Source: Hirudinaria manillensis (lineage: Eukaryota; Annelida; Clitellata; Hirudinida; Hirudinidae). Taken from it: a DNA stretch of 64,000 nucleotides. The notes under the pieces were generated by a model. That model saw nothing but the letters and a program-made list of their open reading frames with translations, made no database searches and was not told the origin of the DNA. Below are positions 1 to 64,000 of the stretch, piece by piece. A program made the translations under genes and the position numbers. The stretch is from NCBI GenBank assembly GCA_034509925.1, contig CM067529.1:12963501-13027500 (forward strand), given 5' to 3'. Position 1 is the stretch's first letter; every line of letters starts with the position of its first letter.

Positions 1-125
1 AAGTTGTATGGCTCAAATTATAATCAAAAGAAATCAAAGTTCCAGAATCGTAAATGATTGACTAAAATCGCAACTATCAAGTGCAATAGGATTGACGCTT
101 TACCAAATGTCGGAGATGACGAGGC

Positions 126-1469
126 CTAATCTCTTTGAGAGGTCAGAAATGAAGCTCTCTTCTTCGAGCAACAAATAAGCAACAGTATTAACATAAAAAG
201 GGCTATAAGAGCAAGCCAGAAGTGAAAACGTTCCATTTCGTGTCCAGGATGTTCAGTAGTCCACTCCTCTTCCGACCAGTTAAGGTCTGAAAGGAATTAG
301 AAATTGTGATATCTAGACGACAAACGTTCCTACATGATTTAACTATCAAAGTTCCTACGCTTAGCACAAGTGAAATTGTCCACACTGAAATATCCTGGTC
401 GACAAGAGCATTGGTAGAAAGGCTGAAAGTTTATGCAAAATGATGTCTTCGTGTCGCATTTGTCTGGCACTTCACACTCGTCAATATCTGACAATTGGGT
501 AGATTCAACAAATCGTATCGTATTTAATTAATAGTATTAATATTAGTTAATATTTAATTAATACATTAAATCTCTCAGCGTTAGCAAATCTTTACTTACC
601 CTGGCATTCAGCGAGGTGAAAGGATTTAAATGTTTTCGATCCTTCCGGACAGAGGCAATCGTATGATCCTATCAAATTGATGCAAGGCACTCCGTCAGGG
701 CACATCTTTGCAGGAGGTTCACACTCGTCTTCATCTTAAGACTCAAATAATTGTACGTTAATACCGAAATTGGATACCATCTATGCAAAGCAACCCACTA
801 TTTATATATATATATCACGTTCTGGCTATGAACGTGAAAGTCAAAAGAACACGTTTCTCTATACCTTCACATTGAAACCATTTTACAGTACGATAACCAT
901 GGAGACAGGAACACATGAAAGAACCAGGTGTATTAACACATTCCGTAGAATTCAAGTCGCATCCTGTGCGACCTTTACACTCGTCAACATCTGGCAACAT
1001 TGCAGGCACAATTATTGGTAGCTTAACTAATAATAATATTACTTAACTAATATTAATATTAAATCATATTATTATAACGATAACGGTATCAAGAAATCCT
1101 ACATAAAAAGTCTGCATCTAGAAATATTAGCTTGGAATAAAAAGGGGTTCCAAATCTCAGTTAATTATTTCTAATTATTTCTAATAAATTTTATAATTTA
1201 TAAAATATATTTTTATAATAAAAATAATTTATAATAAAATAAGTAAAACCTATGCAATTTCCAGAATTTTCCTTTTCATATCCGGCAATACAATTGCAAT
1301 CGTAGGAGCCAATGGTGTTGGAGCAGCTTTGGTGTTCGCCACAAGCATCCGAATGTTGGCACTCGTCGTAGTCTGTAAATGTTTTAAACATTTAAAACAA
1401 TATTTAGGTACATTTGAGAATTGCATCGAAATAAATAAATAAATAAATAAATAATAAATAAATAAATGA

Positions 1470-1516
<47 letters not shown>

Positions 1517-3476
1517 ATGAATGTTGATCATTAAAACATAAACTTTTGCCTAGATGTTACCGCAAATTATTCAGATACAAATTCCAATAAGATTTTAATT
1601 TGTTTAGTGTACGTTTTTATTTATTTATTTCATTTATTTATTTATTTATATCCTAATTCAATGCCAACAGAAACTGTAACACCACAAAACTTTGCCACAT
1701 AATATTTTAAAATTATGCCCCCAGCAAAGTTTAAAATATTTTCAAATAATTGTTATTTATACCTTGGCAGTCTATGGCATTTCCAAAATACCCTTCTGGA
1801 CACCTGCACAATCCAAAGGTGTAACCCAATAATTCAAATTCTGAGCATTCTTTTGAACAGTCGCCATTGGCTACAGAACAGTCTTTGCAGAAAGGAAAAT
1901 AATACATCAATCTTGGAATGATAAATGAAAATATTAAGTCTGGCTCCAAGTATTATTGCATGATGAATCGTTATTGACTTGAACAATGCCAGTTAACCGT
2001 GAAATACCCTTATTGTCCCACACATAATAAACGTTTACCTACAAACTCGCAGTTATATCCAATTTTTCCAGAGCAGACATCGCATTCCTTGAAATCTTGC
2101 ATGCATTCGTATCGCAACGGATTCGAAGAACGGTCGCTTCTGACATTCAGAAAACCTGAAAATTTCAATTTCAATTTATCAATAATTGCTGACCACGAGA
2201 CGATGCACTTAATTTACGTAATTGAATTTCCTGACTCGAATAATAAAATTACCCGTCTTATATATGGCAAAGTACTTCTGTTGAATCCCAGCGAAATACA
2301 AAGGACTCGTAACAAATCCACACAAGGATAGTTTAATAGTCACGAACTTTGACAAATCCGTGAAGCAAAAACAATCTCCGACCTAAATCGACTAGTTTTT
2401 ACATAATCCATCTGTTTCTACCGTTTAGAAATTTAACTTTAAATCTTAAATTAACAAATTAAATTATTTTATTTAATTTTCTTTAAACTTTAAAATATAA
2501 GTTCAAACAATTCTACTGAATGCGTCAGTTACCGAGTTAATACCGGCATAGGACGATACGTTAACACACCACAAACTGCAATCGAGAACCGAAGAATCTC
2601 CTGGTTGTTTGGGAAAGCGGTGAAGTGAAAGCAAGTCGAATTTGGCTTCAAAGCACCCTAAGTATCCCTCAGGAAATGGCGCTGACGTATATAATACCAC
2701 CACGTCATAATACTTATATTCATAATCATATATTTTTATTGAATGAATATAAATATATCATTAAATAGTTAATGGAAAATATTGCGAGAGCCTCTGAATC
2801 GGAGCCTGTACCCTCTAAACAAAAGCAATCACCACATCGATATATATATATATACGAGTGTATTACCACGTCCACTGGCTTCCAATGCTCCTCTGGGTTT
2901 CTTTTCAATTATTATTTTCCTGGATAAAGCCATGCAATAAAAGTCGAAAATTTCTTCATTTATCTTCCTCTTGCATTCCTCGAGCTTATTGCCGATAACG
3001 TGTTCGAGCGTCACCTTTGGATCAAGTAAATGTAAACTGGAACCGGCTGAAATCAAGTTTTGCATTAAAGATATTGCTCTGTCTTAATCAGGCTTGTAAA
3101 GGTCATTACGTTAGTGATTAAATTAAAAATGCTGAAAAAAGCAATGCAAATCTTAAATCAGTTCAAAACGTGATGGCTCAATCGTATAATCGAATAATTG
3201 AAGAATTTTAAAGATAAGATACTCACGAAGTAAACCTATCCTCACCCTAACGACAAAGTGAGACATAATTAAATGTATTACTAATTTATCGTATTGTTCC
3301 ACTAATAACGTATGAGATATCACTTTATCACCGTGCAAGAGCACCATATTTAAACCGTCAATTGGAAATCGGATGCTCATATTATATAGTGATTCAATTA
3401 GACTTTTGTTCGATTTATCCAAATCTGCCAACGACACCTCGAAACACATAAACAGTTGTAAAACAATGCTGAACAT
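126..3476 (-). CDS. Gene A2: WSC and EGF type I membrane protein, 4 cbEGF, left copy
   Basis: Eleven exons in coding order: 3227-3476, 2867-3046, 2533-2681, 2253-2382, 2039-2155, 1763-1882, 1250-1372, 865-990, 600-734, 359-487, 126-286. All junctions are GT-AG and in phase, giving 539 residues. The start MFSIVLQLFMCFEVSLA is a signal peptide and aligns with the start of the paralogues; an upstream in-frame Met has no such support. Residues 84-143 end in the family motif SRKIII-x-KKPRG. Residues 144-236 are a WSC domain, but its second half lacks several expected cysteines (the CxxC and CG motifs of gene B read CGF and YFAG here). Two Cys-rich exons follow, then four cbEGF modules (DYDEC, DVDEC, DEDEC, DIDEC) and a membrane segment (FHFWLALIALFMLILLLICC) with tail SKKRASFLTSQRD. 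It is likely a cell-surface protein; ligand and partners are unknown. A near-identical copy lies at 15624-18925. Confidence 0.85.
1429..1518. repeat. (AAAT)n microsatellite in a gene A2 intron
   Basis: About 90 bases of AAAT repeats lie in the intron upstream of the first cbEGF exon. The duplicate tract near 16893-16960 is shorter, so this is one of the few visible differences between the two blocks. A second tract of TTTA units sits at about 1614-1650. Confidence 0.9.
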
Positions 3477-4351
3477 ATCGAAACGATGAGTTACAGTTCT
3501 GTAGAATTTAAAAGAAGAAATGTGAAAATCTCCACGTCGGATTTTACGTCCAGAAACAAAACATAAACAACGTCGACTTGCGTTTTCAAAAAAAAAGGCG
3601 GAAATATTCGTGTGACTGACGGTGAAATTTCTACGACAATCTAACGGTTGAAATATTACTAATATTTTCATGCTTAAAAAATAAAACAACATAAATAGAA
3701 AAAATGCAGGTATAAATTTAAGAAATTTTACAAAATGATTGCAAATTCAATAATTTAAAGTGTTTTCAGACGTCATGTTATAGTCCGTAAGTGTCCTCAT
3801 GAAAATTTGGCCTTTTCTTCCTAAGAGGAGTCACACAAACCTAAAAGACCTTCAGTATAAATTCACAAAGCTTTGAGTTCACCTTAATAACAAACTTTAA
3901 GTACAAATGTAAGCCCGGAGATGCTTTCAGTTGATTAATTTAAATCATCCACTTATAAAACAGTCCGCTCATACCGCCTACTTAAAATAATCTGGATTTA
4001 TTTCATTATTCAGCAACTATTATCCATTATTTAAAAATAAACACAGCGGAAGAAATAATTACTTCTGACTGGCGCCATGGAGACTATACTCTAAAGCTAT
4101 GAAAGTTACGATTATAATTTCAAAACCAGAAATGCCGAAGTCAACAAATGTTTCGAAAGTTTATTTATAAAGTGAAGGGAATTGTTTCGTAAAATACTTC
4201 AAAATCTCAGAACAAAATAAAAAGTAATGGATAAATTTAAAACGATGGTCTTTACTTCGAACAACGTTATAAAATACCAAATACACGTCCAAATACCTAC
4301 GTTGTTAATGTACACGAACATAGATCTCAATTTTTCTCGAATTTAATACAC
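3477..4351. other. Intergenic DNA between A1 and A2
   Basis: No gene is seen. The stretch runs from the stop of A1 (4352) to the start of A2 (3476) and should hold the A1 3'UTR and the A2 promoter. A minus-strand AATAAA at 4160-4165, about 190 bases past the A1 stop, is a plausible polyadenylation signal. The segment from about 3719 to 4350 recurs near 19168, 31207 and 38716, so it was duplicated with the genes. Confidence 0.6.
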
Positions 4352-4825
4352 TTAAGACACTGTAGATGTTGAAGTGGATGATTTTCGAGAACCCGCAAGC
4401 GTCGCTTGCGTGTCGAAGAAACAGGACAACGTGATTAACACAATGATGACTGAAAAGGCCAAGAAAAGGATATTGAGGTGAAAACGGTCAATGCTATCGA
4501 ACTCATCGCTGAGGTTTCTACTGCTAGGCCAAGTCGAATTTTCTGAATAGTTTTCATCGCCTGTAAGTATTTGGAAAGCATAATTTACAAATTATCGTTG
4601 CATGTTGTTATTTTGACACAGCTACTAGGAAGCAAGTCTTACCTGGAACACAGTTAAAATTGTCTATGCTAATATACCCGAGCCGACATGCACAGATGTA
4701 GGAAGTAATGGTGTTTAAGCAGTAGGATGAAGTCTCGTTGCACATGCCCGCCATTATACATTCATCAATGTCTAAAGTAGAATCGTCTTGTTCAATCCAA
4801 ATCCGTCATTTCATCAATGAAAAAC

Positions 4826-5150
4826 AGATGCATAGAAGTCACTTTGAATCAAGGAAGAACTATATGCTATTAATAAATTAATTTATTTGATTTAAAATAA
4901 AATTTTGTTGACAAAACACATAAATTGTCATTTTTCTATGAGTGGCCATAAGCATATTTCTATGCCTAAAAATGATTTTTTTGTTGAATTTACACTTAAT
5001 TCTTAATCAAAGTAAAAAAAAATTTAAGATATATATTCTATGTGAATAATATACATAGCCTCTTATTTTGGGCTTTTTATGACCATTAAAATTAGGGTTA
5101 TCATAAAAAAAAGTGTTAGGTCATAAAGTTTCTTCTACCACTGTACTGTA
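4826..5150. repeat. Dispersed mariner-like fragment in an intron (A1 copy)
   Basis: This intron segment, from ATGAAAAACAGATG to the right end CTACCACTGTACTG, recurs at about 20266-20605 (B), 32179-33312 (C, split by a LINE), 39817-40155 (D) and in a different intron of gene E (about 51622-51974). The E copy keeps only this segment and joins other DNA at its end, so it is a mobile repeat and not conserved intron. Its right end matches, inverted, a CAGTGGTCGAAAAAATG end at 50138 in gene E. That suggests a Tc1/mariner-like family with TA targets. Confidence 0.55.
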
Positions 5151-6404
5151 AATCATCGATTTTGTCTTTAAAAGTGAAATTACCTTCGCATTCAGTAACG
5201 TGGAAATACTCAATTTTCCTCGTCCCTTCTGGACATAAGCAATCGTACCATCCAGGATAATTGACGCAAGGCACTCCAGTTGGGCATTTTTTCTCTGGGT
5301 GAGCGCATTCGTCAATATCTTAAAGCACGAAGTCTTTTTTAGTTCATTCAACATCGAAGATCTACTTATACATCTATTCACCCTTAATATGATTATCTTA
5401 TATCCATTTCTGGGCTTATTAAAAAAATAGTAATTATAACAACTGGTAGGTTAAGCAAGAATTATTGGTAAATTAGGTCAAGTCATTTGTCATATCATTG
5501 TAAATCATCAAAAGCCATTTCATGTCAATTCCTTTTTAAAAATGTCCACCAACAGGTGTAAGTTCGAAAAATAAATATTTTATATCGGAATAAAATTGGA
5601 CCACAAGAGAACGACATGTTATAAGTTCTATATTTCACCTGTGCATTTGTTCCGCTTTAAAGCATGATAACCACGGAGACATGCGCACTTGAATGAACCG
5701 ACCAGGTTCACGCATTCAGTTGAGTTGGGGTCGCATTCCTCGACATTTCTACACTCGTCAATATCTTATTATTTAATAATAATAATAATAAAATTAATAT
5801 TTAAAATTTAACAATCGATGCTTACTAATATTATACTTTTTTTTATTTTAAACTCATTTTTATTATTTTCCTTTTATTTTTAGAGAAAGGGCGATTTATA
5901 TTCTGAACAGAAAATGAAATAGGTCAAAAGTTAGGTTAAAAATAAGGTCTAGAACTTAAAGGGACATTTAAAAATTGATTTAAGATTTTAGAAGAAAAAC
6001 CTTTGATTATAAGCTTATTATTTGAACGCAGAAAACACTTAAAATTAGATTTTTACATTTATTAAATCACAAATTCATTAAATAGCCGAAAAGATTACCA
6101 GATTATTGGTCAAATCTTAAAGTATCCAGCAACACGTAATATTAATTGGACTAATAGTACTCTATCCCTAAATAGTTCATGTACCCAAAGATAATGTATT
6201 TCTATGTAATATGTATATGTAATGGTATTTTGATTGAAAAATAAACCTTGGCAAGAAGTTGCCGAATACGTTTCGTATCCTTTGAAGCATTGACAATCAT
6301 AAGAACCATCGGTGTTGATACATTCAGAGGTCGAACTATCGCATTCGTTGCCAGTTTTACATTCGTCAATATCTTCAAACATTGGAAATATATAATAATA
6401 ATAT

Positions 6405-6528
6405 TGTTGGATCCCTAATAATCAATAATTAAAATTATATTGTCACTCAATTTAATTAATTACTAAATTAATTAATCAGCAATATAATTTTAATTATTCT
6501 TCAATCATCTGGATCTAGGGATCCAACA
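6405..6528. mobile_element. 124-bp solo LTR (A1 intron)
   Basis: The segment begins TGTTGGATCC and ends GGATCCAACA and is flanked on both sides by the 4-base duplication ATAT (6401-6404 and 6529-6532). It also contains an internal inverted repeat, AATTAAAATTATATTG against CAATATAATTTTAATT. TG...CA ends and a short target duplication are the marks of a solo LTR. The related gene-E fragment at 48435-48460 has the same TGTTGGATCC end directly after a purine tract. Confidence 0.7.
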
Positions 6529-7674
6529 ATATCAACAACAACAACACTCTAAAACCATTCTCCATTTCGTAAATGTAATTTGAACCTTTGCAAGTTTCAT
6601 GCTCAATTTTATATCCGGACGTGCAACCGCATCGATAGGAGCCGGCAGTGTTGGTGCAGGTCTTGCCCTCATCGCATAAATATGGATCCAAGCATTCATC
6701 TAAGTCTAAGAAAAACAATTTGCAAAAACCTGTTTAAAAAAAAGTTAAACAGTTTTCCATCTGATAGTTTCCCCGCGTCCGTTTTCGATAAACATACTGA
6801 CAATTACAGTAAAGTAATGAACTAACCCTCACAAGACGTTGGAGAGCTTGACTTTACGAATCCCGAAAGGCAATTACATTTGTAAGAACCAGGAATATTG
6901 AGGCACTCGGTGGAACTTCTGTCACAATTTTCCTCCAGGCATTCGTCAATATCTTCAAATATCGCATTTGAAATATATAAATTAAAAAATACTAGAAATC
7001 CATTTCATAATTTGAACCTTTGCACGTTTCAAGCTCCTTTTTAAATCCAGACTTGCAACTACATTTAAAGGAGCCGATAGTATTGGTGCAGTCCATATCA
7101 CCGCATGACGATGGATCCAAGCATTCATCTTGGTCTAAGAGAGTGTAAAAATTTGTAATTGAAAAAAAAATAAATAGTTTTTATTCTTACAGTTTCCTGT
7201 ACTGTTTACAGTCCGCCTTCGATAAGCATAACGACGATTACACTAAAGAAACGAACTAACCTTCACAAATAGTCGGAAAGCTTGAATCTTTGAATCCTAA
7301 AAGGCACTTGCATTCATAAGAACCAGGTGTATTGACGCACCTAGTAGAACTTCTGTCACAATTTCCCTCCAGGCATTCGTCAATATCTTCAAATATCGTA
7401 CTTGTAATGCAACAGAAAAAAATTCTAAAGAAAATTGCTTTTCAGAAATTTTAACCTTCACAATGTCCACTATCCAATTTATATCCAGTTCTGCAACCAC
7501 CCACACATTCAAAGGAGCCAATAGTATTGGTACAATTCTGGCCTTCTTCACAAATAGACTTATCCGTGCATTCATCGTAATCTAAGGATGGCGAAATGGA
7601 AACCAATATTATACTTCTCCGTAACATTTAGTCACATTGATCTTCTCACAAAATACATAAATTCATGACATAAT

Positions 7675-9556
7675 TGTTATAACTCCAGAATATCAAGATG
7701 AAAACGGTTTATTCGAATCACTACAGCACGACACAACACGACTCAGTACGATACGAACGGAATACGAGCGTGCCTCATCGCACGAGGTGCACAAACCAAA
7801 GATAGGTATAATCCCACAACACCTCCCCCCCCCCCCTAAACGATTAGGTATCCAGCCTTCTCGGAGGTCGGCGGTTCCTTGCAGATCTTTTCTTTGGTGT
7901 TCGAGGTTGCACTGGCGGAATGACAGGCACTACTTCGCACTCTGGAATTTCCTGTGGTTCCGGTGTGTGTGTGTTTCTTGCGGTTGCCTGGGATGTCCCA
8001 CTTAGTGGCAGGAATGGCAAGTCAAATGCCTCACACATCACCTTCAGTGAATCATCCTGCGCACGCTTCCTGAGCTGGTTCGCGTGGCGATGGAGCATTT
8101 TGCCGCTTGCCTCCACTAGGTAGACCTGACGTCCCAGTCTACGATTCACCCACCCCTGTATCCACTTCGGGTGACTTGGGTCCTTGTAGTCTCTTACGAA
8201 GACTGCGTCTCCCTCGACGAACTCTCATTCGCCGGTGGACAGGTTTCCTTTCTTCCATCTCCTGATCCGCTCTTGGGAGATGTTTTATTGGACTTTTGAG
8301 TTGGAGGTCACTCAGGGGAGTTCTCAAAGGTCTCCCTAGGAGTTTCTCTGCCGGCGTCTTCAAATCCATCAAAGACGTGCATGGCGTTGTCCGGTAAGTC
8401 AGCAGAAATTTCTGGAGCGCATCCTCCATCACCTCCTCCCCCTGCAGCTTTTGTAGTGTACGCTTGAATGTGTCCACAAAACGCTCGGCTTGCCCATTGC
8501 AATGAGGTTGGTAGGGCGGTTTCTTGATGTGTTGCATTCCATTCCTCTGTCAGAACTCTTGGAACTCCTTGGACGTGAACTGTGTCCCATTGTCCGAAAC
8601 TATTATCTTTGGGTATCCGTGCTGCGCAAAAATCCTACCCAGTTCTTTGATTGTGGCAGTGGAAGTCCTCATTTTAATAACTTCAGGCCATTTGGAGAAG
8701 GCGTCCACCACGATTATGAACATCACTCCTTCAATCGGGCCGGCAAAATCAATATGGACCCTCTCCCAGGCACAATCCGGTTTCGGCCATGGCGTCAGTT
8801 CGTTCCTGACAGGCATCTTTGCAGCCAACTGGCATGAACTGCAAAGTCTCACTCTGTCTTCGATGTCCCTGTCAATTCATTGCCAGTAAACATGCATTCG
8901 AGCTAGCATTTTCATTCTAGTTGTCCCAGGATCTCCCTCGTGCAGCATCTTCAAAATTCGGCCTTGCAGGGCTGATGGGATCACGGCTCGTGTTCCCATG
9001 AAGAGTGCACCTTCATGGACTGACAGGTCTTTAGAACGGCTGTGGAAGGCATGCAGAGTCGATCCAGCCCGGAAACTAGGCCATCGACCCGTTCTTACAC
9101 TTTCAACAACCAATTTTAGCTCGGAATCTTCCTCAGTCATCCTCTGAATATCCTCCTTTGTGACTGGCAAGTTTCGGATGACATCACTCTGAACTGCCTT
9201 GACATCCCTTTCGATCTTCGCAATGACGATGTCTTCATCTTCTGGCAGCTTCTTCGTAGCGATGAGACGGGACAGCACATCGGCTTGACCAAAGTGAGTG
9301 GATCGCCTATACTCGATGACAAAATCATACGCAAGCAAGACGAGTTCCCATCGTTGGAGCCGATTTGCTGAATGAGCTGATATACCAACCTTGGATCCGA
9401 AGATCGACAACAGTGGCTTATGATCAGTCAGCAACAGGAAGCTTCTGCCGTATACGTAGCGATGAAATTTCCTTACCGCAAATACTAAGGCCAGAGCTTC
9501 TTTCTCGATCTGTCCGTAGTTCTTCTCTGCCTTGGTGAGAGATCTACTGGCGTGTG
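7675..9556 (-). mobile_element. Truncated Ty3/gypsy element (3' LTR, integrase, RNase H)
   Basis: Read on the minus strand, this copy holds part of RNase H (to 9556), the integrase region and the 3' LTR (7675-7818, TGTTATAAC...CCACA on the plus strand), with a C-rich complement of the polypurine tract at about 7825-7837. It is nearly identical to 23125-25006. Both copies carry the same in-frame TGA codons (8877-8879 and 8550-8552 here), so the element was already dead when the block was copied. The break at 9556 defines the edge of the duplication. Confidence 0.9.
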
Positions 9557-9790
9557 TCAAATTCGAAAGTATTGCGCGCTTGGATAAACCAGAAATTAAC
9601 AAATGTTCTTCAATTTATTAAAAATATACATTTAAGCACCAATTTGTTACCGATAATTATTGATTAATTTAACGACAAAGCTCGTCACCAGGAAAATTTA
9701 AAACGAATCCTACGCCTCACCTGTGTTGTTTACATGTCTTCTTAGGACTCTCGCTGGCGGATTTTCTGAACGGAATAATTACAATCGGAA
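9557..9790 (+). promoter_or_regulatory. Upstream region of the PDI gene
   Basis: Only 234 bases separate the duplication edge from the PDI start codon, so the promoter and 5'UTR must lie here, start inside the gypsy remnant, or come from an upstream exon. A possible splice acceptor (GTCTTCTTAG at about 9737-9746) precedes GACTCTCGCTGGCGG, which would fit a 5'UTR exon boundary. I see no clear TATA box. Confidence 0.35.
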
Positions 9791-12700
9791 ATGAAAAGTG
9801 CATTCTATCTGCATTTCTATTTGATTCTGCAGCTGATCAGTTCAGCCACTTCCAAAGTTATTATGTTGAACGACGAAAACTTCCAGTCTCAGATGCCGAC
9901 TTATACGGTCCTATTCGTCAAGTTTTACATGCCTTGGTGAGAACGGAGTTTATTAAAACTTAAGTAGAAATTAGCTTATAAAAATTATTACAAACAATGC
10001 CACAAAATGAAAGCTTAAATGACAGAAAATTAAAATTGCAAATTTCTTTCTTTGCATCTCAAAGGTGTGATCACTGCAAGGAGTTTGAGACAGAATTTGC
10101 AAGAGCATCAGACACAGTGGAATCCAAGAATTTGCCAGTTGCATTTGCAGAGGTGAGTTTGTCCTGAATTGTAACATTCTGTTGCTCACCCCTCACTGAT
10201 TTTGACCAAATCCAATACCAAAGCAACAATTATTTCCTCTGAATTTATGATGCTATTTATTTGTTTATCAACACAAAGCACTTTTCAACCTTAAATACTT
10301 CCAAGTCTAAACTCTACTACTAGCTAATTATTAGCTGCTCCTCGATTTCCTAATACTTTGTTAATAATTTCTTAAGCAGTTAGCCCCGTAGTCTCAAAGC
10401 CTTTTTATAACTGACATCCATCAGTGATAATTAATTAATAATAATATTATTTGAATATTATAACATTGCCTCGATCGCTTCCTCAGGTGAACTGCGACGG
10501 CTCGGGCAGAGTTACGTGCTCCTTGTACGAGGTCAAAGGTTACCCGACCATAAAAGTCTTCAACTTCGGCGAATTCATTTTCAACTACGACGGACCGAAA
10601 ACGTCGGGTTCGAGTTTCGCTTTTGTTTTCTCGACGTCTTCGCACGTGAATTACAGTAGATTATGGAATAAAAACATAATATTTTAAAGAAATTAAATAA
10701 AGTAATTTAAATGTACTTCCTAAGAATAGGCCACTGGTTGCGTCTACATAATGATCTCCTAATAAACATCGCTAATTAGGTCATAGGCAGAAGGAATTCC
10801 AAAAGCCATTTTTAAAAGATATATATCTGCCTTAAATATTAAGTAATTTAAAGTTTCACCACCACTGGTAATACTAATAATAGTACTAATAACCAGTAAT
10901 AACACAGTCAATACCTATTCTTTCGGGTTATGTCCGTTTTTTTGGAAGTTCGTTTGTAAAAATGGACTGCAATTTATAAAACAGATCGTACGATTACGAA
11001 TTGTAAATTTGTAATTTACTAAGCAGACGAGTTGTTGGCATCTGAAGATGAAGAGATTTTTTATTTAGTTCGCTAGATGGCAGTACACGTAGTCAGTTCC
11101 AAAAATATAAATATTTGTTTAAAAACACTACTGCCAATAGATAATATTATAATAATAATAATAAATAATATTATTATAATTATAATAATAATAATAATAT
11201 AATAATTAATAATAATATAATGATAATAATAATTATTATTATTAATATGGGCTGCCTGCGCTAACAAATGATAATATAATAATAATAATTATTAGCAGGT
11301 GATTATCCTTAGGGCTGCCTATCTTCTTTTGATCTTGGATTTTTAAATAAAATTTATTTTTCAAAAAAATACCACTAAGAATGTTTAATAACCTTAATAA
11401 TGAATAACATAAATAATAATATTTATATGGTAATTATTTATATAATTAACACTTCCATTTACCTAACCAGACAGTTTGGTGAAGTTCATAAGGCTAAAAG
11501 TCGAACCAGGCTCTCAGGAGATCAAGAGTTTGGAGGACCTCTCTGCATGCTTGGCCGGACTGGATAACGTGGTGATTGGTCGGCCATTTATAGAATACTA
11601 TTTTGACAATGATAATTACTTTTATTATTACAATTAACTTGTTATTATAATTAATTATAATCATATCATAATGCAGTGATAATAATAATATTTGTCTTAA
11701 TCATTTCTTAAATTAGGGGATTACCTATAATACTGTGTAATAGTTGTAGATATGTTTATGTTATACCTTATTTTATATTGATAGTTATCATCACATTATA
11801 ATAATAAAGTGCCTAAGGTCTCTGGATGAGACTTGGCTTGCTGACCGGTTGTGTATGACTGAGATTGAGTTTGAATAATAATAATAATAATATTAATAAT
11901 AATAATAGTAATAATAATAATACAAAATGAATATTCAACAGGGTTCTTCCACGAGCAGGGTCTTCCCATCGAAAAGGAATTCCACAGGATGGCAGAAGCA
12001 CTTAAGGCGGAATACAAATTTGGCCACACCTACAGCAACAAAGTCATGACAATGTTTGGATATAGAAAGTCAGTTTGTCGAATTGATTGACATCGTTAAC
12101 TATCGATTAACGATTAACTATTGATTAACGTATGGTTGTTTGGTTGGCAGCGACATAGTGCTCTTCAGGTCAGAGAAGCTCAAGACCACCCTGGAGCAAG
12201 GTCAGCTGAAGTTCGAAGGTCAACCGACGCTGTACAATCTGAGAAATTGGGTTGCAAGCAACTAGTTGGTTTTTTGCATTGGTTCAATGATAATAATAAT
12301 AAAATTGATAATAATAATACTAATACTTCTAATAATAATAATTGCAATGATATCATGTTCATGCCTTATCTTCATCACAGTCACCACCACCATTAACCTT
12401 TCAGTCAAGGTCTGGCTGGCTTTCGGACCCAAAAGAACATTGAACACTTCAAGTCGCCTCTGGTTGTTGCATACTTTGATGTCAACTTGGAGGATAAGAG
12501 CTCCTTGTCAGCATATTATAGGAACAGGTCAGCATTCTAGTTTTAATCAATATTGTTAATATTATTAATTAATATTATTATTACTAATTGCCAATTAATT
12601 AATCTTTACATTGCAATTATTAATTTTCAAATAAATTAGGGAAATTTACTCACTGGTCAAAGCACATATTCTTAAAGTCTCAATGATCAAGAGGCTATTG

Positions 12701-14438
12701 TAAACATCACAATGCTAATACCTAGTATAATAATATACTATATATATAGTATATTATTATACTATATTATTATATAATAATATATATATATATAGTATAT
12801 TATTATACTATATTATTATATATATATAGTATACACACATACACTCAACCAATTGGTACCCAGGGTCATAATGGCTGCCAGGAAGTTCGGCCCAGCCAAG
12901 AACAGGGAGAGAATCAACTTTGCCATTTCTGACCTCAAGGAGTTCAAGAGGGAGTTGGAAGAGTTTGGGGTAAAGGTCATCCCCGAAGGTCAGGAGAGGA
13001 TAGTCGTCGCCATGAGAGATGCCGATCAGAAGAGATTCGTCATGGATAAGAGCTTCAGGTCAGTCACTGCTTTCAATAATAACTCGTTGTGTACAATCTT
13101 GTAATGGTGATAGTTATGCTTCGATCTCATTAATGGCTTGGCAGTTAGTGCTCTGAATTAATCGATTTTAATTAAAAATATATTTAATGAAAATAATCAT
13201 TACTTTGTTTTATGTCCCAGTTTTTTTTTTTTTTAATAATAATAATAATAATAATAATAATAGGTATTTTTAAATAATCTACAGTTCAGAAGCTTTGGAG
13301 CAGTTTGTCTTGGACATCCTGAGCAGAAAGTTGGATCCTTACATAAAGTCAGAGTCCCCACCCAAGACGGGGGAAGCCAAAACGTCTCACATTGTGGTCA
13401 GTGCCTTTGCCAAGGACCATTACTATTTATTATTATTATTATTATTATTATTAACATCATTATTAATATTATTATTGTTATTATTATTATTATTATTATG
13501 CTGTTAGTTTTAATACTATTATTAACCAACGATTAGCTAACGAAATTCATTTGGAAAACCTCGTCGCTTCAGACGGCCGTGGGAAAGACATTCGAAAAAC
13601 TGGTGTTGGACGAAAGCAAGGACGTGTTGGTCCAGCTCTTCGCTCCCTGGTCGTCCGATTGCAAGTCTGCCACAGAGATTCTCGAGAAGGTCGCCAAGAA
13701 GGTCAGCCTGGCACGACTTTCTTCTCTTTCTTTCTCGTATGCGACGCAAGATTCGCCAGGGATTCGAACCTGGAAATTAATTTCTCTGAATTTTAATTTG
13801 GTAATGTATCGATGATGTTTTACCTGTTGCCGTGACAGCTCCACAACGAGACGGAAGTCAGGGTGGTCAAAGTGGATGCCACGGTCAATCACCTGCCTTC
13901 CCCGTACGTCATCAGAGGGTAGGTGAATTTATCGCATCAATGACATCCTAGCCTGGATTGTTAGCGACTGTGGAGATTATTGTAGAGAGAATAATAAAAA
14001 TAATTATTGTAAAGAGAATGCAGACATTCTCACAACCTCATTGCAAAATCTAAATTCTTAGGTACCCCACCGTTTATTTGGCCAAGAAGAATTTCAAATC
14101 TCAACCGCTGCTATACGAGGTTAGTTGGACTCGTTGGTCTAAGCCATAATAATACAAATCAATGTACGAGCATTTGTCTACATCAATTTACAAGCAATCG
14201 TATAACAAGAATAACAAGATATTTTGTTAAACTATAAATTAAAATATTAGATCATATCTTGAGATTGTTAGCAAACATTCGCTTCTTTCTCGACATCGTT
14301 CAGGGTGAAGCGAGAATCGATGGTTACTTGAAGTTTGTGGCCGAAAACTCGACGGCACCGCTGAAGAATTACGACAGAACTGGCAAAAAGATGGAGGACG
14401 GAGCCAAGGAAGCAGTATTGAATAAGACCGAACTATGA
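9791..14438 (+). CDS. PDIA3-like: Protein disulfide isomerase, PDIA3/ERp57-like, with a crippled second active site
   Basis: Thirteen exons: 9791-9936, 10065-10152, 10487-10607, 11471-11578, 11942-12068, 12151-12264, 12405-12527, 12864-13058, 13285-13396, 13573-13701, 13839-13918, 14062-14119, 14304-14438. All are GT-AG and in phase, giving 511 residues, the usual size for the a-b-b'-a' family. A signal peptide (about 1-20) leads into thioredoxin domain a with C50-D-H-C53 in place of the usual CGHC, then a cis-Pro loop (GYPT). The b' segment YYRNRVIMAARKF and the b'-a' junction follow the PDIA3 pattern. In domain a' the active site reads W404-S-S-D-C408, so the attacking cysteine is gone. The end, KTEL, is a known KDEL-like ER retrieval signal. 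It should act in the ER lumen on thiol exchange or glycoprotein folding, with only the a site able to do full redox chemistry. Confidence 0.93.
11143..11290. repeat. (TAA)n-rich tracts in PDI introns
   Basis: Imperfect TAA/TTA repeats fill much of the intron before exon 4. Similar tracts lie in later PDI introns at about 11871-11926, 12288-12346, 13236-13262 and 13424-13500. They lie outside all exons and explain several spurious short open frames rich in Ile, Leu or Asn. Confidence 0.9.
12724..12836. repeat. AT palindrome cluster in PDI intron 7
   Basis: Units of TATAATATACTATATATA type alternate in both orientations between exons 7 and 8, so the segment can fold into nested hairpins or a cruciform. 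There is no coding signal. Such tracts vary in length and are prone to breakage. Confidence 0.8.
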
Positions 14439-14554
14439 TGCGACGGACCGATGCGAACATCTGCTGCATGTTCAATACGCACTGTATCTGAATATACATG
14501 AATAGGCATTGTACACATCTTGTTAATATCACAAATTGGCAAATATCGTTATCA

Positions 14555-14560
14555 ATAAAA
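14555..14560 (+). terminator. Polyadenylation signal of the PDI gene
   Basis: AATAAA occurs 117 bases after the PDI stop codon, at the usual distance for a short 3'UTR. Confidence 0.7.
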
Positions 14561-15510
14561 CGTTAAACTGAATATCAACATAATTTATTTTATTATTATT
14601 ATTATTATGAAAAGGCCTGATGTTTTTAATGTATTGGTGATGTTACTGCCCGCTTATGTTTTTGAAAAGTCATTCCCTTTTTAACTAATTTTCAGTTTAT
14701 TTTTAATAATCATTCATTTTAATGTAAATAAATCAGGTCATCATTTTAAAATTAATTTTGTAAAAATTTAGGAAAAGGTTATTGAAAGGGATTTTAGTGG
14801 TCCAGTTGCATTCAGAACAAATTTTAGGACCGCCTATCTTTCTTTGTTAACTTTCGTCTTTATAACAAGGTCTTTCCAGACGACATTTAATCTCATCAAA
14901 AAATTGACAAAATTTCTAGCATTGCTCCTGAATCACTCCCTATCGAAACATTAGTAAACAACACGATCTTTTAGATCTTCTAGAACCATGTTTTCGTCTT
15001 AAACCTAAAGGCGGCGTATTTGAGTGTGAATCAAATTAAATTGAAATCTTGCAAAGCGACCATAAAATTTGAATTTTATTAATTGTATTTATAATTTTAA
15101 TTTCTGAATAAAATTAACATAATTTAAATGCACAATGGAATGCACATATTTAGGAGCCGCATTTCTTTCTTATATATCAATTTAAATTTTGATTGGCGAA
15201 AGAATTGCTAACTGAAGACATGACCAGAAAATGCAATATGATGGAGCATCGCAGAAAAAAGCCTTTTTCTCAGTTGTCTGACGTTACGATTGGTGAACGA
15301 AAAGGCCCCAACCCTTGAAATTTCTGGACTAACTAAATTTTTTCAATATTTTTTTGCTTTTATGATTCAATGTTATAATCTACCCGAGTTTCATTTAGCC
15401 CCTCCTGGCTCAAAACCACAAACTTTTCAAAGATGTTCTGAGAAATATTTAAAAAAATAATTTTCAAACAAAGCTCATATTAAATCTGGTTGCAATATTA
15501 TTTTTTTTAT
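14561..15510. other. Intergenic DNA between PDI and gene A2'
   Basis: AT-rich sequence with no open frame, domain or repeat that I can support. It ends where the right copy of the duplicated block begins (15511). It should contain the 3' ends of two convergent transcripts. Confidence 0.5.
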
Positions 15511-15623
15511 AAGTTGTATGGCTCAAATTATAATCAAAAGAAATCAAAGTTCCAGAATCGTAAAATCGCAACTATCAAGTGCGATAGGATTGACGCTTTA
15601 CCAAATGTCGGAGATGACGAGGC

Positions 15624-16894
15624 CTAATCTCTTTGAGAGGTCAGAAATGAAGCTCGCTTCTTCGAGCAACAAATAAGCAACATTATTAACATAAAAAGGG
15701 TTATAAGAGCAAGCCAGAAGTGAAAACGTTCCATTTCGTGTCCAGGATGTTCAGTAGTCCACTCCTCTTCCGACCAGTTAAGGTCTGAAAGGAATTAGAA
15801 ATTGTGACATCTAGACGACAAACGTTCCTACATGATTTAACTATCAAAGTTCCTACGCTTAGCACAAGTGAAATTGTCCACACTGAAATATCCTGGTCGA
15901 CAAGAGCATTGGTAGAAAGGCTGAAAGTTTATGCAAAATGATGTCTTCGTGTCGCATTTGTCTGGCACTTCACACTCGTCAATATCTGACAATTGGGTAG
16001 ATTCAACAAATCGTATCGTATTTAATTAATAGTATTAATATTAGTTAATATTTAATTAATACATTAAATCTCTCAGCGTTAGCAAATCTTTACTTACCCT
16101 GGCATTCAGCGAGGTGAAAGGATTTAAATGTTTTCGATCCTTCCGGACAGAGGCAATCGTATGATCCTATCAAATTGATGCAAGGCACTCCGTCAGGGCA
16201 CATCTTTGCAGGAGGTTCACACTCGTCTTCATCTTAAGACTCAAATAATTGTACGTTAATACCGAAATTGGATACCATCTATGCAAAGCAACCCACTATT
16301 TATATATATATCACGTTCTGGCTATGAACGTGAAAGTCAAAAGAACACGTTTCTCTATACCTTCACATTGAAACCATTTTACAGTACGATAACCATGGAG
16401 ACAGGAACACATGAAAGAACCAGGTGTATTAACACATTCCGTAGAATTCAAGTCGCATCCTGTGCGACCTTTACACTCGTCAACATCTGGCAACATTGCA
16501 GGCACAATTATTGGTAGCTTAACTAATAATAATATTACTTAACTAATATTAATATTAAATCATATTATTATAACGATAACGGTATCAAGAAATCCTACAT
16601 AAAAAGTCTGCATCTAGAAATATTAGCTTGGAATAAAAAGGGGTTCCAAATCTCAGTTAATTATTTCTAATTATTTCTAATAAATTGTAATTTATAATAA
16701 AATAATTAAAACCTATGCAATTTCCAGAATTTTCCTTTTCATATCCGGCAATACAATTGCAATCGTAGGAGCCAATGGTGTTGGAGCAGCTTTGGTGTTC
16801 GCCACAAGCATCCGAATGTTGGCACTCGTCGTAGTCTGTAAATGTTTTAAACATTTAAAACAATATTTAGGTACATTTGAGAATTGCATCGAAA

Positions 16895-16930
<36 letters not shown>

Positions 16931-18925
16931 AAATAAATAATAAATAAATAAATAAATGAATGTTGATCATTAAAACATAAACTTTTGCCTAGATGTTACC
17001 GCAAATTATTCAGATACAAATTCCAATAAGATTTTAATTTGTTTAGTGTACGTTTTTATTTATTTATTTCATTTATTTATTTATTTATTTATATCCTAAT
17101 TCAATGCCAACAGAAACTGTAACACCACAAAACTTTGTCACATAATATTTTAAAATTATGCCCCCAGCAAAGTTTAAAATATTTTCAAATAATTGTTATT
17201 TATACCTTGGCAGTCTATGGCATTTCCAAAATACCCTTCTGGACACCTGCACAATCCAAAGGTGTAACCCAATAATTCAAATTCTGAGCATTCTTTTGAA
17301 CAGTCGCCATTGGCTACAGAACAGTCTTTGCAGAAAGGAAAATAATACATCAATCTTGGAATGATAAATGAAAATATTAAGTCTGGCTCCAAGTATTATT
17401 GCATGATGAATCGTTATTGACTTGAACAATGCCAGTTAACCGTGAAATACCCTTATTGTCCCACACATAATAAACGTTTACCTACAAACTCGCAGTTATA
17501 TCCAATTTTTCCAGAGCAGACATCGCATTCCTTGAAATCTTGCATGCATTCGTATCGCAACGGATTCGAAGAACGGTCGCTTCTGACATTCAGAAAACCT
17601 GAAAATTTCAATTTCAATTTATCAATAATTGCTGACCACGAGACGATGCACTTAATTTACGTAATTGAATTTCCTGACTCGAATAATAAAATTACCCGTC
17701 TTATATATGGCAAAGTACTTCTGTTGAATCCCAGCGAAATACAAAGGACTCGTAACAAATCCACACAAGGATAGTTTAATAGTCACGAACTTTGACAAAT
17801 CCGTGAAGCAAAAACAATCTCCGACCTAAATCGACTAGTTTTTACATAATCCATCTGTTTCTACCGTTTAGAAATTTAACTTTAAATCTTAAATTAACAA
17901 ATTAAATTATTTTATTTAATTTTCTTTAAACTTTAAAATATAAGTTCAAACAATTCTACTGAATGCGTCAGTTACCGAGTTAATACCGGCATAGGACGAT
18001 ACGTTAACACACCACAAACTGCAATCGAGAACCGAAGAATCTCCTGGTTGTTTGGGAAAGCGGTGAAGTGAAAGCAAGTCGAATTTGGCTTCAAAGCACC
18101 CTAAGTATCCCTCAGGAAATGGCGCTGACGTATATAATACCACCACGTCATAATACTTATATTCATAATCATATATTTTTATTGAATGAATATAAATATA
18201 TAATTAAATAGTTAATGGAAAATATTGCGAGAGCCTCTGAATCGGAGCCTGTACCCTCTAAACAAAAGCAATCACCACGTCGATATATATATATATATAT
18301 ATACGAGTGTATTACCACGTCCACTGGCTTCCAATGCTCCTCTGGGTTTCTTTTCAATTATTATTTTCCTGGATAAAGCCATGCAATAAAAGTCGAAAAT
18401 TTCTTCATTTATCTTCCTCTTGCATTCCTCGAGCTTATTGCCGATAACGTGTTCGAGCGTCACCTTTGGATCAAGTAAATGTAAACTGGAACCGGCTGAA
18501 ATCAAGTTTTGCATTAAAGATATTGCTCTGTCTTAATCAGGCTTGTAAAGGTCATTACGTTAGTGATTAAATTAAAAATGCTGAAAAAAGCAATGCAAAT
18601 CTTAAATCAGTTCAAAACGTGATGGCTCAATCGTATAATCGAATAATTGAAGAATTTTAAAGATAAGATACTCACGAAGTAAACCTATCCTCACCCTAAC
18701 GACAAAGTGAGACATAATTAAATGTATTACTAATTTATCGTATTGTTCCACTAATAACGTATGAGATATCACTTTATCACCGTGCAAGAGCACCATATTT
18801 AAACCGTCAATTGGAAATCGGATGCTCATATTATATAGTGATTCAATTAGACTTTTGTTCGATTTATCCAAATCTGCCAACGACACCTCGAAACACATAA
18901 ACAGTTGTAAAACAATGCTGAACAT
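15624..18925 (-). CDS. Gene A2': WSC and EGF type I membrane protein, right copy
   Basis: Exons in coding order: 18676-18925, 18316-18495, 17976-18124, 17696-17825, 17482-17598, 17206-17325, 16713-16835, 16361-16486, 16098-16232, 15857-15985, 15624-15784. Every exon has the same length as in gene A2, giving 539 residues, with the same signal peptide, cysteine-poor WSC second half, four cbEGF modules, membrane segment and basic tail. The bases that differ between the copies lie mostly in introns and repeats. It sits directly downstream of gene B in the same orientation. Its role is inferred only from its domains: surface display of a WSC (possibly glycan-binding) and a calcium-stiffened EGF stalk. 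Confidence 0.87.
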
Positions 18926-19800
18926 ATCGAAACGATGAGTTACAGTTCTGTAGAATTTAAAAGAAGAAATGTGAAAATCTCCACGTCGGATTTTACGTCC
19001 AGAAACAAAACATAAACAACGTCGACTTGCGTTTTCAAAAAAAAAGGCGGAAATATTCGTGTGACTGACGGTGAAATTTCTACGACAATCTAACGGTTGA
19101 AATATTACTAATATTTTCATGCTTAAAAAATAAAACAACATAAATAGAAAAAATGCAGGTATAAATTTAAGAAATTTTACAAAATGATTGCAAATTCAAT
19201 AATTTAAAGTGTTTTCAGACGTCATGTTATAGTCCGTAAGTGTCCTCATGAAAATTTGGCCTTTTCTTCCTAAGAGGAGTCACACAAACCTAAAAGACCT
19301 TCAGTATAAATTCACAAAGCTTTGAGTTCACCTTAATAACAAACTTTAAGTACAAATGTAAGCCCGGAGATGCTTTCAGTTGATTAATTTAAATCATCCA
19401 CTTATAAAACAGTCCGCTCATACCGCCTACTTAAAATAATCTGGATTTATTTCATTATTCAGCAACTATTATCCATTATTTAAAAATAAACACAGCGGAA
19501 GAAATAATTACTTCTGACTGGCGCCATGGAGACTATACTCTAAAGCTATGAAAGTTACGATTATAATTTCAAAACCAGAAATGCCGAAGTCAACAAATGT
19601 TTCGAAAGTTTATTTATAAAGTGAAGGGAATTGTTTCGTAAAATACTTCAAAATCTCAGAACAAAATAAAAAGTAATGGATAAATTTAAAACGATGGTCT
19701 TTACTTCGAACAACGTTATAAAATACCAAATACACGTCCAAATACCTACGTTGTTATTGTACACGAACATAGATCTCAATTTTTCTCGAATTTAATACAC
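18926..19800. other. Intergenic DNA between genes B and A2'
   Basis: Near-identical to 3477-4351. No gene is seen. It should contain the 3'UTR of gene B (minus-strand AATAAA at about 19611-19616) and the promoter of A2'. The promoter side shares no obvious block with the region upstream of genes B, C and D. Confidence 0.5.
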
Positions 19801-22800
19801 TTAAGACACTGTAGATGTTGAAGTGGATGATTTTCGAGAACCCGCAAGCGGCGCTTGCGTGTCGAAGAAACAGGACAACGTGGTTAACACAATGATGACT
19901 GAAAAGGCCAAGAAAAGGATATTGAGGTGAAAACGGTCAATGCTATCGAACTCATCGCTGAAGTTTCTACTGCTAGGCCAAGTCGAATTTTCTGAATAGT
20001 TTTCATCGCCTGTAAGTATTTGGAAAGCATAATTTACAAATTATCGTTGCATGTTGTTATTTTGACACAGCTACTAGGAAGCAAGTCTTACCTGGAACAC
20101 AGTTAAAATTGTCTATGCTAATATACCCGAGCCGACATGCACAGATGTAGGAAGTAATGGTGTTCAAGCAGTAGGATGAAGTCTCGTTGCACATGCCCGC
20201 CATTATACATTCATCAATGTCTAAAGTAGAATCGTCTTGTTCAATCCAAATCCGTCATTTCATCAATGAAAAACAGATGCATAGAAGTCATTTTGAATCA
20301 CGGAAGAACTATATGTTTTTAATAAATTAATTTATTTGATTTAAAATAAAATTTTGTTGACAAAACACATAAATTGTCATTTTTCTATGAGTGGCCATAA
20401 GCATATTTCTATGCCTAAAAATGATTTTTTTGTTGAATTTACACTTAATTCTTAATCAAAGTAAAAAAAAAATTATGATATATATTCTATGTGAATAATA
20501 TACATAGCCTCTTATTTTGGGCTTTTTATGACCATTAAAATTAGGGTTATCATAAAAAAAAGTGTTAGGTCATAAAGTTTCTTCTACCACTGTACTGTAA
20601 ATCATCGATTTTGTCTTTAAAAGTGAAATTACCTTCGCATTCAGTAACGTGGAAATACTCAATTTTCCTCGTCCCTTCTGGACATAAGCAATCGTACCAT
20701 CCAGGATAATTGACGCAAGGCACTCCAGTTGGGCATTTTTTCTCTGGGTGAGCGCATTCGTCAATATCTTAAAGCACGAAGTCTTTTTTAGTTCATTCAA
20801 CATCGAAGATCTACTTATACATCTATTCACCCTTAATATGATTATCTTATATCCATTTCTGGGCTTATTAAAAAAATAGTAATTATAACAACTGGTAGGT
20901 TAAGCAAGAATTATTGGTAAATTAGGTCAAGTCATTTGTCATATCATTGTAAATCATCAAAAGCCATTTCATGTCAATTCCTTTTTAAAAATGTCCACCA
21001 ACAGGTGTAAGTTCGAAAAATAAATATTTTATATCGGAATAAAATTGGACCACAAGAGAACGACATGTTATAAGTTCTATATTTCACCTGTGCATTTGTT
21101 CCGCTTTAAAGCATGATAACCACGGAGACATGCGCACTTGAATGAACCGACCAGGTTCACGCATTCAGTTGAGTTGGGGTCGCATTCCTCGACATTTCTA
21201 CACTCGTCAATATCTTATTATTTAATAATAATAATAATAAAATTAATATTTAAAATTTAACAATCGATGCTTACTAATATTATACTTTTTTTTATTTTAA
21301 ACTCATTTTTATTATTTTCCTTTTATTTTTAGAGAAAGGGCGATTTATATTCTGAACAGAAAATGAAATAGGTCAAAAGTTAGGTTAAAAATAAGGTCTA
21401 GAACTTAAAGGGACATTTAAAAATTGATTTAAGATTTTAGAAGAAAAACCTTTGATTATAAGCTTATTATTTGAACGCAGAAAACACTTAAAATTAGATT
21501 TTTACATTTATTAAATCACAAATTCATTAAATAGCCGAAAAGATTACCAGATTATTGGTCAAATCTTAAAGTATCCAGCAACACGTAATATTAATTGGAC
21601 TAATAGTACTCTATCCCTAAATAGTTCATGTACCCAAAGATAATGTATTTCTATGTAATATGTATATGTAATGGTATTTTGATTGAAAAATAAACCTTGG
21701 CAAGAAGTTGCCGAATACGTTTCGTATCCTTTGAAGCATTGACAATCATAAGAACCATCGGTGTTGATACATTCAGAGGTCGAACTATCGCATTCGTTGC
21801 CAGTTTTACATTCGTCAATATCTTCAAACATTGGAAATATATAATAATAATATTGTTGGATCCCTAATAATCAATAATTAAAATTATATTGTCACTCAAT
21901 TTAATTAATTACTAAATTAATTAATCAGCAATATAATTTTAATTATTCTTCAATCATCTGGATCTAGGGATCCAACAATATCAACAACAACAACACTCTA
22001 AAACCATTCTCCATTTCGTAAATGTAATTTGAACCTTTGCAAGTTTCATGCTCAATTTTATATCCGGACGTGCAACCGCATCGATAGGAGCCGGCAGTGT
22101 TGGTGCAGGTCTTGCCCTCATCGCATAAATATGGATCCAAGCATTCATCTAAGTCTAAGAAAAACAATTTGCAAAAACCTGTTTAAAAAAAAGTTAAACA
22201 GTTTTCCATCTGATAGTTTCCCCGCGTCCGTTTTCGATAAACATACTGACAATTACAGTAAAGTAATGAACTAACCCTCACAAGACGTTGGAGAGCTTGA
22301 CTTTACGAATCCCGAAAGGCAATTACATTTGTAAGAACCAGGAATATTGAGGCACTCGGTGGAACTTCTGTCACAATTTTCCTCCAGGCATTCGTCAATA
22401 TCTTCAAATATCGCATTTGAAATATATAAATTAAAAAAATACTAGAAATCCATTTCATAATTTGAACCTTTGCACGTTTCAAGCTCCTTTTTAAATCCAG
22501 ACTTGCAACTACATTTAAAGGAGCCGATAGTATTGGTGCAGTCCATATCACCGCATGACGATGGATCCAAGCATTCATCTTGGTCTAAGAGAGTGTAAAA
22601 ATTTGTAATTGAAAAAAAAATAAATAGTTTTTATTCTTACAGTTTCCTGTACTGTTTACAGTCCGCCTTCGATAAGCATAACGACGATTACACTAAAGAA
22701 ACGAACTAACCTTCACAAATAGTCGGAAAGCTTGAATCTTTGAATCCTAAAAGGCACTTGCATTCATAAGAACCAGGTGTATTGACGCACCTAGTAGAAC

Positions 22801-25800
22801 TTCTGTCACAATTTCCCTCCAGGCATTCGTCAATATCTTCAAATATCGTACTTGTAATGCAACAGAAAAAAATTCTAAAGAAAATTGCTTTTCAGAAATT
22901 TTAACCTTCACAATGTCCACTATCCAATTTATATCCAGTTCTGCAACCACCCACACATTCAAAGGAGCCAATAGTATTGGTACAATTCTGGCCTTCTTCA
23001 CAAATAGACTTATCCGTGCATTCATCGTAATCTAAGGATGGCGAAATGGAAACCAATATTATACTTCTCCGTAACATTTAGTCACATTGATCTTCTCACA
23101 AAATACATAAATTCATGACATAATTGTTATAACTCCAGAATATCAAGATGAAAACGGTTTATTCGAATCACTACAGCACGACACAACACGACTCAGTACG
23201 ATACGAACGGAATACGAGCGTGCCTCATCGCACGAGGTGCACAAACCAAAGATAGGTATAATCCCACAACACCTCCCCCCCCCCCCTAAACGATTAGGTA
23301 TCCAGCCTTCTCGGAGGTCGGCGGTTCCTTGCAGATCTTTTCTTTGGTGTTCGAGGTTGCACTGGCGGAATGACAGGCACTACTTCGCACTCTGGAATTT
23401 CCTGTGGTTCCGGTGTGTGTGTGTTTCTTGCGGTTGCCTGGGATGTCCCACTTAGTGGCAGGAATGGCAAGTCAAATGCCTCACACATCACCTTCAGTGA
23501 ATCATCCTGCGCACGCTTCCTGAGCTGGTTCGCGTGGCGATGGAGCATTTTGCCGCTTGCCTCCACTAGGTAGACCTGACGTCCCAGTCTACGCTTCACC
23601 CACCCCTGTATCCACTTCGGGTGACTTGGGTCCTTGTAGTCTCTTACGAAGACTGCGTCTCCCTCGACGAACTCTCATTCGCCGGTGGACAGGTTTCCTT
23701 TCTTCCATCTCATGATCCGCTCTTGGGAGATGTTTTATTGGACTTTTGAGTTGGAGGTCACTCAGGGGAGTTCTCAAAGGTCTCCCTAGGAGTTTCTCTG
23801 CCGGCGTCTTCAAATCCATCAAAGACGTGCATGGCGTTGTCCGGTAAGTCAGCAGAAATTTCTGGAGCGCATCCTCCATCACCTCCTCCCCCTGCAGCTT
23901 TTGTAGTGTACGCTTGAATGTGTCCACAAAACGCTCGGCTTGCCCATTGCAATGAGGTTGGTAGGGCGGTTTCTTGATGTGTTGCATTCCATTCCTCTGT
24001 CAGAACTCTTGGAACTCCTTGGACGTGAACTGTGTCCCATTGTCCGAAACTATTATCTTTGGGTATCCGTGCTGCGCAAAAATCCTACCCAGTTCTTTGA
24101 TTGTGGCAGTGGAAGTCCTCATTTTAATAACTTCAGGCCATTTGGAGAAGGCGTCCACCACGATTATGAACATCACTCCTTCAATCGGGCCGGCAAAATC
24201 AATATGGACCCTCTCCCAGGCACAATCCGGTTTCGGCCATGGCGTCAGTTCGTTCCTGACAGGCATCTTTGCAGCCAACTGGCATGAACTGCAAAGTCTC
24301 ACTCTGTCTTCGATGTCCCTGTCAATTCATTGCCAGTAAACATGCATTCGAGCTAGCATTTTCATTCTAGTTGTCCCAGGATCTCCCTCGTGCAGCATCT
24401 TCAAAATTCGGCCTTGCAGGGCTGATGGGATCACGGCTCGTGTTCCCATGAAGAGTGCACCTTCATGGACTGACAGGTCTTTAGAACGGCTGTGGAAGGC
24501 ATGCAGAGTCGATCCAGCCCGGAAACTAGGCCATCGACCCGTTCTTACACTTTCAACAACCAATTTTAGCTCGGAATCTTCCTCAGTCATCCTCTGAATA
24601 TCCTCCTTTGTGACTGGCAAGTTTCGGATGACATCACTCTGAACTGCCTTGACATCCCTTTCGATCTTCGCAATGACGATGTCTTCATCTTCTGGCAGCT
24701 TCTTCGTAGCGATGAGACGGGACAGCACATCGGCTTGACCAAAGTGAGTGGATCGCCTATACTCGATGACAAAATCATACGCAAGCAAGACGAGTTCCCA
24801 TCGTTGGAGCCGATTTGCTGAATGAGCTGATATACCAACCTTGGATCCGAAGATCGACAACAGTGGCTTATGATCAGTCAGCAACAGGAAGCTTCTGCCG
24901 TATACGTAGCGATGAAATTTCCTTACCGCAAATACTAAGGCCAGAGCTTCTTTCTCGATCTGTCCGTAGTTCTTCTCTGCCTTGGTGAGAGATCTACTGG
25001 CGTGTGCGATCACCTTCTCCGTGCTGTTCGGGAAGCGATGAGAGATGACTGCTCCCACTCCATAGTCACAAGCGTCCGCAGCAACGACGATGTCCAGTGC
25101 AGGGTCGAAGTGCGTCAACAACAGATCAGACTGCAACACTACCTTGAGTTTGTCCAGCACTCTTTGGTGTTCAGCAGTCCACACGAATTTGTCTTCTCTT
25201 TCCAGATCGTCGATGAGGCCTCTCATTGAACGCATATCTGGCACAAAAGACGAGTAGTAGCTTATCATACCTAAGAACGATTTCAGCTGCTTTTGATCCT
25301 TAGGCGCTGGCATTCCGACAATTGCTTGTATTTTCTCGGGATCTGGTCGACGGCCATCTTTTGAAACCACGTGTCCCAAGTTGATTTCAGGTTTTGCGAA
25401 GGAGCACTTCTCCATTCTGACGCGGAAACCATAATCCGCAATTCTTTCAAACAAAGCCTGGACGTTATTGTTGTGCTCTAGAATTGTTGATCCTGTCACG
25501 ATGACATCATCTAGATATGCCGCACAGCCATTAAGTCCTGTGATCATTCGATCCATGGCTTCTTGGAAAATGCCAGGTGCGCATTTGACTCCGAAGGGTA
25601 AACGCTGGTACTGGAACAGGCCCTTGTGTGTATTTATCGTCACCAGTTCCTTCGAGTCATCTTCGACTTCCATCTGCAAGTACGCATCTGCGAAGTCGAT
25701 CTGGGTAAACCATGCGCCTTGGTTTAGACGAGCGAAGATTTCGTCGGGTGTTGGCAGAGGGTGACGGTGCATCTCGAGTGCTTCGTTTAATCCTGTCTTG

Positions 25801-28800
25801 AAATCAGCACAGATACGGACTGATCCGTTTTTCTTGGCCACTACAACAATTGGGGCAGCCCAATTGCTATAGTCCACTTTCTTCAAGACTCCTTGTTGCA
25901 CTAGACGCTCTGCGTTGACTGCTTCCTCCCGAGCGAACGGAATCTTCCTCTGTCGGCAAAAGGTCGGACGAACCCCCTGTCTAACAATCAACTGTGCTCG
26001 AGTCTTGCATTTGCCCAACTCCTCTTCGAAAACATCCGGGAATCGTTCAGCCAAACCTTGGCAAGTTGTCTCCCTTATTCTTCTGACTTCTGCTTAATCT
26101 TGCAGCAGATGGCATTGAAGGCTTTCGGTAGAGGTGGCAGCTGATTCATCCACTCGATGCTCAACAGTTGATCGACGTTTTCAGCCACATAGCAGCGACC
26201 GTGGCCTGAAAATCCTTCGCAGGTGAATTCAACATCAAATTGACCCAGGACCTCTATCGGCGTTCCATTTGCAGCTCCCAGTGAAGTCGTCGTTTCTTCC
26301 AGAATGGCGAACCTATCTGCTCCCATGCGTCTCTGCTTATGATCGTGACGTCTGCACCAGAGTCCAACTGCATTCTAACTTTGGTTTCTCCGAAGCTAAC
26401 TTCAGCGTACCTGCGATTGGTCCTGAGATCTGTGTTGATTTTTCTGACTCGACCTTTGAATTTCGATTCCTTTCTGTGGCAGTCCTTCTGTGGGCAATCC
26501 TTCTTGAAATGCGACAAGGATCCACAGATGAAGCAGGCACCCTTGGACGATTCTCGAGGATTTTCTTTGCTAAGGAAAATATGTCGAGTATTCTTCCTCT
26601 GGTGGCCTCTTTGAACTGCATTCACAGCCTGTGTACCGTCTACCATGTCGGCGTCTTTCCTCAGACTGACAATGTTATCACACTCATTTACCATGTCTTG
26701 TAGAGTGCATCCTTCCTGCTTCTCCAGCTTGGACAGCATTCTAGTTCTGATGTCGGCATACTTGGATCCAGTTAAAGCAGTTATGTAGATCAGGTATTTG
26801 AAATTTTCCACTATTAGAGTGTCGATCCGAGCCAGCGTCACCATTCTATTTATCATCGTACCCAGTTTGCGGAACGTCATGGTGGCGATGCTCAATCGCA
26901 TGGCGTCGAATCTCCTCTTGAAAACTGAAACTTTGTCACCGAAAATGTCTTCCAAAGTTTCCTTCGTTTGCTCGTAGGACAAATCACTTGGAGACAGTGG
27001 CATGATGTGATCTGTAAAACTGTGGTATGCCTCTTCATTCAGCTTCGACACGAGTGCGCCTGTCTTGTCTGCATCCGACAGCTGCATTGCGTGATTTCCT
27101 AGGACTGCTTCAAACCGTCCCATCCATTTGGAAAAGGGCGTCCCAGACTCAGGATCATAACTAAACTGCGTTATCTGTCTCATGAGCTCCGGGAGTAGAT
27201 CTGATTTTCTTTCTGTCTCTGTGGCTTCTTTACACTGAGGTTTCAGGGACTGGAGCAATTGCAACAATGCCTCTTCCCTTCGACGGTTCTCCTCGTCTCG
27301 GCGGAGATCTTCCTTACGGCGGCGTGTTTCTTCCTCGTGACGGCGAGTTTCCTCCTCCTCACGACGACGAATTTCTTCCGCGCGACGGCGAGTCTCTTCT
27401 TCATCGTCGCGTCGTCGATTTTCTTCCATGAACATCGTCATCATGGTCAAAAATTTATCCTCAGTAGCCATCCTCGTCGCCAAATATGTTATAACTCCAG
27501 AACATCAAGATCAAAACGGTTTATTCGAATCACTACAGCACGACACAACACGACACAGTACGATACGAACACGAGCGGAATTAAAACGGAAAACGAGGTG
27601 CACAAACCAAAGATACATATAATACCACAAAAATAATTAATACTGGTTTATGTCTAAACGCTAAAGTATGATTTGTAAATTGCAGACGGCAATGGAACAA
27701 ATTCTAAATAAGGATGTAGTACTAAGCTACAACCTTCACAATCTTCATATCCAGTAAAGCCTATGGGACATCTACAAAGTTCAAAACTCCGGTCGACAAG
27801 TGAAACTGCCGTGCATTCGTTTTGACAACGACCGTTGTCTGCAGAGCAAACTTTTCAAAAAAAAAAAACAAAAACAATGGCCAAAGGAAGTCAATTTGAG
27901 AATTTAAATTTGAAATTTTTCTTGTTCTCTGTAAACATGGCTGAATTTTATGACAGCTTTGTTTATTCGATGTCATTTTCAGGTGCCTGAATGTGCTAAG
28001 CTTACACCAACTTGAACCTCCACATGACGCCGATTACATGCGCCATAACATGGTGATTTTATTTGTACCTTGCATATTTACTTTATGAGTTATACTATAA
28101 TTAAATATTTGAATGAGTTAAAAACATTATTAAATCATCGGAAGAATTATATCTGCAAAATATTGCGTAAGAAAGCAATTATTTTTACCACGGAACTCGC
28201 AATTGTAACCCTTTGACCCGGCCGGACATTCCCCACACATATCATCATCTTCTAGACAATCATAACCCACTGGATTTTGCAGGTGATGCCTCCTTTCGTC
28301 CTCTTCAACAATATGTATTATGTTATGTATGTATATATATTATGTATGTGATAATATTGTTATAACCCTAAAATTATATGACCCAAAGAATTATTTAAAA
28401 TTATATGGCGATATAAAATTAGGGCTACTATACAGAGTCTTCGGTTAGGTCTGATTATGCAGCTCAGCAAATCGGGAAACGGGGGGCAGGGAAGTGAGAA
28501 TTAGCAGCTGCAAAGACTTAGGCAATAGGGCCTTGAATATCTTCCAATCCATCCGAATACTTTCAATAAACCTGACCTACCATAATTAGTTTGAGGACCC
28601 CGGGTTATTACAATATCTAACAATATTTAATATATTATAATGTCATGTAACGTAATTTACTATATATATATAATATAATGACAATTAACACCTGTCTTGT
28701 ATAAGCCGAAGTAAACATCCTTGCTTCCGCAAAAATAGAGTTTATTTTTAGAACAACCTCTACATGATTCCAAATCGATGGAAAGGAATCTCAGCAAGTT

Positions 28801-30532
28801 GTTGGCGCAACAACACCTCTCAGCCTAAGTCGTGTTGAAGCAACAACAGTAACAAACATTAATATTAAACTAGTACATTAGTATTAAACATTGCTATTAA
28901 TATTAAACATCGCTATTAGTATTAAACCACATCAACGTATTAGATGAATGCTGATTTCCAATGCAATCACTAGTACGATGTAAATCGGCAACAAAACAAC
29001 AACAACAATAAGACTAAGCAACGACTTAGAGGAATTATCAGTTAAGTAATTATTGCCTACAATATAGTTAAATTATAAAATGAATTAAATCATGAAAATA
29101 GTGAAATCAATTACCGAACTAAAGCCAAAGTACGAGGCTCTTTTCCCGCGACAAAACTCTGCGCATTCGGTGGTAGATGTGCCTTCATCGCCAGCATCGC
29201 CATACAATTTTTCCAAATTACCTTTATATTCGTAACAACCGGCATAGTTCTCAATCAGTGGCTCTGAGTTGAAAAACCAGTGTGAGAATGTATGCAGAGG
29301 TCTTTATGATTTTTTTGCGATTGCTTTTGATTGATTCATTCATTTTACGAATGTGGTAATGTCGATTGGTTTAATAAAAGCTTTTCAAAAATGAAAATTT
29401 GTTTTATAATTTTACTATCATTCCTGGATATGTACTCTAAAATCACTATTTGCAGAATCTTTTTTCTTAAAGTTTCTCATAATGTTAAGGGCTCCAACAT
29501 ATTTTAATAATTCTTTCAGCATGCCAATATCATGTACGTTGTTTCTTTTCTTCTATTATCTCAAAGTCCTTAACTTACTTTCTACAATAATATCGTCAAA
29601 TGTATATAAACAATTGTACGTACAGTAAAACCTGCCTATAGGGACAGTTAGACTTTGCGAGAAGTGCCCCTATGTGGAGGTTGTCCCTTTTATAGGCTGT
29701 CGACTCTTAAGCAAAAGTAAATTCGGTTCCTAGAAAAAAAAGTCCCTTAGGTCAGGTTTTATACTAAACTCGGGTGCCCCAATTCACAGGTTTTACTCTA
29801 TTTAACCAATCGCCATAACGTGATTCATTCTAAGAATCGTTGTTTTACCACGTCCGTGGACTTCTATGGTGGTGTCTCTAGGTTTGTTTCTAATAATAAT
29901 TTTTCTGGACAAAACCATGCAAGTAAATTCCAAAGTCCCTTCGGAATCGGTTCTCTTGGTGCAATCCTTAATTTCGTAGCTACCAGCACATTCTATGTAC
30001 ACTTTTGCCTCTTTAAAGACCTCACCTGGACCAGAGCTAGCTGAAAACAAGCTTGTAAAATATATCATTAAGTCTAAAACATTAAAAAGAACGAGCTAAT
30101 AATGAGGGAAAGTCAACTACATTCCGTTAAGCAAGGCTCAAAGGAACGTCTAGTTTGTTTACGAACATCAAAATATATGGCGAAAGTATAAATTAATGTA
30201 TTCAAAATATGTACAAGTGAAGTACAACAGTAGCAAATGGGTTCCCCGCCATGCTCGAATTGATGCTTTAGAAATGAGTACTCACGCGACACCTTCAGTT
30301 TCACCATTTGTACAAGGTGGGTTATAAGTAGATCAATTATTAATTTGTCGTATTCCCCAGTTTGTTCTTCATAATTAATGTCTGAATACTCGGACATGAC
30401 ACGCATAATATTCCAAGGGATTTGATGGATTTCGTAAAGACGTTTTATATCGACTTCATTGTCACAATCACCTATTTCGGCCAAATATATCACATGGACA
30501 AAAACCGATAATTGAATAGAACAACAAAACAT
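19801..30532 (-). CDS. Gene B: WSC and EGF type I membrane protein, 9 cbEGF, gypsy in an intron
   Basis: Sixteen exons in coding order: 30286-30532, 29849-30040, 29115-29263, 28692-28824, 28189-28302, 27734-27850, then after the gypsy element 22906-23031, 22711-22836, 22468-22584, 22276-22401, 22035-22154, 21696-21821, 21088-21213, 20633-20767, 20092-20220, 19801-20009. All junctions are in phase, giving 763 residues. Signal peptide [18 protein letters not shown]; unrecognised N-terminal region to about 146; WSC 147-240 (GCY, ECAEFC, then CCCA, CRGC, FCG, YFGLYK); two Cys-rich modules to 317; nine cbEGF modules 318-694, most with the Asn/Asp hydroxylation pattern around CxNTxGSY; then membrane segment [18 protein letters not shown] and a tail ending STSTVS. 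The 4.5-kb element lies in a 4.7-kb intron between exons 6 and 7, so splicing across it is required; I infer the link from phase and from gene D, where the same exons are joined by a short intron. Confidence 0.85.
21854..21977. mobile_element. 124-bp solo LTR (gene B intron)
   Basis: Same element and same intron as 6405-6528 in A1 and 41408-41531 in D, with TGTTGGATCC and GGATCCAACA ends and flanking ATAT. It is absent from gene C because the exons on both sides are deleted there. Confidence 0.7.
23125..23268 (-). repeat. 3' LTR of the gypsy element
   Basis: Plus-strand sequence TGTTATAACTCC to ATCCCACA. Its near-duplicate at 27487-27629 is the 5' LTR, and the copy at 7675-7818 belongs to the truncated element. 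Confidence 0.85.
23294..26320 (-). pseudogene. Decayed gypsy pol (protease tail, RT, RNase H, integrase)
   Basis: The longest open part is 24327-26054, with RT (YLDD catalytic motif, LPFGVKCAP) and RNase H ([16 protein letters not shown]). The protease tail lies in a different frame (about 26087-26326) after a frameshift near 26300-26320, and a further shift separates it from RT near 26080. A TGA at 24327-24329 interrupts the integrase zinc region (HEGDPGTT ... CSSC). A second TGA at 24000-24002 falls where related elements have a cysteine. The integrase DDE residues can be seen as [15 protein letters not shown] and NGQAERF. A frameshift near 23600-23700 separates the integrase C-terminus (23294-23599). 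The same defects occur in 7819-9556. It resembles the K02A2.6-like group of invertebrate gypsy polyproteins. Confidence 0.88.
26254..27471 (-). CDS. Gypsy gag with start of protease
   Basis: The frame opens with ATG at 27471, just inside the 5' LTR, and runs about 405 residues. A highly charged Arg/Glu coiled-coil stretch (about 20-70) is followed by the gag core, a zinc knuckle C-x2-C-x4-H-x4-C ([14 protein letters not shown], about 313-326) and the protease active site DSGAD (about 370). The frame is then lost through a shift near 26320. Gag would form the particle and bind element RNA. Confidence 0.85.
   Translation of the reverse strand: MATEDKFLTMMTMFMEENRRRDDEEETRRRAEEIRRREEEETRRHEEETRRRKEDLRRDEENRRREEALLQLLQSLKPQCKEATETERKSDLLPELMRQITQFSYDPESGTPFSKWMGRFEAVLGNHAMQLSDADKTGALVSKLNEEAYHSFTDHIMPLSPSDLSYEQTKETLEDIFGDKVSVFKRRFDAMRLSIATMTFRKLGTMINRMVTLARIDTLIVENFKYLIYITALTGSKYADIRTRMLSKLEKQEGCTLQDMVNECDNIVSLRKDADMVDGTQAVNAVQRGHQRKNTRHIFLSKENPRESSKGACFICGSLSHFKKDCPQKDCHRKESKFKGRVRKINTDLRTNRRYAEVSFGETKVRMQLDSGADVTIISRDAWEQIGSPFWKKRRLHWELQMERR
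27487..27629 (-). repeat. 5' LTR of the gypsy element
   Basis: Plus-strand TGTTATAACTCC to AATACCACA. Its divergence from the 3' LTR suggests that the insertion is not very recent. Confidence 0.85.
28358..28612. mobile_element. 255-bp solo LTR in gene B only
   Basis: The segment begins TGTTATAACCC and ends GGGTTATTACA, with the 4-base target duplication ATAT at 28354-28357 and 28613-28616. The matching introns of genes C (about 36120) and D (about 43515) lack it, so those are empty sites. It contains a GC-richer stretch (GGGAAACGGGGGGCAGGG) unlike the surrounding intron. It arrived after the B/C/D duplications. Confidence 0.75.
29623..29798. mobile_element. MITE with CAGTAAAACCTG ends (gene B copy)
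   Basis: A 176-base segment starts CAGTAAAACCTG and ends CAGGTTTTACTC, with TA on each side. Orthologous copies are at 37132-37310 (C) and 44525-44703 (D), all in the intron between N-terminal exon 2 and the first WSC exon. The ends and TA target fit the pogo/Tc1 superfamily. There is no coding capacity. Confidence 0.7.
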
Positions 30533-30589
30533 ATCAAAATGATGAGTTATAAAATTATCAAGTGATAAAAAATACAAAAATCTCCATGG

Positions 30590-31203
30590 CCTAATTTTCT
30601 AACGAGTAGTCAAAACAACGCCGATGCATGCTTTCAAAACATGGCGAATGTTTTTCAAAATTTACAAAATAAAATATAAGCTCAAAATATGATTTAAAAT
30701 TTTTAAAAAATTAAAAATATAATGAGATGTAAATAATTAAAAAAATAATTTCGAATTTAATTAACGCGCAATTGTTCACAAGAAATATTGACATTATTTA
30801 ATTTAATCGTCAGAGGCGCATTTTACAAAGTTTTATTTAAGGAATATCGTGCTGCAACCAATACAATGAAAATGGAAAACCTGGTCAATTTTTTATTCGA
30901 ATTTTATATTCGATCAAAAGGCATTTTAGAAAAGCCTCCAGTATGGCCGAAAATCAAAAACAGAGAAAGCACAGACAAGTTTCTCAATTTCTCAGAAACA
31001 AACAGTAATCTATCCAGGCCGTTTTTTGTGATGCGTTTAAATGATTAATTTTTTTCTCGCAAACTCCAGATTTTTACAATGCGATCGGCAGAGAAGTATT
31101 TCGTACCATCAATCCCTGATGCTCACTGATGATGATATTCTGGCTCTCTATAAATAACTTCGCCAAAATATAAGTTTCTACATTCAAACGAGAACAAACT
31201 TAA
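30590..31203. other. Conserved block upstream of gene B
   Basis: This block recurs upstream of gene C (38105-38711) and D (45480-46080). A short, diverged match lies upstream of gene E (about 55020-55110, GCATTTTATAAAATTTTATTTC). It contains an 86-codon plus-strand frame at 30788-31048 whose copies differ by amino acid changes and a 1-base indel, so I do not call it a gene. Its position just 5' of each first exon suggests promoter or 5'UTR sequence. The rest of the intergenic region, to 31715, repeats the A1/A2 spacer. Confidence 0.5.
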
Positions 31204-31715
31204 ATTTAAGAAATTTTACAAAATGATTGCAAATTCAATAATTTAAAGTGTTTTCAGACGTCATGGTATAGTCCGTAAGTGTCTTCATGAAAATTTGGCC
31301 TTTTCTTCCTAAGAGGAGTCACAAAAACCTACAAGACCTTCAGTATGAATTCACAAAGCTTTGAGTTCACCTTAATAACAAACTTTAAGTACAAATGGAA
31401 GCCTGGAGATGCTTTCAGTTGATTAATTTAAGTCATCCACTTATAAAACAGTCCGCTCATACCGCCAAATTAAAATAATCTGGATTTATTTCATTATTTC
31501 GAAAAGTTTCATTGTTTCGAAAGTTTATTTAGAAAGTGAAGGGAGTTGTTTCGTAAAATACTTCAAAATCTCAGAACAAAATAAAAAGTAATAGATAAAT
31601 TTAAAACGATGGTCTTTACTTCGAACAACGTTATAAAATACCAAAGACACGTCCAAATACCTACGTCGTTAATGTACACGAACATAGATTTCAATTTTTC
31701 TCGAATTTAATACAC

Positions 31716-34700
31716 CTAAGACACTGTAGATGTTGAAATGGATGATCTTTGAGAACCCATAAGCGGCGCTTGCGTGCCGAAGAAACAGGACAACGTGATT
31801 AACACAATGATGACCGAAAAGGCCAAGAAAATGATACTGAGGTGAAATCGATCGATGCTATCGAACTCATCGCTGAAGTTTCTACTGCTAGGCCATGTCG
31901 AATTTTCCGAATAGTTTTCATCGCCTGTAAGTATTTGGAAAGCTTAATTTACAAATTATTGTTGCATGTTGTTATTTTGACACAGCTACTAGGAAGCAAG
32001 TCTTACCTGGAACACAGTTAAAATTGTCTAGGCTAATATACCCGAGCCGACATGCACAGATGTAGGAAGTAATGGTGTTCAAGCAGTAGGATGAAGTCTC
32101 GTTGCACATGCCCGCCATTATACATTCATCAATGTCTAAAGTAGAATCGTCTTGTTCAATCCAAATCCGTCATTTCATCAATGAAAAACAGATGCATAGA
32201 AGTCATTTTGAATCTAGGAAGAACTATATGCTTTTAATAAATTAATTTATTTTTCAGGGGGGGCAGTAGTTTTTTTATTCAATGAAAAAAAGCACAGTAA
32301 TAATAACACCAGTAGGCCAGAAGGGATTTACATCCCGCTGGGTGGCCAACCGTTTACGACATAAATAAATGTGTATAGTACATAAGTAAAGTGTCAAGAA
32401 TAAGGATATTGAAAAAAAAGATTAGTGGTGGAGTGGTGGATTGATTATGAAATTTTTTAAGTGACGTTTAAAGGCATATAAGCTGGAATGCTGAGTTATA
32501 ATACAAGGAATTTTATTGTATATGTTGGGGCCTGAGCATTGAATAGATCTTAGAAAAGTGTTGGATTTTGAGAAGGGGGGTTTATATTTCTGGGCTTGTC
32601 TGAGATCATAGGGATGTGAGGTAGGAGGTGCTGAAATGAGTTTCTGGAAAGAATGTGGGAGCATATTATGGTCGTGCCTGAACATACAAATACCAGCCTG
32701 GAAGTAACTTATTTGATGGACTTTGAGAATTTTGAATTTTCTAAAAGTGGGTTCAGTGTGGGCAGTGTAGGGCAGGCGTAGGGCTATGCGTAAGTATCTC
32801 TTTTGAAGATTAAGCAGAGGACATAGATAAGATGAGTAGTTTGATGCCCAGATGAGGTTGCAGTAGTTCAAGTATGGAAATATAAATGAGTAATATAAAG
32901 AGATGGCAATAGTAGAAGTGATATATCGACGGATACGTGAAATAATTCCGATATTTTTTGAAATCTTATTAGTAAGATATTGGATATGATGTTTGAATGT
33001 GAGGTGATGGTTAATATAAATGCCTAGAAATTTATTTTTTTTTATTTGATTTAAAATAAAATTTTGTTGACAAAACACATAAATTGTCATTTTTTCTATG
33101 AGTGGCCATAAGCATATTTCTATGCCTAAAAATGATTTTTTGTTGAATTTACACTTAATTCTTAATCAAAGTAAAAAAAATTTAAGATATATATTCTATG
33201 TTAATAATATACATATCCTCTTATTTTGGGCTTTTTATGACCATTAAAATCAGGGTTATCATAAAAAAAAGTGGTAGGTCATAAAGTTTCTTCTACCACT
33301 GTACTGTAAATCGGTTCTAGGAAAATTCATCGCTGGAAAATTCATAGAACGGAAAATACACCGTACGGAAAAATCAACGCATGAAAATTCATCGCTCGTT
33401 CAATTTTATTCTATAAACGATTGTTAAAATTTTAAAATCCAAATTTTATTGAATACTATCTAATTACTTTCTTGTGAGTTTTTTAAGTCCGAATGGCGAT
33501 TGTTTATGTTCTATTTGCGCTTCAGTTGTTTTTCCGAACGTGTCAGAGGCCTCGGCCCTTCGTTCGTCTCGAATAAATGAAATGAAATGATCTTCAAATC
33601 ACGCTTTCGGGTATATATACAGTAGGTCTCTTCTGAAACAAAATTCTTCATTTGCTACTGTTAATATTTGTGATTGGACGACCTCACCGGCGTAGCCGAA
33701 AACCACCCCGATTTCCACATCATCTCTGGAATCGCTATGAGAATGGTTTGACGGCTTCGCCTAAAACTAACAATTCCTGTGAGGGTTGGCACAGGGCCTT
33801 CAACGAGCCTGCTGGACTAAGTCATCCATCGATATGGAAATTTATCGAAGTCCTGAGGAAGGAACAGGCCCTTAATGAGGGCAAGTTCGAGCAACATATA
33901 GCAGGGACCAACGCAACAGTACCGAAGAAATGTTATCGAGATACCTCTCTCAGACTACAAAATGTAATTCAAAAGACTACGGGAAAAGGAACATCATCGA
34001 CTATTTGAGGGGCTTAGCTTATAATTTTAATTATTAAATAAAATCTTTAAATGTGTATGTTGTCTTTTTCTCTTCAAAATGGTCGTCCTCGTTTATTAAA
34101 ACTAAATTAGTAACCGTTTAAAATTTTCGGTGAATTTTCCGGCAATGAATTTTCCGGATAAAATCATCGATTTTGTCTTTAAAAGTGAAATTACCTTCGC
34201 ATTCAGTAACGTGGAAGTACACAATTTTCCTCGTCCCTCCTGGACATAAGCAATCGTACCATCCAGGATAATTGACGCAAGGCACTCCAGTTGGACACTT
34301 TTTTTCTTGGGGAGCGCATTCGTCAATATCTTAAAGCACGAAGTTTTTTTTAGTTCATTCAACACCGAAGATCTACTTATCCATCTATTCACCTTCAATA
34401 TGATTATCTTACATTCATTTATGGGCTTATTAAAAAAAATAGTAATTAGAATAACTGGTAGGTTAAGCAAGAGTTATTGGTAAATTAGGTCAAGTCATGT
34501 GCCATATCATTGTAAATCTTCAAAAGCCATTTCATGTCAATTCCTTTTTAAAAATGTCCACACAAATCCACCAACAGGTGTAAGCTCGAAACGAGTTTAT
34601 CTTATATCGGAATAAAATTGGACCACAAGAGAACGACAGGTTATAAGTTCTATATTTCACCTGTGCATTTGTTCCGCTTTAAAGCATGGTAACCACGGAC

Positions 34701-37700
34701 ACATGCGCACTTGAATGAACCGACCAGGTTCACGCATTCAGTTGAGTTGGGGTCGCATTCCTCGACATTTCTACACTCGTCAATATCTAATTATTTAATA
34801 ATAATAATAATAATAAAATTAATATTTAAAATTTAACAATCGATGCACTAACCTTCACAAAAAGTCGGAAAGCTTGAATCTTCGAATCCCAAAAGGCACT
34901 TGCATTCATAAGAACCAGGTGTATTGACGCACCTAGTAGACCTTCTGTCACAATTTTCCTCCAGGCATTCGTCAATATCTTCAAATATCGTACTTGAAAT
35001 GCAACAGAAAAAAAATTCTAAAAAAATTTTCTTTTCAGAAATTTTAACCTTCACAATTTCCACTCTCCAATTTATATCCAGCTCTGCAACCACCCACACA
35101 TTCAAAGGAGCCAACAGTATTGGCACAATTCTGGCCTTCTTCACAAATAGACTTATCCGTGCATTCATCGTAATCTAAGGATGGCGAAATGGAAACCAAT
35201 ATTATACTTCTCCGTAACATTCAGTCACATTGATCTTTTCACAAATAAATACATAAATTTATGACATAATTCAATTCTTCCAATATTTTAAGTGCCTTTT
35301 TTATCCAAGTCCAAGGATGTCAAGGCACTGCCGACGCACATTAGCATAGACACGACCGAGTACAACACAACGAAATAATGAGAACGAAAGACAATTTTTT
35401 AAAAAAATGCAAACTAAAATATTTAAGAATAATTAATACTGGTTTATGTCTAAACGCTAAAGTATGATTTGTAAATTGCAGACGGCAATGTAACAAATTC
35501 TAAATAAGTATGTAGTACTAAGTCACAACCTTCACAATCTTCATATCCAGTAAAGCCTATGGGACATCTACAAAATTCAAAACTCCGGTCGAAAAGCGAA
35601 ACTACCGTGCATTCGTTTTGACAACGACCGTTGTCTGCAGAGCAAACTTTTCAAAAAAAAACAAAAACAATGGCCAAAGGAAGTCAATTTGAGAATTTAA
35701 ATTTGAAATTTTTCTTATTCTTTCTGTAAACATGGCTGAATTTTATGACAGCTTTGTTTGTTTGTTCGATGTCATTTTCAGGTGTCTGAATGAGCTAAGC
35801 TTCCACCAACTTGAACCTCCACATGACGCCGATTACAAGCGCCATAACATGGTGATTTTATTTGTACCTTGCATATTTACTTTATGAGTTATACTAAAAT
35901 TGAATCTTTGAATGAGTTAAAAACATTATTAAATCATAGGAAGAATTATATCTGTGAAATATTGCGTAAGAAAGCAATTATTTTTACCAGGGAACTCGCA
36001 ATTGTAACCCTTTGACCCGACCGGACATTCCCCACACATGTCAACATATTCTAGACAATCATAAGCCACTGGATTTTCCAGGTGATACTTCATTACGTCC
36101 TCTTCAACAATATGTATTATGTTATGTATATATATATATTATATATATTATAATGCCATGTAACGTAATTTATTATATATAATATATTGACAATTAACAC
36201 CTGTCTTGTATAAGCCGAAGTAAACATCCTTGCTTCCGCAAAAATAGAGTTTATTTTTATAACAAGCTCTACATGATTCCAAATCGATGGAAAGGAATCT
36301 CATCAAGTTGTTGGCGCAACAACACCTCTCAGCCTAAGTCGTGTTGAAGCAACAACAGTAACAAACATTAATATTAAACTAGTACATTAGTATTAAACAT
36401 TGCTATTAATATTAAACATCGCTATTAGTATTAAACCACATCAACGTATTAGATGAATGCTGATTTCCAATGCAATCACTAGTACGATGTAAATCAGCAA
36501 CAAAACAACAACAACAATAAGACTAAGCAACGACTTAGAGGAATTATCAGTTAAGTAATTATTGCCTACAATATAGTGAAATTATAAAATGAATTAAATC
36601 ATGAAAATAGTGAAATCAATTACCGAACTAAAGCCAAAGTACGAGGCTCTTTTCCCGCGACAAAACTCTGCACATTCGGTGGTAGTTGTGCCTTCATCGC
36701 CAGCATCACCATACAAGTTTTCCAAATTACCTTTATATTCGTAACAACCGGCATAGTTCTCAATCAGTGGCTCTGAGTTGAAAAACCAGTGTGAGAATGT
36801 ATGCAGAGGTCTTTATGATTTTTTTGCGATTACTTTTAATTGATTCATTCATTTTACGAATTTGGTAATGTCGATTGGTTTAATGAAAGCTTTTCAAAAA
36901 TGAAAATTTGTTTTATAATTTTACTATCATTCCTGGATATGTACTCTAAAATCACTATTTGCAGAATCTTTTTTCTTAAAGTTTCTCATAATGTTAGGGG
37001 CTCCAACATATTTTAATAATTCTTTCAGCATGCCAATATCATGTACGTTGTTTCTTTTCTTCTATTATCTCAAAGTTCTTAACTTACTTTCTACAATAAT
37101 ATCGTCAAATGTATATAAACAATTGTACGTAGAGTAAAACCTGCCTATAGGGACAGTTAGAATTTGAGCGAAGATAATGCCCTTTATGGAGGTTGTCCCT
37201 TTTATAGGCTGTCGACTGTTAGGCAAAAGTATAATCGGTTCCTAGAAAAAAACATCCCTTAGGTCAGGTTTTATACTAAACTCCGGTGCCCCAATTCACA
37301 GGTTTTACTCTATTTAACTAATCGCCATAACATGATTCATTCTAAGAATCGTTGTTTTACCACGTCCGTGGACTTCTATGTTGGTGTCTCTAGGTTTGTT
37401 TTCAATAATAATTTTTCTGGTCAAAACCATGCAAGTAAATTCCAAAGTCCCTTCGAAATCGGTTCTCCTGCGGCAACCCATCATTTCATTGCTACCAGCA
37501 TATTCTATGGACACTTTTGCCTCTTTAAAGACCTCACCTGGACCAGAGCTAGCTGAAAACAAGCTTGTAAAATATATAATTAAGTCTAAAACATTAAAAA
37601 GAACGAGCTAATAATGAGGGAAAGTCAACTACATTCCGTTAAGCAAGGCTCAAAGGAACGTCTAGTATGTTAAAGAACATCAAAATGTATGACGAAAGTA

Positions 37701-38044
37701 TAAATTAATGCATTCAAAATATGTACAAGTGAAGTAGAACAGTAGCAAATGGGTTCCCCGCCATGCTCGAATTGATGCATTAGAATTGAGTACTCACGCG
37801 ACACCTTCAGTTTCACCATTTGTACAAGGTGGGTTATAAGTAGATCAATTATTAATTTGTCGTATTCCCCAATTTGTCGTTCATAATTAATGTCTGAATT
37901 CTCGGACATGACACGCATACTATTCCAAGGGATTTGATGGATTTCATAATGACGTTTTATATCGACTTCATTGTCATAATCACCTATTTCGGCCAAATAT
38001 ATCACATGGACGAAAACCGATAATTGTATAAAACAACAAAACAT
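31716..38044 (-). CDS. Gene C: WSC and EGF type I membrane protein with 5 cbEGF
   Basis: Twelve exons in coding order: 37798-38044, 37361-37552, 36624-36772, 36201-36333, 35988-36101, 35530-35646, 35049-35174, 34853-34978, 34661-34786, 34195-34329, 32007-32135, 31716-31924. In-frame throughout, 600 residues. Signal peptide, N-terminal region, WSC and Cys-rich exons match B and D closely. Only five cbEGF modules remain: the DYDEC and first DIDEC modules join directly to the last three. A deletion of about 1440 bases, at intron sequence near 34846, removed the four middle exons without changing phase. The last exon keeps the membrane segment and a tail ending STSTVS, with stop TAG. A LINE fragment and a MULE lie in the last two long introns. 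Confidence 0.87.
32254..33030 (-). mobile_element. 5'-truncated LINE (Jockey/CR1-type RT C-terminus) in gene C
   Basis: A minus-strand frame (ending at 32422) encodes the last part of a non-LTR reverse transcriptase: [16 protein letters not shown], then [10 protein letters not shown]-like thumb sequence and a typical C-terminal tail ([15 protein letters not shown]). It is cut at the 5' end, has a short 3' tail, and splits intron sequence that is continuous in gene D near 39880. The flanking repeat is about 9 bases (AAATAAATT on the minus strand). The first 16 codons of the open frame belong to the flanking intron. Confidence 0.85.
33320..34157. mobile_element. Non-autonomous MULE with GGAAAATTCAT inverted repeats in gene C
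   Basis: Left end GGAAAATTCATCGCTGGAAA; right end, inverted, GGAAAATTCATTGCCGGAAA. The element interrupts intron sequence that is continuous in gene D (CTGTAAATC / ATCGATTTTG at about 40155). A duplicated AAATC lies next to both ends, with poorer match further out. It is about 840 bases long and carries only the end of a transposase. Confidence 0.8.
33652..34008 (+). pseudogene. Mutator-like transposase C-terminal fragment
   Basis: The frame encodes about 118 residues with [12 protein letters not shown] and [15 protein letters not shown], the signature that ends many animal MULE (FLYWCH-associated) transposases. The catalytic core is missing, so this is an internal deletion derivative mobilised, if at all, in trans. 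AATAAA follows near 34037. Confidence 0.8.
34600..34850. other. Deletion junction between EGF exons in gene C
   Basis: The intron between exons 34853-34978 and 34661-34786 joins AACAATCGATGC (in D, at about 40819) to ACTAACCTTCAC (in D, at about 42260). The intervening D-type sequence with four cbEGF exons and the 124-bp solo LTR is missing. A (TAA)n tract lies beside the junction. Confidence 0.75.
37132..37310. mobile_element. MITE with CAGTAAAACCTG-type ends (gene C copy)
   Basis: Ortholog of 29623-29798 in the same intron. The first base after TA is G instead of C, so the left terminus is damaged. The right end CAGGTTTTACTC is intact. Confidence 0.65.
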
Positions 38045-39351
38045 ATCAAAATGACGAGTTATAAAATTATCAAGTGATAAAAAATACAAAAATCTCCATG
38101 GCCTAATTTTCTAACGAGATGTCAAAACAACGCCGATGCATGCTTTCAAAACATGGCGAATGTTTTTCAAAATTTACAAAATAAAATATAAGCTCAAAAT
38201 ATGATTTAAAATTTTAAAACAATTAAAAATATAATGAGATGTAAATAATTCCAAAAATAATTTCGAACTTAATTAACGCGCAATTGTTCACAAGAAATAT
38301 TGAAATTATTTAATTTAATCGTCAGAGGCCATTTTACAAAGTTTTATTTAAGGAATATCGTGCTGCAACCAATACAATGAAAATGGAAAACCTGGTCAAT
38401 TTTTTATTCGAATTTTATATTCGGTCAAAAGGCATTTTAGAAAAGCCTCCAGTATGGCCGAAAATCAAAAACAGAGAAATCACGGACAAGTTTCTCAATT
38501 TCTCAGAAACAAACAGTAATCTATCCAGGCCGTTTTTTGTGATGCTTTTAAATGATTAATTTTTTTCTCGCAAACTCCAGATTTTTACAATGCGATCGGC
38601 AGAGAAGTATTTCGTACCATCAATCCCTGATGCTCACTGATGATGATATTCTGGCTCTCTATAAATAACTTCGCCAAAATATAAGTTTCTACATTCAAAC
38701 GAGAACAAACTTAAATTTAAGAAATTTTACAAAATGATTGCAAATTCAATAATTTAAAGTGTTTTCAGACGTCATGTTATAGTCCGTAAGTGTCTTCATG
38801 AAAATTTGGCCTTTTCTTCCTAAGAGGAGTCACAAAAACCTACAAGACCTTCAGTATGAATTCACAAAGCTTTGAGTTCACCTTAATAACAAACTTTAAG
38901 TACAAATGGAAGCCTGGAGATGCTTTCAGTTGATTAATTTAAATCATTCACTTATAAAACAGTCCGCTCATACCGCCTACTTAAAATAATCTGGATTTAT
39001 TCCATTATTCAGCAACTATTATCCATTATTTAAAAATAAACACAGCGGAAGAAATAATTACTTCTGACTGGCGCCATGGAGAATATACTCTAAAGCTATG
39101 AAAGTTACGATTATAATTTCAAAACCAGAAAAGCCGAAGTCAACAAATGTTTCGAAAGTTTATTTATAAAGTGAATGGAGTTGTTTCGTAAGATGCTTCA
39201 AAATCTCAGAACAAAATAAAAAGTAATGGATAAATTTAAAACGATGGTCTTTACCTCGAACAACGTTATAAAATACCAAATACACGTCCAAATACCAACT
39301 TTGTTAATGTACACGAACATAGATCTCAATTTTTTCTCGAATTTAATACAC
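38045..39351. other. Intergenic DNA between genes D and C
   Basis: No supported gene. The half next to gene C holds the conserved upstream block (38105-38711); its plus-strand frame is shortened by a 1-base deletion. The half next to gene D repeats the A1/A2 spacer and has a minus-strand AATAAA near 39160 as a possible polyadenylation signal for gene D. Confidence 0.5.
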
Positions 39352-42300
39352 CTAAGACACTGTAGATGTTGAAATGGATGATCTTTGAGAACCCATAAGC
39401 GGCGCTTGCGTGCCGAAGAAACAGGACAACGTGATTAACACAATGATGACCGAAAAGGCCAAGAAAAGGATACTGAGGTGAAATCGATCGATGCTATCGA
39501 ACTCATCGCTGAAGTTTCTACTGCTAGGCCAAGTCGAATTTTCCGAATAGTTTTCATCGCCTGTAAGTATTTGGAAAGCATAATTTACAAATTATTGTTG
39601 CATGTTGTTATTTTGACACAGCTACTAGGAAGCAAGTCTTACCTGGAACACAGTTAAAATTGTCTAGGCTAATATACCCGAGCCGACATGCACAGATGTA
39701 GGAAGTAATGGTGTTCAAGCAGTAGGATGAAGTCTCGTTGCACATGCCCGCCATTATACATTCATCAATGTCTAAAGTAGAATCGTCTTGTTCAATCCAA
39801 ATCCGTCATTTCATCAATGAAAAACAGATGCATAGAAGTCATTTTGAATCAAGGAAGAACTATATGCTTTTAATAAATTAATTTATTTGATTTAAAATAA
39901 AATTTTGTTGACAAAACACATAAATTGTCATTTTTTCTATGAGTGGCCATAAGCATATTTCTATGCCTAAAAATGATTTTTTTTGATGAATTTACACTTA
40001 ATTCTTAATCAAAGTAAAAAAATTTAAGATATATATTCTATGTGAATAATATGCATAGCCTCTTATTTTGGGCTTTTTATGACCATTAAAATCAGGGTTA
40101 TCATAAAAAAAAAGTGTTAGGTCATAAAGTTTCTTCTACCACTGTACTGTAAATCATCGATTTTGTCTTTAAAAGTGAAATTACCTTCGCATTCAGTAAC
40201 GTGGAAATACTCAATTTTCCTCGTCCCTTCTGGACATAAGCAATCGTACCATCCAGGATAATTGACGCAAGGCACTCCAGTTGGGCATTTTTTCTCTGGG
40301 TGAGCGCATTCGTCAATATCTTAAAGCACGAAGTCTTTTTTAGTTCATTCAACATCGAAGATCTACTTATACATCTATTCACCCTTAATATGATTATCTT
40401 ATATCCATTTCTGGGCTTATTAAAAAAAAAATAGTAATTATAACAACTGGTAGGTTAAGCAAGAATTATTGGTAAATTAGGTCAAGTCATTTGTCATATC
40501 ATTGTAAATCTTCAAAAGCCATTTCATGTCAATTCCTTTTTAAAAATGTCCACCAACAGGTGTAAGTTCGAAAAATAAATATTTTATATCGGAATAAAAT
40601 TGGACCACAAGAGAACGACATGTTATAAGTTCTATATTTCACCTGTGCATTTGTTCCGCTTTAAAGCATGGTAACCACGGAGACATGCGCACTTGAATGA
40701 ACCGACCAGGTTCACGCATTCGGTTGAGTTGGGGTCGCATTCCTCGACATTTCTACACTCGTCAATATCTTATTATTTAATAATAATAAAATTAATATTT
40801 AAAATTTAACAATCGATGCTTACTAATATTATACTTTTTTTTATTTTAAACTCATTTTTATTATTTTCCTTTTATTTTTAGAGAAAGGGCGATTTATATT
40901 CTGAACAGAAAAGGAAATAGGTCAAAAGTTACGTTAAAAATAAGGTCACGAACTTAAAGGGACATTTAAAAATTGATTTAAGATTTTAGAAGAAAAACCT
41001 TTGATTATAAACTTATTATTTGAACGCAGAAAACACTTAAAATTAGATTTTTACATTTATTAAATCACAAATTCATTAAATAGCCGAAAAGATTACCAGA
41101 TTATTGGTCAAATCTTAAAGTATCCAGCAACACGTAATATTAATTAGACCAATAGTACTCTATCCCTAAATAGTTCATGTACCCAAAGATAATGTATTTC
41201 TATGTAATATGTATATGTAATGGTATTTTGATTGAAAAATAAACCTTGGCAAGAAGTTGCCGAGTACGTTTCGTATCCTTTGAAGCATTGACAATCATAA
41301 GAGCCATCGGTGTTGATACATTCAGAGGTCGCACTATCGCATTCGTTGCCAGTTTTACATTCGTCAATATCTTCAAACATTGCATTGGAAATATATAATA
41401 ATAATATTGTTGGATCCCTAATAATCAATAATTAAAATTGTATTGTCACTCAATTTAATTAATTGCTAAATTAATTAATCAGCAATATAATTTTAATTAT
41501 TCTTCAATCATCTGGATCTAGGGATCCAACAATATCAACAACAACAACACTCTAAAACCATTCTCCATTTCGTAAATGTAATTTGAACCTTTGCAAGTTT
41601 CATGCTCAATTTTATATCCGGACGTGCAACCGCATCGATAGGAGCCGGCAGTGTTGGTGCAGGTCTTGCCCTCATCGCATAAATATGGATCCAAGCATTC
41701 ATCTAAGTCTAAGAAAAACAATTTGCAAAAACCTGTTTAAAAAAAAGTTAAACAGTTTTCCATCTGATAGTTTCCCCGCGTCCGTTTTCGATAAACATAC
41801 TGACAATTACAGTAAAGTAATGAACTAACCCTCACAAGACGTTGGAGAGCTTGACTTTACGAATCCCGAAAGGCAATTACATTTGTAAGAACCAGGAATA
41901 TTGAGGCACTCGGTGGAACTTCTGTCACAATTTTCCTCCAGGCATTCGTCAATATCTTCAAATATCGCATTTGAAATATATAAATAAAAAAAATACTAGA
42001 AATCCATTTCATAATTTGAACCTTTGCACGTTTCAAGCTCCTTTTTAAATCCAGACTTGCAACTACATTTAAAGGAGCCGATAGTATTGGTGCAGTCCAT
42101 ATCACCGCATGACGATGGATCCAAGCATTCATCTTGGTCTAAGAGAGTGTAAAAATTTGTAATTGAAAAAAAAATTAAATAGTTTTTAATCTTACAGTTT
42201 CCTGTACTGTTTACAGTCCGCCTTCGATAAGCATAACGACGATTACACTAAAGAAACGAACTAACCTTCACAAAAAGTCGGAAAGGTTGAATCTTTGAAT

Positions 42301-45300
42301 CCCAAAACGCACTTGCATTCATAAGAACCAGGTGTATTGAGGCACCTAGTAGACCTTCTGTCACAATATTCCTCAAGGCATTCGTCAATATCTTCAAATA
42401 TCGTACTTGAAATGCAACAGAAAAAAAATTCTAAAAAAATTTTCTTTTCAGAAATTTTAACCTTCACAATTTCCACTCTCCAATTTATATCCAGCTCTGC
42501 AACCACCCACACATTCGAAGGAGCCAACAGTATTGGCACAATTCTGGCCTTCTTCACAATTAGACTTATCCGTGCATTCATCGTAATCTAAGGATGGCGA
42601 AATGGAAACCAATATTATACTTCTCCGTAACATTCAGTCACATTGATCTTTTCACAAATAAATACATAAATTCATGACATAATTCAATTCTTCCAATATT
42701 TTAAGTGCCTTTTTTATCCAAGTCCAGCCGACGCACATTAGCATAGACACGACCGAGCACAACACAATGAAATAATGAGAACGAAAGACAATTTTTAAAA
42801 AATGCAAACTAAAATATTTAAGAATAATTAATACTGGTTTATGTCTAAACGCTAAAGTATGATTTGTAAATTGCAGACGGCAATGTAACAAATTCTAAAT
42901 AAGGATGTAGTACTAAGTCACAACCTTCACAATCTTCATATCCAGTAAAGCCTATGGGACATCTACAAAATTCAAAACTCCGGACGAAAAGCGAAACTGC
43001 CGTGCATTCGTTTTGGCAACGACCGTTGTCTGCAGAGCAAACTTTTCAAAAAAAAAAAAACAAAAACAATGGCCAAAGGAAGTCAATTTGAATATTTAAA
43101 TTTGAAATTTTTCTTGTTCTCTGTAAACATGGCTGAATTTTATGACAGCTTTGTTTATTCGATGTCATTTTCAGGTGTCTGAATGAGCTAAGCTTACACC
43201 AACTTGAACCTCCTCATGACGCCGATTAAATGCGTCATAACATGGTGATTTTATTTGTACCTTGCATATTTACTTTATGAGTTATACTATAATTGAATCT
43301 TTGAATGAGTTAAAAACATTATTAAATCATCGGAAGAATTATATCTGCGAAATATTGCGTAAGAAAACAATTATTTTTACCAGGGAACTCGCAATTGTAA
43401 CCCTTTGACCCGGTCGGACATTCCCCACACATGTCAACATATTCTAGACAATCATAAGCCACTGGATTTTCCAGGTGATACTTCCTTACGTCCTCTTCAA
43501 CAATATGTATTATGTTATGTATATATATATATTATATATATTATAATGCCATGAAACGTAATTTATTATATATAATATATTGACAATTAACACCTGTCTT
43601 GTATAAGCCGAAGTAAACATCCTTGCTTCCGCAAAAATAGAGTTTATTTTTAGAACAACCTCTACATGATTCCAAATCGATGGAAAGGAATCTCATCAAG
43701 TTGTTGGCGCAACAACACCTCTCAGCCTAAGTCGTGTTGAAGCAACAACAGTAACAAACATTAATATTAAACTAGTACATTAGTATTAAACATTGCTATT
43801 AATATTAAACATCGCTATTAGTATTAAACCACATCAACGTATTAGATGAATGCTGATTTCCAATGCAATCACTAGTACGATGTAAATCAGCAACAAAACA
43901 ACAACAACGATAAGACTAAGCAACGACTTAGAGGAATTATCAGTTAAGTAATTATTGCCTACAATATAGTGAAATTATAAAATGAATTAAATCATGAAAA
44001 TAGTGAAATCAATTACCGAACTAAAGCCAAAGTACGAGGCTCTTTTCCCGCGACAAAATTCTGCACATTCGGTGGTAGTTGTGCCTTCATCGCCAGCATC
44101 ACCATACAAGTTTTCCAAATTACCTTTATATTCGTAACAACCGGCATAGTTCTCAATCAGTGGCTCTGAGTTGAAAAACCAGTGTGAGAATGTATGCAGA
44201 GGTCTTTATGATTTTTTTGCGATTACTTTTGATTGATTCATTCATTTTACGAATTTGGTAATGTCGATTGGTTTAATGAAATCTTATCAAAAATGAAAAT
44301 TTGTTTTATAATTTTACTATCATTCCTGGATATGTACTCTAAAATCACTATTTGCAGAATCTTTTTTCTTAAAGTTTCTCATAATGTTAAGGGCTCCAAC
44401 ATATTTTAATAATTCTTTCAGCATGCCAATATTATGTACGTTGTTTCTTTTCTTCTATTATCTCAAAGTCCTTAACTTACTTTCTACAATAATATCGGCA
44501 AATGTATATAAACAATTGTACGTACAGTAAAACCTGCGTATAGGGACAGTTAGAATTTTCGCGAAGATAGTGCCCTATATGGAGGTTGTCCCTTTTATAG
44601 GCTGTCGACTGTTAAGCAAAAGTATAATCGGTTCCTAGAAAAAAACATCCCTTAGGTCAGGTTTTATACTAAATTCGGGTGCCCCAATTCACAGGTTTTA
44701 CTCTATTTAACTAATCGCCATAACATGATTCATTCTAAGAATCGTTGTTTTACCACGTCCGTGGACTTCTATGGTGGTGTCTCTAGGTTTGTTTTTAATA
44801 ACAATTTTTCTGGACAAATCCATGCAAGTAAATTCCAAAGTCCCTTCGAAATCGGTTCTCCTGGGGCAACCCTTCATTTCATTGCTACCAGCATATGCTA
44901 TGGACACTTTTGCCTCTTTAAAGACCTCACCTGGACCAGAGCTAGCTGAAAACAAGCTTGTAAAATATATAATTAAGTCTAAAACATTAAAAAGAACGAG
45001 CTAATAATGAGGGAAAGTCAACTACATTCCGTTATGTTTACGAACATCAAAATATATGGCGAAAGTATAAATTAATGTATTCAAAATATGTACAAGTGAA
45101 GTACAACAGTAGCAAATGGGTTCCCCGCCATGCTCGAATTGATGCATTAGAAATGAGTACTCACGCGATATCTTCAGTTTCACTATTTGTACATGGTGGG
45201 TTATAAGTAGATCAATTATTAATTTGTCGTATTCCCCAGTTTGTCGTTCATAATTAATGTCTGAATACTCGGACAAGACACGCATAATATTCCAAGGGAT

Positions 45301-45411
45301 TTGATGGATTTCGTAAAGACGTGTTATATCGACTTCATTGTCACAATCACCTATTTCGGCCAAAGATATCACATGGACGAAAACCGATAATTGTATAAAA
45401 CAACAAAACAT
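39352..45411 (-). CDS. Gene D: WSC and EGF type I membrane protein, 9 cbEGF, compact form
   Basis: Sixteen exons in coding order: 45165-45411, 44754-44945, 44017-44165, 43594-43726, 43381-43494, 42925-43041, 42462-42587, 42266-42391, 42022-42138, 41830-41955, 41589-41708, 41245-41370, 40643-40768, 40185-40319, 39643-39771, 39352-39560. In-frame, 763 residues, each exon the same length as in gene B. Signal peptide [19 protein letters not shown]-terminal region, WSC (YFGFSS, CRGC, FCGS, YFGLYK), two Cys-rich modules, nine cbEGF modules, membrane segment, tail ending STSTVS. It has no gypsy, LINE or MULE insertion and is the best reference for the family. The deduced protein would project a WSC head on a calcium-stabilised EGF rod about 14 modules long in total. 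Confidence 0.9.
41408..41531. mobile_element. 124-bp solo LTR (gene D intron)
   Basis: Same position and ends (TGTTGGATCC, GGATCCAACA) as in A1 and B, which shows that the insertion is older than the duplication that produced them. Confidence 0.7.
44525..44703. mobile_element. MITE with CAGTAAAACCTG ends (gene D copy)
   Basis: Ortholog of 29623-29798, flanked by TA at 44523-44524 and 44704-44705. Confidence 0.7.
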
Positions 45412-46277
45412 ATCAAAATGATGAGTTATAAAATTATCAAGTGATAAAAGATACAAAAATCTCCATGGCCTAATTTTCTAACGAGAAGTCAAAACAACGC
45501 CGATGCATGCTTCCAAAACATGGCGAATGTTTTTCAGAATTTACAAAATAAAATATAAGCTCAAAATATGATTTAAAATTTAAAAAAAAATAAAAATATA
45601 ATGAGATGTAAATAATTAAAAAAATAATTTCGAATTTAATTAACGCGCAATTGTTCACAAGAAATATTGACATTATTTAATTTAATCGTCAGAGGCGCAT
45701 TTTACAAAGTTTTATTTAAGGAATATCGTGCTGCAACCAATACAATGAAAATGGAAAACCTGGTCAATTTTTTATTCGAATTTTATATTCGGTCAAAAGG
45801 CATTTTAGAAAAGCCTCCAGTATGGCCGAAAATCAAAAACAGAGAAAGCATAGACAAGTTTCTCAATTTCTCAGAAACAAACAGTAATCTATCCAGGCCG
45901 TTTTTTGTGATGCTTTTAAATGATTAATTTTTTTCTCGCAAACTCCAGATTTTTACAATGCGATCGGCAGAGAAGTATTTCGTACCATCAATCCCTGACG
46001 CTCACTGATGATGATATTCTGGCTCTCTATAAATAACTTCGCCAAAATATGTTTCTACATTCAAACGAGAACAAACTTATATTTAAATTTTGAAAAGATT
46101 CCAGACTAGATCCACTTTTAGTTCCTTTATTCGACAAAGCTACACAAGTGCTTTTCTACAAAGCCAAAATAGTAACATAGCACAAGGAATATTGTAAATT
46201 GTTGCATAAATCCGTTAGGATGTTGATGAATTCTTATTGCTAATAAAATCATCAAACAGCATTTCTCGTAATTCTCG
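45412..46277. other. Intergenic DNA between genes E and D
   Basis: It holds the conserved upstream block of gene D (45480-46080) and, next to gene E, a minus-strand AATAAA at 46126-46131 about 150 bases past the gene E stop. The A1/A2-type spacer found between the other members is missing here, so the join to gene E is different. No gene is called. Confidence 0.5.
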
Positions 46278-47003
46278 TCAATCCATAGACATTGATTCAA
46301 AAGTGCCACCCGAAGATAATGTGGACTGATTTCTCGTAAGCCTCATAATCAAAACATAAACAAGTCCCGTCATTATAAGGAGAAGCAAAACAAACGTTAA
46401 AATGACAAAAAGAATGTAAGCGCCATAATAACTACCAAGTCGCTCTTCGGCTCGATGAGTGGTGGTCAACGTCGTCGACTCTTCCGACCGTTTGATGCTG
46501 TCTGCAAGCGAAATTTCGATTGTTTCAAGCAATGCCTGTCAGTTTGGAACGTTGGAAACGGCTTTAACTTACCAAGTTTACATGTAAAGTTGTCAATAGT
46601 GACGTATCCCGTTCGACAAATGCATATGTAAAAAGGAAACGTGTTCAAGCAAAACGACGTGGTAAATTCGCACTTGTTAATTGAAGCACACTCGTCAATG
46701 TCTAGAAGTGTGTTTAAAAATGATTTTGTATAATTCTTCGAGTATTCTTATTAATCTAGAATAGATTCTAATTATTATTTTACCCTCGCAATCGAAAAAG
46801 CTGTGGTAATTAAATCTGACCGTCCCCTTTGGACAAAGGCAATCGTAAGACCCAACCGAATTTATGCACTTCACTCCTTCAGGGCATTTTGCTTTGCCAG
46901 GTTCACATTCATCCTCATCTTTTAACGGTCAACGTTTAATGTCAATTCTTTGTGTTAATTTCAGTGCTTTTGATGAAAAATAATAATAACAACAACAACA
47001 ATA

Positions 47004-47036
<33 letters not shown>

Positions 47037-50000
47037 ACTACGTTTTGTGTTTTCGTTAACGTTTGTAGTTAAAATTACCTGCACATTGAAATCGATCCAT
47101 AACAAGATAACCTTCAAGGCAGGAACACTTGTAAGTTGCAATGGTGTTATGGCAACGTGTTGTATTTTGGTCACATCTATGTAAATCTTTGCATTCGTCT
47201 AGGTCTGCTTGAGTATGTTTACAATTTGATATACTGTTTATATTTACAACTAGCGGTGCCCAGCCACGCGTTGATTAATATTAAAAGAAAGAAATTTAGC
47301 ATATATTAGGGTTAGGGTTATCTTAACCCTAAAATGCCTATTTTCGTCCATGGCAAGATGGCCGTTTTTTCGAAAAAAGCGTATTTTTACATGATAGAGT
47401 TGTGGCATACATATGAAACCTATATACAAACACTCCTCTAATCGAGTACTATATTGTGCCAAAATTTCAAAGCAATTGGTTAAGTACTTTCAGAGAACAC
47501 TTACATGATACAAACACACATTGCATTTTTATTTATATAGATTTAAACTTTAAACTAATATGCTATTAAATGTTTATTGCTAAAAGTCCAGAAGCTTGCT
47601 GATTGCTTTATGTTGTGATGCTATAAATACAGAATCTTTTTAACCTTTTCTCATGACATCTTTAACAGATATTAATACAATAATAAGTCTAACCCTCCAG
47701 GTTATATAAATAAATGAGTACAGGGGATTAAATATCTGGCTTCTGGACGGTCTAATGCGCTCGGGAATTTCACTTAACGTAATAGTTGCTCTTGTAACAA
47801 CCAATATAATGCGATTAAACAAATTTAGTACAATCTTATAAATTGATGATTTGATTATCCATGTTCTTTTGGTCATTCCAATGATGAATTTCAACGGGTT
47901 TCAACAAAATTCTCCTTTATATAGTTTTCTTACCTAGGATTTAAATAAAAGGATGGACAGTTCATGTGAAGGAATGAACTAACCGTCACAAGAAGTTGCA
48001 GAGTCTGACTTTTGGAATCCCGAAAGGCACGAACAACCATATGAACCAACGCTATTGTTGCACTCGGTAGACGTAATGTTGCAATGGTTTTCCATTGTGC
48101 ACTCGTCGACATCTTTAAATATTATGTTAGAAATGCATTTTGTATGTAACTTAAATCGCATTAATCACGAATGACAAAACTGGAACTTCTACAATCATCT
48201 TCTCAGCCTTTTCCATGGACATCTACATTCGAAGGAACTGAAGTAAGAGTTTAAAGCAAATTTTATGTACGTGACATTCGTTTAAATCTTATGATGTAAT
48301 TTTATGGTGCAAGGAAGTGAATTGTTTGTTCAAAATTTGTAATCATCAAAATATGTGGCAAGAATTTAAAAAAAAATTTCCTTTTGTTATCAATAAACAG
48401 ACTATAAAAAAATGAATTGACCGTCACAAGAATATTATCTGGATCTAAGGATCCAACACTGCCCCCTCCTTAAATCTGTTCGTCCCGAACAGACATCTAT
48501 TCCCATTTTCATTTTCACTTTAGGAATAGGATCCGATTGTCTTCCAACAATCTCATGGCTGCGAATCTCAGATCCTTTTGCTTGGTCCTCTACTGGGATT
48601 TCTGTTTCCTCCCTTTGGCTCCTGTGTCCCGCAACTTTCAGTCGCGGAACGTCGCCACTTCCATGTACGCCCTCCTGCTCCACCATGTCGCCAGATCTCA
48701 AACTGTCTATAGGATCAGCTGCTCCACTTTCCATGCTAGGCACTCTCCCGAAATCCCGAGCACTCCTTTCCGTTATCTCCAATGGAGCCGAAACATCCTC
48801 TGGTAAATCCATGGCCTCTCCCGAAGACTTCATTTGTTCCAGTACTAACTCCGTGTGTTCCACTGGTAACTCTATGTGCTTCATCAGTAACTCCTCGGGC
48901 TGCACTAAGAACTCCATAGGCTCTGCACAGGGACAGACAAAGAAATGTACTAACCCTCACAAGAGGTTTTTGAGCGGCTTGTTTTGAATCCTTCAAGACA
49001 CATGCATTCAAAAGAACCAAGTGTGTTGAGGCAGGAGGTACTTGTTATATCGCACCTAGAATTTCCCATCAGGCATTCGTCTTCGTCTTCAAATATTATA
49101 TTGGAAATATTGAAAAAAGTCAAAAACTCTTTGCTATTCATATTGTAATCTGAACCTTCGCATATTCCAGACCTCATTTCATATCCATCTCTGCAGCTAC
49201 ATGAAAATGAGCCTTGGATGTTTTTGCAGATTTGGTACTCACCACATGCATATGGATCCTTGCATTCATCGTAGTCTGAGATTGATGAAATGGAAACCAA
49301 TATCACACTTCTCCACAACATTTAGTTATATTGCTCTCTTGAAATTCTTGCCCTCCCACGAAAGTCATAAATTCATGCAGGAATTATAAACTGTTTTATC
49401 TCGAAATTGCTAAATTACGATTTAAGAATTACAATGACGTTAATGATACAATTACTAAATACAGATGTAGTACTTTACCTTCACAATGCGAATCATCTCC
49501 GGTTGAGCCTTCGGAACATTTACAAATGTATGACGGCTTGTCGAGAAGTAAAATTGGCAAGCATTGATTTGGACAACCACCTTTTTTTACAGAACAATCT
49601 TTTTAAAAAAAAATAGCAAGAGAAAGTCAAATTGACAATAAAAATTTTAACTTTTTGTTGTTCACAGCAAAAGTGACTGAATTTAAAAAATGACTTGTTT
49701 TTGGTAAATATCATTCAGGTTAAGTTTTCCGATGATCTTGTTAATGACAAAAGCATAACAATAGTTATAACAATAGTTTGCAACAGTGTTATAGTCCATT
49801 AAAAAAAGCCTCTAATATAGAATAAGTAAACACCTGTTAAATCCAAATTTCACATTGAATGTTTACTAAGCTACTAAGTCAGCATTTTCAATGAATTACA
49901 AATACTTTTAAATCATGGAAAGAATTATTCATGTGAAATATTGCACAAGAAAACACGTTTTTTACCACGTAACTCGCAATTATATCCTTTCCTCGACTTA

Positions 50001-53000
50001 GGACAGCCCGGACACTTGGACCGATCATCTAGACATTCATAACTTGGTGGATTTTGCAGATGATTCGCCATGATATCAACTTAATATGTAATTTTATAAT
50101 GTATAATTTATAATCCTGACTGTAATAACACATAGTACAGTGGTCGAAAAAATGTTGAGGCCTACCCATTTTTATTACATAACTTCCTTATAATTAAGTT
50201 ATCTTGCTGAAACTTACGTCATTTACGTAACTTATAGTTTGTGGACATCCTGAAAAATTTCTTTTCCTATAGATCAATGATCATGTAAATTACGCAATTG
50301 ACCGAATTTTGACAATGAAATAACTAAATGACTACTTTCCTTTTAGGCACATTTGAGATTGTTAAAAATTTAGTTAAATGAACCAAACATTAAATTACCA
50401 TTATAATATAATATAATAGGAATTACAATTCAAAACTTCCTTTATTATATTTTTATTTTTTAGTATATTTTCATCACGGGGAAGAGACCAAAAAGTTCGA
50501 TCCGGAATGCTATAGCCTTGCAAGTATCTTCAACAGTTGCAGGATTCTAGGAGCAATCCCATCCAGCTGGAAGACACCAAGGACAATACTTCCCCACAAA
50601 GGGGAAGCCCTAGATGTTGCACGGAACTGGCGACCCATCTCGCTGATCGATGTGAAACTATACAGTTCAATCACAGCAAAAAGGCTTATGGTCTGGAATA
50701 TGACGGAGCATAAGCAGTCCCAGGGCAGAAAGAATTCATGCCCTTCGAAGGTTGCCTGGAACATAACTTCACGCTCCAGTCAGCGATACAGGATGCGATA
50801 GGGAAAGGACTTCGGTGGCCTGGCTCGATCTAACCAATTCGGATCAGTACCACGCGATCTGGGAAGCCTTAGAAACCAAAGGACAAGCAAGAGAGGCCGT
50901 GACAAAAATTGCGGAACTATACAGAGAACTCCATGATTTACCTGATTCAAGCCATCCTTTTGCCTTAAACATATGAGGAAATAGTGGAGTAGTCGTACTG
51001 CTGCTACGAGTTACAATTCGTAGAATAAAGTAAGTAAAGAAAAATATGTTCCTGTGGAGCAAACTTGCAAAATGTCACAATGACTGAAGAGAAAGGGCAA
51101 ATTGAGGCATTCAGGAAAGCAAATTATTCGAAAAGAATAATTGCTAGAGTGGAAACGTTCAAGGGGTGCTATCACAAGTTTTCACAAGCTGTGTATGCCA
51201 ATATCAGAATGAAAATGAATTAAAAGAGGCAATTTGGACTGGCTGAAAGGAACTGAATAAAAACACCGTCAATAACAATAATAATTCGGTTTGTTAGAGT
51301 GGCATATGTCCAGTGGACTTCAAGGCCACTGAGGGGGGTGGGGGTGACTTTCCCTGAAGAGGAAGTTCTTCAGGGCGGAGTGGAAGCCGGCTGGGTCTGA
51401 GGTCGTCACTGCGGGATCTAGTCTATTCCAGGTCCTGGGGCCGATGACGTCGATGGAACTACCATCGAGCATAGTGCGATTGGCGTGTGTGCAGAAGAGA
51501 AAGCCTCTGGATGTGGAGCTGAGGCCGCTTCTACCTTGGAGGTGCGCGCTGCTGGTGGTTGGCAGGACGGTGAGCAGCCCAAGAGAGATTTAAAAATCAG
51601 CGTGGCTATCTTGTAGTCGATGAAAAACAGATGTATAGAAGTCATTTTGAATAAAGTTAGAACTATATGTTATTAAGAAATTAATTTATTTGATTTAAAA
51701 TAAAAAAAATTGACAAAACACGTAAATTGTGATTTTTTCTATGAACGGCTATAAGCATATTTCTATGCCTAAAAATGTTTTTTTTTTGTGGAATTTGCAA
51801 TTAATACTTAATAAAAGTAAAACATTTAAAATATATATTCTGTGTGAATACTGTTACTTATATACTTATATATACTATCTATCCTCTTATTTTTGGGCTT
51901 TGTATGACTTTTAAAATCAGGGTTATCGTAAAGAAAAAGTTGTAGGCCATAAAGTTTCTTCTACCACTGTACTGTATTAAATTTAATGACGAATAATACT
52001 TGTCTTATATAAACCGAAGTGGGTCTTCGTCTTTCCACACAAATAAAGTTTGCTTTCAGTGCAACCTCCATCACACGATGACAGTTTGACGGACATGAAA
52101 TCCTCAGTACTAACGATACAATAACAACTCCCATCCTAAGTCATTTTAAAACAACTAATAATAAATTTACCACAACCTCGTCTTAAATGCCGAATACCAG
52201 TGCAATTACTAATGCAATCAGCAAGCAACAACAGCAACACCATGCAACCAATGGAGTGAATTATCAATTACCAGGTTAAAGCCAATATATGGCGTCGTGT
52301 TGCGACAAGCGTTGGCGCAATCGAATATAGAGATATTTTCCTTTAAATTTTTATCTAGATTTTCAAAATTGGCCATGATCTTGTAACAGCCCAGAAAGTT
52401 CTCAACTTGAGACTCTATTGTAAAAATAAAGAAGCCAAATTTAGATTTGTTAACGGGCAAAAAAATGAACTTTTTTTTATAATTCAATGGCCATTCCAGT
52501 GTATGTGCTCCAAAATCACTTTTTGAATCATAATTTTTTGCCATGTCTTTAAATTTCCTATAAAATAAGGCGAGGTCTCCAAAATGTTCTATTAAAACAA
52601 ATTAATTCAAATAATAACAATATCACCAAACGAAATGAATATTTTTATACTAACGATACAATAACAACTCCCATCCTAAGTCATTTTAAAACAACTAATA
52701 ATAAATTTACCACAACCTCGTCACTGACATGTATTGCAACTTTACAACCGTACTTTAATTGGTCAACTCTAGGGTTAGGGTTAGGATTAGGGTTAACTCT
52801 AATGCACCCTACTACATTAGGTCTTAAGATTTTTCTGAATTACAAAATGTAAAAAGAAGGTTCATTCAGGACAAAAAGTAAAACAATTATGGCCAATGAA
52901 TTCTTTCGAAATATGTTTAACAAATTTTTGTATAATTCATTATTTTGGATTTCAAATTGACTTTTTATCTATCACATATGTATTTCATATATAGTCAAAT

Positions 53001-54786
53001 CTTGTTACTACTCGTTACTTTTTGTCCTGAATCCCGCCCTTCGGGACCGAGCAAAAGTGGCATAGTAACGAAGGTTTGTAAAAAGGGCCTTACTTTATCA
53101 AATAAAAATGGCCTTATTTTCTCAAGTTACCCATCAGCTCAGTCTAAAGCTCTCAAAAATCATTTGCTGCCGCATCTTCTTTAGGCGGATCTCGTTGTCT
53201 AGCCGATCGCACGCTTGCATTACACCGTACTTGTGAATCCACCGCTCCAGCTTCGCCCTGCAATGTCTTGAACAATGATGCCGTGGCGCTTCACTCCGAC
53301 TCACATCAATCTTCACTCCAACTCGCAACTCCCTCTCGACACCCACTCTCATTCCTATTTACATTCCCAGTCAACTTTGCCCATTCGACCAATCCAATTC
53401 CATGGAATGTTCCATCACCTTCCTTAATCATCTCTCAGCAACAATTCCTGGGTAAGTATTAACCTGATCAAATCCTAAAAATACAAGGTAATGTCTCTCA
53501 ATTACTTCCCTGACTGGGAATATGTCTTTAACTTCATGAGTTAGATGTCAGGACTCTGGTGGCATAGTAGCGGGAGTTGAGGGTGGCATAGTAAATTTAT
53601 TTTGTATTGAATTTTGTCGGGACCGAACAAACATGGCGTAACAGCGAAATTGGCACAGTTCCGAGATTTGACTGTATAAAAAATTTAAATCAAGATATTT
53701 CATTTCAAGAATGTAGACAGTCAATTCAATTCCGCAAATATTTTAAGTGCCTTTTTATCCAAGTCCATAGTTTGTCAAGGCACTGCCAACAGTCGGTTTA
53801 AACATTTGAAACCATCATATATAAATTGACTCTGAACTCATATTTGCACACTAAGAAAGATTTTTGACGTTCAGTGATATTGTTACACCCGATTTATTAG
53901 TGTTCCCAGAACATTTTACATCATTTGAACCCAAGAACAATATAAAGGTCACTGTAGATAATATAAAATATACATAACATATTTTATTGACAAAACAATA
54001 CCTGTATAAAAAATAAATATATATATTTAACCACCATCAAAACATAATTTATTCCATTTACATTTTTCGTGAATCCAAATAAAAATGAAAAAAATTGTTG
54101 CTATACCACGTGCGTACACTTCTATAGCGATGCCACTAGGTTTCCTGAGAATAATAATTTTTCTGGACATAGCCATGCAAAGAAAGTTATACCCTTTTTC
54201 TTCTCTTGTCTTGTGACAATCTCTAACTTTATAGTTGCCAATTTCTTCTATGATCACTTTTGCCCCTCCAACCATCTCATCTAAATTAGAGTCAACTGAA
54301 AACAAGATTGTAAAGTTGTATAATTAAGTCTAAAACAGTAAAAGGAATGAGCTAATAATGAGGGGAGACTACATTCTGTGAAACAAGACTTGTCTAGTAC
54401 ATTGTATATTGACAAACGCCAAAATATATGGCGAAAGTATAAATTAATATTCAAAGTATGTACAAGGGATTGATAGATTTTGTAGAATAGTAACATATGG
54501 GTTCTCAGCCAAGCGGTCCACGAACCTCGAAACGATACATTATAATTGAGTACTCACACGGTAGCTCTGTACACAACTTCACCGTATCTACGAGATGGGT
54601 TATAATTAAATCGATTATTAATTTATTGTGTGCTGCAGTATGTTCTTCATAATCAATGACCGAACGACTTGACAAGACACGCATATTATTCCATGGGATA
54701 TGACGAAATCCGTATTTCGATTCGTTCCCATTTGTCATAGATATCACATGGATAAAAACCGAAAATTGTATAAAACGATAGAACAT
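46278..54786 (-). CDS. Gene E: divergent WSC and EGF type I membrane protein, 6 cbEGF
   Basis: Thirteen exons in coding order: 54558-54786, 54107-54295, 52272-52414, 52000-52135, 49966-50079, 49479-49598, 49156-49275, 48955-49086, 47984-48112, 47079-47204, 46784-46918, 46573-46701, 46278-46501. In-frame, 641 residues. Signal peptide MFYRFIQFSVFIHVIS; N-terminal region with CMAMSRKIIILRKP; WSC with GCY, DCANACR, YIGF, SCYC, CDGGC, LCG and HFGLYK, the most canonical WSC of the array; two Cys-rich modules; six cbEGF modules (DYDEC, DEDEC, DVDEC, DLDEC, DEDEC, DIDEC); membrane segment (AYILFVILTFVLLLLIMTGL) and a distinct tail ending TFESMSMD. Introns are unlike those of B-D and hold several mobile elements, so E split from the others early. 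Confidence 0.87.
46979..47038. repeat. (TAA)n with AAC-rich edge in a gene E intron
   Basis: A simple repeat about 60 bases long between two cbEGF exons, mixing TAA and AAC units. Non-coding. Confidence 0.85.
47250..47545. repeat. Probable short dispersed element (SINE/RTE-tail-like) in gene E
   Basis: The segment runs from GCGGTGCCCAGCCACGCG to ATTTATATAGATT. It contains the phrase TTTCAAAGCAATTGGTTAAG followed by an ACAAACACACATTGC tail, a layout common to RTE-type LINE tails and SINEs in invertebrates. It also has a TTAGGGTTAGGG run at 47306-47320. The family is not identified. Confidence 0.4.
48410..48930 (-). mobile_element. LTR retroelement 3' remnant inside gene E
   Basis: A GC-richer minus-strand frame of about 160 codons (48435-48917) ends at a purine tract, AAGGAGGGGGCAG, followed immediately by TGTTGGATCC, the start of the LTR family seen at 6405-6528. 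The frame is acidic and Ser/Glu-rich and matches no domain I know; it may be the C-terminus of a polyprotein. Beyond the short LTR piece, the plus-strand bases GACCGTCACAAG look like the 3' edge of a lost cbEGF exon with its donor. Confidence 0.55.
50480..50985 (+). pseudogene. R2/NeSL-type reverse transcriptase fragment
   Basis: Plus-strand reading gives SWKTPRTILPHKGE, NWRPISLIDVKLYSSITAKR and, after frameshifts, VAWLDLTNS and AIWEALETKGQAREAV. These follow the order of RT motifs in site-specific R2/NeSL-type LINEs, up to the first catalytic Asp motif. At least two frameshifts and an internal loss are visible. It is dead. Confidence 0.7.
51300..51635 (-). pseudogene. LINE C-terminal fragment (CR1/L2-like)
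   Basis: Minus-strand reading gives YKIATLIFKSLLGCSPS and, in another frame, IDVIGPRTWNRLDP and FHSALKNFLF, the usual C-terminal end of CR1/L2/Jockey reverse transcriptases. It is frameshifted and 5'-truncated. Its GC content is clearly above that of the surrounding intron. Confidence 0.7.
52109..52182. repeat. 74-bp direct repeat covering the start of a gene E WSC exon
   Basis: Identical to 52649-52722 in the intron upstream. It includes the first 27 coding bases and the acceptor site of exon 52000-52135. The other copy is a partial exon with a duplicated acceptor. Confidence 0.9.
52649..52722. repeat. Second copy of the 74-bp repeat (decoy acceptor)
   Basis: It lies in the intron between exons 52272-52414 and 54107-54295. 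It carries the WSC exon's acceptor and first nine codons without the rest of the exon. Confidence 0.9.
52770..52798. repeat. Interstitial telomere-like TTAGGG repeats
   Basis: AGGGTTAGGGTTAGGATTAGGG lies in a gene E intron. Shorter runs occur at 47306-47320 and 57614-57636. They are too short for a telomere. Confidence 0.75.
52993..53676. mobile_element. Pogo/Tigger-like element in gene E intron
   Basis: Left end ATAGTCAAATCTTG; right end, inverted, CAGTCAAATCTCG. The CAGTCAAA-type end is typical of pogo/Tigger elements. Inside, GGGACCGA and GGCATAGTAA motifs repeat. A minus-strand frame of 72 codons (53134-53352, with CRAKLERWIHKYGV) is GC-richer and unidentified. No complete transposase is seen. 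Confidence 0.5.
53728..53795. repeat. Small hairpin repeat shared with genes C and D
   Basis: TTTTAAGTGCC, then TATCCAAGTCCA, and TCAAGGCACTGCC form a stem. The same unit is at about 35278-35335 (gene C intron) and, shortened, at 42690-42727 (gene D intron). It is probably a tiny non-autonomous element. Confidence 0.5.
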
Positions 54787-56441
54787 GAATGATGACTTGG
54801 AAAATTAAGGATGTTACGAAAGTTCTCTTGGAAGAATTTAACTTTGAAATCAAAACAAAAACATCGCCGTTGCGTGCTTTCGAGACATGGCGTTTGATAT
54901 TTTTGTATCTGGGAGAATAATCCGTTCAGAAATTAAATTAAATAATCTTAAAAATAATGCAATTCAAGTAATTAAAATATTTTTTTAATCAAATGATTTC
55001 GAATTCAATAAAATTGAAATTGTTGAAGTCGTCGCGATGCATTTTATAAAATTTTATTTCAGAAAAGCCATGCCGCAATTAGAACGGGGAAAGTTATAAA
55101 ATCTGATCCATTTCCAATAATCTAACCCAGAAGCACCCTTTTTACGATAACCTAGAACGTTAAACTTGTAAATCATTCTGCAATCATACTAACAAACTCA
55201 TATTTTATTAATTTAGCTGCACAATAAGTGATCAAACTTCCAAATTAACGCTCTAAAGAGTTTGTTAATTCTGCCACGTTCAACTAAATGAAGATCAGAA
55301 TAATAGATAAAGTCTGGTATGAGACCAAAGCTTTGTTTTGGTTTGACTTTTAAAATTTTTTTTAATGTTAATATTTTAGTGGTCTTCCGTGTGTCATCGA
55401 AAATCACCACAAAAACATTACAACCTAACCATTTAGCACTGTTCTCCCCCAGAATAACTAAATTATGGTTTCCTCGCAAGGAGAGCGTAAAACCCGACTT
55501 GACTGGTGTATGTTACTGGACAATTTTGAAAAATTGATTTTGTAGTGGATATTTTCTGTATAATATAAAAAACCTTGCCTGTTGTCACTTTAAAAATATA
55601 TTTATAAGAGATGCTTCCATTAAAAAAATGGATTGATTCACTATTCGATAGGTGCTCCAGGCTAGCGAAGGGAAAATTGATCTTCTGGTCTAGCGTAATG
55701 ACAGGTTAAAATATAGATATCTAGACAAATATGAAAAAGCATTTTGGAGGAATTTCTGAGGAAAATGCTTATGGATGGCTGGCAGTTGCACATCGTGTTT
55801 ATCTTTTGAAATATAGTCACGTGACTCCGTGGGTACCTGTTTTTGTTTTCAAATCGCTGGCTTTTTGCAACTAAATCGCATCCCTTTCCTAAGAACAATT
55901 TGATCGGATCAACTGTTGATGATCATCGATTGCTTTTAGAATCCCGGAAAGAACTTTGTATAGAAATTTCAGGCTATTGCGTCGCTCAGCTAAAGTTTTT
56001 CATGGATCAGACTGACATCGATTCGTAATAGAGTGGAAATCGTCCAGGATTAAGTGATCGCTTATTTTATAGAATTTAGTTTACATGAGTTTCAAAATTT
56101 TGAGTAGCCTTCGTATTCTGCATCGTTAGGTCAAAGCGCAACCTGACATGGTGAGTTGGCCGGTCTTATATGGGTCTTACGAATCTTTTTAGTTGAATTT
56201 CTACTGGTTGAGAATATATGTTGCGGCAGCCGTCGTAGATGTTTTGCTGGGGCGGCTAATTGTTTTTATTAACGCTGACGTGGCTGTTGTCTAATTTTGC
56301 CGATGTTTTGAAAACATTGCAATTTATGGATCAAACCGGCAACGATGATTGTATACGATGATATTGGCTATGATGCTTGCAACCTCAAGGCGATTGAATG
56401 ATTGAAAATGTGAATTATTCACACATCTGTCTCAGGATCCA
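54787..56441. other. Intergenic DNA between gene E and the PCGF gene
   Basis: The two genes are divergent, so both promoters should lie here. A diverged copy of the block found upstream of genes B-D lies at about 55020-55110. A 62-codon plus frame at 55843-56028 shows no recognisable domain and no splice partner. Nothing else is supported. Confidence 0.45.
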
Positions 56442-59400
56442 ATGGAGGATGAGAAGAAGGCTTTGGTCTGTGATTTGAATCCCTACCTTCTCTGCTCTCT
56501 CTGCAGTGGATACATGATCGATGCCAGTACCATTGTGGAATGTCTTCATTCATGTGAGATCAATCTTGAAATTTGGTGACATTAAAAAATTCAAATCTAC
56601 TTTAAAGATGATGATGTAATTGGCTAATTGTTTATGCTGAAAAAGGAATGGGGAATTTATTTTAGCGAAAAGATTTTTTAAAAGTAAGTAAGCTAATGTT
56701 GTAATTTATAGAATATAAGATAGGTTCATGAATTTACAAGTGTTGGAATCGTTCAGCCTAGCAGTTACAAATTACAATGTTCAACCAAGATTGAAGCAAA
56801 TATGGCTATGTACAGAAAACAAACACACACAATTTCTCTCAAGCAACAAATTTTCATGAATAAGATATTATTGAGATTATTGTCATACTCTCAGTATGTT
56901 TTTTCTTGTTTATTCTTATAATGCTGTGTTCCTTGACTCAGTGTAATGTTATAACCTGGTCTTTTTATGGACTCAGGTTGATGTTTACATGATAGACATC
57001 TTATAGTTTGTAGATCCTGCATTTACAAGTATCTTGAATCCAGCAAGTACTGTCCGATCTGTGACGTGCAGATTCACAAGACAAAACCATACCTGAATAT
57101 CAAGTAGGAAATTGGTTTAGATTGCAAAGAATCATTAATTATGATTAATAATTAATTAAAATCTCGCTTAATTATGTCTTAAAGTTGTTTGAAAAATACC
57201 CCAAACATAGAAGCAAACGATGCGTTTCATTCTTGCCGAGGGACATCCTCGTCGTATTGCGTGGCAAAGTAAAATACAAACAGAATCTTTTGTATCGCAG
57301 GTCAGACAAGACTCTGCAGACTCTAATCTACAAGCTTGTTCCAAACCTGTTGAAAAGTTTGCATCCAGAATTTTTAGTCTTTCGTCCATTTTTTATTTTT
57401 TATTTATTTTAATTTCTTTTCTTTTTCTTGGTGCGTAGGATTACAAATAAAATATAACGTCTGTACCAGCCTGTTAAGCTTATTGTAATCATAACCCATG
57501 TTATTATATTTTTCAATCTGACTTAAGTTCATAGCCAGAGTTAGCTTAGATCTGTGTGATATGCAATGTGTCTTGATCAAAACTTCTTACTACTCAAACT
57601 TAGTGTTGTCAGGATGGGATTAGGGATTAGGGTTAAGTATTAGTCAGGCCCGACATTGCTTAACTCGGGTGAGCGGATGAGAACCTGTGATTTTAAATGC
57701 TCTAGATTAGCATGTTAGATGTTGTTTACCTTACCTCTTTTTTTTTTGTGAGACCATTTTTAAAGTGACGTGTTTCGTTCCTCCAGATGAATTGCAAAGG
57801 AGGCAGGAATTTTTTGACAAGCATCCCGACACAGGTGGGTGCAATTCATGATGACTTTTTTTGTGAGATTTCTCTACTTAATAACTCATTATCTACTTAA
57901 TAATTCATTAAAACAATGCCAGAGCAAAATGACTTTATCTTCTTGAAGCCTCTTCAAAATATCAAAGCTTAAACAAAATGTTTCTTAATTTAAACATTAA
58001 CCATATTATATTTTTTCCTTCAAATCATAATAGAAAAATACTTATTAAACGAAGCTCGAAATTATTTGTATTCCAAGAAAGATATTCATTATTTAAAACA
58101 TGATCGAAATCAAATGATGCGATACCTAACCTAAGCTGGTGCCCCGCTGACAAATACCGAAACATTGTCCACGTTCATACTTATACTAACAGGATGGAAA
58201 ATCTTGCCAATTCCTCGAGGACTTGTTATATTATTTTCTTTTTTAATAATTCATTTAATTCTGTTTGACAGACGTCAATAGTTTGTCCATAATACTTCCC
58301 ACTGAACATCACCACATTGTCGATCGCTACAAGTTCCTCAGGTCTCTGAGAGACCAGTCAAACTGGATAAGCCTCCGTGCCAAACCCATCACTTGGTTAG
58401 ACGTTTCTAAAGATTAATTTAATGTTCTCAGCTTTTTGAAAACATCAGGGTCAACAGGGTTCTATTTTTTATTTGTTTAAAAATCAAAGCCCAGAAATCA
58501 AATTGCAGCTTTCAGAGGACCACAAGCATTGGGACACTGGAGAATTGTTTCAAAGAAGTAAGTGCATCTTGTCTCGCGTTCAGATGACGCGGCCAAATCA
58601 TCGTGGGCGCTAATGCCTTATTTGCAAATACTCTAGAAGTCCAAGAAGGTGTCTAATCTGAAGGAAATGATTTTGGTTTTGCAATGTTTTAAATACCTTG
58701 AGTTACATATGATTTTGAGCTTTCTGAGATAACCAGAATTCAGACTGTCTGTCCAAACCAACGAGTTTTATGTTTATTTACATAGAGTTTTTAGAAATAA
58801 TTTGAGACCCTTAACGCTGGCTGGATTTGTTTCGGTTTCCGAAAAATGGAATCAAAGTAACTTTGAAAAACTTGTAAAGTGCAATGCAATCTTTCAGGTT
58901 AACATGGTTCGTTATTTTTTCTGCCCGCCCGAGGTGAAAATCTTTCACCTAAAGAAACTGCTCAGAGAGAAGTTTGAGCTCAATGAAAGCGTCCAGGTTT
59001 TTTTATTTGCATTTAGTTTTTGACTCTTTAATAAATTCTACAACGATACTGGCACATATTTCTGATGCATATACCAGACCGAGAGAGGTATCCTAACTCT
59101 ACCTGAAATTAAAGAAATAGCTAGATACATATTATAGAATAATTCGAATAATTTTATGGCAGAGTATGATATAGGCATAGCAATTTTTTGATGGAAATTT
59201 GGTGCATTGCATTGAATGTTTTACGAACAGGTGGAGGTATTCCATGGGAACAAACCTCTCACAGATTTCACCACCCTGTCAAAAGTTACTGAAATCCATG
59301 AATGGGATAAGGTTAGAATCACAATGTCATGTGAGGATTACAAACAATTTCAGCTCCTTGTAAAGCCTTTTGAGAATTAAATTTATTCGTCGACGTCTTT

Positions 59401-61333
59401 ATCGATGCCGAGAGACGTTTCTGAGTCTCACGTGACCTTTTTGACGTTCATACAGAAAAGTCCATTCGAACTGGACTATTCCATAAAGATTCTTCCAGAA
59501 AACGGGACTGCCAAAGTCGACAGCGACGTTTCCAAACTTCAAGCGTCGAAAGCATTCAGGGCAAGACTGCAGGCCAGGATGAGAGAAATTCAACTCAAAA
59601 GTAAATACTTGAAGCCAAATAAGAGGAAACTCAGGGCTCTCCAGGCCGAAAATCCCGTCGAGATTCAAAAAAAGAGAATGAAGATGGGAAGAAAGCATAA
59701 AGTCATTCTGGACGGAGACGATTCTTCTTCCGCTCGGAAAAGTATATCCGACGATCCGAAAAGCTCCTCTCCGTTAGAGTCTGGTTTTCCTGCCGTACCC
59801 TCTTCCTCTCCGTCTAACGGACCGACGCCTCCTTCCGAGTCGACCGTTCCTCTGCATTCGAACGCATCTCCAGTATTAGTACCCGACGTGTCGCAGTGCT
59901 CGCGCCTCGACAGAAGCCTTCCGGACTACCTCGAAATGTCTGGCAAGCCGCCGTCGACTCCCTTTTCCTCTCCTTCGCCCCAACCGAGGATCCCTTTCTG
60001 CCCGATTCAAAGCCTCTCCGGGTCCTCTCTGTCGAGGAAAAGCAGCGAAGAATGCATCATAACGGAAGTCTACGTTCCCCATAAAAAAACGCCCCAGTCA
60101 CCCGAATCGAAGAAAAATAGGAACATTTTCGACTTGGTTCGCCCTCTCCTGAAATCCTCCATCTTCGACAGGCCCGAAAAGTCGAGTTCATCGGGTCCCC
60201 CGAGAGCGGCACTCGCTCCCCATTCGTCGAAGTCCCCGTTCGTTAACAACGGCTCCACGTTCGTGAACTGCAACTCGAAGCAGACTTCTTCCGTGGCCGC
60301 CGCGATGCCGATAACCATCCCGTCGGGTTCGAGCAGCGACTGCAGTTTCATTTGCAACTCGGACGTCCTCGCCATCGTCGACAACGGCACATCCGAAGAG
60401 GGCGACGTAGTGGTTTCTTCGACTCGGTCCAAGGAAGCGGAATCCTCGGCCGAGCCTCCCTCGCGAAGGATAGAAGACGTGGAGTGCATCGAACCCTCGG
60501 CCGGAATCGCAAACGGCGCAGCCGACGACGCCGTGAATCGCTCGAGAAAAACTAATGGAGGCGCTCCGATCGACCGCTCGCTAGCCGGGGAGAAGTATGC
60601 TTCGGGTGGCATCGAAATCGGCCCCGAAGCAGTCGGCGGTCCGAAATCCGTCTGCCGAAAAGCCGATTCTGGCGAGGCAGGAGAACCGTCTCCCGCTTCG
60701 ACGGTCATCGATTCCGAATTAAAATTGCCAGGGAAGAGCCACTCGTCCGCTAATTTGAAAGGCAGGTCGACATTTTTTGAAAAATTCTCGAAAGACCTCG
60801 AATTCGATTTAGAAGATGTCGACGCCTCCGATCCCGAAGCGTTCGATGCCGGCTCGGATCTAATAGCACGCTCGACCGAAGGCCTAACTCCCAAAACCCT
60901 GGAATCAAAAGTTAGGTCTTTGAATAAAATCTCTAATCCTGAAATGCTAAATCTACATTGTCAGGATTCAGGAGACCGTAGGCCAGCAAAAAGAGCGAAA
61001 CCGTCCGGCCAGGGAAAGAAAGTCGGTTTCGAAGCGTCTTGCGAGGAAAGCCGTCGCCAGACGATTCCTCGTCGTAAAGCGACCCCCGACGGCACGGAGG
61101 ACGGAGCGGACGAGTCGGGGGGCGTCGAAGCCGAAGGATTGCTCTCCAAGAGCGCCTCCTCTAGGTCGTACAAAATATCTAAAAGAGAGATGTGCGGACT
61201 GGTTATGGACATGAGCAAGAAGTATCTGAAGGAATTTCCCGCCAACGGCTTCGCCATCGCCTCCGCCCTCAGCGACGAGGTCGAGCACCACGGCTCGGGC
61301 CTCCAGAGGAGGTCCAAGCAGAAGTCTTCCTGA
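56442..61333 (+). CDS. BMI1-like: Polycomb group RING finger protein, BMI1/PSC type
   Basis: Nine exons: 56442-56553, 57007-57103, 57301-57356, 57787-57834, 58272-58395, 58509-58557, 58898-58996, 59231-59311, 59456-61333. In-frame, 847 residues. A complete C3HC4 RING is formed by C18, C21, C34, H36, C39, C42, C53 and C56 (ECLHSFC, KYCPICD). The BMI1/MEL18-type [16 protein letters not shown] helix follows, then [14 protein letters not shown] domain covers about 163-240 ([33 protein letters not shown]). About 600 residues of Ser/Pro/Glu-rich, probably disordered tail come from one long last exon, GC-richer than the rest. The protein should pair with RING1 in PRC1 to ubiquitylate H2A and compact chromatin in the nucleus. 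The long tail resembles the design of fly Psc/Su(z)2 and differs from the short vertebrate proteins. Confidence 0.95.
57614..57636. repeat. TTAGGG-like run in PCGF intron 3
   Basis: GATTAGGGATTAGGGTTAAG is a short telomere-like run between exons 3 and 4. Confidence 0.6.
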
Positions 61334-64000
61334 CGGCTCCGAGACGAGGACCGATTCCCCCGACGAGTTTCCAGAAAGACGTTTTCCACTTTAAAGCGGC
61401 TTCGACGAACCGAGGCCACTTCACCGTGCCCGCGGTTATGGTCACAGGTCGTTACGTCGACTCTCGATTTGTTTCTTCTTATTTGTACAGCTATGAAATG
61501 TTTGAGAGCTTCAAAAAGCCCCAGATGTGATTAGAAGACTGCTGACTGCAGTTTAGAGTTGGTTAGAATTCTGGTTGTGAATATCAACATCAGAATTGAT
61601 TAGGGTCTTTGGGGGAGTATTCATTGTAGCTTGTAGGATAGCTCATACAATATGGCGGGAGGGCAGATATTTCTGTTTATAAACAGAAATTCAAATAAGT
61701 CCGTTAAATCTTCTTGGCGGCGAACATGGTTTGAAGACTCGATCAAATTTGGAGTTATCGAATGGGTGGTAAAAGCAGCTGAGGGGGAAGAATTTATTTC
61801 TCAAAGTTCGTGGCATGAGGGTGAGGTACCATTCGCCAGGAGCCATCTTGGCCGTTGAGGGCGAAAAATGATCATGAGCTTGGCTTCCTTCTTGTTCGCT
61901 GTGAGTCGTTTTTCATCCTTTTGAAATTTCCGCTTTTGTAGCTTATTTCTTATTAATAGGCTTCATAAAGATGCTTGTGTTAGCATTGCGCCTTGACAAA
62001 CGAAAATTGATCCCAAGTATTATTACACTACTTATTTATTTGAGCAACTACGTCGTATCTTCGACGAAATTTTCTAAGTCTTACCAGGTGAAACTGCGAA
62101 TTCAGGAATATGAGTAAAACCGATTCTAAAATAATTATTATCCATTCCGTTACTTCTGCGATGTTTCCTATAATCGCACGAAATCGATAAAATGATAACT
62201 TAACCTCAAATTGCACGGTTGAAACTCTGAGAATGAAATACGAGATAAAAGAGGAAAGAAATGGTCATGACTGGGGAGCAGAATTTCAAAGACTGTGTTA
62301 TGCCTCTTTGATAGATGGGCGAGAAGTCTTTCTCGATTTTCTTGAACTAAACACCCCGCTTTCGGGACATCCATCAAATCCGAAGCTCGGGAAAATTCGC
62401 TGTGAAAATGTCTTTAATAAAAACTGTCAGAATCTACGCCGTTCCATCAATTAGTTTTGACTGCTCAGTGCCAGAAACTAGAGATCTCGAGTCCTAGATA
62501 CGTCTGCGATGTTGTCGAGATATTGGCGTGTTTTTGATACAACTGCTAATGTAATGGCGGTCAATTTTCTTTGACGATTTATGGGCGATTTTTCCACATA
62601 GGAACAATTTTAATTTTTTTTTTTAAATCTGATGAGAAGTGTAAATAAAAGAAAACTTTCTCGGTGTCGAGTTTACGATATCTTTTCCTACACGAATCAA
62701 TATTTGCAACCACTCTTTTTCTTTCTAAGTGACATTTAATTTAATTATCAGAAACACAAGTTCTTTGAAATTTTAACGCTTATGAATACTCCCTAATTTC
62801 CTCTCTTGATTGCACGTAAAAATCCACTCTGATGTTATAAAGCGCCTCTTTAATTTTCATTAGGAACGGGCCGAGAACGACTTTTCTTTTTTTTTGCTCT
62901 TATTTGTCCGGAAATCTGTACGTCTGATCTAAATCGACCAATTATTTGCAACGGTCCGACATTCGCATACCGTGTGATGCTGTGACAGAAAGCGTGACAG
63001 ATGCGGATAGGAGAAAGCCTGGCTTTCCAGATAGAAACACTGGGCTCATTGAGAGAGTATCGTCTTGATCAATCTGTTGATTGATGTCGACGATGGACAT
63101 TGCCTGTAAAACACTATAATCATATATATTACATAGCTCGAACAATGTTGGTTAGTTATATAGTTTTAGCCATTAATTTCCCTAAGGCAATGTATCACAC
63201 ATACTCACATGCATGCCCACACAAGTCTTTCCATTACTGGTTCAACCTCGTATCAATCAATTTTCCTTTCCTAATCTGGAAACAAGCTGGGTTCAATTGT
63301 TTCGTAGCAGAATCATAGACGAAAAAATGAAAAATATCTTTCCACTTCTTAACAAAGGCCTTCTCGGAATGAATAAAATGAAATACTGGAAAGGCTTTTT
63401 AACCGACCGAGAAGCTCATAGCACAAACGAATCTTTATTCTTACTGACTTAATCCCCAAGAAATGAGATCTCTATCCGACCGATTCCCCGGCCCAATTAA
63501 AACGTTAAAATTAAAATTAGGAAAAAGACGAAAACGAAACCAAAGACAGGAAAAGCCGACTCAGAATCCGAAGAACAGGGATGGACGGGTAGATAAATCA
63601 AATTGAAATGGTATAAATCAATGATAGGAGATCCATGCCCTCCAATAAGGATTAAGAGAGCTTCCATTCATTTAGCTATAAGTGCATTAGGGCATTACAG
63701 AGAAAGAAGCAAAGACAAAGACAGAAAGAGACCGGTCAAATCCTAAATAAAGGCAAATGCAAATAAAATTAACAAATGGACTTTATTCAACTTTACTTTA
63801 CGGAATCAATCGAACACCGGCAGACGGAGAGACGTCCACTGGTGATTCTGAAATGAGAGTCAGATAATACCAGCGGATACTTTCTGGGAAGGCTGGAATG
63901 AAAATGGAGAAAACAAACAACACTCACACACGCGCACACAAAAGCACGCAGTACACCTCATGTCGTACAGATATATATACAGGAGTAATGGCCAGACAAC
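61334..64000. other. Downstream of PCGF, no firm gene
   Basis: The first part should be the PCGF 3'UTR; no clear AATAAA lies near its stop. One splice-like segment on the minus strand, 62971-63103 (acceptor TTTTACAG, donor GTATGC, 44 open codons starting AMSIVDIN), could be an exon of a gene that continues outside the window, but I recognise no domain. An AC-rich stretch lies at about 63915-63960. The remaining short frames look random. Confidence 0.4.

Follow-up and report, generated by a model that had tools for sequence, protein, structure and literature searches.

A tandem array of WSC-cbEGF receptor-like genes with a fast-changing N-terminal head in the leech Hirudinaria manillensis

What kind of protein is encoded by a row of similar genes that join a WSC domain to repeated calcium-binding EGF (cbEGF) modules, and what might such proteins do for a leech? 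The question is raised by a stretch of 64,000 nucleotides of Hirudinaria manillensis DNA (contig CM067529.1), referred to here as the window. Hirudin exons and PF16915 fit the genome to this leech, whereas a candidate erythrocruorin linker gave no PDB match. Seven copies of one gene type lie on its minus strand between 126 and 54786, in the order, by rising coordinate, A, B, A', B', C, D, and E. A pattern search for cbEGF motifs in the window places all of them on the minus strand, and the array ends precisely at the stated coordinates (the A stop codon has its last base at 126, and the E ATG its first at 54786), which bears out the original prediction of seven same-strand tandem copies. The modules follow the order of signal peptide, N-terminal region (the head), WSC, two EGF-like Cys modules, 4-9 cbEGFs, hydrophobic span, and short tail, with the signal peptide and membrane span called by eye. 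Genes B', C, and D each read through when spliced in full, every intron being GT-AG and a single stop closing the frame, and these spliced genes confirm the shared order and the single hydrophobic span that had been proposed; the proposed 4-9 cbEGFs are the range across A, B', C, D, and E. Of the five loci first described as complete, these three stand as such; the modules of A and E were matched exon by exon.

The architecture can be followed in gene D (39352..45411; this and all features below are on the minus strand), which has 16 exons with GT-AG introns throughout and a single terminal stop, and which encodes 777 aa. Beyond the signal peptide, exons 1-2 together with their intron (44712..45357) specify the N-terminal region, which we read as a probable degenerate FTP/F5-8C-type jelly-roll domain. 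Exons 3-4 (43594..44165) carry the WSC domain, which is split by a phase-0 intron, and exons 5-6 (42925..43494) carry the two Cys-rich EGF-like modules, whose invariant cysteines align with those of E and of two paralogues, L008 and P. Nine cbEGFs, one per phase-1 exon, occupy exons 7-15 (39643..42587); Pfam recognizes EGF_CA (PF07645) here with an E of 1.2e-72 over 9 stretches, and D-x-D-E-C calcium motifs are present. Exon 16 (39352..39560) encodes a juxtamembrane stretch, the hydrophobic span, again placed by eye, and a short Ser-rich tail in which no signaling motif was seen by eye.

The other copies vary this plan, chiefly in stalk length. Gene B' (19801..30532) is complete and, like D, encodes 777 aa with 9 cbEGFs; its intron 6 holds a Gypsy-type element with gag/pol-like ORFs at 24327-27504. 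Gene C (31716..38044) is also complete, at 614 aa, and has 5 cbEGFs, four cbEGF exons fewer than D (D exons 9-12 are absent); an intron of C holds a LINE-like fragment, with a LINE-like ORF at 32422-33165. Gene E (46278..54786) is a diverged copy with an N-terminal region, WSC, Cys modules, 6 cbEGFs, and a hydrophobic span, and gene A (126..3476) has an N-terminal region, WSC-like exons, Cys modules, 4 cbEGFs, and a hydrophobic span. The claimed duplicate and truncated copies were both found. Positions 1-9556 and 15511-25006 form a duplication that is 98.9% identical, such that A' (15600..18930, about 15.6-18.9 kb) duplicates A over 9.5 kb. Gene B (4352..7581) duplicates the 3' half of B', with its cbEGFs and membrane exon, and is missing exons 1-6; since a blastn search of the DNA between B and A' with D exons 1-6 gave no match at E <= 1e-3, B is taken to be truncated. 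An assembly artifact was considered as the source of the duplication, and tandem duplication is preferred because the first copy ends inside the Gypsy element and the interval from 9.6 to 15.5 kb separates the copies. Between B/B' and D, identity reaches 100% in EGF exons 9-11 and 14; thus, conversion or patchy ancestry exists within the array.

The WSC label appears to be right, although the support for it is weak. The isolated WSC stretch of D scores 27.4 bits against Pfam PF01822 (E 4e-6), just under the curated cut-off of 27.8, and that of P scores 27.8 bits against the same cut-off of 27.8. WSC was absent from the matches of a full-length Pfam scan of D, and a genome-wide WSC search, in which 150 of 333 candidates were scored, returned none inside the window. 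The cysteine pattern supports the label: the invariant cysteines of D, P, and E align with the clear WSC of L008, and an alignment of these four, with one L008 WSC left out, has 23 invariant cysteine columns across the WSC-Cys-Cys-cbEGF part.

The identity of the head was approached through L008, which lies on another chromosome, C11, and has the order FTP-WSC-WSC-Cys-Cys-cbEGF x3-TM, the last element being a hydrophobic span. Its FTP domain matches Pfam PF22633 (F5_F8_type_C_2) above the cut-off, with an E of 5.7e-9, and the fucose-binding lectin 3cqo with an E of 3.3e-8; its WSC pair has an E of 7.5e-30. In D and L008 alike the intron phases are 1/1/0/1 (read for L008 by eye, from splice sites in the DNA), the phase-0 WSC split included, and exon 2 is 237 nt in L008 and 234 nt in D. 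Because L008 has a recognizable FTP domain at the same position and in the same two exons as the N-terminal region of D, the latter is probably a strongly diverged fucolectin/F5-8C-type (FTP) domain, and its earlier description as an undescribed region is probably wrong. In 17 of the 17 FTP loci examined, donor and acceptor sites of phase 1 are available that would split the domain as in D; most of these loci also have candidates in other phases. Patterns of FTP type, framed after the sequences had been seen, occur in exon 2 of all four sequences tried (D, A, E, and P; chance 0.003-0.007 each) and in exon 1 of three of them (D, E, and P, not A; chance 0.006-0.039 for the three).

Direct comparisons give a different picture. 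When the D protein and its N-terminal region were searched by profile and by structure, as had been proposed, EGF_CA was recovered, and WSC just under the cut-off from its isolated stretch, but the head had no significant match to an FTP profile, no PDB match, and no meaningful fold match. Pfam found no F5/8C domain in the N-terminal regions of D, A, E, P, or two copies from a sister array (S; C4, 12.83-12.88 Mb), and gave only unrelated names, below cut-off, for P and one S copy. The F5/8C-like look of the S N-terminal region was likewise unsupported by Pfam or PDB. An hhalign comparison with FTP gave P 0.18, and its 13 aligned columns were out of register; HMMER searches for FTP with 8 sequences produced shuffle ranks of 0.02-0.31 and no significant match; full-length profile comparison was no better than shuffles (17/60 local, 60/60 global); and in a comparison by exon, one cross-pairing scored equal to the correct pairings. 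AlphaFold, given an intron-retaining reading rather than the spliced protein, returned a poor model (pLDDT 53) with much of exon 1 helical; exon 2 alone was all-beta save one short helix (pLDDT 63), with no meaningful fold match. The His...Arg-x-Asp motif, which we take to be the fucose-binding motif of F-type lectins, is present in domain 1 of 3cqo and in none of 6 window-type sequences.

These results leave some room for the view that an unrelated domain replaced FTP at the N-terminus and that the rapid change there is due to a relaxation of constraint or to gene conversion elsewhere, and the identical EGF exons could be cited in its favor. We consider this unlikely, as exon count, phases, and exon length agree with those of FTP exons and the rate of change is too high. 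Among B', C, and D, amino-acid changes affect 30 of 331 sites in the N-terminal region versus 58 of 1361 in flanking non-coding DNA (p 0.00085), and relaxation alone should not surpass the neutral rate. The head rate is thus about twice that of flanking non-coding DNA and about four times that of WSC (5/223, p 0.001); it also exceeds the rates of EGF (20/501, p 0.004) and of all seven aligned non-coding stretches together (87/2136, p 0.0002). Within the head the changes cluster at residues 96-115, with 11 in 20 (169 of 10000 shuffles were equally extreme). Comparisons of the head with single introns (5, 7, and 14-15) were not significant (p 0.14, 0.48, and 0.06), nor was that of N and S changes within the head alone (p 0.27, with 4 synonymous changes). 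The array is therefore fast-changing, as originally proposed, in that amino-acid changes in the head exceed the flanking non-coding rate.

Since such changes outpace flanking non-coding DNA, they suggest recognition receptors. The explanation that we put forward, with about an even chance of being correct, is that the array encodes leech type-I membrane receptors acting in surface recognition, adhesion, or capture. A ligand-binding head, made up of the WSC domain and, outside it, a diverged fucolectin/F5-8C-type jelly roll, would be held out on a stalk of EGF modules stiffened by calcium and anchored by one membrane span and a short Ser-rich tail; the head would bind glycans or proteins directly, whether these came from microbes, food, or other cells. 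Tandem duplication adds to the number of genes, differences in the number of cbEGF exons alter stalk length, and positive selection would diversify the head.

A quite different possibility is that these are matrix or elastic-tissue proteins of a fibrillin-like kind, which would let the body wall or gut stretch after a blood meal. A published comparison of leech genomes counts 12 copies of FBN1 in two blood-sucking leeches and 4 or 0 in non-blood-suckers, with FBN1 expression generally up during feeding; a similarity search would presumably see cbEGF arrays as fibrillin, and the published expansion may be this very family. Yet a Pfam scan found no TB domain in gene D, and WSC, a hydrophobic span, and a diversifying head are ill-suited to a microfibril protein, so that we think the matrix reading improbable. 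Genome-wide, all nine TB matches at E <= 0.1 fall at one locus (C12:2.666-2.690 Mb), and twelve true fibrillins are therefore unlikely in this genome. There is only a slim chance that the genes encode receptors for self/non-self or gamete recognition, on which selection would favor diversity between individuals and not act through microbes or food; the same-strand array, its recent 98.9% duplication, the diversifying head, and the single hydrophobic span would all suit this, but we know of no allorecognition system in leeches. Equally slim is the case for shed or secreted ectodomains that bind host platelets, collagen, or glycans during blood feeding, for although this is a blood feeder's genome and F5/8C-domain proteins have been reported in Hirudo saliva (their roles, according to that report, still to be established), the spliced genes retain the hydrophobic span and tail.

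The membrane receptors favored here have relatives. The array is not isolated: WSC and FTP matches are numerous across the genome, and C11, C12, C2, and C4 all bear arrays of WSC. L008 and its FTP/WSC neighbors (C11:2.63-2.67 Mb) share domain order, intron phases, exon-2 length, and cysteine columns with the window genes; L008 differs in having a canonical FTP, two WSC domains, and three cbEGFs, whereas in the window genes WSC is single and the head is beyond profile recognition. The likeness to F-type lectins and other FTP domains (FBP32, 3cqo) runs through the L008 head; the window copies, unlike those lectins, lack the fucose motif, as well as the AVDGN-like core of many FTP loci, and place the domain in a membrane receptor. 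Snail FREPs are an example of the expanded invertebrate lectin or IgSF-lectin families with a changing recognition domain; the window genes resemble them in their expansion and in a changing, putative recognition domain, but their domains differ and their products are predicted to be membrane-bound. Fibrillin and the published leech FBN1 family share cbEGF arrays with the window genes, which differ from fibrillin in having no TB domain and in their hydrophobic span, WSC, and FTP-like head. The annelid Glycera has a venom protein of 1256-1257 aa, glycerotoxin, that also combines cbEGF with WSC (two copies) and has paralogues, but it adds CCP and a C-terminal part without known domain, and FTP is not among the domains named in the passages on it. 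No relative turned up when prokaryote genomes were scanned with the WSC-Cys part. No published protein with this domain order was found in the open-licence literature, and within that literature the earlier statement that no named family has it stands.

It is possible, if speculative, that the array is part of a larger leech superfamily with a role in recognition, numbering dozens of genes or more. In one array of it, positive selection would have carried the lectin-type head past the point of being recognizable, with the WSC domain, stalk, and anchor kept under constraint. Such a superfamily would be the annelid equivalent of FREP-like diversified recognition receptors and would be concealed in public annotation by labels like FBN1. 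If this is true, the FBN1 expansion, published as a blood-feeding trait, could come to be read as surface recognition instead of elastic tissue. Annelid recognition receptors are, in our judgement, poorly known; medicinal leeches would have membrane receptors of the FTP-WSC-cbEGF type, encoded in arrays and diversifying in the head, and these would be testable candidates for the recognition of non-self, symbionts, or food.

The minus strand of the window carries seven copies of a single gene type, and the original prediction of a seven-copy array with the WSC-cbEGF order (positions 126-54786) is real and well described. Genes D, B', and C can each be spliced over their full length, with consensus splice sites and a single stop at the end. 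A and E are known here from separate exons, their modules being recognised exon by exon; A' is a duplicate copy, and B lacks its 5' half. The cbEGF modules number nine in D and B', five in C, six in E, and four in A; signal peptide, membrane span, and tail were assigned by eye. Gypsy-type retrotransposon ORFs of B' intron 6 are present at 23294-27504 and 7844-9614. The partial Gypsy copy at 7.8-9.6 kb ends at the duplication breakpoint, indicating that the insertion predates the 9.5-kb duplication. An intron of gene C contains what we read as a LINE-like reverse-transcriptase ORF (32422-33165). Gene E has an intronic 173-aa ORF (48435-48956) that recurs near a sister array on the same contig (L024-L025, ~C4:12.863 Mb) and at locus L007; this ORF is probably part of a dispersed repeat. 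A 650-aa plus-strand ORF adjoining the array (59381-61333) has no Pfam match at E <= 1.

In gene D, Pfam recognises EGF_CA (E 1.2e-72), and the WSC stretch, at 27.4 bits (E 4e-6), falls short of the 27.8-bit cut-off. P, a paralogue on the plus strand 26-33 kb to the left of the window (C4:~12930465-12937520), has an N-terminal region, WSC, Cys modules, five cbEGFs, and a hydrophobic span; its WSC reaches 27.8 bits, the cut-off being 27.8. Both the genome-wide WSC search and the scan of the full-length gene passed over the WSC of the window genes, we think because the domain is both diverged and intron-split. The two Cys modules align to EGF-like modules of L008, a paralogue on contig C11 (C11:2664484-2667591) picked up through its WSC domain. 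With the second WSC of L008 left out of the alignment, 23 cysteine columns are invariant across the WSC-Cys-Cys-cbEGF part of D, P, E, and L008.

The N-terminal region ahead of WSC (the head) had been called undescribed; it is probably not a new domain but a lectin domain that has diverged. When the head of D was searched against the genome (148,429,096 bases in 23 contigs), all 10 places found at E <= 1 lay inside the window (C4:12963501-13027500). In the profile and structure searches proposed earlier, Pfam, PDB, hhalign, HMMER, AlphaFold, and a fold search gave no direct confirmation of a fucolectin/F5-8C-type (FTP) domain in the window head itself. For the head of L008, the Pfam profiles PF22633 (E 5.7e-9) and PF00754 (E 3.8e-7) both exceed their cut-offs, and 3cqo, a fucose-binding lectin, matches at E 3.3e-8. 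As read from the head onward, L008 has the order FTP-WSC-WSC-Cys-Cys-cbEGF x3-TM. With the exons of L008 read by eye from the DNA, D and L008 share a two-exon head whose exons are followed by introns of phases 1 and 1, a WSC with a phase 0 split and a phase 1 end, and an exon 2 of similar length (234 nt in D, 237 nt in L008). In each of the 17 FTP loci examined by script, the FTP split offers both a donor and an acceptor in phase 1; these are candidate sites read from DNA that also has candidates in other phases. Two FTP-derived patterns, present in 14/14 and 12/14 of the loci used, were framed after inspection and applied to four mutually related window-type sequences (D, A, E, and P): the exon-2 pattern occurs in all four (shuffle chance 0.003-0.007), and the exon-1 pattern in all except A (0.006-0.039 for the three matching). 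Gene structure and position, rather than sequence scores, make an FTP origin of the window head likely.

The array belongs to a wider group of WSC/EGF genes in the leech. Among the 150 of 333 candidates scored, the genome has at least 96 WSC matches at E <= 0.001, each an exon and not a gene, mainly 28 at C12 1.00-1.41 Mb, 28 at C11 3.33-3.62 Mb, eight at C2 4.23-4.29 Mb, five at C11 2.65-2.67 Mb, and four at C4 12.84-12.88 Mb. The top matches include other WSC proteins: in our reading, L003 resembles a xylosyltransferase, and C-type-lectin-like exons occur in L001 and L002. The sister array (L021-L026, C4:12833000-12876500) consists of repeated genes that share the strand of the window array; their N-terminal region looks F5/8C-like, and they have WSC exons and an EGF-like module, with one cbEGF seen in each copy. 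The FTP search, in which 150 of 232 candidates were scored, gave at least 150 matches at E <= 1, 90 of them on C10; 87 of these 90 lie within C10:2525917-3274362, a very large lectin-type array. With all 150 places from this search and 13 out of 115 from a further one counted, 8/96 WSC matches, all on C11 or C3, have an FTP match no more than 5 kb away. Most scored WSC matches therefore have no recognisable FTP head nearby; such heads were lost, diverged as in the window, were never present, or were missed. The genome also holds eight matches to annelid erythrocruorin linkers (PF16915, E <= 0.001), and C4, the chromosome of the window, four to hirudin exons (PF00713, E <= 0.1); both findings indicate a hirudinid leech.

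True fibrillins are marked by TB domains. All nine TB-domain matches at E <= 0.1 fall at C12:2666095-2689666, probably the genome's single fibrillin or LTBP gene. A leech genome comparison describes an expanded 'FBN1' family, with 12 copies in blood-suckers, whose expression is generally up during feeding, read there as an aid to body swelling (PMC10087013). We think that some or all of these FBN1 genes are cbEGF receptors of the kind present in the window. Within open-licence literature, we found no paper joining 'F-type lectin' with 'WSC domain', none on WSC domain/EGF-like receptor expansion in invertebrates, and none on the WSC domain in a leech genome; fucolectin, WSC, and EGF together returned papers unrelated by title, and WSC domain, EGF, tandem, and annelid only a Glycera paper. 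Hirudo saliva is reported to contain F5/8C-domain proteins (PMC7191736).

Substitutions were compared among B', C, and D, three related copies, with every change counted once. In the 139 codons of the head, 30 changes are non-synonymous and four synonymous. The fast change originally proposed holds for the head, whose non-synonymous rate (30/331) exceeds the rate in flanking non-coding DNA (58/1361; 600 bases upstream plus introns 1 and 2; p 0.00085); the recognition or adhesion role proposed with it is one that we, too, infer. The head is also faster than WSC (5/223, p 0.001), EGF (20/501 over the five cbEGFs common to the three genes, p 0.004), and the seven aligned non-coding stretches pooled (87/2136, p 0.0002). 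The Cys modules are likewise fast (16/180; p 1.0 against the head), the membrane/tail part has 9/162 (p 0.21), and the signal peptide 2/48. Against introns 2, 5, and 7 pooled, three of the fastest (53/946), p is 0.04; against introns 5, 7, and 14-15 taken alone it is 0.14, 0.48, and 0.06. Intron 3 is unusually conserved (3/290), indicating that local rates vary and that conversion is possible. Non-synonymous against synonymous change within the head gives p 0.27; omega, computed pairwise over the signal peptide and head together, is 1.12, 1.25, and 3.42. Within the first 415 residues, amino-acid changes cluster at residues 96-115 (11 in 20; 169 of 10000 shuffles equally extreme).

The WSC domain is described as a putative carbohydrate binder (PMC5336659). 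A head of lectin ancestry, a WSC, a stalk that varies in length, a single hydrophobic span, and a short tail would be in keeping with a receptor at the cell surface that serves recognition, adhesion, or capture, and selection would be acting at the part where such a receptor would contact its ligand. The F-type lectin sugar motif is absent from the window-type sequences; the ligand could accordingly be a protein or a different glycan. Because of the excess amino-acid change in the head, recognition is, on sequence grounds, the best reading of what the genes of this array may do.
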